64,000 bases of DNA from Liolophura sinensis (lineage: Eukaryota; Mollusca; Polyplacophora; Chitonida; Chitonidae). The position numbers and the translations under genes were made by a program. The notes below the pieces were generated by a model, which was not told where the DNA came from, did not search any database, and saw only the letters and a program-made list of their open reading frames with translations. This document shows, one piece after another, positions 1 through 64,000 of this stretch (position 1 is the stretch's first letter; the number at the start of each line of letters is the position of its first letter). The stretch is from positions 32,839,265 to 32,903,264 of the forward strand of contig NC_088303.1 in the NCBI RefSeq assembly GCF_032854445.1. Reading direction: 5' to 3'.

Positions 1-744
1 AAAGTCGTGGTTTGTGAGTTGTAAAACAACTGAAGGATATGATTTGTAAGCTAAGCGTGAACCACAATATAAACCACAATCATAATCACAACCCTAACAG
101 TCACGACAGTTACATGCAAACAACCACAATCGCATCCAAATCAAAAAGAGCAACACCGAGCTTTAGAAAAACCACATCCACAACCGACAGCTTAATATTA
201 AACGCAACCATATCTACGCAGGAAAAAGACAGAGAAAAAACGTGCGGTGTGCTGTTGATTACAGGAACAACAGTACATGTTCGAACATGGCTTGTTACAA
301 GCTTTACAGCCTTACTCGAGTTGTATTTGGACTCGTCATATTTAATCACCGGCAATCTTCCTGTTTTGTTATTCAGAACTGTGAATAAACCTTGGACTCA
401 TCAAGAGGAAAACATCATTGTTATCATGCAAAAAATAATTGGTGTTGTTTGTTGTCTGCTTTGGAAGATTTTTGTCGACGTTTATCAATGATTTTTGGGA
501 TACAAACCTATTCTCATGTACGGCAACAAAAGGATATCATAGCACAGATGATGGTACATTGGCGGCGTGCCCAAATATTTGCCTCACATGTGACGATGAC
601 CGGTAGAAACCGAGTTGCCCGGAGTAAACTACCGCCCTTTACCAGTTACCTGAAAAATCTCCCTGACTTAATGCAGTAAGGGCCTCATTGGGAAGGCGCC
701 AATAGGCGTCGCCGAGAATTGGTTGTACTTTTGTTGTTTTTGGC
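1..744. other. unassigned DNA
   Basis: I see no gene or recognisable repeat here. Short open frames on both strands have low-complexity or random-looking composition and no splice or domain support. Confidence 0.4.
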
Positions 745-1535
745 GTTGTGGTTCTGAATATGTCTGTGGTTCTGGGCATGTTTGTGGTTCTGGGCAGTTC
801 GTGGCTCTGGATATGTTTGTGGTTCTGGGCATGTTCGTGGCTCTGGATATGTTTGTGGTTCTGGGCATGTTCGTGGCTCTGGATATGTTTGTGGTCCTGG
901 ACATGTTTGTGGTCCTGGACATGTTTGCGGTTCTGGACATGTTTGTGGTCCTGGACATGTTTGTGGTTCTGGACATGTTTGTGGTTCTGGGCATGTTCGT
1001 GGCTCTGGATATGTTTGTGGTTCTGGACATGTTTGTTGTCCTGGACATGTTTGTGGTTCTGGACATGTTTGTGGTTCTGGGCATGTTCGTGGCTCTGGAT
1101 ATGTTTGTGGTTCTGGACATGTTTGTGGTTCTGGACATGTTTGTGGTTCTGGACATGTTTGTGGTTCTGGGCATGTTCGTGGCTCTGGATATGTTTGTGG
1201 TTCTGGACATGTTTGTGGTTCTGGACATGTTTGTGGTTCTGGATATGTTTGTGGTTCTGGGCATGTTCGTGGCTCTGGATATGTTTGTGGTTCTGGACAT
1301 GTTTGTGGTTCTGGACATGTTTGTGGTTCTGGACATGTTTGTGGTTCTGGGCATGTTCGTGGCTCTGGATATGTTTGTGGTTCTGGACATGTTTGTGGTT
1401 CTGGACATGTTTGTGGTTCTGGATATGTTTGTGGTTCTGGGCATGTTCGTGGCTCTGGATATGTTTGTGGTTCTGGACATGTTTGTGGTCCTGGACATGT
1501 TTGTGGTTCTGTATATGTTTGTTGTTCTGGATATG
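745..1535. repeat. 18-bp minisatellite with 90-bp higher-order unit
   Basis: About 44 tandem copies of an 18-bp unit close to 'tttgtggttctggacatg'. A variant copy containing 'gcatgttcgtggctctgg' recurs at 991, 1081, 1171, 1261, 1351 and 1441, exactly every 90 bp, so the array has a five-unit higher-order period over most of its length. Because 18 is a multiple of 3, several frames on both strands stay open for 270-330 codons. The predicted peptides are pure six-residue repeats, so I treat them as by-products. A SINE abuts the right end. Confidence 0.95.
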
Positions 1536-1808
1536 TTTTTTTATTTATGTATTTATTGGATTGGTGTTTTACGCCGTCCTCAAGAATATTTCACTTACAC
1601 GACGGCGGTCAGCATTATGGTGTGAGGAAGCCGGACAAAGCCCGAGAGAAACCCACGACCATCTCGTGGTAGACAGGTCACTGGTAGACCTTCCGACATA
1701 CGGCCTGGGACATAGTCAGCATGAGTTGGACTTGAACTCACATTGGTGAAAGGCTCCTGGGCCATTGTGCCGCGCTGGTGCGCTAACCATTTCGGCCATG
1801 GAGGCCCC
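1536..1808 (-). mobile_element. tRNA-derived SINE, family 1 (near full length)
   Basis: Reference copy for family 1. Read on the minus strand it starts with a tRNA-like head carrying an A-box-like 'tggttagcgcgc' region and a B-box-like 'gagttcaagtccagc'. A conserved body follows ('ggtcgtgggtttc', then 'cataatgctggccgccgtcg'), then 'tattcttgagtacggcgta' and an (aaat)n tail. The tail here is the T-rich start at 1536. The family recurs about 28 times in the window in both orientations. I did not assign a published family name. Confidence 0.85.
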
Positions 1809-2466
1809 GGAAACATTTGTGGTTACGTGTATGTGGTCATTATTGTGGTTGGAGTTAATGATGATAATGGTATATCCAGTGTTTCAGATTTGGCTATAAT
1901 ATAAATGGTGAAATTCTTTTATAATTTTTACCATGATTAGTCGGTGGACTAATGTAATACCAAGAGTACATTTTTTCAACACAATAGCAGAAATTCTATA
2001 TATGCGGAAGAAACTCCACATGGATGCCGTTTTTCACCAACTACGTGTATTACTGAAGTAAACTTCCTTGACAACAGGGTGTGTTTTGGGCCAAAGCATG
2101 TTGGATGTTGCAATTCGAAATATTGTAGCACTTCGTAGTATTTGCAATGAAAGGGTCACATACCTGTGGTCAGCGTTTAACACGGCATTATGTTTGGTTT
2201 TGTAAGATTATTCCCGGCTGTATCTATATATTATCAGATACCAGACGAATTGTGGGTGGACGAAGTCATGGAGCAGGATGTTCTTATCTACGTCCTGATA
2301 AACCTTCCCACAAATAAACTGTACACACCATATTGGCGGGAGTGACAAGCGATTTTCACGGAACGTTTGTCTGAGCAAATGGCCGCATGAACGTCGTCTA
2401 CAGCTTATTGATGCCAAGTCCCCTGAAGGCAGTGAAAGAGTGGGAATCTACAAATTCTCTGAGGCT
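1809..2466. other. unassigned DNA
   Basis: Nothing recognised. A 69-codon minus-strand frame at 2208-2417 has no paralogue in the window and no domain signature that I know. Confidence 0.4.
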
Positions 2467-2790
2467 GCATCGGTGGCCTAATGGTTAGAGCCCCCGCTTC
2501 GAAGTCCTGAACCCCGGGATCAAACCCAGGTCGGGGTATAGAAATTGGTATTTACTGCTACTTCGTTTGGAGAGGTTAGAGCAAGGACTGACTGACTGAC
2601 TGACCCGTTGTCAATATAATGTGACTGGGTGGAATGTAACGTCTGGTGCCTTCGGTATGATACTTCAGTAGAATGTAATGTCTGGTGCAGTCGGTATGAT
2701 ACTTCAGTGAGGGCAGCACTTTGGCGGAGTGAACTCGCCCTGCCTCAAGAGCACATAAAATATGTATACATACATACGTACATACATACA
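2467..2790 (+). mobile_element. tRNA-derived SINE, family 2
   Basis: Head 'ggtggcctaatggttagagc' resembles a tRNA A box and 'gggatcaaacccagg' a B box. The body includes 'gatacttcagtgagggcagc'. This copy carries an internal tandem duplication of about 50 bp: the 'atgatacttcagt' segment occurs near 2656 and again near 2697. Other copies in the window have it once. Confidence 0.8.
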
Positions 2791-2812
2791 AATTCTTCTT
2801 CTGAAGCCTGCA

Positions 2813-3055
2813 GGGGGCCTCCGTGACTTAGTTGGTTAGCGCGCTAGCGCAGCGTAATGACCCCGGAGTCTCTCACCAATGCGGTTGCTGTGAGTTCAAG
2901 TCCAGCTCATGCTGGCTTCCCCACGGCCGTACATGGGAAGGTCTGCCAGCGACCTGCAGATGGACGTGGGTTTCCCCACGTTTTCCTTCAACCGTAATGT
3001 ATAAGTGAAATATTCTTGAGTACGGCGTAAAACACCGATCAAATAAATAAATAAG
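2813..3055 (+). mobile_element. SINE family 1, near full length
   Basis: Complete head ('ggcctccgtgacttagttgg'), B-box-like region, body and (aaat)n tail. It lies directly downstream of the family 2 copy. Confidence 0.85.
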
Positions 3056-3062
3056 TCTAAAG

Positions 3063-3262
3063 CCTGCAACGACTAGTTGACCCGTATCAGTACAATGGTT
3101 CGGGCGGGACGGCTTACTTGCCTTCGGTAAGGCGTCTCAGTGAAGCAGCACTAGATAAAAGAGCGGTGGTAATCCGTTCTGCAACAAAGAGGCAGATTAC
3201 ATGCACTCTAAGGATCCCTTCGTCGTTATATGATGTTAAACCCCATTTAAAAGCCTATTTTA
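3063..3262 (+). mobile_element. SINE family 3, 5'-truncated
   Basis: Matches the body of the full-length copy at 53706-54060: 'gacccgtatcag', 'ttgccttcggtaag', 'cagtgaagcagcactagata', then the 'cttcgtcgttatatga' 3' region ending in 'gttaaacccc'. The tRNA-like head is missing. Confidence 0.75.
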
Positions 3263-3867
3263 AACTTCCATCTCGCAAATCCCCCAGGGATTATTAACCA
3301 CAAGACTCGCATCCCCGAAACTATAGTTATAGTCAGACAAATTTATTGTTGTTACAAGTTACAACAATAAAGTTACTCACATGAAGTGAGTCGGAAGGTT
3401 GTTCCTTGCAAGTTGGTTAGAGGTCGATAAAACAACAGAAAAAAACAGTAGGACGTCGATACAAATTCAACATCCTATCACCATCCACAGTCACATTAGA
3501 ATTGATTTTGATAGATAACATTGATGCTGTGGAGTGTCACAGTAAGAAGTTATTTTTTAAAACGTCATTCATACTGTAAGTTATTATCATGTCTCAAAAT
3601 GCTACATATACGTCCAAGGGAGACAATGAAAGCATATTTTGTGTTGTTGAATCGGTGATGTCCCCTAGACCGTGTGGGAAACGATGTCTGTCCCCCGGCT
3701 AAACGGCTAAACATTTTCGATTATTTTCGTACCAAGTATGCGCCTGTAGGCCTACGCCAAATATTGCTGTCTGGCATCGTGGTTGTAAAAACAGCAGCAT
3801 ATTGCTGAGGCACCGAAAATCTGCTAACTTTCTGGCAGCTCATCAGATGTCACTTCCACAAAACTGA
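3263..3867. other. unassigned DNA
   Basis: No gene seen on either strand. Confidence 0.35.
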
Positions 3868-4110
3868 TATCCAGGCCTTTGTAAGCAAGTGGTTAAGCTG
3901 TCAGTGTAGCCTGATGAACCAATTGCCTCTCACCCGTGCGCTTCATCTCCTGTTGGCTTCCTCTGGTCATTGGGGGGAAGGTCTGCCAACATGGTCTGAT
4001 GGCATAAAATAGCTGCCAAACATACATTGTAGACAGTTGCATTCATTACATCCTGTAATGACTGAAAAATTGTTGAGTACGACGTTAAACCCCAAGCACT
4101 CACTCCTGTA
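3868..4110 (+). mobile_element. SINE-like element with the family 3 tail
   Basis: A tRNA-like start ('gtaagcaagtggttaagctg') and a middle unlike family 3 are joined to the family 3 3' end ('gttgagtacgacgttaaacc'). This looks like a separate SINE family sharing a tail, or a composite. Confidence 0.55.
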
Positions 4111-4306
4111 ATGATGGGAGTCTTTATATATCTGAACAACACATGAGAAAGTGTGTGGAACGATAATGCGATGTGCAGCGAACTAACATTCCCAGCCAGA
4201 AAAGAAAAAAATACATGTCATACAGGACTGTATGCCTCTTATCGCCTCTTACATTCTATGTAAAGATTACAGAGGAAAACAGAAAAATATATGTATACAC
4301 ACACAC

Positions 4307-4308
4307 AC

Positions 4309-4386
<78 letters not shown>

Positions 4387-4390
4387 TTAG

Positions 4391-4450
<60 letters not shown>

Positions 4451-4470
4451 TTAGTAGTTTATATATATAG
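4307..4470. repeat. (TA)n microsatellite, two tracts
   Basis: Two long TA tracts are separated by 'cttagtagttta', and the same spacer follows the second tract. The repeated spacer suggests the tract was itself duplicated. Confidence 0.95.
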
Positions 4471-4474
4471 TTAA

Positions 4475-5036
4475 CGATTTGTAGAATAAATATATTATTA
4501 GTAATTCTGTGAAGACAACAAGAAATTATAGAAAGCCATATAACAGAATGTAATCCTCGTAACGGAAACGACGAGGAGATTGCCAGGCACGTTTCTAAGT
4601 GTCGGTGGTTTTTACTCAGGTCGGATCACTTTCATTCACCCGTAAACCTAATTGCTGTTATGTAAGTGAGAACTTGTCCAGCGCGGCTTTGAATTGGCAA
4701 ATAGAACGTGCTAGATCTGAGAATAATCATTACACGTTCATCATTTACAGCCTCATATAGTTTATTAATTTAGGCAAACAGGAAATACCTCCTTGATGCT
4801 CTACAGAGCTGTAGGGTAAGTTTGTAAGTGGTTAATCTACTGAAATGAATATCTGATACCTATGCATACTGTTGTGGTCTAGTTTCTGTTTGTGAATTAA
4901 CTTGCTTAACATTGTCAACTGTTATACTTTCCTCGAAAAAACCTTCGCGATTTTTCCATTTTTTAACGACGAAGTTCATGCCACTAATCCAAAGATCCTA
5001 CAAAAGCAGCTCTATTTTCAGCGGCCCTACAATCAC
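4475..5036. other. unassigned DNA
   Basis: No gene or repeat recognised. Confidence 0.35.
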
Positions 5037-5282
5037 CGGCCCCGATGGCTCAGTAAGTAGAGCGTCCGCTTGCAATGCGGCAGATCCATAGTTAATCCTG
5101 GGTCGGGTCACACCTAAGATCTTATAAGAGGAAGCTGTAGCTTCAGCATTCAGCATTAAGAGAATAGTGCGATGACTGATTGACTCTTATAAGGATAATG
5201 GCGCACATGCTTTCCGTAAGTCGTCTCAGTGAAACAGGACTAGATAAAACAGCGGTGGAAATTCGTGGCGCTCGCCACAAAA
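5037..5282 (+). mobile_element. SINE family 3 with tRNA-like head
   Basis: The head 'ccgatggctcagtaagtaga' and 'gttaatcctgggtcgggtca' read like A and B boxes. The body ('gtctcagtgaaacaggacta') matches family 3. It ends only about 15 bp beyond the stop codon of gene A, on the opposite strand, so it forms that gene's immediate 3' flank. Confidence 0.75.
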
Positions 5283-5288
5283 CGCTTC

Positions 5289-5294
5289 TTTATT
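5289..5294 (-). promoter_or_regulatory. possible poly(A) signal of gene A
   Basis: AATAAA on the minus strand starts one base after the TAG stop of gene A. A 3' UTR this short would be unusual, and a more distal signal may be used instead. Confidence 0.25.
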
Positions 5295-5295
5295 T

Positions 5296-8200
5296 CTAAT
5301 CGATATTTAATCTCCGGAATGATTCGTTGAAAAGCTCCGAATCCGGTGGTTTTTTGCTTTCATCCACTCCATATCCAGAAGTACTCTTTTGCATTAAATA
5401 GTCATGCACTTCCGGCTTCTGGAATTCATCCACGGTTTTTGCTGGAAAAGATTGAAAACGCAATATGAATTTTACGGATTCATGGAGGATTTATATAATT
5501 AGGGAGGAAACATAAATGTGCGTAGTATTATGTAATGCAGTTTTGTACAGTTATCAATAAGTTCTTATATATAAGTATACTACACTTTCATAATTTATTC
5601 CGAATTTATTTAATACACGCACAACGCTACAATAAAGTAAAACAAAAAACAGGATTTCTTTCAATTGTCAACTATCGGAAGATTCATATTATTTTAAAGT
5701 TTCACCAAGAAATGTAAAAATGTGTTTTACGTTAACATTGATTGTGATTGATCGCAACTTACTGACTAACGCGCCTGTCGGAGACTATCCTGTCACGGTT
5801 ATGAACTTACCAATCAGATCGGCCAGAGTTCCAGCATTCGGGCCACGGTACTCGTCAGGTAAGTAGTCTACAGGTAGAAGGTGTTTGTCGATATGCTCGT
5901 ACACCGTGGATAGTGATTTCCCGTGAAACCGAAACTGTGAGTGAAACGGACAGACTACCTCAACATTTATAACTCTGTATGCTGAATCTTAATTTGAAGA
6001 CTGAATAAACAAGGGTGTCTTTTACAAACCATTTCCTTCTAAATTCCAAAATTTTAATCTTCTCCTCAAAATAAAATAGCATTTTGCTCAAATTTTGTCT
6101 GAAATTACCCAATCACAGCACAGAAGAGGTAATGAAGATTTTATCCACTGGATGTTATGCATACATTTAAATTGAGAAAGCCTGAAATGGCATACCGTCA
6201 CACGAGCCCAACTTGTATTTATTAAAATGATTAGTTAGCGTGCCTTTTGTGACGTATGGTGATACGTACGATGACAGTTCGCAAAGTAAACAAATAAATA
6301 TATAAACTCTTGTTTGAGAAACCCATTTTGTTTTCCCATGCCAGAAAATTGCGTTGGTGTGGAAGAATATCAGCGACTTAATCCACACCTTGTTATAGGC
6401 CATCGTAAAAACCAGTAATATGAAAAACTATAGAATACTATATTTATTTATTTATTTCGTTGGAGTTCTACGCCGTACTCAAGAATATTTCACTAGAGCA
6501 GAAAAGAGAGTAAAACAAGAGCAGCGACGACAGTGTGATAGATAGCAATTTGTCACACATAACGGGTGAAATACGGCCTCTTGTCAATTTGCCTTTGTTT
6601 ATTTTTTTTTCACACTGTTTATGTACATGCTTAAACAGAAGCAACTTCTAACAGGGCCATGGCGTAAGCAAAATTAGGTAAAAAACATGCAGATATAGAC
6701 GCTAAGACGATGCTGTGGAACTGAATTTACAAATAAACAGGTGGCCTTTACTTACCCTACTGAAAATTTTCTTTGACAGAAATGGTTTTACAGCAGACAA
6801 TAAGGCCTCGAACACCGGATTCTGGTTGTACGTATGAATTCCCTTAAATCTTAACGGGAAGGTTTTCTGCAGAAGAATATGTCAGAAATGGTTGCAATGT
6901 CGACATAGGGATTGTAGATTTTAGAAAAACCGGATATAAAAGGGTGGACAAAAGTAATAAAGCTAGACAAAAAATGAATTTGTGCTATACATATATATTC
7001 TAGTGGACGGAAGCCATATGTACACCTGGTTCCGGGATAACGAAACGATCTTATACTTAAGTTAAAACACTTTAAAGTTGTTATTTCTAATGTAACAAGG
7101 TCAAAATAATGGTGACATAATAAGTTCAATGATAAAATAATAAAAACTTTGATAAAAGCCTATGATTTCTTCGCAATCCCGGAGCCAGCGCATCAATGCT
7201 AAACATCAAATTTATTCTTAACTTGCCTCTTGTTTCATAGCCAAGCGTTCACTGTTTTATTGTGAAAATATGCTGTAAACGTTACCGTGAAAATGGACGC
7301 CATTTTGCGTGAGTTTTCGATGCCGAGAAATGCCGAGTGTTGGAGACTGAACCCTGTGAAATCCTCGAAAATTACCCATCCGGCCACTTGTGTCTGTTCA
7401 TCCATAAGGAGATACTCATCCAGGATCGCACAGGCCTTCATAACGTCGTCTACTGTATAACGTTTGTTTGAGGTGTCCATCATACCTGTAACGTATCATG
7501 AAACCACAACAACAGTGTCCCTGTAAAGGTGCACTTATTCTTCTTTGTGCTGCCCTGTGTAGCTCAGTGTAACAAGAATAGACTGGTCAGCTCGGTGTCA
7601 ATATTATGTGCCTGGCTCAGACGTCATGTCTGATGTCTTCAGCCTGGCATTTCAGTGAGCCAGCGCTGTAAATGTGTCACATAAGACACGGTCAATCTAG
7701 GTGTCTCGAAAGATATTCACAAATCATTAGACATAATCTTATTTTGCAATGGGTACACCACCTCAAAAGGCATTTTTTTTAAATCCGAAAACAAAACTTC
7801 AGGTGTATGTATTTAAGAAACAAATAAAAAAAACGAGACATACCCCATCTCATGAGAGTCAGTCGGTGACCTTGGGAGTCATATCCGGGGAGTAGAATGA
7901 AAAGTCTACAACAGAAAAAAGGTTTTAAGGTCCCTTTGTTGAATGCATTCGCAGCTCTAAAAAAAGATGCATTTTGCATGATGAAATATAGCAATCTATG
8001 TGTGTCAAGTGGCAGAAAGCTGAAGTGACATAACTTTTTGGCCATTTAAATGCATTTTACTAAGTCGAAAAATTTTCTAAAAACATAAATCAAACTATTT
8101 TGCCGGACAGTATTTATTGGTCTGTCATCCGACAGGTACTTCATGGTAGCGTGTTCTTTGCCTTTAACCTGTCGCTTATGTTTGGTTAAATCCTGAGATG

Positions 8201-11200
8201 TCTTTTGTGATATTAAAGATTAAATCATATCCCCGTTTCTGACAGTGCTACTTTTTTCAAATTTTTGTTTCTTTCTTTATTTGATTGGTTGGAGGAAACT
8301 GGGCTGAGCCCGTGGGAAACCCACGACCATCCGCAAGTTGCCGACAGACCTTTCCACGTAGAACTGGAGAGGAATCCAACATGAGGTGGTCTTGAAATCA
8401 CAGCCACCTCACTGGCGAGAACAACCCTTCTTAAAGTTTTTAGTACAATACTAATCTTAGTCATATTCTCTTGTAGTCACGTGACCTCATGACAATATTA
8501 CTTTAAATTTAGGAACTTCTGTTATAAAAACATAATTCAGACCATTCGATGTATGCTTATTTGTTGTACATATTGCCCGGCTACACCAGTTAGACAGATT
8601 AGTCTGAAAATCCATTGCCCAGCAAGCCATTCTATTTTTTAAATAATTATGACGTCACCCGGGGAAATGTGGTTTTGACATCGAAACCAAGCTTACAGAG
8701 TTTAACATTAGGAATTAGAAGAAGTATTCTATCAGCATTTTCTTAACAAGCCAATCTTTCGCTGTGTAGAGCTCGTGGTGTCATGAGAAGCAAGTTCAAT
8801 AATGAATATCCATGATAACTTGAAAAAACAGACTTGAACAATTAGAACCTGATATACATTATGCGCGGTCCTTCGGAAATCAGCCCCGAATTATTCCGTA
8901 CTCCCTGAGATGTGTTCATTTAATCAAGCTAGCGTCTGCCTTGATTTACCGAGCCATATTAACTGTTTAAAACTCTAAAATTTCCTTCATAAAAATGCAT
9001 GATTAATGGTTGAGTCAGATTCCATTTAAGTTATTGACACTGACAGGAGTTCAAAACAACATGCGGTGTATAGAACTCAAGTATTCCACAATAGACGTAG
9101 ACGTACTAGCGCAAAAACTTAATTCCCTTCGGATCGACGTGTTACGGGTTGTCGAGGAGTTGGTCATTTTGAGACAAAATAGGACTCATAGAAATTAGTG
9201 GCGAAACAACAACAACATAGGCTAGATCGATCGGCTGTTTGGCTTCTTTGGCTATCACCGATGTTGCCTGACAACACAGTGACTTTCCGCTGCCTGTTCG
9301 TTTCAATACAAGCACATCGATCTTCAGTCATAGCACTGCTTATTGCTGATATTTAATGTTGTGTCAGGGAATAAATCGGATCCGAACCTACATGCATTCA
9401 AAGCAAGGAAATACACGCCTGTAAGTGACGATCAGTGATTGGCTGGAAATGCGCCGGCGGAAGTTTCTGAAAAATTTTACACGTACAGAAAAACACGGGT
9501 GATTACGAAGCCTATTACAAGTATCAACCTTGCTGAGAGGAAGATGTGAGATATCCATATGTCCCGAAAATGGTCGGCTATTTTCGACAAGTGTTAAAAC
9601 CTATCTGTAAGTTAAACCTGATGTCTGTAATTAAAACTTGACATATCTGTGAGCTAAATCTGACATATCTGTAAGTTAAATCTGACATCTCTAAGTAAAT
9701 CTTGACATTTCTGTAAGTAAAACCTGACATATCTGTCAGTAAATCTTGACATATCTGTAGGTAAAACCTGACATAGATGTATGTAAAACCTGACATACCT
9801 GCAAGTGGAAACAGACGTGTAAGTGAAAGCATACATATCTTTAAAACTGACGTATTTTTAAGTATAAACAGATATGTCTGTTAGTCAAATCTGACATATG
9901 AGTACGTGAGAACTGTCATATTCTCATCTGTCTCACCCGTCTCTTAATATCATCTCAATCTTAGGGTCACGGGTATCCTGATTTTGTAACCACTGAGGGT
10001 GATTTGTGTGAGCAGTCCAGTGGCTGATGAGTTTTTCGCGAGCCTTCAGCTGCACGAACTTCTTGTTCCTCAGAAACATCAGCAAGTGGCGGGCGTCTGG
10101 AAAGATAACACAGTGATGTATGATGAGGCAGAAAGTGGTGGGCGTCTGGAAAGATAACACAGTGATGTATGATGAGGCAGTATGTGGTGCGCGTCTGGAA
10201 AGGTAACACAGTGATGTATGATGAGGCAGTATGTGGTGCGCGTCAGGAAAGGTAACACAGTCATGTATGATGAGGCAGTAAGTGGTGGGCGTCTGGAAAG
10301 GTAACACAGTGATGAATGATGAGGCACTAAGTGGTGGGCGTCTGGAAAGGTAACACAGTGATGTATGATGAGGCAGTAAGTGGTGGGCGTCTGGAAAGGT
10401 AACACAGTGATGTATGATGAGGCAGTAAGTGGCGGGCGTCTGGAAAGATAACACAGTGATGTATGATGAGGCAGAAAGTGGTGGGCGTCTGGAAAGATAA
10501 CACAGTGATGTATGATGAGGCAGTAAGTGGCGCGCGTCTGGAAAGGTAACACAGTGATGAATGATGAGGCAGTAAGTGGTGGGCGTCTGGAAAGGTAACA
10601 CAGTGATGTATGATGAGGCACTAAGTGGTGGGCGTCTGGAAAGGTAACACAGTGATGTATGATGAGGCAGTAAGTGGCGGGCGTCTGGAAAGATAACACA
10701 GTGATGTATGATGAGGCAGTAAGTGGTGGGCGTCTGGAAAGGTAACACAGTGATGTATGATGAGGCAGTAAGTGGCGGGCGTCTGGAAAGATAACACAGT
10801 GATGTATGATGAGGCAGCAAGTGGCGGGCGTCTGGAAAGGTAACACAGTGATGAATAATAAGGCAGTAAGTGGCAGGCGTCTGGAAAGGTAACACAGTGA
10901 TGTATGATGAGGCAGTAAGTGGCAGGCGTCTGGAAAGATAACACAGTGATGAATGATGAGGCAGCAAGTGGCGGGCGTCTGGAAAGGTAACACAGTGATA
11001 TATGATGAGGCAGTAAGTGGCGGGCGTCTGGAAAGATAACACAGTGATGAATGATGAGGCAGTAAGTGGCGGGCGTCTGGAAAGATAACACAGTGATGAA
11101 TGATGAGGCAGCAAGTGGTGGGCGTCTGGAAAGGTAACACAGTGATGAATGATGAGACAGTAAGTGGCGGGCGTCTGGAAAGGTAACACAGTGATGAATG

Positions 11201-13499
11201 ATGAGGCAGTAAGTGGTGGGCGTCTGGAAAGGTAACACAGTGATGAATGATGAGACAGTAAGTGGCGGGCGTCTGGAAAGGTAACACAGTGATGTATGAT
11301 GAGGCAGTAAGTGGCGGGCGTCTGGAAAGGTAACACAGTGATGTATGATGAGGCAGTAAGTGGTGGGCGTCTGGAAAGGTAACACAGTGATGAATGATGA
11401 GGCAGTAAGTGGCGGGCGTCTGGAAAGATAACACAGTGATGTATGATGAGGCAGTAAGTGGCGGGCGTCTGGAAAGGTAACACAGTGATGTATGATGAGG
11501 CAGTAAGTGGTGGGCGTCTGGAAAGGTAACACAGTGATGAATGATGAGGCAGTAAGTGGTGAGCCTCTGTGAAGTAACAGAGATGTGTGAGGAGACAGCG
11601 AGTGGTGAGCGCCTTGAGAGATGTCACAGAGATGTGTAAGGTGAAAACAGATGGTGAGCTTCTAGGGAGATAACACAGAGATGTGTGAGGAGAAAGCAAG
11701 TTGTGAGCGCCTAGAGAGATAAAAAAAAAACATGCGTGACATGAGAGCAAGCGGTGAGCGTCTGGAGAGATAGCAAACAGATACATGAGGATACAGTAAG
11801 TGGCGAGTCTGAAGAGAAGTATGATCAGACAGCAAATGGCGAGTGATAGGAGAGATAACACAGAGATGTGTGAGGAGGCAGCAAGTGGCGAGCGTCTGCA
11901 GAGATAACATAAAGATGTACAAGGATACAGCAGACGGATGCGATATGTATTATTCAAAATAAAAAGCGGAGGGTATTTTATATAGATGAGGAATAGCTTT
12001 GTCAATATTGAATATGTTCAGTTAGATGTACAGTTCAAGAATATCTTCTGAGAAAGCAAACGATATACGGAAAAGCTTTAATCTTAATTTAATCTTTCAA
12101 ATATACGTAAACAGACTGAGAAGGTGAAATGGAAATTTTAACAGAAATGTACCTGGATCTGATTCACGAACATTTCATGCGTTACACCTGTAGGGTTTAA
12201 CGCGTCTTAAACACATTAACTGTATCATTTATTCTGCATGGCATTTGCACTATTCCTTGTTCTGCTAGGGGGCGCCTAACGTTGCTTGTTTTAAGCATAT
12301 ACATAATCAGTCGGAATGAAAACCTGACTGGGGTAAATTGGCAGAAGACCGTAAATCACCGGTAACGTGTGACCATTTGTAAAATATTATGTCATCACTG
12401 CTCTGGTTTTACCCTCTAGTCATTCGTGTTGTGACACTCTGTCTTATGCCTTGTGGCTTCTTTTAACAGTCAGTCTAGTTCATAATTATTCCTTCTCTAT
12501 CGTAAGCTATCTAAGTGATAAACCACTATATTTGACTCGGCAGATGACGAAACGAAAGCGAGCAGGGATGAACCCGATCTGTGCTAAGCAGATATTACTG
12601 GGTCAAGTTTGCTTGTAATGTGTGTAAGCACAATGCTCCGCTCGTTCTCCAGGCCAGGACAGTGGTCTCAGACTGTCAATATGTCAAACAAATATTGCCT
12701 GTGGACACATCAACAGGTGGATCAGGGGGACCAGTGAGTCAGTGAGTGAGGTGAATCTCACCTGTAGGACACTTTAGCCAGTGAATTAGAGTGACCAGTG
12801 AGTCTGTGCGTGACGCTAATATCACCTGCGAGACACTTTAGCCAGTGGATCATTGCGATTAATGAGTCAGTGTGTGACGCTAATCTCACCTGTGAGACAC
12901 TTTAGCCAGTGGATCTTTGCGATCGATGAGTCAGTGTTTGACGCTAATCTCACCTGTGGGACACTATCGCCAGCGAATCAGAGTGACCAGTGAGTCACTG
13001 CGTGACGTTAATCTCACCTGTGGGACACTTTAGCCATTGAATCAGAGTGACCAGTGAGTCTGTGTGTGAGGCTTACCTCATCTTTGGGACACTTTAGCCA
13101 GTGAATCAGAGTGTGACCAGTGAGTCTGTGGGTGAGGTTCATCTCACCTGTAGGACACTTTAACCAGTGGATCATTGCGATCAGTGAGTCAGTGCGTGAC
13201 GTTAATCTCAACTGTGGGACACTTTAGCCAGTGAATCAGAGTGACCAGTGAGTCTGTGCGTGACGTTAATCTCACCTGTAGGACACTTTATCCAGTGAAT
13301 CAGAGTGACCAGTGAGTTAGTGCGTGACGTTAATCTCACCTGTGGGACACTTCAGCCACTTTTTCTGTTGAAGAATCCACTCGCGGAAACTCCTCATGGC
13401 TGCGAGTCTCTCCTTGGCGGTTTCATTCAGTTCACGTTTAGCCTGTTCTTCTCTCTCCACGTCCAGACTACATATGTAACTCTCTAGATCATCAGACAT
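5296..13499 (-). CDS. CRAL-TRIO domain lipid-transfer protein (alpha-TTP/clavesin-like), gene A, 320 aa
   Basis: Seven exons read by eye: 13499-13340, 10096-9937, 7905-7844, 7485-7286, 6866-6756, 5934-5811 and 5441-5296, all with GT-AG ends and intron phases 1,2,1,0,0,1. They total 963 nt, with ATG at 13499 and TAG at 5298-5296. The start is set by alignment with genes B and C: MSDDLESYICSLD against [12 protein letters not shown]. Residues about 1-75 form the helical CRAL-TRIO N region (DARHLLMFLRNKKFVQ). Residues about 108-272 form the lipid-binding domain, ending RFRFHGKSLSTVYEHIDKHL. Family knowledge: such proteins bind a hydrophobic ligand and shuttle it between membranes; the ligand here is unknown. 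It is clearly more diverged than B and C (for example LFILLPGYDSQGHR against [13 protein letters not shown]). Intron 1 carries a splice-site minisatellite at each end. An upstream in-frame ATG at 13509-13511 would add four residues and is less likely. Confidence 0.9.
6439..6495 (-). mobile_element. SINE family 1 fragment (3' tail)
   Basis: Only the (aaat)n tail and the 'cttgagtacggcgtagaact' end remain, within intron 5 of gene A. Confidence 0.7.
6500..6670 (+). repeat. dispersed repeat family 5, reference copy
   Basis: Core 'gacgacagtgtgatagatag', then 'gggtgaaatacggcctcttg', then 'taagcaaaattagg'. Related copies lie at 23975-24065 and 49725-49990 (same orientation) and at 12235-12470, 37375-37610 and 58280-58560 (opposite orientation). 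No coding capacity and no tRNA-like head; class unknown. This copy is in intron 5 of gene A. Confidence 0.6.
8265..8430 (-). mobile_element. SINE family 1, internally deleted
   Basis: The tail end joins directly to the 'ggaggaaactgggctgagcc' body. The segment with 'cttgagtacggcg' is missing. Lies in intron 2 of gene A. Confidence 0.75.
9598..9925. repeat. about 23-bp minisatellite in gene A intron 2
   Basis: A degenerate tandem array of units like 'aaatctgacatatctgtaag'. It begins about 10-40 bp inside intron 2, so exon 2 of gene A is flanked by tandem arrays on both sides. Unlike the 49-bp array on the other side, I see no exon sequence in the unit. Confidence 0.85.
10097..11570 (-). repeat. 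49-bp minisatellite carrying the gene A exon 2 splice acceptor
   Basis: Read on the transcribed (minus) strand, each 49-bp unit contains 'TGTTACCTTTCCAG' followed by 'ACGCCCGCCACTT', the intron 1 acceptor plus the first 13-17 bases of exon 2. The period is exact: the 'gcgtctgg' motif falls at 10093 (the real junction) and every 49 bp up to 11514, giving 29 intronic copies with no indel. All but one keep the AG; the exception reads 'cgtcagg' near 10242. Peptides in the transcribed frames repeat PDARHLL, the start of exon 2. All three frames of this strand are open through the array. Confidence 0.95.
11571..11935 (-). repeat. degenerate distal part of the 49-bp array
   Basis: About eight diverged copies of the same unit with indels. 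One near 11880-11905 still reads CTCTGCAG then ACGCTCGCCACTTGCTG on the minus strand, so it also carries the acceptor and about 17 exon bases. Decay increases away from the exon. Confidence 0.8.
12235..12470 (-). repeat. dispersed repeat family 5 copy
   Basis: 'ctgctagggggcgcctaacg', 'aaatcaccggtaacgtgtga' and 'catcactgctctggttttac' match the copies at 37375 and 58280. Lies within intron 1 of gene A, between the two splice-site arrays. Confidence 0.55.
12715..13339 (-). repeat. 64-bp minisatellite carrying the gene A exon 1 splice donor
   Basis: On the transcribed strand each unit contains TGGCTAAAGTGTCCCACAG followed by GTGAGATTA. This is the last 19 bases of exon 1 (WLKCPTG) plus the intron 1 donor. 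Nine full units run from the boundary at 12761/12762 to the true junction at 13339/13340, a distance of 578 bp (nine 64-bp units plus one 2-bp insertion). Seven of the nine keep the GT; the other two read AT and TT at the donor. Translated frames repeat WLKCPTGE. Use of an intronic copy would add an early in-frame stop: the exon 1 frame reads GEINVTH and then stops. Confidence 0.95.
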
Positions 13500-13542
13500 T
13501 GTTGTGAACAAAATCTCGCTGAGACTGAGGAATTAAAAGAGA

Positions 13543-13622
13543 GTGAGATGACCTATCGAAGGCAAGTAAGCTGCAACATCCGAACCATTATACTGATACG
13601 GGGTCAACCAGTTTTTACACTG
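13543..13622 (-). mobile_element. SINE family 3 fragment
   Basis: 'cgaaggcaagtaagctgc' and 'ccattatactgatacggg' are reverse complements of the family 3 body. It lies just upstream of the gene A start codon, in its 5' UTR or promoter region. Confidence 0.7.
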
Positions 13623-16281
13623 TCACATCGCACAAGATGGCGATCATCATGTAATAAAACTTATTCTATCAGTAAGCCGGTGCATGGACAATAACAATCA
13701 ATGTCTTAAACACTTTTTATGTATCGAAAACAACACAAAGTTGTTTATTCAACTTATATTCCCAAACTGGGTAAAATGAGACGCAAACGTATAATGAGGT
13801 GTATAGAAATTATACTCTGTAATGGCTGACATGAACAGTAACTTCGAGTTATCAAATTACATCTTATTCAGATACTCAGGTACAGTTCAGATGTTTAAAT
13901 TAGCTTTTAACCCATATGATGTTGTCTTGTAATAACAGATGAAACTTACTGTTTGCGTGATTTACCGGGTCTATTGGTCGTGCCTGTCCGCAGTTTAAAA
14001 CGTACACGATATACGAGTGTACAAACTGAATATTATGCGCAGGTAATTCACACCCAGGCACTGCGTGCAGGTATGTTCTGAGAAAACCAAGAGGCTGCTG
14101 GCTTAGGATAAACGTGTATGGTCAGAATTACAGAATTATAAGCAGATTTTGTTGGCGTTATCAAGCACATATATCTGGGCCCTCAAGGCTGTGTGAACAG
14201 CATATATGCAGTAGAGCATGTCATTCATAGGGCAAGAAAAAATATCAACAGATTACCGGGTACTATTTTTGTGGAGCTGACGAAGCAAATAATTACAAAT
14301 AAGAAAAATAAATTGGTTTCCCATACAGTCGTAGCGTATATTTCAAATCAGCGCAAAACAACAATCAAGAAAAGTAGAATATGATGTGGGGTGTTAAAAA
14401 AAGATGAGATGATAACAAACAGACGTACCATTGAATCAGAGGGTTAGCTGTGATAGTCTATAAAAAGATAGTCAAATAAAGATCTATATTTTGACTGATG
14501 AAGAGCGAGTTCATGTGTCATCTAGAGAATTGCCCGCGGGAACGCCGTTTTATTTCATGCACATGATTGTTGAGAGTAAACACTGTACGTGTGTGTAGAC
14601 ACTAGACAGTCCTCGGCGTGATGTATAGGCCAGGCGCTAACAAGACCAACGTTATGACATTTATAAGTAATCAGTGTTAATTCACTGATAAACGGAACTT
14701 AACAGCTTCCTTGCCCAGCATTGTTGCTGTTGTTATTATTATTATTTCATATGTCCTATGAACCTGATTGCCATTTTATAATTGTAACATGCGAAAGTTA
14801 GCAATGGCTGCGACAGTCTGCAAAAGTCGATGTTTTACAGTCAAGCCCTGCTGAAGACGGTGTACGTACCATATGGGAAGATATTTAAAATTCAAATAGA
14901 ATGTAATGTAATACATAACTATTCTACTTTATTCCCTGGAAAATATATATCGTATAAGAAAAGACCTACTGAGATATCAGAGTGTACTGTCTATGAATTG
15001 TTCAAGCATGACGTATTGAACATTGTGATGCTGAACCGATCATGCGTTCTTATTGACACTCGTAATTATCTGACATCAAATCACTACATGTAGGTACCAT
15101 TGTTCTCATATGGATGACATTTCTTCCTCTCTTGAACGATGCTTTGTAGAGCGCAATTGGGTTGGGTTTCTTTTCTCTCGCCGTTGCGTCTTTGAAGAAG
15201 TATTGTTAAGGGGGTTTACTGATGAAATATTAATTCCCTGTAAGACGATTCGAATTAATACTGATTCTTGAGATCTATATGTCTCTTATATCCGACGTAT
15301 ATACCTGAATCCGCATTTGATGTAGCATTTTAATACAAGTGTAGTTGGTATAATCACGGCAGATAAATAGTAGTATTGCGGCAATGCAGATCCGCTAACT
15401 GACTGCGGACGTTATTGCTGTGAAGCACGTCGATAGCGCTGCAGCCACGCCCTGTGGGGAATCACGAAAAGCGGATAGAGGCTGTCACTGCCACTGCTGC
15501 ACACGTGGATACCTAGGCCTTTGTGAGAACTCATATCGACAAACATAACGGGTCATTTCCACAGGTAAGACTCACACCACATATAGCTGCTACCTCTTCA
15601 AAGATCGTGTCATATTGGTCAGTTAAACATGTGAAGCGTTACATATTACTGCTGAATGCCAGATAATGTGACTTCGAATCACGGTGTGAAAGGCACAGTC
15701 CACTGAATGGATTTGCGATTTTTGCTGTTGGAAATGCATGTGCATGTGATTGTAGTAGTCTTCCTTAACAAGTCGACATTTCTGCTTAAGCACCTAAACT
15801 AATTCGGGTCTGTGCTACATGGCCAAGACGGTATCGTATTTTCTCGTTCATTCCAAAGAACAAATGTCAGTTCGGCTTGTATCCGAGTCGCCATTACACC
15901 AGAAACTAAACCTCATTAGTATATGTCACATTTTACGAACTACAACAGTACGTAATAATGTTTTATTTTTCATCTTTGTTACATTGATTCCTTTGTATTC
16001 GTTGAGAAGTAAAAAAAAATTACGACCGTATTCAGACCTTTTGTTGGTTTCATACAGGCTATGAGAATTAAATACTTTCTTTAAATCATAAAAGATTTTA
16101 CGCTACGATCATTTTAAAGAAATGAACGGTAATTGAGCTACACCGTAAATTAATATATTTTCAAAGTAAGGTCCAAATGACGTGAATATGGGCGACATGG
16201 GTGATTAGTTCTCGAAGGATTTTACGCAACATTTTCCAGAAGTGCAGTGTAATTGAGTTATAACATCAGCTTTATATTCAG
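13623..16281. other. unassigned intergenic DNA
   Basis: Upstream region of gene A. I see no exon-like segment with paired splice signals and no repeat family shared with the rest of the window. Confidence 0.35.
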
Positions 16282-16620
16282 TCATATGACGAAGAGTAGT
16301 CATTAGGTGTATGCTCATACACTGTGTGTTCTTGTGACAGGGCGAGTCCACGCTGCCAATGTGCTGCCGCCACTGAAGTATCATGTCAAAGACACCAGAC
16401 ACAGCATGATACTTCAGTGACCCCACCAAGTCACATTAAACTGGCACCGGGTCAACCAGTTCTGTTTCCTTGCTCCAGCCTCTCAATGTTTAGAGCCAAG
16501 CAAGGCAGCAACAAGCACCATTTTTAAAGTATTTGTATGGCCCGACCTAGGTTTGATCGAAGCACTTTGACAGCTAGGCCTTGAAGTCGGATGCTCTAAC
16601 TATTAGTCTACCAAGTGGGG
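16282..16620 (-). mobile_element. SINE family 2, with internal inverted duplication
   Basis: Nearly full length, with head at the right ('gctctaactattagtctacc'). Unlike other copies it contains 'cactgaagtatcatg' (about 16371-16385) and its reverse complement 'catgatacttcagtg' (about 16405-16419), which could form a 15-bp stem with a 19-base loop. Confidence 0.8.
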
Positions 16621-17280
16621 AAATGCGAATGTGCAGGCAGATAATTAGAACTGTAGAAAAGCTAGGGAAATTTTATTTGATATTGCTTCCATCATGTCGT
16701 AGCTGAGACATCAACTCTAGTGTAGGCGATTTCTCCTTGTTGTAAATGGAGGGAGTAATTGCCTATAATTATTGTTGGACATCAACCAGGGTGGCCGTCT
16801 TGTCCGTCCGGCCTGTGCGCACGCCAAGAGCTGTCCCCGCAGGTCGTTGTTGAATTGCTGGAAGATGAACGCAACGATCCGGAATATCCGTATAAAGGAC
16901 ACCTCTGACGGGAAAGGTTACATCTACACACGTAAGTTGACTGCCCTTATTAATAAGTTGTTATTTTGTGACGAATTTTATTTCCAGCTGTGACAAAGAA
17001 CTGTGTATGCCTCTTTCTTTGTTCTCGACTTATCTTTGGGTGGGTCAATCAGGTTGTTGAAACGCTGTGTCTTAACATGGGCCATACACTTAATGACTGG
17101 TCTGAGTGACCGACCAATACTGCATGGAGTTTTTTCACATTCAGCTGCTGTGAATTTGAGCTTTGAGCCTTGTACTAATATTTCTCAGTAAATATCGGTA
17201 AACATGATGTATTTAGTTATGACATGAAGTTTTGGGCCATTATGCCCTCTAAAACTGATCTACATAAGGTTATCTTTCCT
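16621..17280. other. unassigned DNA
   Basis: Nothing recognised. Confidence 0.3.
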
Positions 17281-17452
17281 AGATTATTTATTTATTTAAA
17301 TGTTTATATTTTATTGGTTTATTTGATGTTTTACACCGTACTCGAAAAGATTTCACTTAGCATTATGGTAGGGGGAAGCCCTGGGATAATGACCATCCAC
17401 AGGTTAGTGCCAGACCTCTTCACTTACGATCGGAGAGGAAGTCAGCATACAA
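17281..17452 (-). mobile_element. SINE family 1, degenerate
   Basis: 'gatgttttacaccgtactcg', 'cattatggtagggggaagcc' and 'cgatcggagaggaagtcagc' match the body. The head is missing. Confidence 0.7.
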
Positions 17453-19124
17453 GATGTTATTTGTCATTTTCAGGATAAGTCACGTCGGAGTATCTATGCT
17501 TTTGCATTACGCAAAACATACAAATTTGTACCAAATACATAATCTGTTTTGCCATCACTATGAAAACACAACATTTTGTCAGTATAGCTGATTATTTGTC
17601 TGTCGTAGTGCAAATGAGGTTGAATCCTCAAAACCAGAATCCTCGAAGCGTCATTGCATATTTCACACTTATGCTCCTTTTTCTTCTGGACCGACGATCC
17701 AAGGTCCCAAGGCTGTATGTTGATTCCGTTTTGAAAAATTCCATCCGTTTGTTCCAAGGAGGTTTACGTTTAGTTCTGTGAAAAATAGATTGGTGAGATT
17801 GTCTGTGTTTCTGTTTGTTAAAAGATCTCCTCGGTTAAGGTCAGAGCTTTATATTGGTAAGATGTCGGCGACTGATGCTGAATCCCTCATCACTAGCCAG
17901 AACAGATGTAACCTTTATTCGATGTATATATGGACTTATATATATATGTCCGGTATGAAAGCACTGTTATTATTACAATTTATTATTATTATTATTAGTG
18001 CAATGGCCGTTGAAAATAATTCATAGCTGCCACACGTGGCCTCTACTTCATGTTCATTTCACCGTTAAAGGGCACCAAGCCCTTTTTGAAGATCTGAGGG
18101 ATTACGTTTTTTTAAAAACCCCTCATGGAAAAGGATTTGCCCGTTGAAAAGATGTTTGATGTCGTCAAAGCATGCCATATTTTCATACATATGTATTAAC
18201 ACTTCAAAACAGCAAGCAAGTATGAAATCGATCGCATAAATTAACGACTGTGAAGAAAATCGAATAGGAGAGAAATGGAGATAATGAAGGGCAGACGTAC
18301 AGGCAAGGATTCCCTTGTTGTTAAGATGCGGAATATTTTTGCTTCCATTCAATCACACCTTTGTCACTTGGTGCTTTGCTTGTCGATTTGCGTTCTGCAT
18401 TGTCCACGTATTGCTTGTGCTGTGCGAGACTTTACTTATCTCGTTTGTGTGGTATTCATACATTACCTCCCTTGTTACATTAAGTACCAATGGACTGATC
18501 TAACATTGCGTCATTGTGGTGTGCTAGGACAAGGTCCCAGATATAACCTCGAAGCTTGCATTGATTCCAGAGTGTAAAACACTACAGCATATAGCATACA
18601 GAACACAGAGAGCTTACGATATATTATGCCCTTGTACTAATGAACTAATGGTTTAGTGCTTGCTTCCCTTACACGGTTGGTTGCTTTGGAATCTCTCATA
18701 TTGATGTCTCCATTGTAGTATATAAAGCTTTATGCACGGTAGAAAAGCGATATCGTTTTATCCCACTGTATGCTTGACAACCCGTCAACTGTCAGGTTAG
18801 TTTGTTGTTTTGATCTGCTTTCTGTAATCATTCGCCCATTGGCGTTTTCACCATCGACCGCTTGGTGAATCGAAAAGGTCAGGCGGTTATTCTTGGTTTT
18901 ATAACCCCAGCTATGATCTGGAACCAGAGCTACAGTACTGGGATCACAGCCCGGAGCACACCTTTGAGAAATAGAGGCATTTTATCAGGAGATCGCAGTC
19001 ACCTGATAGTATGATTTTTGCTCTTATCCAAGTATAATACGCATAATATAGTAATAATATGGATAGTGCCTTGAGGCCTAGTAACTCATCTCGGCATACG
19101 AAAGTTCTTCCAGCAAATTGGGGA
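17453..19124. other. unassigned intergenic DNA
   Basis: Several short open frames on both strands overlap each other. None has splice, domain or paralogue support. Confidence 0.3.
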
Positions 19125-19243
19125 TAATCGTGGGTTTCCCCCTGGACTCAGCCCGATTTCCTCCTACCATAATGCTAGCCGCCTTCCTATAAGTAAAATA
19201 TTCTTGAGTAGGGTGTGAAAGATCGATAAATAAATAAATAAAT
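19125..19243 (+). mobile_element. SINE family 1, 3' fragment
   Basis: 'aatcgtgggtttccccctgg' through 'cttgagtagggtgtgaaag' and an (aaat)n tail. Confidence 0.75.
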
Positions 19244-19548
19244 CTCGGCATACAAGAGAGCTCAGGACGCTATTGAACTCAACTGCTCGTATGGAGCTGG
19301 TCCAAGTCGATGGGGTCCACGCGACTGGAAGATTCACCGTCATACACTTAAATACTGGAGTACAAGTCGCGTCGCTTTTGCCCATACACGAGCGCGCGCG
19401 ACCGGACGCATCAGCCGAGCTGAGTCTAAGGCTTTTATGTATGCTGATCGTCCAGTGGCGTTGGGACAGGACGTGTTAGTTCGACGGCGGCACTGCGGCC
19501 GTTCACATGGTGTTACACAAAGTTTGTTACATATCACTTGTCTTCAAC

Positions 19549-19806
19549 CGATTTATTTGTTTGGTGTTTTACGTTGTACTCAAGAAAATTTCACTCATAC
19601 GACGGCCGCCAGCTTTATGGTGGGAGGAAGCTATGCAGAACCCCTGTGAAACCGACGACCACCCGCACGTTGCTGGCAGACCTTTCCACGTAGAAGAGGA
19701 GAGGAAGCCAGTTTGAGCTGGATTTCACAGTGAACGCATTGGTGAGAGGCTGCTAAGACATTGCGCTGGGCTAGCATGCTTAGCCCACTAGGCCACGGAG
19801 GGCACC
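19549..19806 (-). mobile_element. SINE family 1, near full length
   Basis: T-rich tail at the left, body 'gacggccgccagctttatgg', head at the right ending 'ggccacggagggcacc'. Confidence 0.85.
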
Positions 19807-19851
19807 ACCGCCATTATGAGGGTGTATGTTTGTTCGTTATTTGCCAGATTA

Positions 19852-20075
19852 GATTTATTTATTTATTTATTTGATTGGTGTTTTACGCCGTACTCAAGAA
19901 TATTTGACTTATACGACGGCGGCCAGCATTATAGTAGGTTGAAACCGGGCAGAGCCCGGTGGAAACCCACGACCATCCGCAGGTTGATGACAGACCTTCC
20001 CATGTACGACCGGAGAGGAAGGCAGCCTGAACTGGACTCACAGTGACCGCATTAGTGAGAGACTCCTGGTTGCCA
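19852..20075 (-). mobile_element. SINE family 1, nearly complete
   Basis: Tail (tttat)n, 'gttttacgccgtactcaaga', 'gacggcggccagcattatag', and part of the head. The copies at 19549 and 19852 lie in the same orientation about 45 bp apart. Confidence 0.85.
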
Positions 20076-20639
20076 GATGAGAGTGGTGTACTCCGGTCAC
20101 TAAGTTTCCCCAACCTGTGATTGTGATCGCCAAGATTTTAACTGAATAAATCAGTCAAAAATCTGCGATAAACTAATAATAGTTGAGGTAGAACTATTTT
20201 ATGTATACTGTGACTTGGTGAGGCGCCATGGCTGGTTCCCTCGGCATGGCGCTTTCAAGTGAAACATGCTGGCCTTGACGCCTGCATGACATAGGAAAAC
20301 AGCTTGCGATGGAACACAAATAAAGCTGAACGTTCAAAACAAGTATGTTTAACGAACAAAATGACATTGTCTTAACTGAAATGATGTGATGGCAGGATTT
20401 ATGTGGACTTAAAACAGTATATATGGTACTGTTGGTTGGAAATGATTTGCATTATCCCGATGAAAGACGTGGTCTGTTGTAGAGAGAGTAATTACCACCA
20501 TCTCGCCCCTCATCATTGTGAAGAAGACAAACGGCTGTCTGCTAATCAACTACTCTCAGGGTGAAGCATAAGGTATAGAGAAAACGGAAATCGTCTTGTT
20601 ATTGATGGTGACATATTTCTACTGACGGGGAATTACATA
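20076..20639. other. unassigned DNA
   Basis: Nothing recognised. Confidence 0.3.
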
Positions 20640-20912
20640 TAGCGGAAAGTGTGACACAGCGAATTAAGTTTGACAGTGAAGTGTGATTACATTTTAGGTG
20701 TTCAACAGTGAAAGCGGTATTACATTTTAGGTGTACAACAGCGAAGTGGGTATTACATTTTAGGTGTAAAAGAGTGAAACGGCTATTACATTTGAGAACA
20801 TATTGCAGTGAAGCGGGTGTTGTTTTAGCAGTGGATTGCTGTCGAGTGGGTCTAACACGTGATAGTGTATTGCTGTGTAGTGGGTATTAGATTTGAGTGT
20901 GTAACATTTGAA
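20640..20912. repeat. degenerate minisatellite, about 35-bp unit
   Basis: Units like 'gtattacattttaggtgta' then 'acagtgaagcg', about seven to eight copies. Confidence 0.75.
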
Positions 20913-20924
20913 TAGGGACTTAGA

Positions 20925-21125
20925 TTCCGTAAAAATGGTACTTGTTGCTGCCTCGTTTGGCGCTCAGCACTGAGAGACTAGAGCAAGGAAACAGGATTGG
21001 TTGGCCCGGTATCAGTGTAATGTGACTGGGTGGGATGTCATGTCTGGTGTCTTCGGCATGATACTTTAGTGTTGGCAGCACTTTGCCGGCATGGGCTGAC
21101 ACTGCCACAAGAGACACAGTACATG
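20925..21125 (+). mobile_element. SINE family 2, 5'-truncated
   Basis: 'aatggtacttgttgctgcct', 'gtgactgggtgggatgtcat', 'ggcatgatactttagtgttg'. It abuts, tail to tail, a family 3 copy in the opposite orientation. Confidence 0.75.
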
Positions 21126-21149
21126 TACACACGCCTAACAATTTGTCGA

Positions 21150-21372
21150 TCATATGACGACGAAGGAGCGCTAAGAGTGCATGTAATATGCCTCCTTGTT
21201 GCAGGATGGATTTCCATCGCTCCTTTATCTTATGCTGCTTCACTGAGACAACTTACCGAAGGCAAGTAAGTCGCCCGCCCGAGCCATACTGACACGGGTC
21301 AGTATGTCGTTGCATTTTCCAAGCCAAGCGAGGAAGCTACAACTTCCTCTTTTAACGTCTGAGGAAATGGCT
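21150..21372 (-). mobile_element. SINE family 3, partial
   Basis: 'catatgacgacgaaggagcg', 'gcttcactgagacaacttac', 'caacttcctcttttaacg'. The head is lost. Confidence 0.75.
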
Positions 21373-21946
21373 GTTAGAGTAGAAAGTGTATTATAGTTGA
21401 TTGTACATTACAGTACTGAGAGTGTAGAAGGATATATTATATGTCTGAGTGTTTTAAGTTGAGCTTATGTTACATGTAAGCTTATGCACCGTGATGGTAT
21501 GCTTCCAGTGAAAGCGTCCTACAAGGGAGCACTTGCCTTGCTTGTTATTCAAAGTGTAGTGGAAGGTAAACAATAGTGAAGAACGTTACGTGCAACATAA
21601 GCTATAGATTGCTGTGTCCAAGGGCTATAGTAGTCGCAACAATTGCTGATGCCTTTTGGCACAGAAATGAAAGCAAGTGCTGCTTCCAGCATGCTTTACA
21701 GTGGCCTAGAAAGAATAAAAAAGCTTTTCATTAAGGCTTTGTTTGTAAATTAGTTTTGTGAACGCTTTATCTGGCTAATGATATGTGAGTACACTGTCGC
21801 GTGGCCACTCATGCGGCTACACCTGTTGGGATGACAGATCACACACCGCCGTATGCCAGCGCAGCTCTACCACTCAGGTGCTCGACGTGACAACGAAGCC
21901 ATCTTGGATAAGTCCGTAAATTTGTCTAACAGCCTTCTAGGAGAAG
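21373..21946. other. 5' flank of CA8
   Basis: Region immediately upstream of the CA8 start codon. It should hold the promoter and 5' UTR. I do not see a confident TATA box or initiator. Confidence 0.3.
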
Positions 21947-24900
21947 ATGGACGCAGTGCCCACGGACGCATCAGAGCCTCCCTGGACGTACAGTGACATG
22001 GGTAAGGCGATTTCAGGAAACCGTCAGCTATTTCATACCATGTCATTATCGCTCAGTGACTCGAATCTTCGCGAACATAATTACTCAGTCTAAGCCTGTG
22101 GCCGTCGATAACTCCTGACGTTCGTCTGTGTTGTCAGCCTAAGAGTTCCGTGTGGACATGCTGCACCATATTTTTATACACACACACGATTAATTTCACT
22201 TTCTAGCAAACTTTTACCTCCAATCGTATAGAACAAAGTATCGGCAAAATATTTACATCCGATATTGTACTTTAATGCCTAATTCAGGATTGCGTTTTCA
22301 GTTCAGTTGTTTTTTGCCATTCTAATGAAACAAATTTGGATTATATGAGAGGATATCTCCATCTGGCGTTGTTGTTGTTATCATGTCACAATTAGTTCAT
22401 GGTTAACATAGCGGCACTTGATTATAGTGTTAGCGTTGCAGTGGGCATAGCGATGTGTAAAATCCCCCTCCTTCGGGTTACAGTTTAGTTCTGTTATTGT
22501 CTATTGTGTAATCCTCGGATGTAGCACTCTGTAGCTATTTCAAAACATGACAATGGCCACCGTCTATGCACTATTGATCCAAGCTGTAGGATCAGACAGA
22601 TCAGATTGAAAGGTTAAATAGAGACGTGCAGTATTTAGCTGGACTAATTTTGTACCACGTAAAACACAGCTTTCGTGTTACAATCATATTACCCGTGACA
22701 GAGGAATGGATGAAAAACTAACATTACACACTTGCTGTTGGCAGTTCTGCCATCGTGTATTACTTTGCCAGCATTGCTGGATCAATATTCAGCTTCTCGT
22801 GCCTATGGATCGATTTTATCATACATGCAACAATGATCACACGGCGTCCGGATAAAGGTAATTGTCAGCAGGGAACATCAACACTGAAGTAATGAGCAGG
22901 TTTTCCTCATCAGTATTTTGCTGGTAATGTTCAAGTCTGCCTGATGAGTACTCTGCTGATAATGTGCAGGTCTTTATAATATCTGCTCTGTTGGTAATGT
23001 GCAGGTCTTCGTAATGAGTACTCTGTTACCTGTCTGTTGTTAGCCTGTTCGAATCCAACTCTCGCAGTTTCAGCTGCAGATTTAAGTCAGGAGTACTTGG
23101 GGAAAGGTAGGTGATTTACCGAGAGCAATGCGATTTCTTTCACCCATAAACATGTCCGTCGTCGTATATAAGTGAAAAATTCTTGAGGACGGCGATAATC
23201 ATTAACCTATCAATCAATCGATCAATCAGTCATTCACTGTTTCCAGGATCGTCAGAGTGGCACCTCACCTTTCCTCAGGCTAATGGGTCCCGCCAGTCCC
23301 CAATCAACCTGAACTCTCGGGACGCCGTGTACGACAGTGTCCTCAACCTCAACCCGCTGACACTGAACTATGCGACATCCAGGGAGACGGATATCTACAA
23401 CGTGGGACACACCATCGTCGTGTATCCCAGATACAAACCCAGTAAGTTAAGCCCTCTAAACAAGACCTACATGCAGTAACGAAAGATGTACCTTTCAAGA
23501 GAAACAAGAGAAAAATGACATGCGTTATGCGGGCATGGATATTACGTTTTAATCCACGTTAGTGTTGTTACAATAACACAGACCAGGTAGTGTCGCTGCA
23601 CGCGCATGCGTGTTTCGAAAATGGGCTCTACGGTCAAGAACAGCGATCTCCTACAAGATGAACAACAAGACTGTTAGGCCGCTCACCACGGCTGAAACGG
23701 AAGTTATGGTGTTACCGAAATGTATTCATCAGGTGTTCAGAGTTCGTGTTCTGATTCAGTTTCTGACCTTTCGCTCGTAACACCTTACATCAAGAGGTTC
23801 CCAGAAATCTGTTGCATTGAAGTACTTTTTTCGATCAATCCGGCTTGATTCATACATCAACAAGCCCGCTTTCGTATGACTGGTACAATCCTGGTTACAG
23901 CGTGAAACACCAGAACAACTTGTTCATACGGTAAAAAAAACAATTAATCAGAATTCAAACGTTTCTTTTAACCAGAACGAAAACGTACCGTGTGATAGAT
24001 AGCTAGTGGTTACACGTCTCACTTAACCGGTGAAATACGGCCTCTTGGTAATTTTCCTTACACTCAGTCTTGCTATATCAGTTCATCAGATCCCTTACGA
24101 CATAAGACTCTTATTGCATCGTACAGCGCGAGCTGCAATGGCATGAATTTTACGACAGAATTTCAAAAGTCACGAACGAGTTGCGAAAGCGTTACGATCA
24201 ATGACTTCACGTTTCTAACATTCTTTGATTTATTGAAGAACTTCAAAGGAATGATAACAATCTCCGGACTGCTTTTATGATAGACTTAGGAATAACTTAT
24301 CATGGGTTACGATTCTAAGTGAATCTACACGAACCACCACTAGCTTCTTACGGCAATCCTGTTGTCGCAAGCCCGTTCGTGAATGCACGGGAAGATTTGC
24401 AAATGATTCATAATTGATTCGTGAAACAGACTGAATAACATACAAAAAAATTGGGGACCATTCTAAACTCTATCATAATTACATCATAAGTTTATCCTAC
24501 ATTCGTATTCATTCGCAAGTACACGTATTTCGAATCTATTCTGCCGTTACGAAATAACAATGCTTCCGGAATGATTACGCTCCTGTTACGATTGCAGTCG
24601 ATACATCTGCGAATTTTTATTTACAAAGCTTTTACGAATACTTATGAATGATTACAGATTTACATCCTGTTACGAAATTATTTAACATTTTGAAATTGTC
24701 ACCCACATGAAAAATAGAGTGGGAACAAGGCTTAATACAAAAAAAAGGAATGTAGTTATGTTAAAAACTATTTATTAGACGGTATTGGTCCATACAGATT
24801 ACTTAATATATTGTGTTGTCATCGTTAAAATGCAATAACATATATTTATCCTCAAACATAGCTTACAACAAATCTTACACCAAACCGCACTTGCCGCTCA

Positions 24901-27900
24901 GTTATTTCCAAACCACTTTGATGTGACTTTAAATCTGATTAAGTCGACAGCACACGAAACATAAGAATGCATAAGCGAGAAGCATATCAGTTACCCTGAG
25001 TAACCATGTAACGAATTTATCCTGCAAAGACCCATCAATTCAGTGCAGAAGACCGATGTATAGGTGAAATGCTTTAGTGACATGGATGTGACAATTGCAG
25101 TCAAAACCCAAAAAGGGACATAACCTACTCAGGAATTGCAGGATTCAAGACTATATCTGCACCCCATATGACCTTTGTTGTTCAATGAAAATCGAAGTAT
25201 TTTATCTGATGCGGGATAAACGGCAAGGTGACACTCTCGCAGGGATTGCATAATACTGATGCATGTCAATAAACATTTACTAACACGCAGTAATAAAATT
25301 TTCATTTCATTTCACGTTTGAACCTGTTACTAAGGATACTTTCTGCTTTGTTACAGTCGATACTGGTCTCCGCAGTGATTTACAACAGAGGTCAGGTAAG
25401 AGTAGATTCCATACAATATTTTTACAAAAAGGGATACAGTTGTGGCTGAACTCGGAGATGGTCATGGGTTTCCCCTGATTTTTCTGCCCGGTTTCCTCCC
25501 ACCTTAATGCTGCCCGCCGTCGTATAAGTCTAATATTCTTGAGTACGGCCTAAAACACCATCAAAAAAAAGAAAGAAAGAAATAGAAGTCATGTTTGCGA
25601 CAAAGGAATCGACAGAAATAATGCCTTGAAAGACAACATAACATTGAAGCAGACATAAGCAGAAAGGCCATTTAAAAGTGTACTTTTACTTGCATTGTTA
25701 GATTTCCTTTTTACTGGATTAAATGGAGTCAAATATATGAATTATAAGGTGAGCTTTATGTATACCATAGTGATGCTGAATATAGCCACTCCACTATGAG
25801 ACTTCTCATATGACGACGAGGAGTCTTTGGGTGTGTGTACATACATTGTGTCTTGTTGTGGCAGGTCGCGTCCATGACGCCAAAGTATTGCCGTCACTGA
25901 AGTATTCACACCCCACCCATATTATACTGACACCGGGCCAACCAGTCATGTTTCCTTGCTCTAACCTCTTGCTCTGTGCTGAGCGCCAAGCAAGGAAGCA
26001 ACAAGTACCATTTTTAAAGTCTTTGGTATGACCCGACCAGTGACATTTAAGGTGAAACCCTGATTAATACAGAAACCGTTGATTGCTTTAGAAATGTTCA
26101 TGCCCTTTCAGAAGGTCTAGTTGCCACATATCACCACAATGACGTTTTAAGGCGTATGTCATTTTTTTTTACGTAACGCATGCGTCAGCAAAACATTGTA
26201 TAAGATGGCTTTAAACTAAAGCACTCAGTTAATTGAGTTTGTACGGCAGTGGGAAAAGGATCGGATTAAAACCCATAAATCTCCTTTCCTGCATTATTGA
26301 AAGTCACACGGGAAGTAATTTTAGTAACAATATCATCGTTATTAGGAAGTACAGGTGATCTCTGCCATTCTTCGGCTCTGAAATGTGTGACATATATCCC
26401 TAAATTATAATCCTAAATCACGACCACACTGTCAATAATCTTCTGGTAACTCAGGAAGACTTAATGAGCCATTGCCGTAAAACCTTAATACAAGTATACG
26501 CCAAAAGCTCAGGCACTAGATTCTGAGCCGAGTCATCAATTCTGCACATGCATTATGGGGTACGCTAAGCATACGTTAAGCATGCACTTAACAGATGCGA
26601 AGGATAAATCTTACAACACTGAAGCAGTGGTTCTTTTTTCCTAGCAGCAAAGCGCAACGATTGATGCTATAATTACCAGTAATAAAAAATTCTCACACAT
26701 CAACCCTGCCCTCACCCTTCATGTTACCCACGGTGATTGTCCTGGTACCAGCTTGGGGTATCTTGATTAATTGTCACAACACGATAGAGGCAGTGTACAC
26801 AGAGTCTTTGAGTCAAATGAAAGTGAATCATTACGCGTGGTTTTGTAATACCTGGAATATGATTTGTAATACCTGGAATATGATTTACCCGTCAGCCTGA
26901 GCTAGCCATTACAAAGCGTACAGGTAGTTAGCGCTAGACACCTACTTGGTTGACAGCCAACAAGATCTACCTGCATTATACATTGCAGATTCTCTTTAGC
27001 AAGATGGATAGCAGGTAAACGATCCTCCTCCCTCCTCTGGATTCGGGATTCGGTATCCAGGGATGCGAGAGATCCAGGACGAAGTTTACGGTTAACACAC
27101 ATGCACACGTGTTTTAAAAACATTACCTAGGATTGTTGACTTCAGGTCAAGCTATAGAGAGGGATGTATTTGGTCCATTTTGGTACAGAACTTGGCTAGG
27201 CGTGCAGCATAAATAGCCAGAAACGGGTCCGACTGTACAAAGTCAATTTTGTAACCTGAACCAAATAAAAAGTTCTGAATTTCTTTCGGCAGTTTTTCCC
27301 TGTAAATTGCGAATACAAAATCTGAAAATTAACTGTGCTATACAACGAATGTACTACTTTTTTGGTAGCCAAAGGCTCTCTCATTTAAGTTGAGCGATTT
27401 TATGGGCTAAATGTTTGTGTTATAAATACGTGTTCTGAGCGGAAAAAACACAGAACAAGAAGAACAACAAAAATATTGCTGTCGGAAATTTAAATCTGTT
27501 TACACATAAAGCAAATAACTGCGTTATTGTTTGTGCAAAACATAAAATTTATATAACCACCTTACAGCAAAGCTTGCGACAAACTGTGTACGCTATCTGA
27601 TAAACACCTGTGCAGTTACATGTACCCATCTGTTATCAAAATGCAAAACACTGGAAACCGTAATAAATTGTTACCATGGCAACCGTCGGATACACTTATC
27701 TTCCTATTATCAGATTGATTGATGTTAAATGCTGACGTTTGAATCTGATATCAACCATTACGATAAAAGCGCTTTGAAAAAGTAAAACGTTTCTCCTTAC
27801 ATTCCCATTGTTGTTGATTACCCTTTCGCTTTTTACCCTTTATTTTATGCGCCTTGTCATTTAGACCCACCCTTTTTATAAACCAAACCACTGTAAACGA

Positions 27901-30560
27901 GTGGGATCTCCGTGACCAAGTCACTGGCATACACAGGGGTTCAGGAGCCTCTCACCAATGCGGGGTAATTGCTCATTCTGGCTCCCTATCCAAACGTGTC
28001 TGCCAGCAACCTGCCGATGGTGGTGGGTTTTACGCCAGCTTCTCCCGGTTTCCGCCTACCATAGTCCTGGCCGCTCTTGTATAGGTGAAATATTCTTGAG
28101 TACGGCGTAAAAACACCAATCAAATAAATAATATCATTAAAGATAAAAACATCCAATCAAGCCCTGGTCACATTCGTAACGTTTCAAAGTCGATGATGCT
28201 TCTTCTCGGCGTCTGCCTGGTTGCCTCCTATCATAATGCTGGCCGCCGTCAAATAAGTGAAATATTGTTCTTTTGGGCGTAAAACACCAATCAAATAAAT
28301 AAATAAGTAAATAAATAAATAAAAATGTAGATGAACCATATATATATTCCCTTTAATATTAATTTTGTTAATCCACTACACTGAAAACAAAGATAACCTT
28401 GTCGCCTCTCATCGTTCGAATATAGCATATTTCACACCTCGAGCCACACCCATCACAAATCAATTTCGGTCTTGTTTTATCTTTCATCGCAGTTATGTCC
28501 GGTGGCCCTCTACCAGTGGGGCACGAGTTCGAGCTGGCAGAGATGAGGTTCCATTGGGGACGGGAAGATACCAGAGGTTCCGAACACACTGTCAACTTCA
28601 AGGCCTTCCCGATGGAGGTAAATCCAAGGTTTATTGATTCATTTGTGACAGATCACTGTGAGCTTCTGTATGCTTCATACTACTTGGCGTCTGGAATTTG
28701 CTTCCGCAAATGATGCTCTGACATTTGCTTACTTCTCTGTACCTTTTCCTTATGTAGTTCATGTTTTTTTTTAACTAACGACAACTCGTTTCCCTGATGG
28801 CTCAGAACTGATGGCTATGTTGCTCAGAGACTTTTTTTTACACGTTTGCGCACATCCGGGTCGAAGGATAATTGTGACAACAAATAGCCTTGATCTGCTT
28901 TATTTCTGTGTTAAGTCGATCGTATCTGCAAACATGACGCACAAGATGTGTCTTGTAGAAATACACACGCTGGTGTGCAAAGTAAAGAGTACTGAATATA
29001 CAAATATGAACGTAGGGTAAGCAAACTTTTGATGAAATTAATTCATGCATAACGTCGGTTTTAAAAGCTTGAAAAACATACTTGCTGTAACACTGAAATG
29101 TTCATTTCATAACAATGCGCTTATATAATTCAAATACAATTACCATGACTACCAGTGCATGGATGCGTATTACCGGAATACATACAGAAATAACAAGGTA
29201 CATCAGCATATTTGTATAAATGTATACACGTTCAACACGTTGTATGTGAACGTCATCTTGATTGTCATTTGAGTACAATCCTCCTAAATGTCTTGTCACG
29301 TGGTAAAGTTATCCACCTTAATATGTTAAGTTCATGCCCCCTGAATATGTCACGTTCAGTCCTTCTGAATATGCCACAGTCATTCCTCCTGAATATGTCA
29401 CGTTCATTCCTCCTGAATAAGCCAAGTTCATTGCTCCTGAATATGCCATGCTCATGCCTCGTGAATATGTCACGTTCATTCCTCCCGAATATGTCACGTT
29501 CATTCCTCCTGGACATACTACGTTCAGTCCTCCTGAATATGTCACGTTTATTTCTCCTGAATATGTCACGTTCAATCCTCCTGAATAATCATTCCTCTTG
29601 AATATGTTACCTTCAGTCCTTCTGACTATGTTACCTTCAGTGCTTTTCAATATACTACTTGTATATTTCAGTCTCCTTGAATAAGATATGGACAGTTCTC
29701 TTGAACATGTTATGTTCAATCTTCCTGAATATGTTACCTTAAGTCCTCTTGAATGGGTCACTGTCAGCCCCCAGAATGTGTTGTCTTCAGTCCTTCTAAA
29801 TATCTTGTCAGTACTCCTCCTGTATATGTCACCATCAGTCCTCCGGAATATTTTGCCTTCAATCCGTCTGGATACGTTACCATTAGTCCCCCAGAATGGG
29901 TTGCCTCCGCCTATACATATACATATGGCTCAAGAATATCCGGGCAGGTGAGATGAGGGTGTGTGGCTTTGTGGATAGCGTGCTAGCGCAACACTGTGAA
30001 CCTGGAGCTCCGCACCAATGCCGTCACTGTGGGTTCAATTCCAGCTCATGCTGACTTCCAACCGGTTTTATGGGGGAATGTGTGCCAGCAACCTGTAATA
30101 CGTAATAGGCATGGCCGTGGGTTTCCTCCGAGCTCTGTAACATTTCCTCACACCATAATGCTATCCGCCGCCATAGAAGTGAAATGTTTTTGAGTGCAAC
30201 ATAAAACTCCAATCATATGAATAAATAAATAAATTAATTAATAAGGTGTGTATACAGACGATACAGCACCGTGTGAAGATATTGAATCCACAACACGACG
30301 AAATACCGGTGCACAAATATCCCACTGGATATCATGGCGAACACAGAAAGCCCTTTGCGTCAGCCCATGAATGTTCTCCCATGAATAGGCTTTGTTAACT
30401 GAACTAGACGGACTGGCTGTGACATGGTTCTTTAATTACTATAACACTGAAACTTCTGGGAAAGCTTGGCCGAAGATGAAACACATAGGTAACATTTTGA
30501 CATCCAGCATACTCGCTGTAGTGATTGTTAGGTCGGCTGACCAGCGATGAGATTTAATAT

Positions 30561-30599
<39 letters not shown>

Positions 30600-33500
30600 T
30601 TCGGTGTTTTGCGCTGTACTCAAGAATATTTCACTTTTACAACGGCGGCCAGCATTATGGTGGGAGGAAACCGAGTAGCACCTGGGGGAAACCCACGTTT
30701 ACCCGCCGGTTGCTGACAGACCTTCCACATACGGCCGTAGAGCAAGCCAGCATGAACTGGCTGACTGCGGCCGAATTGGTGGGAGGTTCCTGGGTCATTG
30801 CGTGAAATCTACGTTAATTTGTTTTACGCAGTACTCAAGAATATTTCACTTATACGAAGGTGGTCAGCATAATAGCGGGAGGAAACCAGACAGATCCCAG
30901 TGGAAATGCCAGATTACTGGCAGGCTTCCCCACATACAATCGCAGTGGAAGTCAGCACGAGCTAGCTCACAGCGATCGCTTTGGCGAGTGGCTTCTTGGT
31001 CATCAAACTTGCTCATAGGTAATACCGAACCTGATCGGGTGTTATTTGCATTTAATATACATAACATTTTATTTGCATGTCAGACGTGAAGTTAACCGTG
31101 AAGGATTTCTGATGGTAACAGTATGCAATGTATAATTTACAGCTCCATATGATTCACTGGAACACCAACCTATACACGAGTTTGGAGGATGCTCTTGGAA
31201 AGCCTCAAGGAGTGGCAATCATCGCCTTGTTTATACAGGTATATTTACTGGGGAATTACCTCCCTTGTGTCACTCGTAAAATAGCCAGTATCCCTTTTAG
31301 GTCAATTAACACCTGGCAGTCAAAATGTATAGATCTTGATTTTTTACATTATTAAATTGTAAGAAGATATAAAAACAAAGTAGATTATAAAACAATCCTC
31401 TCACCACGTTAATCCATTGTAGATCGGCCGGGAACATGCGGGGTTAAAGCTCATCACAGAATGCCTGGAGGATGTCCAACATAAGGTAGGTACACTGTCA
31501 CACCAAAATGCAATGTCCTTCCCATGTTTAGAGGAAATGAACTCGTATTCATTCTACTGATGCCCAATGTCACTGATCAACGACGTCAGGTTTCCTAATG
31601 GAAGTCCTGTCGGTTTTTATCGGTTTTATTTTTATATGTTTAGGTATTTAAAAAACAAACCCTACCGTGTACATCTATAGCTTAAAGTAATGATTTTAAA
31701 TAGTTAAATATTCTTTAAAGAAATGATTTTTTTCACACTATCACAACAGTTGTATGTTAGGTGGATCCATTAAGAGTGATTGTTTTTTTTTATTGGCTTG
31801 CCTGATTGGTGTTTTACACTGTACTCAAGAATATTTCACTTATACGACGGCGTCCAGCATGATGGTAGGGAAAGCCACGATCGTTCGCAGGTTGCCGCAA
31901 GACCCTTCCACGTACGACCGGAGAGGATACCAGCATGAGCTGGATTTGAACTCACATCCGCATTGGTGAGAGGCTCCTGAGTCCTTGCTCAGCGCTGGCA
32001 GGCTAATCCCCTCGGCCACGGAGGCCCCCTTAACAACCACTGGACTATCGATGCCGAAAAGAGAAAGCTTGGAAGCCTCAAAATCGCACGCAGCTCTGGT
32101 TTATATGCTAACAATTATATACGTTATTCCAAATTCATTTCTTTATTTAATGGCTCTGGCTATTTTTATCGCCTATAGTAGTTAGTATATATTTCCAGTA
32201 TATATACTACCCAATTTGTACCGTTTAGTACTCTGTATTAATACATCAGAAAAATTATAATGAACTTAATCCATCTGCACATACTACAGCTATTCTGGTT
32301 CCACAGAAACAACTCACTACTCAATCTATACCGTCAAGGAGTGTATCTCTTGCTGAAGGTGACAGTCTCTATGCCAATCATATCTCGCCATAGAATCCTG
32401 GCTCCGTCTTCCTCCGTTGCTACATTACACCACAACTTCTGTTATGGTTTCCACCCGCTATTGAAAATATTCAAATTGAAAATATTATTAACCGGTGATT
32501 ACCACTACATCTTTTTGTTCAGGGCAGGTCACGGACCATCTCAACTGCCTTCAACCCAAGCTACTTTCTGCCTGGTAAGTAAAGCGTTAAATTCTGTTTG
32601 TAAATTCGTCCTCAGATTACCGATTACTTTATTGTTAACCCGCTACTCAGAGATTATTCCTTTGTTGTTGATAGGATATTCAAAGATTACCGATTACTCT
32701 ATGGTAGACAGTATACTCAGAGATTACCGATCACTTTATTCAAGACCCATTCCTGAGAATTACTGCTTTATTGTAGACAGGGTACTCAGAGATTACCGAT
32801 CACTTTATTCAAGACCCATTCCTGAGAGATTACTGCTTTATTGTAGACCCCGTCCTCAGAGATTACTGCTTTACTGTAGACAGCATACTCAGAGATTACT
32901 GATTACTTTATTGTAGATCCCCTCCTCAGAGATTACTGCTTTATTGTAGACAGGATACTCAGAGATTACCGATTACTTTATGGTAGACCGGATACTCAGA
33001 GATAACTGATTACTTTATTGTAGACCCGCTGCTCAGAGATTACTGCTTTACTGTAGACAGGATACTCAGAGATTACCGATTACTTTATGGTAGACCAGAT
33101 ACTCAGAGATAACTGATTACTTTATTGTAGACCCGCTGCTCAGAGATTACTGGACGTATCCAGGGTCCCTTACAACACCTCCATGCTCGGAAGAAGTCAC
33201 GTGGTTGCTGTTCCGTTATCCGCTAACTGTTTCTCACTCTCAGGTAAAGCATTCAGCTTTGACATACTGTTATAAACGTTCCCAAGGCCCGTTTTACAAA
33301 GCCGTCGCAACACTACGCAAGGGCATTTACCATGAAGGAGTATCTCTTTACTACATGTTAACATATACGTTTCGTATACCCAAGGTGCAATTTACGATTG
33401 CTTCGCTAAACGGGCCCCTGGTGGCGTAATATGGTATCTCGTCCCTAAGGCGGTCTCGCTTTCAGATGAAGGTTAATTGGTCAAAATGGTCAAATCGAAC

Positions 33501-34658
33501 ACCAGGAAAATCTATTGCATTTAGCAGTATTAGCTACAATCTGTTTAATACGGTCGTCAAACACATCAATGTGTAGAGTTTGCTGTGTTAATTGTCACTG
33601 TAACGAAAGGTAATTTTGGTCGTGAGTATGAGTGATTTTATAAATAGCTAGTTTAGCGGATTACGCTTCCTTCCAGCCCACACTTTGTCCCCTTTTAGAG
33701 CATTCGACCCGCATGAAGCATTGTTCATTGTTCCGGCGGATTCGCATTCATGTACTTGTTACATTTAGAGGAGCTTCCCACCAATGCAGTCGCTGTGAGT
33801 TCAAGTCCAGCTCATGCGGGCTTCTCCCCAGCTGTATAAGGGAAGGTCTTCTGCAGCCTGTGGATGGTCGTAGGTTTCCCCCCGCGCTTTGCACTGTTTC
33901 CTCACATCATAATGCTGGTCCCCGTCGTATAAGTCCGGTGTAAAACACCAATCAAATAAATAAATTGCATGGAATATACACCAAGACAAACACCATGCAA
34001 CGTCGCATGTGTACATTCAACATTTAGGTTGCCAATGTTCGTTGATTTACTTCGGGATCTCCGATTTCCTCCATCCGCTTACATGTAAATGACCACCGTC
34101 GTTTGTGAAACATTCTTAACTACCCTGTTAAACTCAATCCAATAAATAAATATCGAAAATACGAACAACAATATCCTGAAGCTTTTTGTAGCCGATTGTA
34201 GCTTAGATGGTCTAAGCATCTACGGAGGAAGGAGCGATGGTGAGGATTGAAACCTTCAGTCATTTTGGTGGTTGATACATTGCTGGGTTCTTTCCATTCA
34301 CAACAGATTTCGCTTAGTGTACAGTTTAAAAAATGACTCAGACATGTATATCGTCACTTTAAACGATTGATAGATAACCCAGCCATAGTAAATAATGAAC
34401 AAAATACTGAACAACACATCTGGAAACCTTCGGGAAGCTCGTTATAACCATTTTTCTCTAGCGCAGAGGTTTTCAATACATTTTTTTTTACATAGAATGC
34501 TGTTTTTTTTTCCGCACATACAGATTGAGGAATTCCGAAGGCTGCGCACGCACTGCAAGGGAGACTACCCGCCGTCTGGGGATGACGGGACCATGGTGGA
34601 TAATTTCCGCGCGACCCAGCTCTTAGGTGACCGGGTGGTACGAGCGTCATTCCAGTAA
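21947..34658 (+). CDS. CA8: carbonic anhydrase-related protein VIII (CA8), 277 aa
   Basis: Eight exons: 21947-22001, 23247-23441, 28493-28617, 31143-31238, 31423-31485, 32523-32574, 33131-33243 and 34524-34658. All introns are GT-AG with consistent phases (1,1,0,0,0,1,0), 834 nt in total. Landmarks match vertebrate CA8 as I remember it: [68 protein letters not shown] and a C-terminus RVVRASFQ. The Zn-ligand region reads R102-F-H104, with H127 in LHMIHW. The first of the three zinc histidines (His94 of CA2) is Arg, the known CA8 substitution, so the protein should not hydrate CO2. Vertebrate CA8 binds the IP3 receptor and lowers its IP3 affinity; that role here is inference. The long acidic N-terminus of mammalian CA8 is absent. 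Intron 6 is mostly a splice-acceptor minisatellite. Confidence 0.93.
22895..23035. repeat. short tandem array in CA8 intron 1
   Basis: About three to four diverged copies of a roughly 43-bp unit around 'gctgataatgtgcaggtctt' and 'aatgagtactctg'. Confidence 0.6.
23125..23228 (+). mobile_element. degenerate SINE family 1-like 3' end
   Basis: 'gatttctttcacccataaac', 'cgtcgtcgtatataagtg', 'cttgaggacggcg' and a (tcaa)n tail. It ends about 18 bp before CA8 exon 2 and supplies part of the pre-acceptor sequence. Confidence 0.55.
23975..24065 (+). repeat. dispersed repeat family 5 fragment
   Basis: 'accgtgtgatagatagctag' and 'ccggtgaaatacggcctctt' match the copy at 6500. In CA8 intron 2. Confidence 0.55.
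24066..25439. other. unassigned part of CA8 intron 2
   Basis: No exon-like segment. The stretch at about 24100-24700 has many 'ttacga'/'tcgtaa'-type words and may be an old inverted-repeat element, but I could not define its ends. Confidence 0.3.
25440..25590 (+). mobile_element. SINE family 1, 3' fragment
   Basis: 'ggtcatgggtttcccctg', 'tgcccgccgtcgtataagtc' and an A-rich tail ending (gaaa)n. In CA8 intron 2. Confidence 0.75.
25808..26048 (-). mobile_element. SINE family 2, head lost
   Basis: 'catatgacgacgaggagtct', 'caaagtattgccgtcactga', 'agcaacaagtaccatttt'. In CA8 intron 2. Confidence 0.75.
26049..27904. other. unassigned part of CA8 intron 2
   Basis: A 17-bp direct repeat ('acctggaatatgatttg' type) occurs near 26850-26885. 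Nothing else recognised. Confidence 0.3.
27905..28136 (+). mobile_element. SINE family 1, near full length
   Basis: Head remnant 'gagcctctcaccaatgcggg', body 'cctgccgatggtggtgggtt', tail 'cgtaaaaacaccaatcaaat'. Confidence 0.8.
28198..28325 (+). mobile_element. SINE family 1, 3' fragment
   Basis: 'cataatgctggccgccgtca', 'ggcgtaaaacaccaatcaaa', long (aaat)n tail. Second family 1 tail within 70 bp, in CA8 intron 2. Confidence 0.8.
29295..29930. repeat. 24-bp minisatellite in CA8 intron 3
   Basis: About 26 diverged copies of a 24-bp unit near 'cctgaatatgtcacgttcat'. As 24 is a multiple of 3, long repetitive open frames appear on both strands; they carry no exon signature. Confidence 0.9.
29955..30243 (+). 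mobile_element. SINE family 1, diverged, near full length
   Basis: 'gtggatagcgtgctagcgca', 'gggttcaattccagctcatg', 'caccataatgctatccgccg', (aaat)n tail. In CA8 intron 3. Confidence 0.75.
30244..30556. other. unassigned part of CA8 intron 3
   Basis: Nothing recognised. Confidence 0.3.
30557..30800 (-). mobile_element. SINE family 1
   Basis: Long (attt)n tail, 'ttgcgctgtactcaagaata', 'aacggcggccagcattatgg'. In CA8 intron 3. Confidence 0.85.
30818..31012 (-). mobile_element. SINE family 1, second adjacent copy
   Basis: 'ttttacgcagtactcaagaa' through 'gtcagcacgagctagctcac'. Same orientation as its neighbour; ends about 130 bp before CA8 exon 4. Confidence 0.8.
31781..32027 (-). mobile_element. 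SINE family 1, near full length
   Basis: Tail at left, 'ggtgttttacactgtactca', head at right ending 'ctcggccacggaggcccc'. In CA8 intron 5. Confidence 0.85.
32608..33130 (+). repeat. splice-acceptor minisatellite filling CA8 intron 6
   Basis: About 15 copies of 33-37-bp units of the form 'tttattgtagacccgctgct' followed by 'cagagattactg'. This is the intron 6 acceptor plus the first 22 bases of exon 7 (DPLLRDY). The copy with its junction at 33023/33024 is identical over these bases to the real junction at 33130/33131, 107 bp downstream. The last two higher-order units are 107 bp each (33+37+37). Nearly all copies keep the AG (tgtag, ggtag or tcaag). The array starts about 33 bp after the intron 6 donor, so about 94% of the 556-bp intron is array. 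Confidence 0.93.
33284..33420. mobile_element. short inverted-repeat element (MITE-like), about 137 bp
   Basis: Left end 'ggcccgttttacaaagc', right end 'gcttcgctaaacgggcc', an imperfect terminal inverted repeat. No coding capacity. It starts 40 bp after CA8 exon 7. Its ends resemble those of the larger element at 60306-60892. Confidence 0.7.
33768..33967 (+). mobile_element. SINE family 1, head partly lost
   Basis: 'ccaatgcagtcgctgtgagt', 'catcataatgctggtccccg', tail 'taaaacaccaatcaaataaa'. In CA8 intron 7. Confidence 0.8.
34048..34152 (+). mobile_element. degenerate SINE family 1 3' end
   Basis: 'gatttcctccatccgcttac', 'accaccgtcgtttgtgaaac', 'caatccaataaataaat'. Confidence 0.45.
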
Positions 34659-35465
34659 ACCCGTGGAACATCCTTTTACATGCTGAGCCACTTGATCATG
34701 AAAAATGGGGTTCATTCCTCTCCACCTTCCCCTCCCCAACACTACATATTCCTACTCAACGTTTAACAAGGGGTATAACGTGATTTTGGTTTTCAGATGG
34801 GATGTGGGATGAATATCCAGCGCAGCAGGTGCAACTCAAAAGCGAACGTGAAGGTGGGTTAAGGTCTGACTGAACTACGACGGACCAGCAGTTATCATCC
34901 CGGGAAGAGCTATCTTCTCTTGTACTCGCGTTGCTTGTGTTTTTATATGTCTTGGATGTCTTTCAGTCGTACCAGCTGTCATCCATTGTAACACGTTTGC
35001 CAATCAGCAAAGCTTGCGTATACATGTTTCAACGTCACCATTGTACTACCCGAGTAGATTTAACTAGTCTACAGAGGGGATACAGTTTACAGGTGCCAGG
35101 AAGGTTGATCTGATGCACCTCCGATGTGGCATTTACTGCTGTTAGACTGACATGAAGAGAGGGACAATACACATGTATACAACCATGACGCTTTATGTAT
35201 TTCATATTTATGCTTCGCAATTGAAATATTCGGTGCAAAAATAAAAGTAATTCATGTTTTCTATGTTTTGTAACATCGTGTGAGCAACTTACTGTGGAGC
35301 AAACAATTTTAAAGTCCTATGGATTTTTTGACAAGAATAGGAGCCCTATTTGTGAACAGATCGAACTGTGATTCCTTCACCACATCTCATAAACAGCAGT
35401 ACTTCAGCTGACACGTTTATATGTACATGTATGTGTGTGTGCCGATGTGTGCATGTGTAAATGTT
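34659..35465 (+). other. 3' flank of CA8
   Basis: Probable 3' UTR and flank. AATAAA occurs at 35240-35245, about 580 bp past the stop. No other gene seen. Confidence 0.4.
35240..35245 (+). promoter_or_regulatory. possible CA8 poly(A) signal
   Basis: AATAAA, the first clear one I noticed downstream of the CA8 stop. No transcript support. Confidence 0.3.
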
Positions 35466-35680
35466 TATATATTTATTTATCTGATTGTTGTTTTACCCCG
35501 TACTCAAGAATATTTCACTTATACTATGGCGGCCAGCATTATGGTGGAAGGAAACCGGGCAACGAAGGCGGAAATCCACGGCCATCCGCAGGCTGCTGGC
35601 CGACCTTCTCACGTAGGGCCGAAGAGGAAACCAGCATGAGCTGGACTTGAACTCACAGCAACTGCATTGGTGGAGTCATT
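35466..35680 (-). mobile_element. SINE family 1, near full length
   Basis: 'gttttaccccgtactcaaga', 'atggcggccagcattatggt', 'gagctggacttgaactcaca'. Confidence 0.85.
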
Positions 35681-35689
35681 ACGCCACGC

Positions 35690-37205
35690 AATAAAGGAGA
35701 TTTATGTTCCTGTGTGTGAGTGTTACACTAGACCACAATTACTGAATGGTTATGGGGAGGTGTATTGCTCTGTGTGAGTGTCACAATAGACTATAATTAC
35801 TGAATGATCATGGAGATGCATACTGCAATGTGCTAGTGTTATAGTATACTGTAATTGTTGAATAATTAAGGCGATGTATATTGCTGTGAGGAAGTGTCAC
35901 AGTAAACCATAATTATTAAATTATAATGGAAGAGCATATTGCTGTGTGGGAATGCTATAATAGACTATACTTACTAAATGATAATGGAGGTGTACATTGC
36001 TGTGTGATTGTGTCACAATAGATCACAATACCTAAACGATAATGAAGATGTATATTGCTGCGTGCAGGTGTCACAAGGGACCATAAGTACTGAATGAGAA
36101 ATGGAGGTGTAAACTGCTGTGTGCAGGTGTAACTATAGACCATAAGTACTGAATGATAATGGAGGTGTAAATTGCTGTGTGCAGGTGTCAAAAGGGACCA
36201 TAAGTACTGAATGATAATGGAGGTGTAAATTGCTGAATGCAGGTGTCAAAAGGGACCATAAGTACTGAATGATAACGGAGGTGTAAATTGCTGTGTGCAG
36301 GTGTCAAAAGGGACCATAAGTACTGAATGATAATGGAGGTGTAAATTGCTGTGTGCAGGTGTAACAAGGGACCATAAGTACTGAATGAGAAATGGAGGTG
36401 TAAATTGCTGTGTACAGGTGTAACAAGGGACCATAAGTACAGAATGAGAAATGGAGGTGTAAATTGCTGTGTGCAGGTGTCACAGGGGACCATAAGTACT
36501 GAATTATAATGGAGGTGTAAATTGCTGTGTACAGGTGTCACAGGGGACCATAAGTGCTGAATGGTAAATGGAGGTGTAAAGTGCTGTGTGCAGGTGTCAC
36601 AATAAACCATAATACCTAAACGATAATGAAGATGTATATTGCTGCGTGCAGGTGTCACAATAGACCATAAGTACTGAATGATAATGGAGGTGTAAATTGC
36701 TGTGTGCAGGTGTCACAAGGGACCATAAGTACTGAATGATAATGGAGGTGTAAATTGCTGTGTGTAGGTGTCACAAGGGACCATAAGTGCTGAATGATAA
36801 TGGAGGTGTACATTGCTGTGTGCAGGTGTCACAGGGACCATAAATACTGAATGATAAATGGAGGTGTAAATTGCTGTGTGCAGGTGTCACAAGGGACAAT
36901 AATACTTAAACGATAATGAAGATGTATATTGCTGTGTGCAGGTGTCACAAGGGACCATAAGTACTGAATGATAATGGATGTGTAAATTGCTGTGTGCAGG
37001 TGTTACAAGGGACCATAAGTACTGAATGATAATGGAGGCGTAAATTGCTGTGTACAGGTGACACAGGGGACCATAAGTACTGAATGATAAATGAAGATGT
37101 ATATTGCTGTGTGCAGGTGTCACAAGGGACCATAAGTACTGAATGATAATGGATGTGTAAATTGCTGTGTGCAGGTGTCACAGGGGACCATAAGTACTGA
37201 ATGAT
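35690..37205. repeat. 58-bp minisatellite
   Basis: About 26 copies of a 58-bp unit containing 'gtactgaatgataatggagg' and 'gctgtgtgcaggtgtcacaa'. Leftmost copies are diverged and central copies nearly identical. The unit holds 'gtgtgcag|gtgtca', which resembles splice motifs, but no neighbouring exon matches it. Confidence 0.93.
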
Positions 37206-37374
37206 AAGTGTGCTGTGTATTGGTGTGTACCGGTGTCACAACAAACCACGTATACAAAATAACAATGTGCATATTTATTCCTCTGACATGTGCGCTAGCA
37301 CAAAGAACCACAATTATGTCTAAGACTGTAGTGTGTGCACGTGAACAAAGCTCTGTATTTTGTCTTTTGCGGAA

Positions 37375-37610
37375 TTCTAAATTAGTGACGTCTAATAAAT
37401 TGGAATTAAGATCACTGCTTAATCTAATTCTGCTTAATCCATGGTGCTAGGGGGAGCTTTGCTACGATTTATGCATTTACAAGAACAGTTAGAATAAACC
37501 CTAACTGATGTAAATTGACGAGAGGCCGTGTTTCACCGGTACGTGTGACCAATTGCCAACTTCGTCGCTGCGTTGGATTTCCTCTCTGTGCTGTACATCT
37601 TTTATAGTAT
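37375..37610 (-). repeat. dispersed repeat family 5 copy
   Basis: 'gtgacgtctaataaattgga', 'atggtgctagggggagcttt', 'aggccgtgtttcaccggtac'. Closely similar in layout to 58280-58560. Confidence 0.65.
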
Positions 37611-38085
37611 TAAAGCATAGTGTCGCGTGTGCAAGGACATTACATTGTACGTTCATGCTACAAAAATAAAAACCTTTTAATTAAAAATATTGTTTTTAAT
37701 TTGACCATCCGCGTACACAGTCGTTATGCGCTTGACAAGATTTAATTGGTTGTTTCCAGTTCACAACTGATGTCACGAAAACGCTTAAAGTTCCTGTTGT
37801 TTTTCCCTGGGGATTTCTCAACTCCACAACACAATTCCTCACACAGACTAAAGTCATAGAATTTTATCATTAATTGTATCGATGTTCAATAAAACTGATC
37901 ACCGCTACATTAAAGTCCAAGGCAACAAAGCATTCCTCAGTTACACTACATACAAGGGTTACCATTCATGGGGTGTTTCGTTGTCCATCGATTTGCTTGA
38001 GTTTCTCATTAACAGCATCTATGTGAAATCCGGGGAAATCATATATCAGCAGTATATAGGTATTTCTCATCCACTAATCCGTATA
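37611..38085. other. unassigned DNA
   Basis: Nothing recognised. Confidence 0.3.
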
Positions 38086-38285
38086 TTGATTTATTTATTT
38101 ATTTGATTAGTGTTTTACGCCGTACTCAAGAATATTTCACTTATACGACGGCGGCCAGCATTATGGTGGGAGGAAACCGGGCAGAGCCCGGGGGAAACCC
38201 ACGACCATCCGTAGGTTGCTGAGAGACCTTCCCACTTATGGCCGAAGAGGAACCCAGAATGAGCTGGACTTCAACTCACAGCTCG
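38086..38285 (-). mobile_element. SINE family 1, head lost
   Basis: A well-preserved tail and body: 'gattagtgttttacgccgta', 'ccgggcagagcccgggggaa'. The head side runs straight into the next minisatellite. Confidence 0.85.
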
Positions 38286-38289
38286 TATA

Positions 38290-39440
38290 TTGATGATCTG
38301 ACTTTACCCACACGCACTGGACATCTTTACTCCACGTGCACTGGTCACCTTTACTCCACATGCACTGGACACCTTTTACTCTACATGCACGGGACACCAC
38401 TCCATGTGCACTGGTCATACACGGGACACCTTTTACCCTACATACACTGGACACCTGTACACCACATTCACTGATCACCTTTTTCCACATGCACTGGTCA
38501 CCTTTACTCCACATGCACTGGTCACATTTACTCCACATACATTAGTCACATTTACTCCACATGCACTGGTCACTTTTACCTCAAATGCACTGGTCACCTT
38601 CACTCCACATGCGCTGGACACCTTTTACTCTACATACACGGGACACTTTTACTGCACAAGCACTGATCACCTTTACTCCACATGCACTGGTCACCTTTAC
38701 TCCACATGCACTGGTCACATTTACTCCACATGCACTGGTAACTTTTGCTTCAAATGCACTGGTCACCTTTACTCCTCATGCACTGGACTCCTTTCACCCT
38801 ACGTACATGGGACACATTTACTCCACATGCACTGGTTACCTTTACTCCACATGCACTGGTCACATTTACTCCACATCCACTGGACACCTTCACTCCACCG
38901 TGCACTGGTCACCTTTACTCCACCTGCACTGGACACCTTCACTCCACCGTGCACTGGTCACCTTTACTCCACATGCACTGGACACCTTCACTCCACCGTG
39001 CACTGGTCACCTTTACTCCACGTGCACTGGACACCTTTACTCCACATGCACTGGACACCTTCACTCCACCGTGCACTGGTCACCTTTACTCCACATGCAC
39101 TGGACACCTTCACTCCACCGTGCACTGGTCACCTTTACTCCACATGCACTGGACACCTTCACTCCACCGTGCACTGGTCACCTTTACTCCACATGCACTG
39201 GACACCTTTACTCCACATGCACTGGACACCTTCACTCCACCGTGCACTGGTCACCTTTACTGCACATGCACTGGACACCTTCACTCCACCGTGCACTGGT
39301 CACCTTTACTGCACATGCACTGGACACCTTCACTCCACCGTGCACTGGTCACCTTTACTCCACATGTACTGGACATCATTACACCAGAGATGCTAAATAC
39401 CTTTACATTACACGCACTACAGACACATTCACACAAGATG
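38290..39440. repeat. 24/25-bp minisatellite with 49-bp higher-order unit
   Basis: Units 'cactggtcacctttactcca' (24 bp) alternate with 'cactggacaccttcactcca' (25 bp, with 'ccgtg') in the right half, giving a 49-bp period. The left half is more diverged. All three plus-strand frames are open for 235-330 codons, with His/Thr/Leu-rich repeats and no start or splice context. Confidence 0.93.
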
Positions 39441-39449
39441 TGCATGTAC

Positions 39450-40435
39450 TAAACACCTATACACGGTAGAGGGTGTTGTTCATCCCAAGAGCAGGGCACT
39501 TTTACCACATATTGAACATATTTGGTCCCCTACTGTACTATAACCCGAGTTTCACAGAGTACAAGTGTCTGTTTGCCTTCGTGAACCTCCACTAGTTATC
39601 TATCTTTAACCTGTGTCAGGTAAATCTCTGCGGCAGATAGTAGAGGCAAGCATCCTTGAAACCTCAAACACCTGGCACAGGCCCACCTAGCGGCAATAAA
39701 ACAAAGTAGGGCTTCACTCTTGGCTATTTCGATAAAACGAGTCGTCTTCAACATAGTAGCTATAGATGGTACGAAAGCCCCCTTAGAGACCACGTGATAT
39801 TTGCTTTTTTGTACTTATCTTGAGATTATCGTGCTTCATCTACACTCAGAAAAAATCACGTAACTCCAATCTTCTTCCGTGGTAACTGTCTCCTCTATAA
39901 ACGTCGCAAGGACAGAGGAACGCGTATCGCTCCGCAAGCCTCCGACTACACAAAACAGTGGTGAATAAGGCTATAAACTTTACTCTGCAGTTATACGTAA
40001 TTGCTTAGACCAGGCACCCATAAATCTCTTCATTCACACAGTTTTATTGCTTAACTCCTTTAGGGTAGTTAGGTTAAACTAGGTCTTCATGAAAGGCGAC
40101 ATTTATCATAACAAAACACAAGCAATCTCCCACCCCTTCCGCTCCACTCCCAACAACAGACAGGCAATTGAAATGGACGCTCTCCCACCCCATATAACCT
40201 TCACCCTTCAAACCCGCTCCTCTTCGCTAACTTTTTTGTATGAGAATACTGCACAATACTTGGGCGTCAAACCGCAATAGTGTTACATAAATGAGAAGAT
40301 AAATATTCTTTTTTTATTAAAAATTCTTAACCGTATTTGCCAAAATCGTGCAGTTCAAAACTAAATCTGGTCCCAGTTTCACAAAGATGTTGTATATGTA
40401 AGATAATATCACTATACTGGACAATGGTACGATAA
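39450..40435. other. unassigned intergenic DNA
   Basis: Nothing recognised. Confidence 0.3.
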
Positions 40436-40690
40436 TTTATTTATTTGTTTATTTGATTGGTGTCTTACGCCGTACTCAAGAATATTTCACTTATACAAGG
40501 GCGGCCAGCATAATGTGGGAAGAAATCGGGCAGAGCCCGGGGGAAACCCACGACCATCCGCAGGTTGCTGGAAAAACATCTCAATTACGGCCGGAGAGGA
40601 GGCCAGCCTGAACTGGACTTGAACTCACAGCGACCGCATTGGTGAGAGGTTCCTTGGTCATTACGCTGCACTAGCGCGCTAACCAACTGG
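40436..40690 (-). mobile_element. SINE family 1, near full length
   Basis: Tail 'tttatttatttgtttatttg', body 'gggcggccagcataatgtgg', head 'gcactagcgcgctaaccaac'. Confidence 0.85.
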
Positions 40691-42239
40691 TACGGTGATA
40701 GTTACGAGCAAAATATCGTACATTAGGAATAGGGTAACCTGTCGTCACGACTATGTTGTCAGCTACACAGACACGGATCTTCTCGGCCCGACTATTTCTA
40801 GGGCAAAGTGCATACGACCTAAAGTAACTAATCGCGCAAAATCTCACCCACTCTCGAGTGATTTGGTGTCCACTGAATAGTCTGGTAGCAAAACGGAAGA
40901 ACAAGATCATACTACTGCAGCAACAACACGCATTGCGTCAAGAGTTTCATGTTACAAATTTAGAGTGTTCTCATAAGATTCTGCAAGAGATGCTATGCAG
41001 CAGAAAGACGTCTGTGCGCAGGTCAAAGCTGACAGGGTTCACTGACGTTTTTGCAATGAAGCCATATATGATGCAATACGTATTTTTTTTTGTACAGTTC
41101 AAACACCACCAGACTGTCCGCTCAACTCTAGATAGTGCTAGACAGTGTGGCATTTTACGAGAATAGGACCTGAAAATCGGTCACACAGAACGCACACCAG
41201 ACCAGCGAAGACTGAAAATTGACTTTGACAGCGTTGTTTGGCCAGTGGTATGTGTAACATGATCTACATAAAATACGTGTAACTTGAGTTTATTAACATC
41301 CCGTATATATCAGGTATAGACTCAGGTATAGACTTTGCAGCCAACAAGGCAGATACTCCATCGATAATAGCCACGTGTTCCTTCAGGAACCCTGACACCT
41401 TGTCAATAGTGCAATAGCACTGTTTGGTCTAAATCAGAAAAGGTCAACTAATATGTGGCTGAAACAAAGTTAAGCTAATGCGGTTTGTGTTTAATTATTA
41501 TGGGTCAAATAAGAAATTTGGGCCACCCTGCCAAACATATACTGGTGACTCACTGTCTATAACAGTTGTGGACTATTTCCTTCATACGATATAGGCCATA
41601 ATTCACAATGTATTTACGTAATGTTTAATTACTTATTTACTGGATTATTACTGAACGCCATGCTCAAGAATTTTTGCACCTATATTTATTTATTTATTTA
41701 TTTACTTGATTGATTCCTGCTTAATTTCATTCTCAGGAATTTTTCGCTCAGTGTACTGATACAGGTAAACAAGGAACGTAACGACACCCAGGCATTTTAT
41801 ACTGATCTCCTTGGGAGAGGTCATGTCATGCTACAGGGTAATTTTCTGTATCGGTTAAATCTTTATAAACATATTTAAAATGAAATCAACCGCCTTCATA
41901 TAGCAAGGACGTCATTTTCTATTATACAACGTGAGGGAAAATTTGTTAATCGTAGGTATGTTGCAAGAAATAAAAACATATTTTACGGATTTCCTGTATA
42001 AAGTATGTGTAATAGATCCGTAACGTTGTAGACACGTATGATGTAAGTCTGTTAGCTGTACATAGCTGCGGCTGATAATGTACCTGATATCACCCTATAC
42101 ATGAATGTAGCTGTTCTTCTATTAAGGAATCTGATGTCATGCTGTACGTAGACGAGATTCGGTTAAGTCATTTGAGGTAACTCCTCGTTATGTGAGTGAA
42201 AAATTGTTAATTAGGATGTTAAAACGCAAAGAATACATT
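40691..42239. other. unassigned DNA with a degenerate SINE tail
   Basis: A (tttat)n stretch near 41681-41710 and 'cgccatgctcaagaattttt' near 41656 look like eroded family 1 tails. No gene seen. Confidence 0.35.
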
Positions 42240-42790
42240 TGAGGTCACGTTCTACATGCTAAGCCATCTCATTTCACCCTGATCAAACATGTAGTTGTCA
42301 CTCTGCTAAAGCATCTGATGTCATCCTGATCAAACATGTAGCTGCAACTCTGCTAAAGCATCTGATGTCATCCTGATCAAACATGTAGTTGTCACTCTGC
42401 TAAAGCATCTGATGTCATCCTGGTCAAACATGTAGTTGTCACTCTGCTAAAGCATCTGATGTCATCCTGATCAAACATGTAGCTGCAACTCTGCTAAAGC
42501 ATCTGATGTCATCCTGATCAAACATGTAGTTGTCACTCTGCTAAAGCATCTGATGTCATCCTGATCAAACATGTAGCTGCAACTCTGCTAAAGCATCTGA
42601 TGTCATCCTGATCAAACATGTAGCTGCAACTCTGCTAAAGCATCTGATGTCATCCTGATCAAACATGTAGCTGCAACTCTGCTAAAGCATCTGATGTCAT
42701 CCTGATCAAACATGTAGTTGTCACTCTGCTAAGGCATCTGACGTCGCCCTGATCAAACACATAGCCGTTACTCTGCTAAGGCACCCGAGG
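42240..42790. repeat. 47-bp minisatellite
   Basis: About 11 copies of a 47-bp unit ('ctgatgtcatcctgatcaaa', 'catgtagttgtcactctgct', 'aaagcat'). Copies alternate between 'agttgtcac' and 'agctgcaac' variants. Diverged relatives extend to about 42960. Confidence 0.93.
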
Positions 42791-44207
42791 TCACACTGTA
42801 CATAACTGTGACTGCTTAGGCATCTTCTATCACACTGCACATAGCTGCTATTAGTACTTGGTTAAGGCATCTGATGATATGATGTACAGAGCAGTGATTC
42901 GATTAAATGATTTGATGTCACGCTTCACATAGTTGCCACTCAGTAAAAGCTTCTGTGAATAGATGTAACATTTGGCAGCTAATTTTAATTTTCTATACAT
43001 GTAACACTGGAAATTTGGCTAATTTCAATTTCTTTATACGTGTAACACTGAATAGGCAGCACATTTCAACCTAGCCTGTGTCTGTATGTAAGTATGATAA
43101 AGGTATTAATTTCGCCATAGGCCTAAATATATTACGACTGCCTGAACAGGCAACTTTATGATTGATCTCTGAGCGTACTGACTAATATGACCCCTTACTG
43201 ATCGACGTATCCGTTGATCTAGGCATTGAGCTTAGCACTGTACATGAATCCCATATAGTACGACTCGATTCAGACAGCCAGTCAGTATGATGTCTGCCTT
43301 CGCGGGGTAGCTTATATTAAGATGCTTATTGCACGTCACGTGCGGTGTGTGTCACGCTCCACGTGCTCTGTGAGTACCTACGGGTGGATGTAAGGGGGTC
43401 ATATGATAGTCAGACCGGAGCTCAGTGTCTAGTTGAGAACTGCGACGAGTGATCAAGGAAACCTGCTACAGCGCCAAGGTATAGGTAAGGAAATTGATTA
43501 TGATGATGTCGAGAATATCAGTGTCACATAGTGGATAGATTAACCTCTAGTTAATGGGTTCAAACATTAAAGGTAGACTAGCGACAGGTGAAATGTAGTC
43601 TTCAGTAAACACCTTGCAAGTTCTTGATTTTCATGTCACTCGCGCTGCTTGTTGAGTCGCTACAAAGCTACGTCATCTGCAGAGTTTCATATACGACCAA
43701 TGAACATCACCACACATTGATGATCCAGGTTGGCTTGCGGATGTGGATAAAATATAACCACGACATTAGCTAAACCCAAGATTAAAGTACATGACAGAGG
43801 ATGTGAGCCTTGTCACTGGGTGTAGAAACGGCTATTCAGGAGTGATGAACCATGGCAATTTTTTCTGAAGGGATTGGGCAAATCGGACATAGGGTTCACT
43901 GAATGCCAAGAAGTAAATAGAGTGTAACGTGCCTCTATGGGCAAGAATGTACGCTAGCAGACTGTACAAAGCTAGCTCACCACTCGTGAAATGTCGGGGA
44001 TGTGAATAGATGTAAGATGGTAAAGCATTTATGCTCTGAATGATATGGATATCTGTGTAGCCTGAGCCATGCTAAATTCTCTCCGGAAATTAACAGAGCC
44101 ATGCAAACTTAACATCGAACGGATTTGTCAGAAACGTATACACAAACTATCGTACCCTCGTTCAATCGTGAAATGAAGCAGAGCTTGCCTGCTTACAGTT
44201 ATCCAAA
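42791..44207. other. unassigned intergenic DNA
   Basis: No gene seen on either strand. Confidence 0.3.
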
Positions 44208-44500
44208 GGGTCTCAGTGGCCGACGTGGTTACCACGCTAGCGATCATCTCACCAATGCAGTCGCTGGGAGTTCACCTCATGCTGGCTTCCTCTCCGGTCG
44301 TACGCGGCAATGTCTGCCAGCATCCTGCGGATGATCGTGGGTTTCCGTCCGTCTCTGTCCGGTCCCCCCCCCCCCCCCCCCCCCACACCACCCATCCACT
44401 CCCCACCACAATACAATCACCGCCGTGTAAGTGAAATATTCTTGAGGACAGCGTAAAACGTCTATCAAGTAAATAAACAATTAAAAAACAAATAAATATT
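44208..44500 (+). mobile_element. SINE family 1 interrupted by poly(C)
   Basis: 'catctcaccaatgcagtcgc', 'cctgcggatgatcgtgggtt', then a run of about 19 C replacing part of the body, then 'gtgaaatattcttgaggaca' and a tail. Confidence 0.8.
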
Positions 44501-44899
44501 ACTAATGTAAAGTTAATATTTGTCTCCGATCATTAGCCAAAAATGACGTTTTGATGTATTGATTTATGTATTAATTTAATCTTAACGACCTTATGAAGAT
44601 TTTTTCAATTCTGTCATGGGGATAACTATCGCTTTTCGCCAGGTATATGATGGTAAACTGCATCTGCTAGTCTTGAAAAAGTTGAAAAGGGTTGTCGTTC
44701 GTACCAAACCAGGCCCACCCCTCCACCCCCACTCCCCCACCCCCACTCCCCCCACTCCCCCGATGTTACGCCGCCGCCTAACAATAATAACTCCCACCGT
44801 GTCATAAGTTCTATAATAATAAACATTATCTCATTAGTTTGAGGTCTTAGATCTTATTGGTATTATATATTTGTAGAATTGACGACTAAACTATCCAAT
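44501..44899 (+). other. 5' flank of gene B, with a pyrimidine tract
   Basis: A nearly pure C/T/A stretch at about 44706-44762 ('cccccactcccccaccccca' type) lies about 140 bp upstream of the gene B start. Such tracts can form triplex DNA; any role in transcription is speculative. Confidence 0.4.
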
Positions 44900-46447
44900 A
44901 TGCCGGTCTCTGAAAAGTACGAGTGTACCTTGGACAAAGACAGTGTGAAAAAAGCTCAGAAAGAGCTGGGCGAAGACCCAAAGGAACGGGAAAGCGCTGT
45001 GGCGTCTTTGAGGCAATGGATCGAGCAGAACAGCGCCTGGTTAAAATCTCCTACAGGTAAAACCATCTTATGTGGGCTACATTGCTTGCATTTCCGTGTT
45101 TAATTCATTGCCATCATCATTGCCAAGTCATCATTGCTGTGAGTTCAAGTCCAGCTCATGCTTGCAGCAACCTGCGGATGGTCGTGGGTTTCCGCCGGGC
45201 TCTGCCCGGTTTCCTCCCACCATAATGCTGGCCGCCGTCGTATAAGTGAAATATTCTTGAGTACGGCGTAAAACACCAATGAATAAATGAATAAATGAAC
45301 AAATGAATAAATTAATAAATTAAGTCCTTGTCACCGTTACTTCAGACTCCTCTTGTCACTGCCATGATGCATTATCCTATTGCCATTTTCTGTTTAAGTA
45401 TTTCACTAGTGACTTTATTTAATCCACACAAGTAAAGTTTCTTTCATTTTTTATTCTGTTTAGCAGAAAAAGTTTTTTCAATTTGCTTCTTTTATGTTAT
45501 TTTTGTATTTATTTTATTATGTCTCTTATCTCTCTGTGAACATTGTTTTTCTGTATCACATGGGAAGACACGTTAATAAGCATTTTCGTACTATGCTTCC
45601 CCCGTCATTATATGCTGGGACTGTACATATATTTACATTAAAAAACAGTCCGTCACATTCAAACACAACTGTTCATGACATACCTTCACGTGTTACAAAA
45701 GCCTTATGTATTGAAATCTCAGCATACGTATCTTGATGATAAAAGTAACAGCTGGACACACTTCAGTGGTATCGTGCTTAAAACATTACTGACATGACAC
45801 AGACAAAGACTTTAATTGCCGTTATTTTGCACAAAAATAGCCATTTAACTCTGCGTGTTGATTGAATGGAATACAGTTTCTATACCTGTAAACGTCGTGT
45901 TTCTTTTTTTTGTTTTGTTTTGTTTTGTTTGTTTTTTTGTTTGTTTTTTTGCTTTTTGTGTGTGTGTGTCTGTCTGTCTCATCTTTAGCAATATTTCATT
46001 TTCCGGCAGACACCAAGTTTTTACTACGATTTCTTCGTAACGCTAAATTTGCTCAGCTTGCGGCTCGAAAACGACTAGTCAGTTACTGGACAAGTCGCAC
46101 CAACAACAAGGAATGGTTTGGAAATGTGGACACACGAGATAAAACCATGGAGGAATGTCTGAGAATGGGGTAAGTCACCCATGTTTATGGTCGTGTGGCT
46201 TTGTAAATCAGAGTTAACCGCGACCGTTGAGTTATAGGCCAATCATATATACAAAGGCTGATTTTGTAACTGTACAGCAAGACACATTACATCCTATACT
46301 AAGTTTAGAAAATTCGCCATGAAAAATAAATAGCTTGTACAGCTTAGCGGAATGTGGAATATGTATATATAAACTTGTATAAAAATTATAACAATGACAA
46401 GGACATTTTATTAACTAGTATATGGATCAATGTATGTTACACACACA

Positions 46448-46513
<66 letters not shown>

Positions 46514-46522
46514 ACACACACA

Positions 46523-46590
<68 letters not shown>

Positions 46591-49500
46591 TGTGTGTGTA
46601 ACATACATTGATCCATATACTAGTTAATAAAATGTCCTTGTCATTGTTATAATTTTTATAATAACTACATATTTAACAACAGAATTCATCTTCAGTCTTT
46701 TACTGTGAAGCGTAACATCAATGTAAATGAAATTATGCCAAAAATGTAACTAAAAACATGGGATAAGGGGGTAGGTGAAACAGAATCTCAACTCGTGATT
46801 GTAGTATCAACTGTATTAAAGTGGAATCAAGAATTTCGTTTGTTTCTCACCGCGGGCTGCAGGGAAACAAAAGGAAATTTTGAACTGTTGTTCAATAAAT
46901 TTGATATTACAGTGTCACTCATGGAAAGTCCTGTATTTATATCACACAATAAGAATGAAATCAGTCTATATACAAATTGAACTATATACAAGTTGGAAGA
47001 CGATATAGGTGAGATTTGGTGACTTTAACTTCTGACATTTTAAATATGTTTTGTACGTCAATCGAACATTTATAAATGGTAACGGCAAACTGTTACTTAC
47101 CAGAATAGTTACTTTTGACGAACTGTCTCAAAAACCGTTATCGATATACTATTTTTCCAGGAACTTCATGCCGTTACCAAAGAGAGATCAGGAAGGGCGT
47201 GTAATTATCCTCGGGAAACCAGGTCAGGAATGAGAAATACCGTCATTTTGTTGCCTTTCAAATTCATTTTAAATTTTAATTTGTAAAAAAAAGTCGCTAT
47301 TTATATAAGTATCAAACATGTTCGACCACTCTCGTCACAGTTGCGTTAAGTTATGTGACTAAAGCCCAGTGGTGCACAAGATGATGTCTTCTTTCAGCAT
47401 TTGAGATGAAAAATGCTGTTACAAATTCTTTTTATTCTACTTCGTCATTCAGTGAAAATTTTACAATTTTGGACTGTTAATGAAATGTTGATAATTTTAT
47501 GTCCACATTTCTACATGTGTACAAATACGCTTCATTGTTGTGACACATTTCTGCCCTAGCTGCCATCGATGTCTCTGGTAAGTACACCATCGACGATATA
47601 ATGAAAGCCTCAGGGGCGGTGGTGGATTATTGCCTCATGGATGAAAACGTGCAAGTGAATGGATTCTCCATGATACAGGACATGTCGGATTTGACACTTA
47701 AACATCAGTCATTCTTTGGAGTGGATGCGATGAGGAGATCTATGAAAGTGTGGGTTGTAAGTAAAAGACAGTTCTTACGTCTTCGCCTACAAATATTGGT
47801 ATAAATTATTTTATATTAAACGTTGCTTTATAAACTGATAGATGCATGTTCTGTCGTAGAAAAGAATTAACAGTTAACCATTTAACCTCAACAAGGATAG
47901 CCTTTGAAACGTTTATTGACGTATCTCCGATCTGTTTTGTTTTGCTTTCTTTTTTTCATGCGCATGTAGGTGGCTTTAAGAATACAAAAGCATAAACGAT
48001 ATAGGTATTTGTGGTCAAGTTGTTCCGTAAACCAGTCAATATTTATTAAATAATCATTTCCCATGTGAAATTAAAGCATCAGCATCAAATATTTTATTTT
48101 TTTATTTTTCAGAAATCGTACCCCGCTCGATACAAAAATGTTCATTACTACAACACTAACCCGATCTTTGAAGCCATATTTGCCATTATCAGCCCAATTT
48201 TCCCAGAAAAGCTACAAAAACGAGTAAGTAACTATAGCCAGTGCTTTCATGTGCATTCTTATTTCGTGAAGGCGTCATTGCCAACAGCCACAGATCTTTG
48301 TGTATTACCTTCACACGAAGTCTTTTCTGGGACATTACCTCATTTCATGTCGTTACAAGCCAGAATGCCTCCGAAAAAATTACAGGTCATTCGTAAAAAT
48401 GGCTCCTAACAAATCTCCAAGTTAAATAAGTAATAATTTCCTGTTCTTATAGGAAAATAAATTTTCTAATCGACCCAGCAGAAGCATTATTGTAACATTT
48501 TTACACCTGAGTAATATTCTGTGAGGATTTCAACTCTTTGTTGTAGCTGTATTTCCACGGGAAGAATCTGTTTGGCATATACAAACACATCGACCAAGTT
48601 TACCTCCCCACCGAATATTTACCAGATGACTTTAAAGGGAAAAATGTGGGCAGCGTCAATGACTGTATAGGTAAATGTACTTCTGAAACTCCAAACTCCA
48701 AAACTGTACTTGTGCAGTTCAGACAGAGGACTCATTCTTCTGAACATATCAGCTTTGATGATAGAACTCTGACGGTTTTATACTGAGAATGTGTTTTGGT
48801 GAGAGAATGTGTTTTGGTCTGAGAAGGTGATTTGGTGTAAGAATCTGTTTTAGTCTGAGAATATGTTTTGGTTTGAGAATGTGTTTTGGTCTAAGAATCT
48901 ATTTTAGTCTGAGGATCTGTTTTAGTCTTAGAAGGTGATTTGATCAGCGATATATTGGTTAGAGACAGTGTGTTTTTCTGAGATGGTGTTTTGGTCTGAA
49001 GATGTGTTTTGTGTGAGAGCCTGTTTTGGTCTGAGATCTTGGTCTGACAAGGTGTTTTGTTTTGATGAGGTGTATTGGTCTGATAAACTGGTTTTGGTCT
49101 TATAAGGTGTTTTGGCCTGATAATTTGTTTTTGTGGTCTGTCAAGGTGTTTTGCTCTAAACTGAAGGTTTCTTGATCTAAACTAAATGTATCTCTATCTG
49201 AACTAAAGCTGTCTTCATCTGAACTAAAGTTGTCTTCTTCTGAACTACAGGTGTCTTGGTCTGAACTAAAGGTGTCTGAAAAGTTGTTTTAGCCATTGTG
49301 CTCTTCCTTAAATGGTTGTAATGATGTTATGATGTTTGTTTACATTTAGCAAACTTTATGTTTACATATAGATATTGCGTTTCCCACATAAAAATTTCGA
49401 TGCTCTCCTCAAACAGTGCTTGAAATCATTATTCTAGGTATAGAATGTGTAGAATATTACGTCAAGCACAAGAAACAGCCCATAGCCTTATCGCACATAT

Positions 49501-50300
49501 GTCACAGACTACGTCCGCTTGACATCACTGCCATCACTGCCATCACTGCCATCACTAGAAAATTTTGTACAGAATCTTTGATCAACTTCAAAGGTAATTG
49601 GAATCAGGCAGAGGAAGGGACAGGAAGTGATGTCTTTCTCTTCATCTCAGGAACAGCCTTCCCATGGAAACTTGAAATAATCAATTTTACTGAATAATGC
49701 TGATTATATGTTCGAATGTTAGAGGGCTGCGCATGCGCTGAAAGGAGTATGGTATACAAGACTAAAGCATAGAGAGTAAATCAGAGTGGTGACGACAGTG
49801 TGATGGCTGACACGTCACATTTACACGCCTTTCCGTTGAAATTCGATCTCTTGTCAACTTATTTTATGGTTTTAATCCAACTGCTCAAGCATATGCTTAA
49901 AAAGTAGCAGCGTACAAATCCTCTATACAATCATGGCTTAAGCGGAATTAAGTAAAAACATATGTAGTGATGTTAACTGAAACCAGGTATGGCACATCTG
50001 GTCTTTATATTATACCTCTACTAGTCCTTCGTACATGAAAGTTGCATATCGTTCGATCTTCTCTGGCGAACTCTCTATTCTGTATTTTCGTCCATCAATA
50101 ATATACTGACCGCTATTAAATAACAATTAAATAAATGCTTCTATTTCCTTTCAGATGACTACATCCAGAAGATGCAACAACCGGAAGTCAGAGATTATCT
50201 ATTACATCTGTCCAGTCCAGAGTTTGGGGTGAGCCAGGACCTCAAACCCAGTGACGACGAGCTGTTTAATGAGTCATTCAGAAAACTTAACGTGGACTAA
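44900..50300 (+). CDS. CRAL-TRIO domain lipid-transfer protein (alpha-TTP/clavesin-like), gene B, 318 aa
   Basis: Seven exons: 44900-45056, 46010-46169, 47161-47222, 47560-47756, 48113-48223, 48547-48670 and 50155-50300, 957 nt in total, with ATG at 44900 and TAA at 50298-50300. All introns are GT-AG with the same phases as gene A. The N-terminal helical region runs to about residue 75 ([20 protein letters not shown]). The CRAL-TRIO fold runs from about 107 to 270 ([50 protein letters not shown]). K225 and R229 (PEKLQKR) line up with basic residues that I recall bind phosphoinositide in vertebrate alpha-TTP (K217, R221). The C-terminal tail [14 protein letters not shown] is shared with gene A. 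Probable role: intracellular transfer of a hydrophobic ligand; the ligand cannot be read from sequence. Confidence 0.93.
45124..45330 (+). mobile_element. SINE family 1, internally deleted
   Basis: 'ctgtgagttcaagtccagct' joins directly to 'cagcaacctgcggatggtcg'. The rest, through 'gtacggcgtaaaacaccaat', is well preserved. In gene B intron 1. Confidence 0.85.
46378..46660. repeat. perfect palindrome with (TA)n core
   Basis: Left arm from 46378 ('tataaaaattataacaatga') is repeated as an exact reverse complement ending at 46660. Arms are about 75-78 bp without mismatch. Between them lie two TA tracts separated by 'gttacacacacaagttta', itself a piece of the arm. In gene B intron 2, about 210 bp after exon 2. 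Confidence 0.9.
48780..49300. repeat. degenerate minisatellite, about 20-bp unit
   Basis: Units like 'gtctgagaatgtgttttg', decaying to 'tctgaactaaaggtgtcttg' on the right. In gene B intron 6, starting about 110 bp after exon 6. No exon sequence in the unit. Confidence 0.85.
49725..49990 (+). repeat. dispersed repeat family 5 copy
   Basis: 'gtggtgacgacagtgtgatg', 'gaaattcgatctcttgtcaa', 'gcatatgcttaaaaagtagc'. In gene B intron 6. Confidence 0.6.
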
Positions 50301-50638
50301 AACTAGATGTAGAATCGGTTAGTAATCACACATATAACACAAAGGCCAGTTTAGACGTCTGTAGATTAGGGTGGGTTGCGTCTTCCTCTAAAACTTGCAT
50401 GCAACGAAGAAGCGATTTAAATTACACCTGTGTCCAGATTTACTGAACACTGAAACAAGTAGTACACAAGCGGTACCCAAGGGAAACAAAAGCCGCATAA
50501 AGAAGGAACTCAAGCAGTACACAGACGCTTCTGGGTTATGTCTGCACATTATACATCACGTGGACTATCCGTGTTCATACATGTTGACTGCACTGTGCAA
50601 AATATACGCTTTCGCTTTGAAACATATGTTTTTCTTTC

Positions 50639-50644
50639 AATAAA
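50639..50644 (+). promoter_or_regulatory. probable gene B poly(A) signal
   Basis: AATAAA in 'ctttcaataaacattt', about 340 bp past the stop. A plausible 3' UTR length. Confidence 0.55.
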
Positions 50645-50797
50645 CATTTAACCATTCACAACCTCTCAGATTTCTGCATGTGGAGTGTACTATAATAAAC
50701 CTATGTCTTACAAAAAAAAAACGATCATAGTAGAATCGTAATATATTCGGAATCCACCTCGGCAAAATTACAGACCAAGATGATCAGAAGTGTGTCA

Positions 50798-51112
50798 GGA
50801 GGAGTGATGTCTCGGGATCACGAAGGGATCTTAGACATGACTTAAAATTTTAATTATTAACTTCGGTATGTTTCGTTCCCTCAGTTTAGTAGAAATTTGT
50901 TTCACAAAAACTTGCCTAGAATTTATCTTGGCAAGCAATATTAAAATTTTTCAAAAATGAATTTTAAAGTGATTCAAAATATTGCTTTACAACAAAAATT
51001 ATGGGTAAGTTATTGTAAAACAAATTTCAGCTAAAATAACGGATGGGAACGTACCAAGTTTAATGATTGAAATCTTGACTTAAGTCTTAGGTTCCTTCAT
51101 GATCCCGGGACC
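50798..51112. mobile_element. MITE-like element with terminal inverted repeats
   Basis: Left end 'ctcgggatcacgaaggga' then 'cttagacatgacttaa'. The right end is its approximate reverse complement, 'gacttaagtcttaggttcct' then 'tcatgatcccggga'. No coding capacity. Confidence 0.7.
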
Positions 51113-51115
51113 ATA

Positions 51116-51340
51116 TCCTCGGATCACGAAGCTGTCTTTGATTTGAAGTCTTACTTAGTCTTGACTTGTCGCATTACTGCTGCACTTACGTGTGAACTGC
51201 CACGCTAATTGTCAACGTTGTTACGAAAGTCAACGATATTTATAAATATTGAAATTAAAATTTATAATATAATTCATATTTTCTGAAGTCTGACTTAAAC
51301 CTAAGACAGCTTCATGATGCTGTGCCCATATTTATCAAAC
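51116..51340. mobile_element. second MITE-like element of the same type, adjacent
   Basis: Left 'cctcggatcacgaagctgtc', right 'aagacagcttcatgatgctg'. Same terminal motif family as the element directly to its left. Confidence 0.65.
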
Positions 51341-52654
51341 GCCTTAAGACTGAAGTCAAAAATTCAATACACCTACAATTAAAATGATTTCTTCTTGGAA
51401 GTTTAAAATTTGTGCACTGGTTCTTTAATGTTTGGTTCATCAAGGAGTCTTGGACAGGACATTTTCAATATACTCACTGATTTTACATTTCTTGGGACCA
51501 GAGTGACGATATAAACGCTTCTTTAGGACCGTTTGATCGGTCAAACATAAAGTTCCAACATCACATTTTGTCAACAACATGCACGACGCACCCACTGACC
51601 TGTTGTTGTTTTTTTCTTGGTGTTACTGGTACCACCAGTTTCCTCCAAATATATTGCTTACAGCTGATCAATAAAAGTGATATATTCTTAAATACAGCGC
51701 CAATCACTAGCCAACCGATTAATCAATCAATCAACTAATCAAAAACTTTGATTAGCCATAGGTTTACTGCCTAGCGTTAACGTTAGTCTCACATTTAAGT
51801 CACTTTCCACTTTGAAGTCAAAAAGCTTAATATTCGTAAAAAGAAAACATCGATTTGATTTTGACACAAATTCCAGGATAAAGCCTGAATCGCTTTGTAA
51901 AACCTCCACCTGGAGAAATATGGAGTTTGCTGAGACTGGTTTAAATGTTCAGCCCAACTTGTCTTTAAGACAAGTGAACATATAGCGTGATGGAACAGTT
52001 TCATGCGTCTCGAAATGACCCATTCGGCGACCCAAGTCGTGTTCTATCTAATATCTCATTAGGAATTTGAGACACTCCGGCGAGTTTAACACTTCCACCG
52101 ATTGATACTTTATAAAGCTTACTGATAGAATGGAATCGCTGCCTTATATAAGCCTTTCAACCAAGCAGAGAATTGTCAAAAGTCGAATACATTGGCCAGA
52201 TTTGTGCATCAAGCTTGACTTCCGAGGCGGCCTATTTACGAGTCAGGTTGTTCCCAAAAACGCTGTATCCAACCATCCAATATCTACGTGGGATACAATA
52301 ACAACGGCTTGCTGAACGAACATATGAAGACCAAAGCGTCTGACAAATCGTGGCATTTCATAATTCAACATGGTGACGTTTTCGGGTCCAAGTTGAACTG
52401 ACCGTTATTCTCTTAAAATTGCCCACAGAAAGTCATCACAAAGAGCAAGATTGAACAATAGGCCACAAAGCTTAAGTAAATTCTCCCGTATTCACTTGTA
52501 TGTGACGCCTTGGTGACAATAGATGATTGACAACGATTACTGGGCTGTTTACGCAGGTTAACATTCGTTGAAGACCACTTGTTTTCCGCTTATATGGTGT
52601 GCATGTTGTGTGCGTGACGCGTGTGAAAGTTCGTTCATAACATGCCAAACGTCA
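51341..52654. other. unassigned intergenic DNA
   Basis: An eroded SINE-like 3' end with a (tcaa)n tail is visible near 51640-51740. Nothing else recognised. Confidence 0.35.
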
Positions 52655-52775
52655 ATGGTTTACTCCTGGCACTCTGATTTTCTCCACCCATAAAACTAAC
52701 CGCCGTCGTCTAATTGAAAAAATTCTTGAGTATGGGGTTAAACAACAATCACATAAATAAATAAATAAATAAATA
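52655..52775 (+). mobile_element. SINE family 1, 3' fragment
   Basis: 'taaccgccgtcgtctaattg', 'cttgagtatggggttaaaca', (aaat)n tail. Confidence 0.65.
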
Positions 52776-53211
52776 CACAACTTAGGCCCGAGTTACTCTA
52801 TACTTGAAACTTATATCATAAAGGGCTGTGCTCCGTATAATGTAATCCAGGTTTGCTGGAGTGTTTAGCTTTAGCATGGTTTTCATTAGCGGAGATTGGA
52901 GATAATCAAACAATGACTAAAACTGTCCACTGAACAAAAGGCAGTTAAATAAAAACCACCAGAAAACCATTCGTGTCCCTGTTGAAACCGTAAATGCTGC
53001 AAATGTCTCATTCGAGGTTTCTGCATGCATATGTCGTAACAAAATGGGGAATGAGAAAGAATTTCTAACTGTTAGTGAACTTTCGCTGAAGCCCAGACTT
53101 ACTGCGGCAAGCTTGTATATCCAAGCAGTGAGCACACATTCAAGCGACCTCGGAAAAAATAAGGAGAATTCTGTAACAATGTTAGTCTAAGCATAACACC
53201 TGTACTTGGAC

Positions 53212-53475
53212 CACTTCGGTGGCCAAATGGTTAGATCATCCGCCTCAAGTCCAGAGATCTGGGATAAAACTTGGGTTGGGTCATACCAAAGACGTTAAAA
53301 ACGGTAGGCGTACTTGTTGCTGCCTCGCTTGGCTTGGCACTCAGCACTGAGAGGTTAGAGCAAGGTTAGAAACAGGGGCCGATTCCACAAGGCCATTTCT
53401 AGGCTGGGAGTCATGTCTGGTGTCTTCGGCATGATACTTCAGTAGTGGCAGCACATTGGCGGCATGGGGTCGTCT
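53212..53475 (+). mobile_element. SINE family 2 with head
   Basis: 'cggtggccaaatggttagat', 'tggcactcagcactgagagg', 'ggcatgatacttcagtagtg'. A short internal deletion is seen relative to other copies. Confidence 0.8.
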
Positions 53476-53705
53476 GAAACGTGTAGTGAAGATAACAACT
53501 TTACTTCAGTCATAAACTGAACCAATTTCGACCGATTGACCAGTTGGCTTCTATACCCGGAAATTTTGTTTATGGAACACGATGTACGAAAAATGTCATA
53601 TGTACATAGCTGGCCAATACATGTACCTGATGAACATCCTGGGGCTATATGCTATACTGAAACTATAATACGCCTACCTTTTATGTGGATCTTACATCCT
53701 ATTTC

Positions 53706-54060
53706 AGTTTCGTAGAGCGTCCGCTTCGGGACCGGTAGATCCAGGATCAATCCTTGATCGAGTCACACCTAAGACTTTAAAAGAGGAAGTTGTAACTTCC
53801 TCCCTTGGCGTTCAGCATGAAGGGGATAGTGCAACGACTGGTTGACCCGTATCAGTATAATGGCTCGGGCGGGGCAGCTTACTTGCCTTCGGTAAGTCGT
53901 CTCAGTGAAGCAGCACTAAATAAAAGAGCGGTGGAAATCCGTCCTGCAACAAGGAGGCATATTACACGTACATGCACCCTAATGATTCCTTCGTCGTCAT
54001 ATGACTGAAAAATTGTTGAGTACGACGTTAAACCCCAAGCACTCACTCACTCACCTATTT
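53706..54060 (+). mobile_element. SINE family 3, full-length reference
   Basis: Head 'gtagagcgtccgcttcggga', B-box-like 'ggatcaatccttgatcgag', body 'aagaggaagttgtaacttcc' and 'ttgccttcggtaagtcgtct', 3' end 'gttgagtacgacgttaaacc' and a (cact)n-type tail. About 350 bp. Confidence 0.8.
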
Positions 54061-54454
54061 CAGTTTCAGAATAATGTGTAATAAAACGACGCCTTTTCTA
54101 AAGTTATGTCTACCTCTTTTGTGCGATGCCTGCATGACTAAAACTATCTTATATTATACCTCCTGGGGGTAAATTCAAATCGGTTTGCGCTCTGCTTACT
54201 TTTGACCTAGTTTTCCACTTGGACAAGCACATAGGATCTTGGTTCTACCCGATGACATTGCTGTATTCGGCTATATAGCACCCTCTAACTGCACGCCCAG
54301 CAGAACACAAGAAGAGATCAGAACGTGGTCACCTATAACAGGTCAGTAAACTAACAAATAACAGCATAAGTAATAACTGCTCTATAATAACACGCTTGAA
54401 TTGTGTATCGCATGTATTTGAGTGGGTGTGCTTGGGCTTTAAGTCGTAGTTAAC

Positions 54455-54960
54455 AATTTTACAATCACGTGTCAACGGGGAGTCAACAGGTGTGTATACA
54501 TATATACTGTCTTGTGGCAAGGCGGTTCCATGCCGCCAAAGGGCTGACGCCATTGAAGCTTCATGCCGAAGACACCGGACAGGATCTCCCACCGAGTCAC
54601 ATTTTACTGGCTCTGGGCCAACCAATCATGTTTCCTTGCTCTAACATCTTAGTGCCGAGGACCAAGCGAGACACCAACAACTTCTATTTTTATTTATATA
54701 TTTATTTATTTATTTATTTGATTGGTGTTTTACGTCGTACTCAAGAATATTTCACTTATACGACGGTGGGAGGAAATTATGGTGGGAGGAAACCGGGTAG
54801 AGCCCGGGGGAAATCCACGACCATCCGCATGTTGCTGACAGACCTTTCGACGTACGGCCGGAGAGGAAGCCAACATGAGCTGGACTTGAACTCACAGCGA
54901 CCGCATTGAACTACCATTTTTAAAGCCTTTGTTATTACCCCACCCAGGCATGACCCCAGG
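54455..54960 (-). mobile_element. SINE family 2 split by a nested SINE
   Basis: Left part to about 54690 ('catgccgaagacaccggaca', 'gccaaccaatcatgtttcct'), right part from about 54906 ('ctaccatttttaaagccttt'). The two halves join to match uninterrupted copies. Possible imperfect target-site duplication: 'aacttctattttt' on the left, 'aactaccattttt' on the right. Confidence 0.75.
54685..54905 (-). mobile_element. SINE family 1 inserted in SINE family 2
   Basis: Tail (attt)n, 'ggtgttttacgtcgtactca', 'ggagaggaagccaacatgag'. Being nested, this copy is younger than its host. It also has a small local duplication of 'tgggaggaaa'. Confidence 0.85.
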
Positions 54961-57289
54961 TCTACTGAAGTCGAGAAAAGGGTAGTTTCGTGTTGGAATT
55001 CTTTTGTCATCAAAGGTAAAAACAGTCCTATTGTGTCATGTAAATAGTGAAAAATTTTAGGCAACCTTTGTTGACATTAATTTACTGATCACCTGCCACA
55101 GGCACAAATGACACCTCTTTTCTTTGGGAATTTCTCACGTTGACAAACATTCAGATTCTCAATTTTCTGTATCATCCATCCACTCTGATGTACTTTTTAT
55201 GGCATTCTTTTCAGACGACCATGTTATAGCGATTGTAATGAAAAATAATTGCCTAACAGGTCACATGATACAGCTGGACTTTTTCTACCTTCAACGATAC
55301 AAGAGTTCGAACACGAAACTTCCTAGTTATATATGATTCACAGCTTTATATACGATGCAAAGCTCACGTTCTTCAAACATTTCTCCAGAGTATAGGTACT
55401 CCATGTCAACATGGGGATATGGTCAGTTTTTACAGGGAGACGTTTGACTTCATAAAAATACTTAATAAGTAATAATAAAAACTGATTTGATTAATCACCT
55501 CTTCCTCGAATTAAGCCACACCCGTCTGCAACTCGGCATAGTTTTTAAAAGACCTCACCTAAATGTATAAATGGAAGGCAACTGACTAGACCAAGCCAAG
55601 CCGAGGTTACGCGGTATATAATATACGTAAGTGTCTCGCAGTTACTACGAAATATCCTGCCAACCTCAACAAACGAGTCCTTTTCCTGACTAGGCTGAAC
55701 ACTAACATGGTTGAAGAGTGTCTATATCGAGGAGACAAACGCGATTATTTTACAAGAATGAGCTCATGCCAAAAAAAAAACATCTAGAAAATCTCAGACG
55801 AAGCAACACTTATCCAAGCAGGAAAGATAATTTCTAATACTAGTGAATCAGTGCGTGTATCAGGATATAGTATACTATATTCAAGGAGCAACTCTTGCAG
55901 AAAGTTGAAATAAGCCATCACGTGACGTACAAATGTCAAATACGTACATGTAAGATTCTGTCCAATCACATACCCACCATCCCTTTATGCTTACGTGTGT
56001 CAGATTGTGTTTTTCATAAAAAACAATGCAAAATCATCTTCACCATCTCGTTTGCTCTTTTCAGACCGCTGCTCACAGTTAAAGCTTTGACCGTGTATTT
56101 TAAAACCGTCACGCAAGAGGTAACACCAGTGGGGTAAAAATATGCACTGGGCCATTGGCTATGCCTGAAGACTGGATCAGGTCCCCTAGTGTAGTGTCCC
56201 GTTTGAGCCGGATGGCTCTGTCCAGTGCATATGACCGGAACTCTTTCGACACGAAATAGAACAAAGCAAGTGACTCAGCTAGAGAGCATTATAGGTTACA
56301 CGAGGACTTTGACTTTCCTTACTTTTTATGTAATGAATCTGTCAACTTCAACCTCAAATATATATACGCCCTAACTTTCGCTTAGTACATTGCCATACCA
56401 CCACATGCAGCTTGCACTTTTCTCTACAAAAAAATGACCACCATTTTGGAGCAGTGGTTGCTGGAAGTGAAGTCATAGCATCCCGTTACCTTGGTAACCT
56501 CCAGGAGGGTAGGAAGTAACACTAGCAAACAGTTTTTAGTTCAATCCAAAACAGGCAAAATTCTGATATAGTTTAACTAAATCCAAACTACAAGTGCAGC
56601 AATCTATAATGCATCAAGAACCTAAAATGCCTCTGTGGCAATATTATCCTATCAGTGCTCCTTCATTCTTCATTCGGAGGCAAATGCTGAACCCATTTGC
56701 CTGAATTGCACATGTGTAACCTATGAGTATCAGAAAGTATTATAATTTTTTCCCAGTAATATCTTGATGCTGGCACTCAAAGAAAAATATGACTTGTCTC
56801 CGGGCAAAACTACAAATTTAAGGTCTGTATGTAGGAGCTAGCCCACCACATTAACACTCTAGGTATCTGGGATATGATGCTTTGTGGAGAAGGGGGGGGT
56901 CTAAATTTTCTGTCTTTGAAAATAAATTCTGAAGAAATGGAACCTTACCCTGTTTTTTCCTTAAGATGCAGCGCGTGTGGTCATTAGAAACCAAAATTTG
57001 ACCACATCTCCTCAGCTGCACTGAAATTATGTAAGAATTGCTAACCCTCCCCCCATTAGTACCTGTAGACAGGACTGACATTTTTTAATTATTGTTTCTC
57101 ACAGACAGCACATTTAACCACATTTCATCAAACATAAAACGCAGATCAACTTTCAGACCTATTTTAAAACACACCCATAACATACTTAGAGCTTTTTAAA
57201 GTCACTTTGAATGTAATAAAATGGCGATAGGTAATTGCGCAATGTTATAGTAAGTCTCATATGTAAATGTTTTAGAATAATGGGAGAGG
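54961..57289. other. unassigned DNA between genes B and C
   Basis: No gene or shared repeat recognised on either strand. The last part is the upstream region of gene C. Confidence 0.35.
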
Positions 57290-57417
<128 letters not shown>

Positions 57418-57506
57418 GAATGTAAACAAAATGCGGTTCTCCTCAAAGCCTCAGAAACTCTTTTAAAATTTTTATGGCAGCAATTATCATATACGATATT
57501 ACGACG

Positions 57507-60500
57507 ATGGCGAGTTCAGAAAAGTACGAATGCAGCCTGGACAAGGCCAGTCTGAAAAAGGCTGAAAAAGAGCTAAACGAAGACCCAAAGGAACGGGAGA
57601 GCGCCGTGGCGTCATTGCGACAGTGGGTTGAGCAGAATAGCGCCTGGTTAAAATCTCCCACAGGTAAAAGAAACTTTTCCATCTCATAAACCTTCTCGGG
57701 ACTGCATCTTATGTATGCTTGGGTTGTACTTAACCATTTCTGAACCACATGAGGACGAAGAGAAATTCGGTCGGTGTGACAGGGCGAGTGCATATTGTCA
57801 AAGTGTTGCCGCTACTGAAGTATCATGCCAAAAACACCAGACATGACACCTGACTGGGCCAATCAGTCCTGTTTCCTAACCCTAATCTAACATTGTTGAG
57901 TGCCAAGCGAGGTAGCCAAAGAGTAAGTCGTTTTGTAAAGTCTGGTATGACCCATTCTGGACTTGACCTAAGATCTCCCTGCTTCGAGGCTCTAAACATT
58001 AGGCCACCGAGGTTTAAGGATATTATAGTGTGACGCAGATCACAGCTGCGTTGAATAACTTGATTTAAAAGCAACTTGAACTGAAAGAGAAAGCCACATG
58101 CGTATATTACAGTGTAAAAAGCACTGCTTCCTGATGCTAACATGTTCTCGTAAAAAACATGGCTGAAAATACTTCCATTGTGGTAAACTGCATAAACCAG
58201 GATTCTGCTGGTCTAGTCCGGGTACCTCTGCATTGTTTTAATATGATTGTATATTGAATGTGATCACAACAAACACAACAAGCATTTGGTGTAATTCCAG
58301 ATCATTGGCGTCTAATAAATTGCAACTAATATCAATGCAATCTTTTTACCTAATTCAGCTCTAGCAATGGTGCTGGGGGGGGGGGGGGACAATATGCTAC
58401 TATTTCAGCATGTACATGAACAGTTAGAATAACGCCCTAGCTGAAGTAAATTTAACATAAGGCCGTATTTCGCCGGTTACGTTTGACCATGTATCAGCTA
58501 TCCCAGGTTGCCAGCTGTCACACTGTCGTCGCTTCTCTAGTTTTACTTTCTATACTGTAAGTTTCATATTGTAGTGTTAAACCCTATTCATTCATTCAAT
58601 CACATGTATGGTCACATGACGTTAAACCGGGTCCATGTAAAACATTTTTTCTGGAATACATGTACTTCTAAATTTTCCTCAAAGCCACCAAATCGTGTAT
58701 GGTATCACTTCATTTCCTTGAAACCCTTTCACTTTCAACTCTTAATGTCGACATTGTATGACTATCCTAAGTGTAGGACATGTGTATGATGTCTCTTGTC
58801 AGATACCCGATTTTTACTTATGTTTCTTCGTAACGCCAAATTCGTCCAATTGGCCGCTCGGAAACGGCTGGTTAATTACTGGACTGGTCGGACAAACAAT
58901 AAAGAATGGTTTGAAAACGTGGATACGCTGGATAAAAAAACAGAAGAATGCTTGAAAATTGGGTAAGTGTCTTTTCATGGACTGTACCTGTATCTGTATA
59001 TATGTATATCATACCGTGTTGATTCAAATTAGGCAAGAACATGTGATAAGGCGCCTTCACGTTTCTGGTGACTGCAGTCAAAATTGTAAAATTCGATTGC
59101 AATGTACGTCACGTAGAACGTCAGGCTTGTATCAAAGCTCTGCAGGTTTCTGGATTTCTGTATGCGTTATTCTCACGCTATGATTTATCGATATCGGTAA
59201 ATGAGTTAGCGATATCGAGAATTGGCAGTGATTTATATATTGTAAATTCATTTATTGATACATATAAATGAATTAGTGATATCGATAAATAGTGTTTCCT
59301 GTTGGTTTAAACGAAAGTGACTGCTCAATCTACGTTGCTACCAAAGAAAGGTTGAGAGGAAATGCCTGTATTTACAATGGCCGTTGTAGCAGGGTAAGTC
59401 ATCCTGCTGAGGCAGAATCAAGGTTGTCTCTCCCAGGTCTCAAGTGCTCATAACGGAGTAGCGTCAGCCATACAGGTACTGGTATCATACCAGCAAATTT
59501 CATGCGTTTTCCTCTGTTCCGCTAAAATGTTTAAACTTTCACTTAAAAACATTACCAAATGTCAGGAAAGAATAGTAATTCTCAGAGGTTTAAAAGGGCG
59601 GAATGGTGTCATTTATCGATATCATTAATTCATTTATCGATATCGCTAATTCATTAGCTGATATCGATATTTCATTTATTGATCTAAATAATCCATTTAT
59701 CGCTATGGATAAATGCCATTATTCATCAATATCGATAAATGATTCATTGATATCGATAAATGATTTATCGATATTTCTCGATTAAATGTTAATTTGGTCC
59801 CTATCATCATTAATTTATCTCAAATATATTTCTCACCTTAAAAAGCTGTAATCATACAACAGCCAGAAAGGGTCAATGAGAAAAGGCAAAGGTTATCTTA
59901 ATAAAGAGTTAAGGTTCTTGCAAATTATTATACACGTGCATGTAGCGTACAAAGTGATCAGGGTAATCAAGACTTTGTCTTTGTTATATTATTTAACAAC
60001 ATTTGTCTTTCAAAGGAACTTCATGCCGCTACCTCGGAGAGACAAACAGGGGAGGGTCATTTTCTTCGGAAAACCAGGTGAGACGTTTTCCAACCCAGCG
60101 GACAGTCTGGTAGTGGATCTATCAAAATGTTCCGAATACAACATACACATAACGTCAGTAAAATCTGATGACTTGCGCACAAAGCTATTTCCTTTTCATG
60201 CCAATTTTCGCATGTGATTTTCTAACATGAGAATCAGGAAGACGTCTCAGAGCAAGTCAAGTAGCGGAGAGCCAATCAGAATTAAGTGACGTAGTGTTTA
60301 TGTCAAGGGGCCGCTTGCACAAAGGAATCGTAAGCCAAAGATGATTGTAAATCACTACGATCTCAATCGTAGCCATAGCTTACAAATGACACCCTCTTGT
60401 ATCAAAGGATTGTAAGCTACGACAGTTGTAAGTTGCCATCAAAAATTACAATCGGGTCGACCCTGTTGTAAATATTTACAATTGCCCAGAAATGAATGTA

Positions 60501-63307
60501 AAGCACAGGTACTTGCCTTAGACAGACTGTTCGTTAGAACTTTTGGACTCGGTTTGCAAATAATGTGCAATGTCTTAAAAAGATGTTACGAACACTTTTT
60601 CACATGTTGTTGTTGCTAGCTGCTGAATCATTATGATGTAGAACTCTTTTGAAGATGAAGGCAAGAAAAGTTATTGACCGGTATATTCTCCATTTACCCA
60701 TGCCACCTTTATGTACAAGTTAAATTTGGTCTCTGATCACAACTGTAATTCAAAAATTTACAATCGCCTTACAACTCCTTTATGCAAGCGACGTAAATTA
60801 TTTTTACAATCAACTGTAAACTCAACTGTAGGGTCTACAATCGATTGTAGCTACAATTGCTTTGTTCAAGCGGGCCTGGAACTTTTTGTTTGCTCCGTTA
60901 AATGACTTTCCGATGGACGCCAGCCAACGCGTTTTGCAGGACTCGTCTCTGTAAACATCAATACTTCAATGTACGACAGCAAAGATCGAAGGTTTAAAGA
61001 CTGACAAAGGTGCGCATTTCAAGACCGATTTCATTTTCATTGATTTATTATCATCAGCAGTCATATATAATGAAACTTATTTTCTCTAACTTTTGTGTTG
61101 TAAGGTGCTATCGATGTCTCTGGTGGCTGTTCTGTGGATGACGTCATGAAGGCATCTTGTGCATCCATCGACTACTGCCTCATGGACGAGAACGCACAGG
61201 TTAACGGGTTCTTCTTCTTCCAGGACATGTCGGACATGACAGTGAAGCACCAGTCCTTCTTCGGAGTGGACGTCATGAGAAGATCTATGAAAGTCTGGAT
61301 CGTAAGTCATCAAAAAACTCGGTGGTTTTCAACATCGTAAAAGGAATACATATGTATTATTTTCTAAAGGTTTGATTATGATTTATTATCATGCCTTACG
61401 GTGATTTATTATTCTGCCCTGTGTTACCATGAGTTTATTATTTGCTCACTTGTCTGATCATGAGTTTATTTATTTATTTACGCCTTACCCAAGAATATTT
61501 CACTCATACGACGACTGCCAGCATTGTGGTGTGAGGAAACCGGGAAGATATCATACGCAGGTTGCTGGAAGACCCTCAGACGTACGACCGGAGAGAAAGC
61601 TCAACTTGTCTTACCATGAGTTTATTATCTGTTAACCCGTTTTAGTAAGTGTTTATTATTTGCCAAATGATCTTATAGCAAGAGTTCATTATTTGTAAAC
61701 TTGTCTTACCACGAGTTCATTATCTGTTAACTTGTGTTAGTAAGTGTTCATTATTTACCAAATGGTCTTATAGCAAGAGCTCATTATTTGTTAACTTGTC
61801 TTACCATGAGTTTGTTATCTGTTAACTTGTTTTAGTAAGTGTTTATTATTTGCCAAATGGTCTTATAGCAAGAGTTCATTATTTGTAAACTTGTCTTACC
61901 ACGAGTTTATTATCTGTTAACTTGTTTTAGTAAGTGTTCATTATTTACCAAATGGTCTTATAGCAAGAGCTCATTATTTGCTAACTTGTCTTGTCATTAG
62001 TTTAATATACGTCCTAGTTTCCTCTCTTGTCATAAGTGGGAAGGTCTACCACCAACTTGCGGATCGTCATGGGTTTTCCTCTGTCTCTTCCCGGTTTTCT
62101 TCCATTGCATTGCCGACCGCTGTTGTGCAAGTGAAATATTCTTGAGCACGGTGCAAAACACCAATCAAATAAATAAATGCATTAGATTATTAGTATTTAC
62201 TAACATATTTTTGCGTGAGTTTAGCATGTATTCACCTGTTATAGCTTTAGTTTATCATTACCTAACCTCTTTTAGTATAGGTTAGCAAGTATGAATGCAT
62301 TTAACTCCACAATAGCATGTACTTCAGTTGTATATCGGAGCGAGAACGTGTTTGATACGGGGAACAGTAGTGGTTTTCAAGATGACAACATTACGTACAA
62401 AATGATAATATATCTTTATTTCATAATATTTACCTATAAATATTTATTTATAGCAACGCTCTCACAAAATGGAACACGCTCGGGATATATGTCAACAAAG
62501 GCTATGTTGTGTTGTCAATATAGCCTTTGTTGACAACACAATTATGTTTACATGTAAAAGACATGGATTGATTCTAGTCTTTATGTTAGTCGCCTTTTAC
62601 GACATCGTTGCCAATAGAGGGATCCCAGTCTTGCCTTTTCACTTTGGACACCCCACGCCGGTAGTTAGCATGGATGTGTTACAGTATTTATTAACCTGTT
62701 ATACCATGTGTGTATCATGTATTCATTTGATTTACCATGTGTTTAGCGTGCATTAACTTGTTTTACCATGTGTTTACCATGTATTAACCTGTTTTACTAT
62801 GTGTTTATCATGTATTACCTTGTTTTCGACCAAATCTATTACCTATTAGAATAAGTTTATGATTAACTAACATGTTTTAGCATGATATCTTGTGCATTTA
62901 TTTATTTATTTCAGAAATCGTACCCAGCTCGCTACAAATCTGTTCACTACTACAATACTAACCCAGTGTTCGATGCCATATTTGCCATCATTCGCCCACT
63001 CATGCCGGAAAAGTTACAACAGCGAGTACGTATACACTTTTGTTTCCCACTTTCACTTCCTATATTGAGGATTGTGTACTGTTTTATCTTAACGACTTCA
63101 TTAACGACGGTTTTATCTTCTCACTTTCGTTTTGGATCAGCAAGTTATTTGCCTGTCTCGTCAACATTTAACTTTTTTTATAGCTAAACTTTCACGGGAA
63201 GAATTTGTCATCATTATATAAACACATCGACCAGGAATGCCTCCCATCTGAATACTTGCCGGATGACTTCAAAGGGAATAATGTTGGCAGCCTTCAACAA
63301 TGCACAG
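57507..63307 (+). CDS. CRAL-TRIO domain lipid-transfer protein, gene C (3' end beyond window)
   Basis: Six exons are visible: 57507-57663, 58803-58962, 60016-60077, 61105-61301, 62915-63025 and 63184-63307. Lengths and phases are identical to gene B exons 1-6, encoding 270 residues plus one base. Exon 1 ([20 protein letters not shown]) is almost identical to gene B. Conserved landmarks are [80 protein letters not shown] and [17 protein letters not shown]. The exon 7 equivalent ([12 protein letters not shown]... in B) is not found before 64000. As gene B intron 6 is about 1.5 kb, exon 7 is probably just outside. Same expected role as gene B. The B-C pair is the closer, probably later, duplication. 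Confidence 0.92.
57745..58015 (-). mobile_element. SINE family 2, near full length
   Basis: 'actgaagtatcatgccaaaa', 'gccaatcagtcctgtttcct', head 'aaacattaggccaccgaggt'. In gene C intron 1. Confidence 0.8.
58280..58560 (-). repeat. dispersed repeat family 5 copy with poly(G)
   Basis: 'ttggcgtctaataaattgca', a run of about 13 G at 58376-58388, 'aggccgtatttcgccggtta', 'cacactgtcgtcgcttctct'. In gene C intron 1. Confidence 0.65.
59175..59295. repeat. cluster of ATCGATAT palindromes
   Basis: 'tttatcgatatcggtaaatg', 'gttagcgatatcgag' and 'agtgatatcgataaata'. Units partly self-complementary. In gene C intron 2. Confidence 0.7.
59600..59785. repeat. second cluster of ATCGATAT palindromes
   Basis: 'catttatcgatatcattaat', 'tttatcgatatcgctaattc', 'ttgatatcgataaatgattt'. 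Opposed to the cluster at 59175, with about 310 bp between them. Confidence 0.75.
60306..60892. mobile_element. MITE-like element, about 590 bp
   Basis: Left end 'ggggccgcttgcacaaagga', right end 'ctttgttcaagcgggcctgg', an imperfect terminal inverted repeat. The interior is rich in 'gattgtaa'/'ttacaatc' words, partly as an extended inverted repeat. No coding capacity. In gene C intron 3. Confidence 0.75.
61380..62010. repeat. 95-bp minisatellite made of three ~32-bp subunits
   Basis: The 'caaatg' marker recurs at 61664, 61759, 61854 and 61949, exactly every 95 bp. Each period holds three versions of 'gagttcattatttgtaaact'. Interrupted by a SINE at 61462-61602. In gene C intron 4. Confidence 0.9.
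61462..61602 (-). mobile_element. SINE family 1 fragment inserted in the minisatellite
   Basis: 'tttacgccttacccaagaat', 'gactgccagcattgtggtgt', 'acgtacgaccggagagaaag'. It is flanked by array sequence on both sides, so it postdates at least part of the array. Confidence 0.8.
62025..62178 (+). mobile_element. SINE family 1, 5'-truncated
   Basis: 'taagtgggaaggtctaccac', 'cgtcatgggttttcctctgt', 'gcaaaacaccaatcaaataa'. Forms the right edge of the 95-bp array. Confidence 0.8.
62489..62535. repeat. 15-bp inverted repeat (hairpin)
   Basis: 'gtcaacaaaggctat' and 'atagcctttgttgac' are separated by about 14 bases. In gene C intron 4. Probably the end or centre of an unrecognised element. Confidence 0.7.
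62690..62880. repeat. diverged array related to the 95-bp minisatellite
   Basis: Units like 'ttaccatgtgtttaccatgt' and 'attaacctgttttac', similar to the subunits at 61380-62010. Ends about 35 bp before gene C exon 5. Confidence 0.7.
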
Positions 63308-64000
63308 GTAAATAACAGTCGTGGCTAGACTTGATTTAGCCATCTATGACGTAACCCCCTGAGCCGTACCGTGCGGACGCCTATGCCAGTAAATCTATTA
63401 TTTTTCGTACATTCATAAAGTCATTATTATGTTTTTCAGAAGCTCTAGCGGAAACATACAGTTTAAACAGATTGTAATGCTGAAAAATTAGGACCAGTAG
63501 CTAAATCAGGACATTAACGTTTCAATCGGTATAGGACACACGAAGTGAGGGCTCAAATTTAGCCTTGGGTAGGAATTTGTACACTACCCGGCTCTCACTT
63601 GTTGTGAGGCCTTAGTGAAAATTAGCGCTTGGCCGTTTGAGTAGTCTGACCTTCGTTTAAGTCCATTTGCCTTCCGACAGAATGGTTTGCAAATCTGTAC
63701 GTTTCATGTGAGAAAGTTCGTCAGTGACTTGTCAGAGCTCGGTGGTTTAGCACAGCGGTTTCCTCCGCTAAAAAAGTGACCGTCATCCTGTTAGTGAAAA
63801 ATTCTTAATGGTGTTGGTGTTAAGCAGAAATACATAAATCATGTAAGATGCCGCTCAGTTTCATTTATAAAAGAATATCGCGGATGAAACCTGAAAGTAA
63901 GAGTCCAAAACCAATTATTATATTAGATTGTTACATCGTGTTGTTGAAATCTTTGCATATCTGTAAAAGCGGAGATCTTTGGAACGTTTTGCTCAAACGT
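63308..64000 (+). other. gene C intron 6 (to window end)
   Basis: A degenerate SINE family 1-like 3' end is visible at about 63735-63838. No segment similar to exon 7 of genes A or B is present. Confidence 0.5.

Follow-up and report, generated by a model that had tools for sequence, protein, structure and literature searches.

Minisatellites that end on a splice junction and carry a piece of the adjoining exon in every unit raise the question of whether exon-intron borders are preferred sites of tandem duplication or whether they are struck about as often as any other sequence in a repeat-rich genome. Three such arrays (A, B and C) occur in the window analysed here, a stretch of 64,000 nucleotides from the chiton Liolophura sinensis (NC_088303.1, positions 32,839,265 to 32,903,264), to which all coordinates below refer. 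A sequence-only reading of this DNA had regarded them as products of a recurrent process centred on splice junctions and as a feature class without a name. We consider it probable (roughly 0.85) that they are instead mirages in the sense used for amphioxus genes, i.e., tandem duplications across an exon-intron border that are subsequently shaped by ordinary repeat turnover, with no process specific to junctions.

Junction arrays in a CRAL-TRIO paralog and in CA8

The geometry noticed in the sequence-only reading, with units composed of an intron edge plus exon bases and the real junction as the terminal copy, was found in all three arrays (Table 1), the exon overhang being 17, 18-19 and 22 nt in A, B and C, respectively, and thus 17-22 nt in the window rather than the 13-22 nt given there. 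The assignment to two genes also holds, but a single intron carries A at one end and B at the other, so that the three arrays represent two introns of two genes.

Table 1. Coordinates of genes, introns and arrays discussed in the text
Feature	Position in window	Strand	Remarks
P1 exon 2	9937..10096	-	P2 exon 2 54% identical; junction preserves frame
Array A	10080-11940	-	49-bp unit, at P1 intron 1 acceptor
P1 intron 1	10097..13339	-	3243 bp; array at each end
Array B	12717..13358	-	64-bp unit, at P1 intron 1 donor
P1 exon 1 (CRAL-TRIO paralog)	13340..13499	-	Open frame once spliced to exon 2
CA8 exon upstream of array-C intron	32523..32574	+	Reads ..NPSYFLP
Array C	32614..33152	+	Basic unit ~37 bp; the real acceptor (33130/33131) forms the terminal copy
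CA8 exon downstream of array C	33131..33243	+	Human CA8 comparison
P2 intron 1 (control)	45057..46009	+	Same position; array at neither junction
P3 intron 1 (control)	57664..58802	+	Same position; array at neither junction

Array A takes in the initial 17 nt of P1 exon 2 (ACGCCCGCCACTTGCTG; exon start at 10096), to which each unit adds 32 intron nt. The junction copy is followed by 29 regular intronic copies and, farther from the exon, by diverged ones, the most divergent lying at the far end (36 matches in total, allowing at most 8 substitutions). At one site the array core carries A and the exon copy G. Most of the array is stop-free in all three minus frames and includes an ORF of 694 aa, which we set aside as a gene candidate and read as the outcome of a stop-free unit with a period of 49. 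Array B incorporates the final 18-19 nt of P1 exon 1 (TGGCTGAAGTGTCCCACAG), the real donor following directly after 13340 on the minus strand, and comprises nine intronic copies plus the junction copy. The P2 protein matches the Pfam family CRAL_TRIO (2.2e-22), but Pfam assigns no family to the first 106 aa of P1; the family identity of P1 therefore rests on P2 and on the shared exons (48% identity between the first exons of P1 and P2).

The exon portion of array C corresponds to the first 22 nt of the downstream CA8 exon. Comparison with human CA8 (PDB) confirmed the acceptor coordinate proposed earlier, since splicing there keeps the frame and the exon then reads DPLLRDYW.

Intron 1 of P1 has counterparts at the same position in P2, P3 and P4, with array-free junctions in P4 as well; none of five P4 junctions, counted apart from the sample described below, carries an array. 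The predicted lengthening of introns is borne out by these paralogs, in which intron 1 measures 953 (P2), 1139 (P3) and 1000 bp (P4) as against 3243 bp in P1. As the intron is common to four paralogs, arrays A and B did not create a new one.

A probable origin by duplication across the border

The unit phase, the real junction in terminal position and the array-free paralogs agree with the scheme put forward in the sequence-only reading, in which a duplication across the junction is followed by selection on the exon copy and expansion in the intron. A minisatellite would be born when a short stretch straddling the border is tandemly duplicated, presumably in a replication or recombination step; the copy joined to the exon would be maintained by selection on protein and splicing, while the remaining copies would come to lie in the intron, drift, and be multiplied and homogenised by tandem-repeat turnover. 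Growth of the array would then yield a longer intron filled with decoy splice sites. The exon is likely the source of the arrays, because exon C reads DPLLRDYW like human CA8 and P1 exons 1 and 2 match their paralogs; the same matches led us to reject the reverse direction, with the array as source and the exon as receiver.

Copy numbers were taken from one assembly and may be off, since no kind of sequence is harder to assemble than arrays. That the arrays as such are assembly artefacts, or unrelated satellites that abut the exons by chance, is nevertheless extremely improbable. The in-phase identity with the exon, ~17-52 nt long and present at some six independent loci, rules out chance abutment, and related genes show intermediate copy numbers (see below). 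In the 347 kb searched (~16 kb of it counted twice), units A, B and C each matched nothing but the array from which they came, and a dispersed-satellite reading was rejected on these grounds.

The class does have a name. Gene-by-gene accounts of amphioxus Adh3, the globins BflGb6 and BflGb9, TnC and PGBD5 describe mirages, minisatellite-like arrays in which an exon-intron border is tandemly repeated and which occur at either donors or acceptors; many units keep an intact AG or GT, the unit measures 150-160 bp (globin) or 10-72 bp (Adh3), and regular splicing is reported as undisturbed (PMC3087553, PMC3902484). The chiton arrays share with them a tandem unit spanning the exon-intron border, the occurrence at both 5′ and 3′ intron borders and the retention of AG or GT in many, not all, units. 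Amphioxus mirages are further characterised by concerted evolution within the array, from which the border copy is left out, and by copy numbers that are unstable between alleles. They reach up to ~36 copies, unlike BflGb6 with 3 and 6, and they extend the amphioxus accounts by unrelated arrays at both ends of one intron, a copy-number series among paralogs and a rate set against a matched null. The original Adh paper on mirages is reportedly that of Canestro (2002).

Partly similar cases are known in humans. The 31-bp VNTR of CBS, c.1444_1467+7(16_21), has a unit that spans the border like those described here (24 exon plus 7 intron nt in 16-21 copies, as we read the notation), but it is a single locus, polymorphic in people (PMC2630376). 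Variable internal tandem repeats at exon-intron boundaries of human segmental duplications are likewise boundary minisatellites that alter intron length and splicing, but they were found by paralog comparison, and half are located inside coding exons (PMC2812944). Tandem duplication also yields extra splice sites in the AGGT model of intron gain (PMC3443670; see also PMC4974935), but arrays A and B made no new intron, theirs being present in all four paralogs.

A copy-number series among carbonic anhydrase paralogs

The process proved to recur in the genome. Outside the window, junction arrays were found at 6 of 182 junctions, corresponding to ~3 independent births, and recurrent duplication across the junction followed by expansion is well supported. 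Four of these loci are tandem paralogs (the C1 cluster) with one shared origin and a 60-bp donor unit of ~51-52 exon and 8-9 intron nt, present in 1.9 (L019), 1.9 (L022), 5.5 (L023) and 14.5 copies (L018), and L016 and L020 carry a degenerate partial copy. The series displays the steps from a degenerate partial copy through ~2 and 5.5 to 14.5 copies and is, together with the decoy splice sites, a useful aspect of the system. L012 (69 bp) and L059 (47 bp) are further independent arrays, both at donors like array B, whereas A and C lie at acceptors; the exon overhang elsewhere in the genome ranges from ~17 to 52 nt. In a tree of 21 C1-cluster copies, picked by a fuzzy pattern that missed several visible copies, the exon copies stand apart from most array copies with low supports, and two array copies of L023 fall among the exon copies.

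Frequency at junctions and in the background

Are junctions then preferred birth places of minisatellites? Such a preference could stem from the splice-site sequence or from co-transcriptional splicing, for example through strand slippage at U1-bound or R-loop DNA. We examined 224 junctions from the window and from the carbonic anhydrase paralogs of the same genome, after removal of calls scoring below -1.5 (12 of 122 and 6 of 78). One of the 12 removed calls lay in an array, but a compound match had produced it. Missing from the window set are P1 exon 3 as well as the junctions flanking CA8 exon 1, and its P1 donor 7286 is a doubtful call. TRF alone detected arrays at 5 of 110 and 0 of 72 junctions; L059 was recovered by alignment, a scan in which one of the 224 junctions had too little flank.

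Altogether, 9 of the 224 junctions are spanned by arrays, which reduces to ~6 independent births. A simple coverage test, comparing 3 of 42 window junctions with the 17% of intronic points that lie in arrays, applies the wrong null, because the edge of an array stays put during expansion. The fair comparison takes random non-exonic points and counts those with a one-sided end copy, of which ~4.8 per 224 are expected; this null draws on the window genes and the 10-kb stretches only, to the exclusion of the surroundings of 40 further exons, and its non-exonic sequence may include intergenic DNA. Against it, the Poisson P is ~0.06 for 9 loci and 0.35 for 6 births. The window alone has 3 of 42 junctions with arrays versus 1.2 expected, in favour of a preference, but it was chosen because the feature was present; in the 182 junctions outside it the ~3.6 expected compare with the six loci and ~3 births given above. 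A cruder estimate from TRF units is more favourable (1.64 expected per 110 versus 5 seen; 0.67 per 42 versus 3 seen) and over all 224 gives ~3.4, P being ~0.01 when every one of the 9 loci is counted and 0.13 when the 6 births are. Conversely, any neighbouring copy is found at 12-13% of random non-exonic points but at 4% of junctions, and in the regions sampled minisatellites cover 13-17% of non-exonic points.

In this limited sample, one window chosen for having the feature plus one gene family, junction arrays are thus not clearly in excess of minisatellite density, the yardstick for refutation named in the sequence-only reading itself, and the special role for junctions suggested there is not supported. 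The 9 loci against 4.8 expected are compatible with a two-fold excess, and the cruder estimate leaves room for more. Even so, we regard a preference for junctions as improbable: the position of the arrays needs no special mechanism, since minisatellites are abundant and junctions are struck about as often as other sequence. Mirages would accordingly recur in this 609-Mb genome at about the rate predicted by its repeat density.

Decoy splice sites

The expected multiplication of splice sites is evident in both arrays of P1. The AG acceptor is intact in 28 of 29 regular intronic copies of array A, and 7 of 9 intronic copies of array B keep a GT donor in the corresponding position, six of which score equal to the real donor. 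Array A offers 33 other acceptor sites, 12 of which equal or exceed the real one in score. Decoy donors with scores of at least 3.0 within 1 kb number seven each in L023 and L018 and two in L012; L059 has two weak ones, and none remains at this threshold in L019 and L022.

So many intact sites might indicate that decoys are used and selected, for alternative isoforms or expression tuning, but intact sites are predicted by recent homogenisation anyway, and many other columns of array A are at least as well conserved as those of the AG. The frame stays open through exon 2 in only 12 of 306 donor-acceptor pairs of P1, the real pair included and none with a decoy donor, and in CA8 it is kept by one of 14 acceptors, the real one. 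Considering in addition the loci with few or no strong decoys and the paralogs that manage without arrays, selected use of the decoys appears very improbable. We infer that splicing ignores them, which in P1 and CA8 is suggested by these frame arguments. If the mRNAs are normal, P1 intron 1 would constitute a natural experiment on how the spliceosome chooses without local cues.

It is conceivable, at somewhat less than even odds, that mirages make up a few percent of all junctions in animal genomes rich in minisatellites, and that hundreds to thousands of introns contain decoys which match the real site in strength but are ignored. Junctions would then be unprotected from tandem duplication, introns would grow steadily and neutrally, and some introns, perhaps that of CA8, would have been made in this way.

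Has array C given rise to the CA8 intron?

Besides a measurable route of intron lengthening, the arrays provide material on which the mirage model of intron gain can be tested. In CA8 the intron itself might have been born by tandem duplication of an exon segment, with array C as its body. The array covers 517 of the 556 intron bases (TRF), the split exon matches as one piece in many other carbonic anhydrase genes of this genome, and the 15 "intronic" nt of the unit, set in register against the last nucleotides of the preceding exon, agree with them at 8 of 15 positions (top 0.5% of CDS 15-mers; gapped score P 0.025). This match is, however, weak and was sought after the fact, and the unit has no likeness in the 16 nt that follow the donor. 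Typical cytosolic carbonic anhydrases have 7 exons and human CA8 has 8, and the extra intron may therefore be ancient. In one other carbonic anhydrase gene (L028) an exon begins 14 nt before its YW, which could reflect the same intron; we read it as a probable loss of residues. On balance we judge a mirage-driven gain of this intron doubtful, though a shade less so than a preference for junctions. Array C may also include a weak degenerate copy reaching back to ~32590 (P 0.03-0.06).

Junction-spanning arrays and their direction of copying

In each of three junction-spanning minisatellites of the window (arrays A, B and C, see table) the terminal copy is the real splice junction, and a single intron of the CRAL-TRIO paralog P1 carries array A at one end and array B at the other. 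The sequence-only reading had described units that span the junction and grow into the intron; this geometry, as well as its coordinate for array C, is correct, as seen from the phase of the units and from the exon start at 33131, the only acceptor tested that both keeps the frame and gives the residues of human CA8. Because the exon sequences are constrained and common with the paralogs or with human CA8, the arrays probably derive from the exons rather than the reverse. No array was found at the junctions of the intron that in P2, P3 and P4 corresponds to the one carrying arrays A and B; this intron measures 953, 1139 and 1000 bp, respectively, versus 3243 bp in P1. The units of the three arrays match only their own arrays (347 kb of the genome searched, about 16 kb of it counted twice), and the most diverged copies of array A are those at its far end. 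Terminal real junctions, exon-to-array direction and the recurrence described below support the proposed tandem duplication across the junction followed by expansion.

Array A also yields, on the minus strand (window 9933-12017), an open frame of 694 aa, with long frames in the other minus frames as well, which an ORF-based annotation could mistake for a repeat protein.

Table. Genes and junction-spanning arrays (window positions unless a further stretch, L-number, is named)
Feature	Position	Strand or side	Description
P1, CRAL-TRIO paralog	13499 to about 5800	minus	exons common with P2
P2, CRAL-TRIO paralog	44900-48672	plus	Pfam CRAL_TRIO match, 2.2e-22
P3, CRAL-TRIO paralog	57507-63309	plus	exons common with P2
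P4, fourth CRAL-TRIO paralog	L066:7387-9532		follows, in a further stretch
CA8-type carbonic-anhydrase-related gene	21949-34657	plus	matches human CARP VIII, PDB 2w2j, 6.2e-104
Array A	10080-11940	P1 acceptor side	49-bp unit: 32 nt of intron and the opening 17 nt of P1 exon 2
Array B	12717-13358	P1 donor side	64-bp unit: end of P1 exon 1 (18-19 nt) + intron
Array C	32614-33152	CA8 acceptor	basic unit about 37 bp, including 22 exon nt
L059 array	L059:600-1153	carbonic-anhydrase donor	47-bp unit, about ten copies within the stretch examined, which ends inside the array

Recurrence and comparison with repeat density

From 108 matches in the genome (609 Mb, 632 contigs) we sampled twenty 10-kb stretches, which contain 62 matches to carbonic-anhydrase exons, plus another 40 exons flanked by 500 bp. 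Junctions were called by family matches and splice-site scores (110 of 122 and 72 of 78 retained), giving 224 with the 42 of the window, 223 of which were covered by the alignment scan. Junction-spanning matches numbered 13 at an alignment score of 24, 10 at 28 and nine at 32 to 40. Besides arrays A, B and C, the nine loci comprise L012 (69-bp unit, about 17 exon nt), L059 and four tandem paralogs in one carbonic-anhydrase cluster of contig C1, which share a 60-bp unit of about 51-52 exon and 8-9 intron nt in 1.9 (L019), 1.9 (L022), 5.5 (L023) and 14.5 copies (L018); L016 and L020 of the same cluster carry a degenerate partial copy of this unit. Counting the cluster once leaves about six births, of which four lie at donors and two at acceptors. 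L011, a would-be tenth locus at score 28, was taken as chance. The L059 array adjoins a diverged copy of the junction and its connection to the exon was found by alignment and missed by TRF; counts from TRF only are therefore too low.

Since expansion leaves the array edge unmoved, a fair null draws non-exonic points at random and counts those that fall in a terminal copy whose neighbouring copies all lie to one specified side. At score 40 such points make up 2.9% of those in the window genes and 2.0% of those in the carbonic-anhydrase stretches, so that about 1.2 + 3.6 = 4.8 cases are expected in 224 junctions, versus nine loci or about six births observed; outside the window, 3.6 are expected versus six loci or about three births. 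At score 28 (null 3.5% and 2.05%) about 5.2 are expected versus 10 observed. A cruder estimate from TRF units, 1.5% per junction, gives about 3.4 for all 224 junctions (1.64 expected versus five observed for the set of 110, 0.67 versus three for the set of 42), by which nine loci are an excess (P about 0.01) and six births are not (P about 0.13). The sequence-only reading had proposed a recurrent junction-anchored process, to be judged by whether such arrays exceed the expectation from minisatellite density; with nine loci, or about six births, versus about 4.8 expected, in one family and one chosen window, this process is unsupported. There may be a junction excess of two-fold or so, and from this family and window junctions are not clearly spared from such arrays.

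The class does have a name, although the sequence-only reading knew of none. Tandem copies of an exon-intron border are known as mirages, from amphioxus genes such as Adh3 and globins (PMC3087553), with cases described also in TnC and PGBD5 (PMC3902484); the 31-bp VNTR of CBS, written c.1444_1467+7 (PMC2630376), is by this notation a single case in humans, and repeats at boundaries are described for human duplications (PMC2812944). For junction-spanning arrays in another invertebrate genome, a literature search only partly aimed at the question found no report among the papers listed, which is weak evidence of absence; the nearest of these is a description of an earthworm metallothionein gene with intron 1 minisatellites and duplicated fourth exons.

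Decoy splice sites

Array A keeps the AG in 28 of 29 regular intronic copies, and array B has GT at the same place in seven of nine. Among the other 33 acceptor sites of array A (score at least 2.5), 12 equal or exceed the real P1 acceptor in score; of the 14 acceptors of CA8, three others equal or exceed the real CA8 acceptor. Decoy donors number seven each in L023 and L018, two in L012 and two weak ones in L059; splice-site scoring found none remaining in L019 and L022. In the larger arrays, local sequence therefore cannot choose the site. In P1 and CA8 the frame would be lost with most of the wrong sites: only 12 of 306 P1 donor-acceptor pairs, the real pair counted, preserve an uninterrupted reading frame across exon 2, all 12 with the real donor, and in CA8 the real acceptor alone is in frame. 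From these sequences we infer that wrong splice products would be rare or destroyed.

Origin of the CA8 intron

Array C makes up 517 of the 556 bp of its CA8 intron (TRF), with a possible further degenerate copy toward the donor (P 0.03-0.06), and this intron interrupts an exon matched whole in many other carbonic-anhydrase genes of the genome. Moreover, the 15 intronic nt of the unit agree with the preceding exon end at eight of 15 positions in register, in the top 0.5% of CDS 15-mers. All this would fit a more speculative reading, an intron gained via a mirage, with array C as its body. However, the intron may be old, because human CA8, described as having eight exons, exceeds the typical cytosolic carbonic anhydrase by one exon. 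Also against a gain, in L028 (C9:7775375-7776593) a carbonic-anhydrase exon begins 14 nt before its YW, which could mark the same intron; either residues were lost relative to the paralogs or an intron lies near that of CA8.

Genomic setting

The four clustered CRAL-TRIO paralogs, three plus and one minus, have intron positions in common, and the CA8 gene lies in between; it includes an in-frame exon of 39 nt (window 25357-25395) opposite a gap in human CA8. An 18-bp array of 44 copies (window 746-1538) has several frames open on both strands. A family of dispersed repeats marked by gattggtgttttacgccgtactcaagaatatttcac and a (TTTA)n end (e.g., window 38085-38290 and 40434-40690) presumably resembles molluscan V-SINEs.
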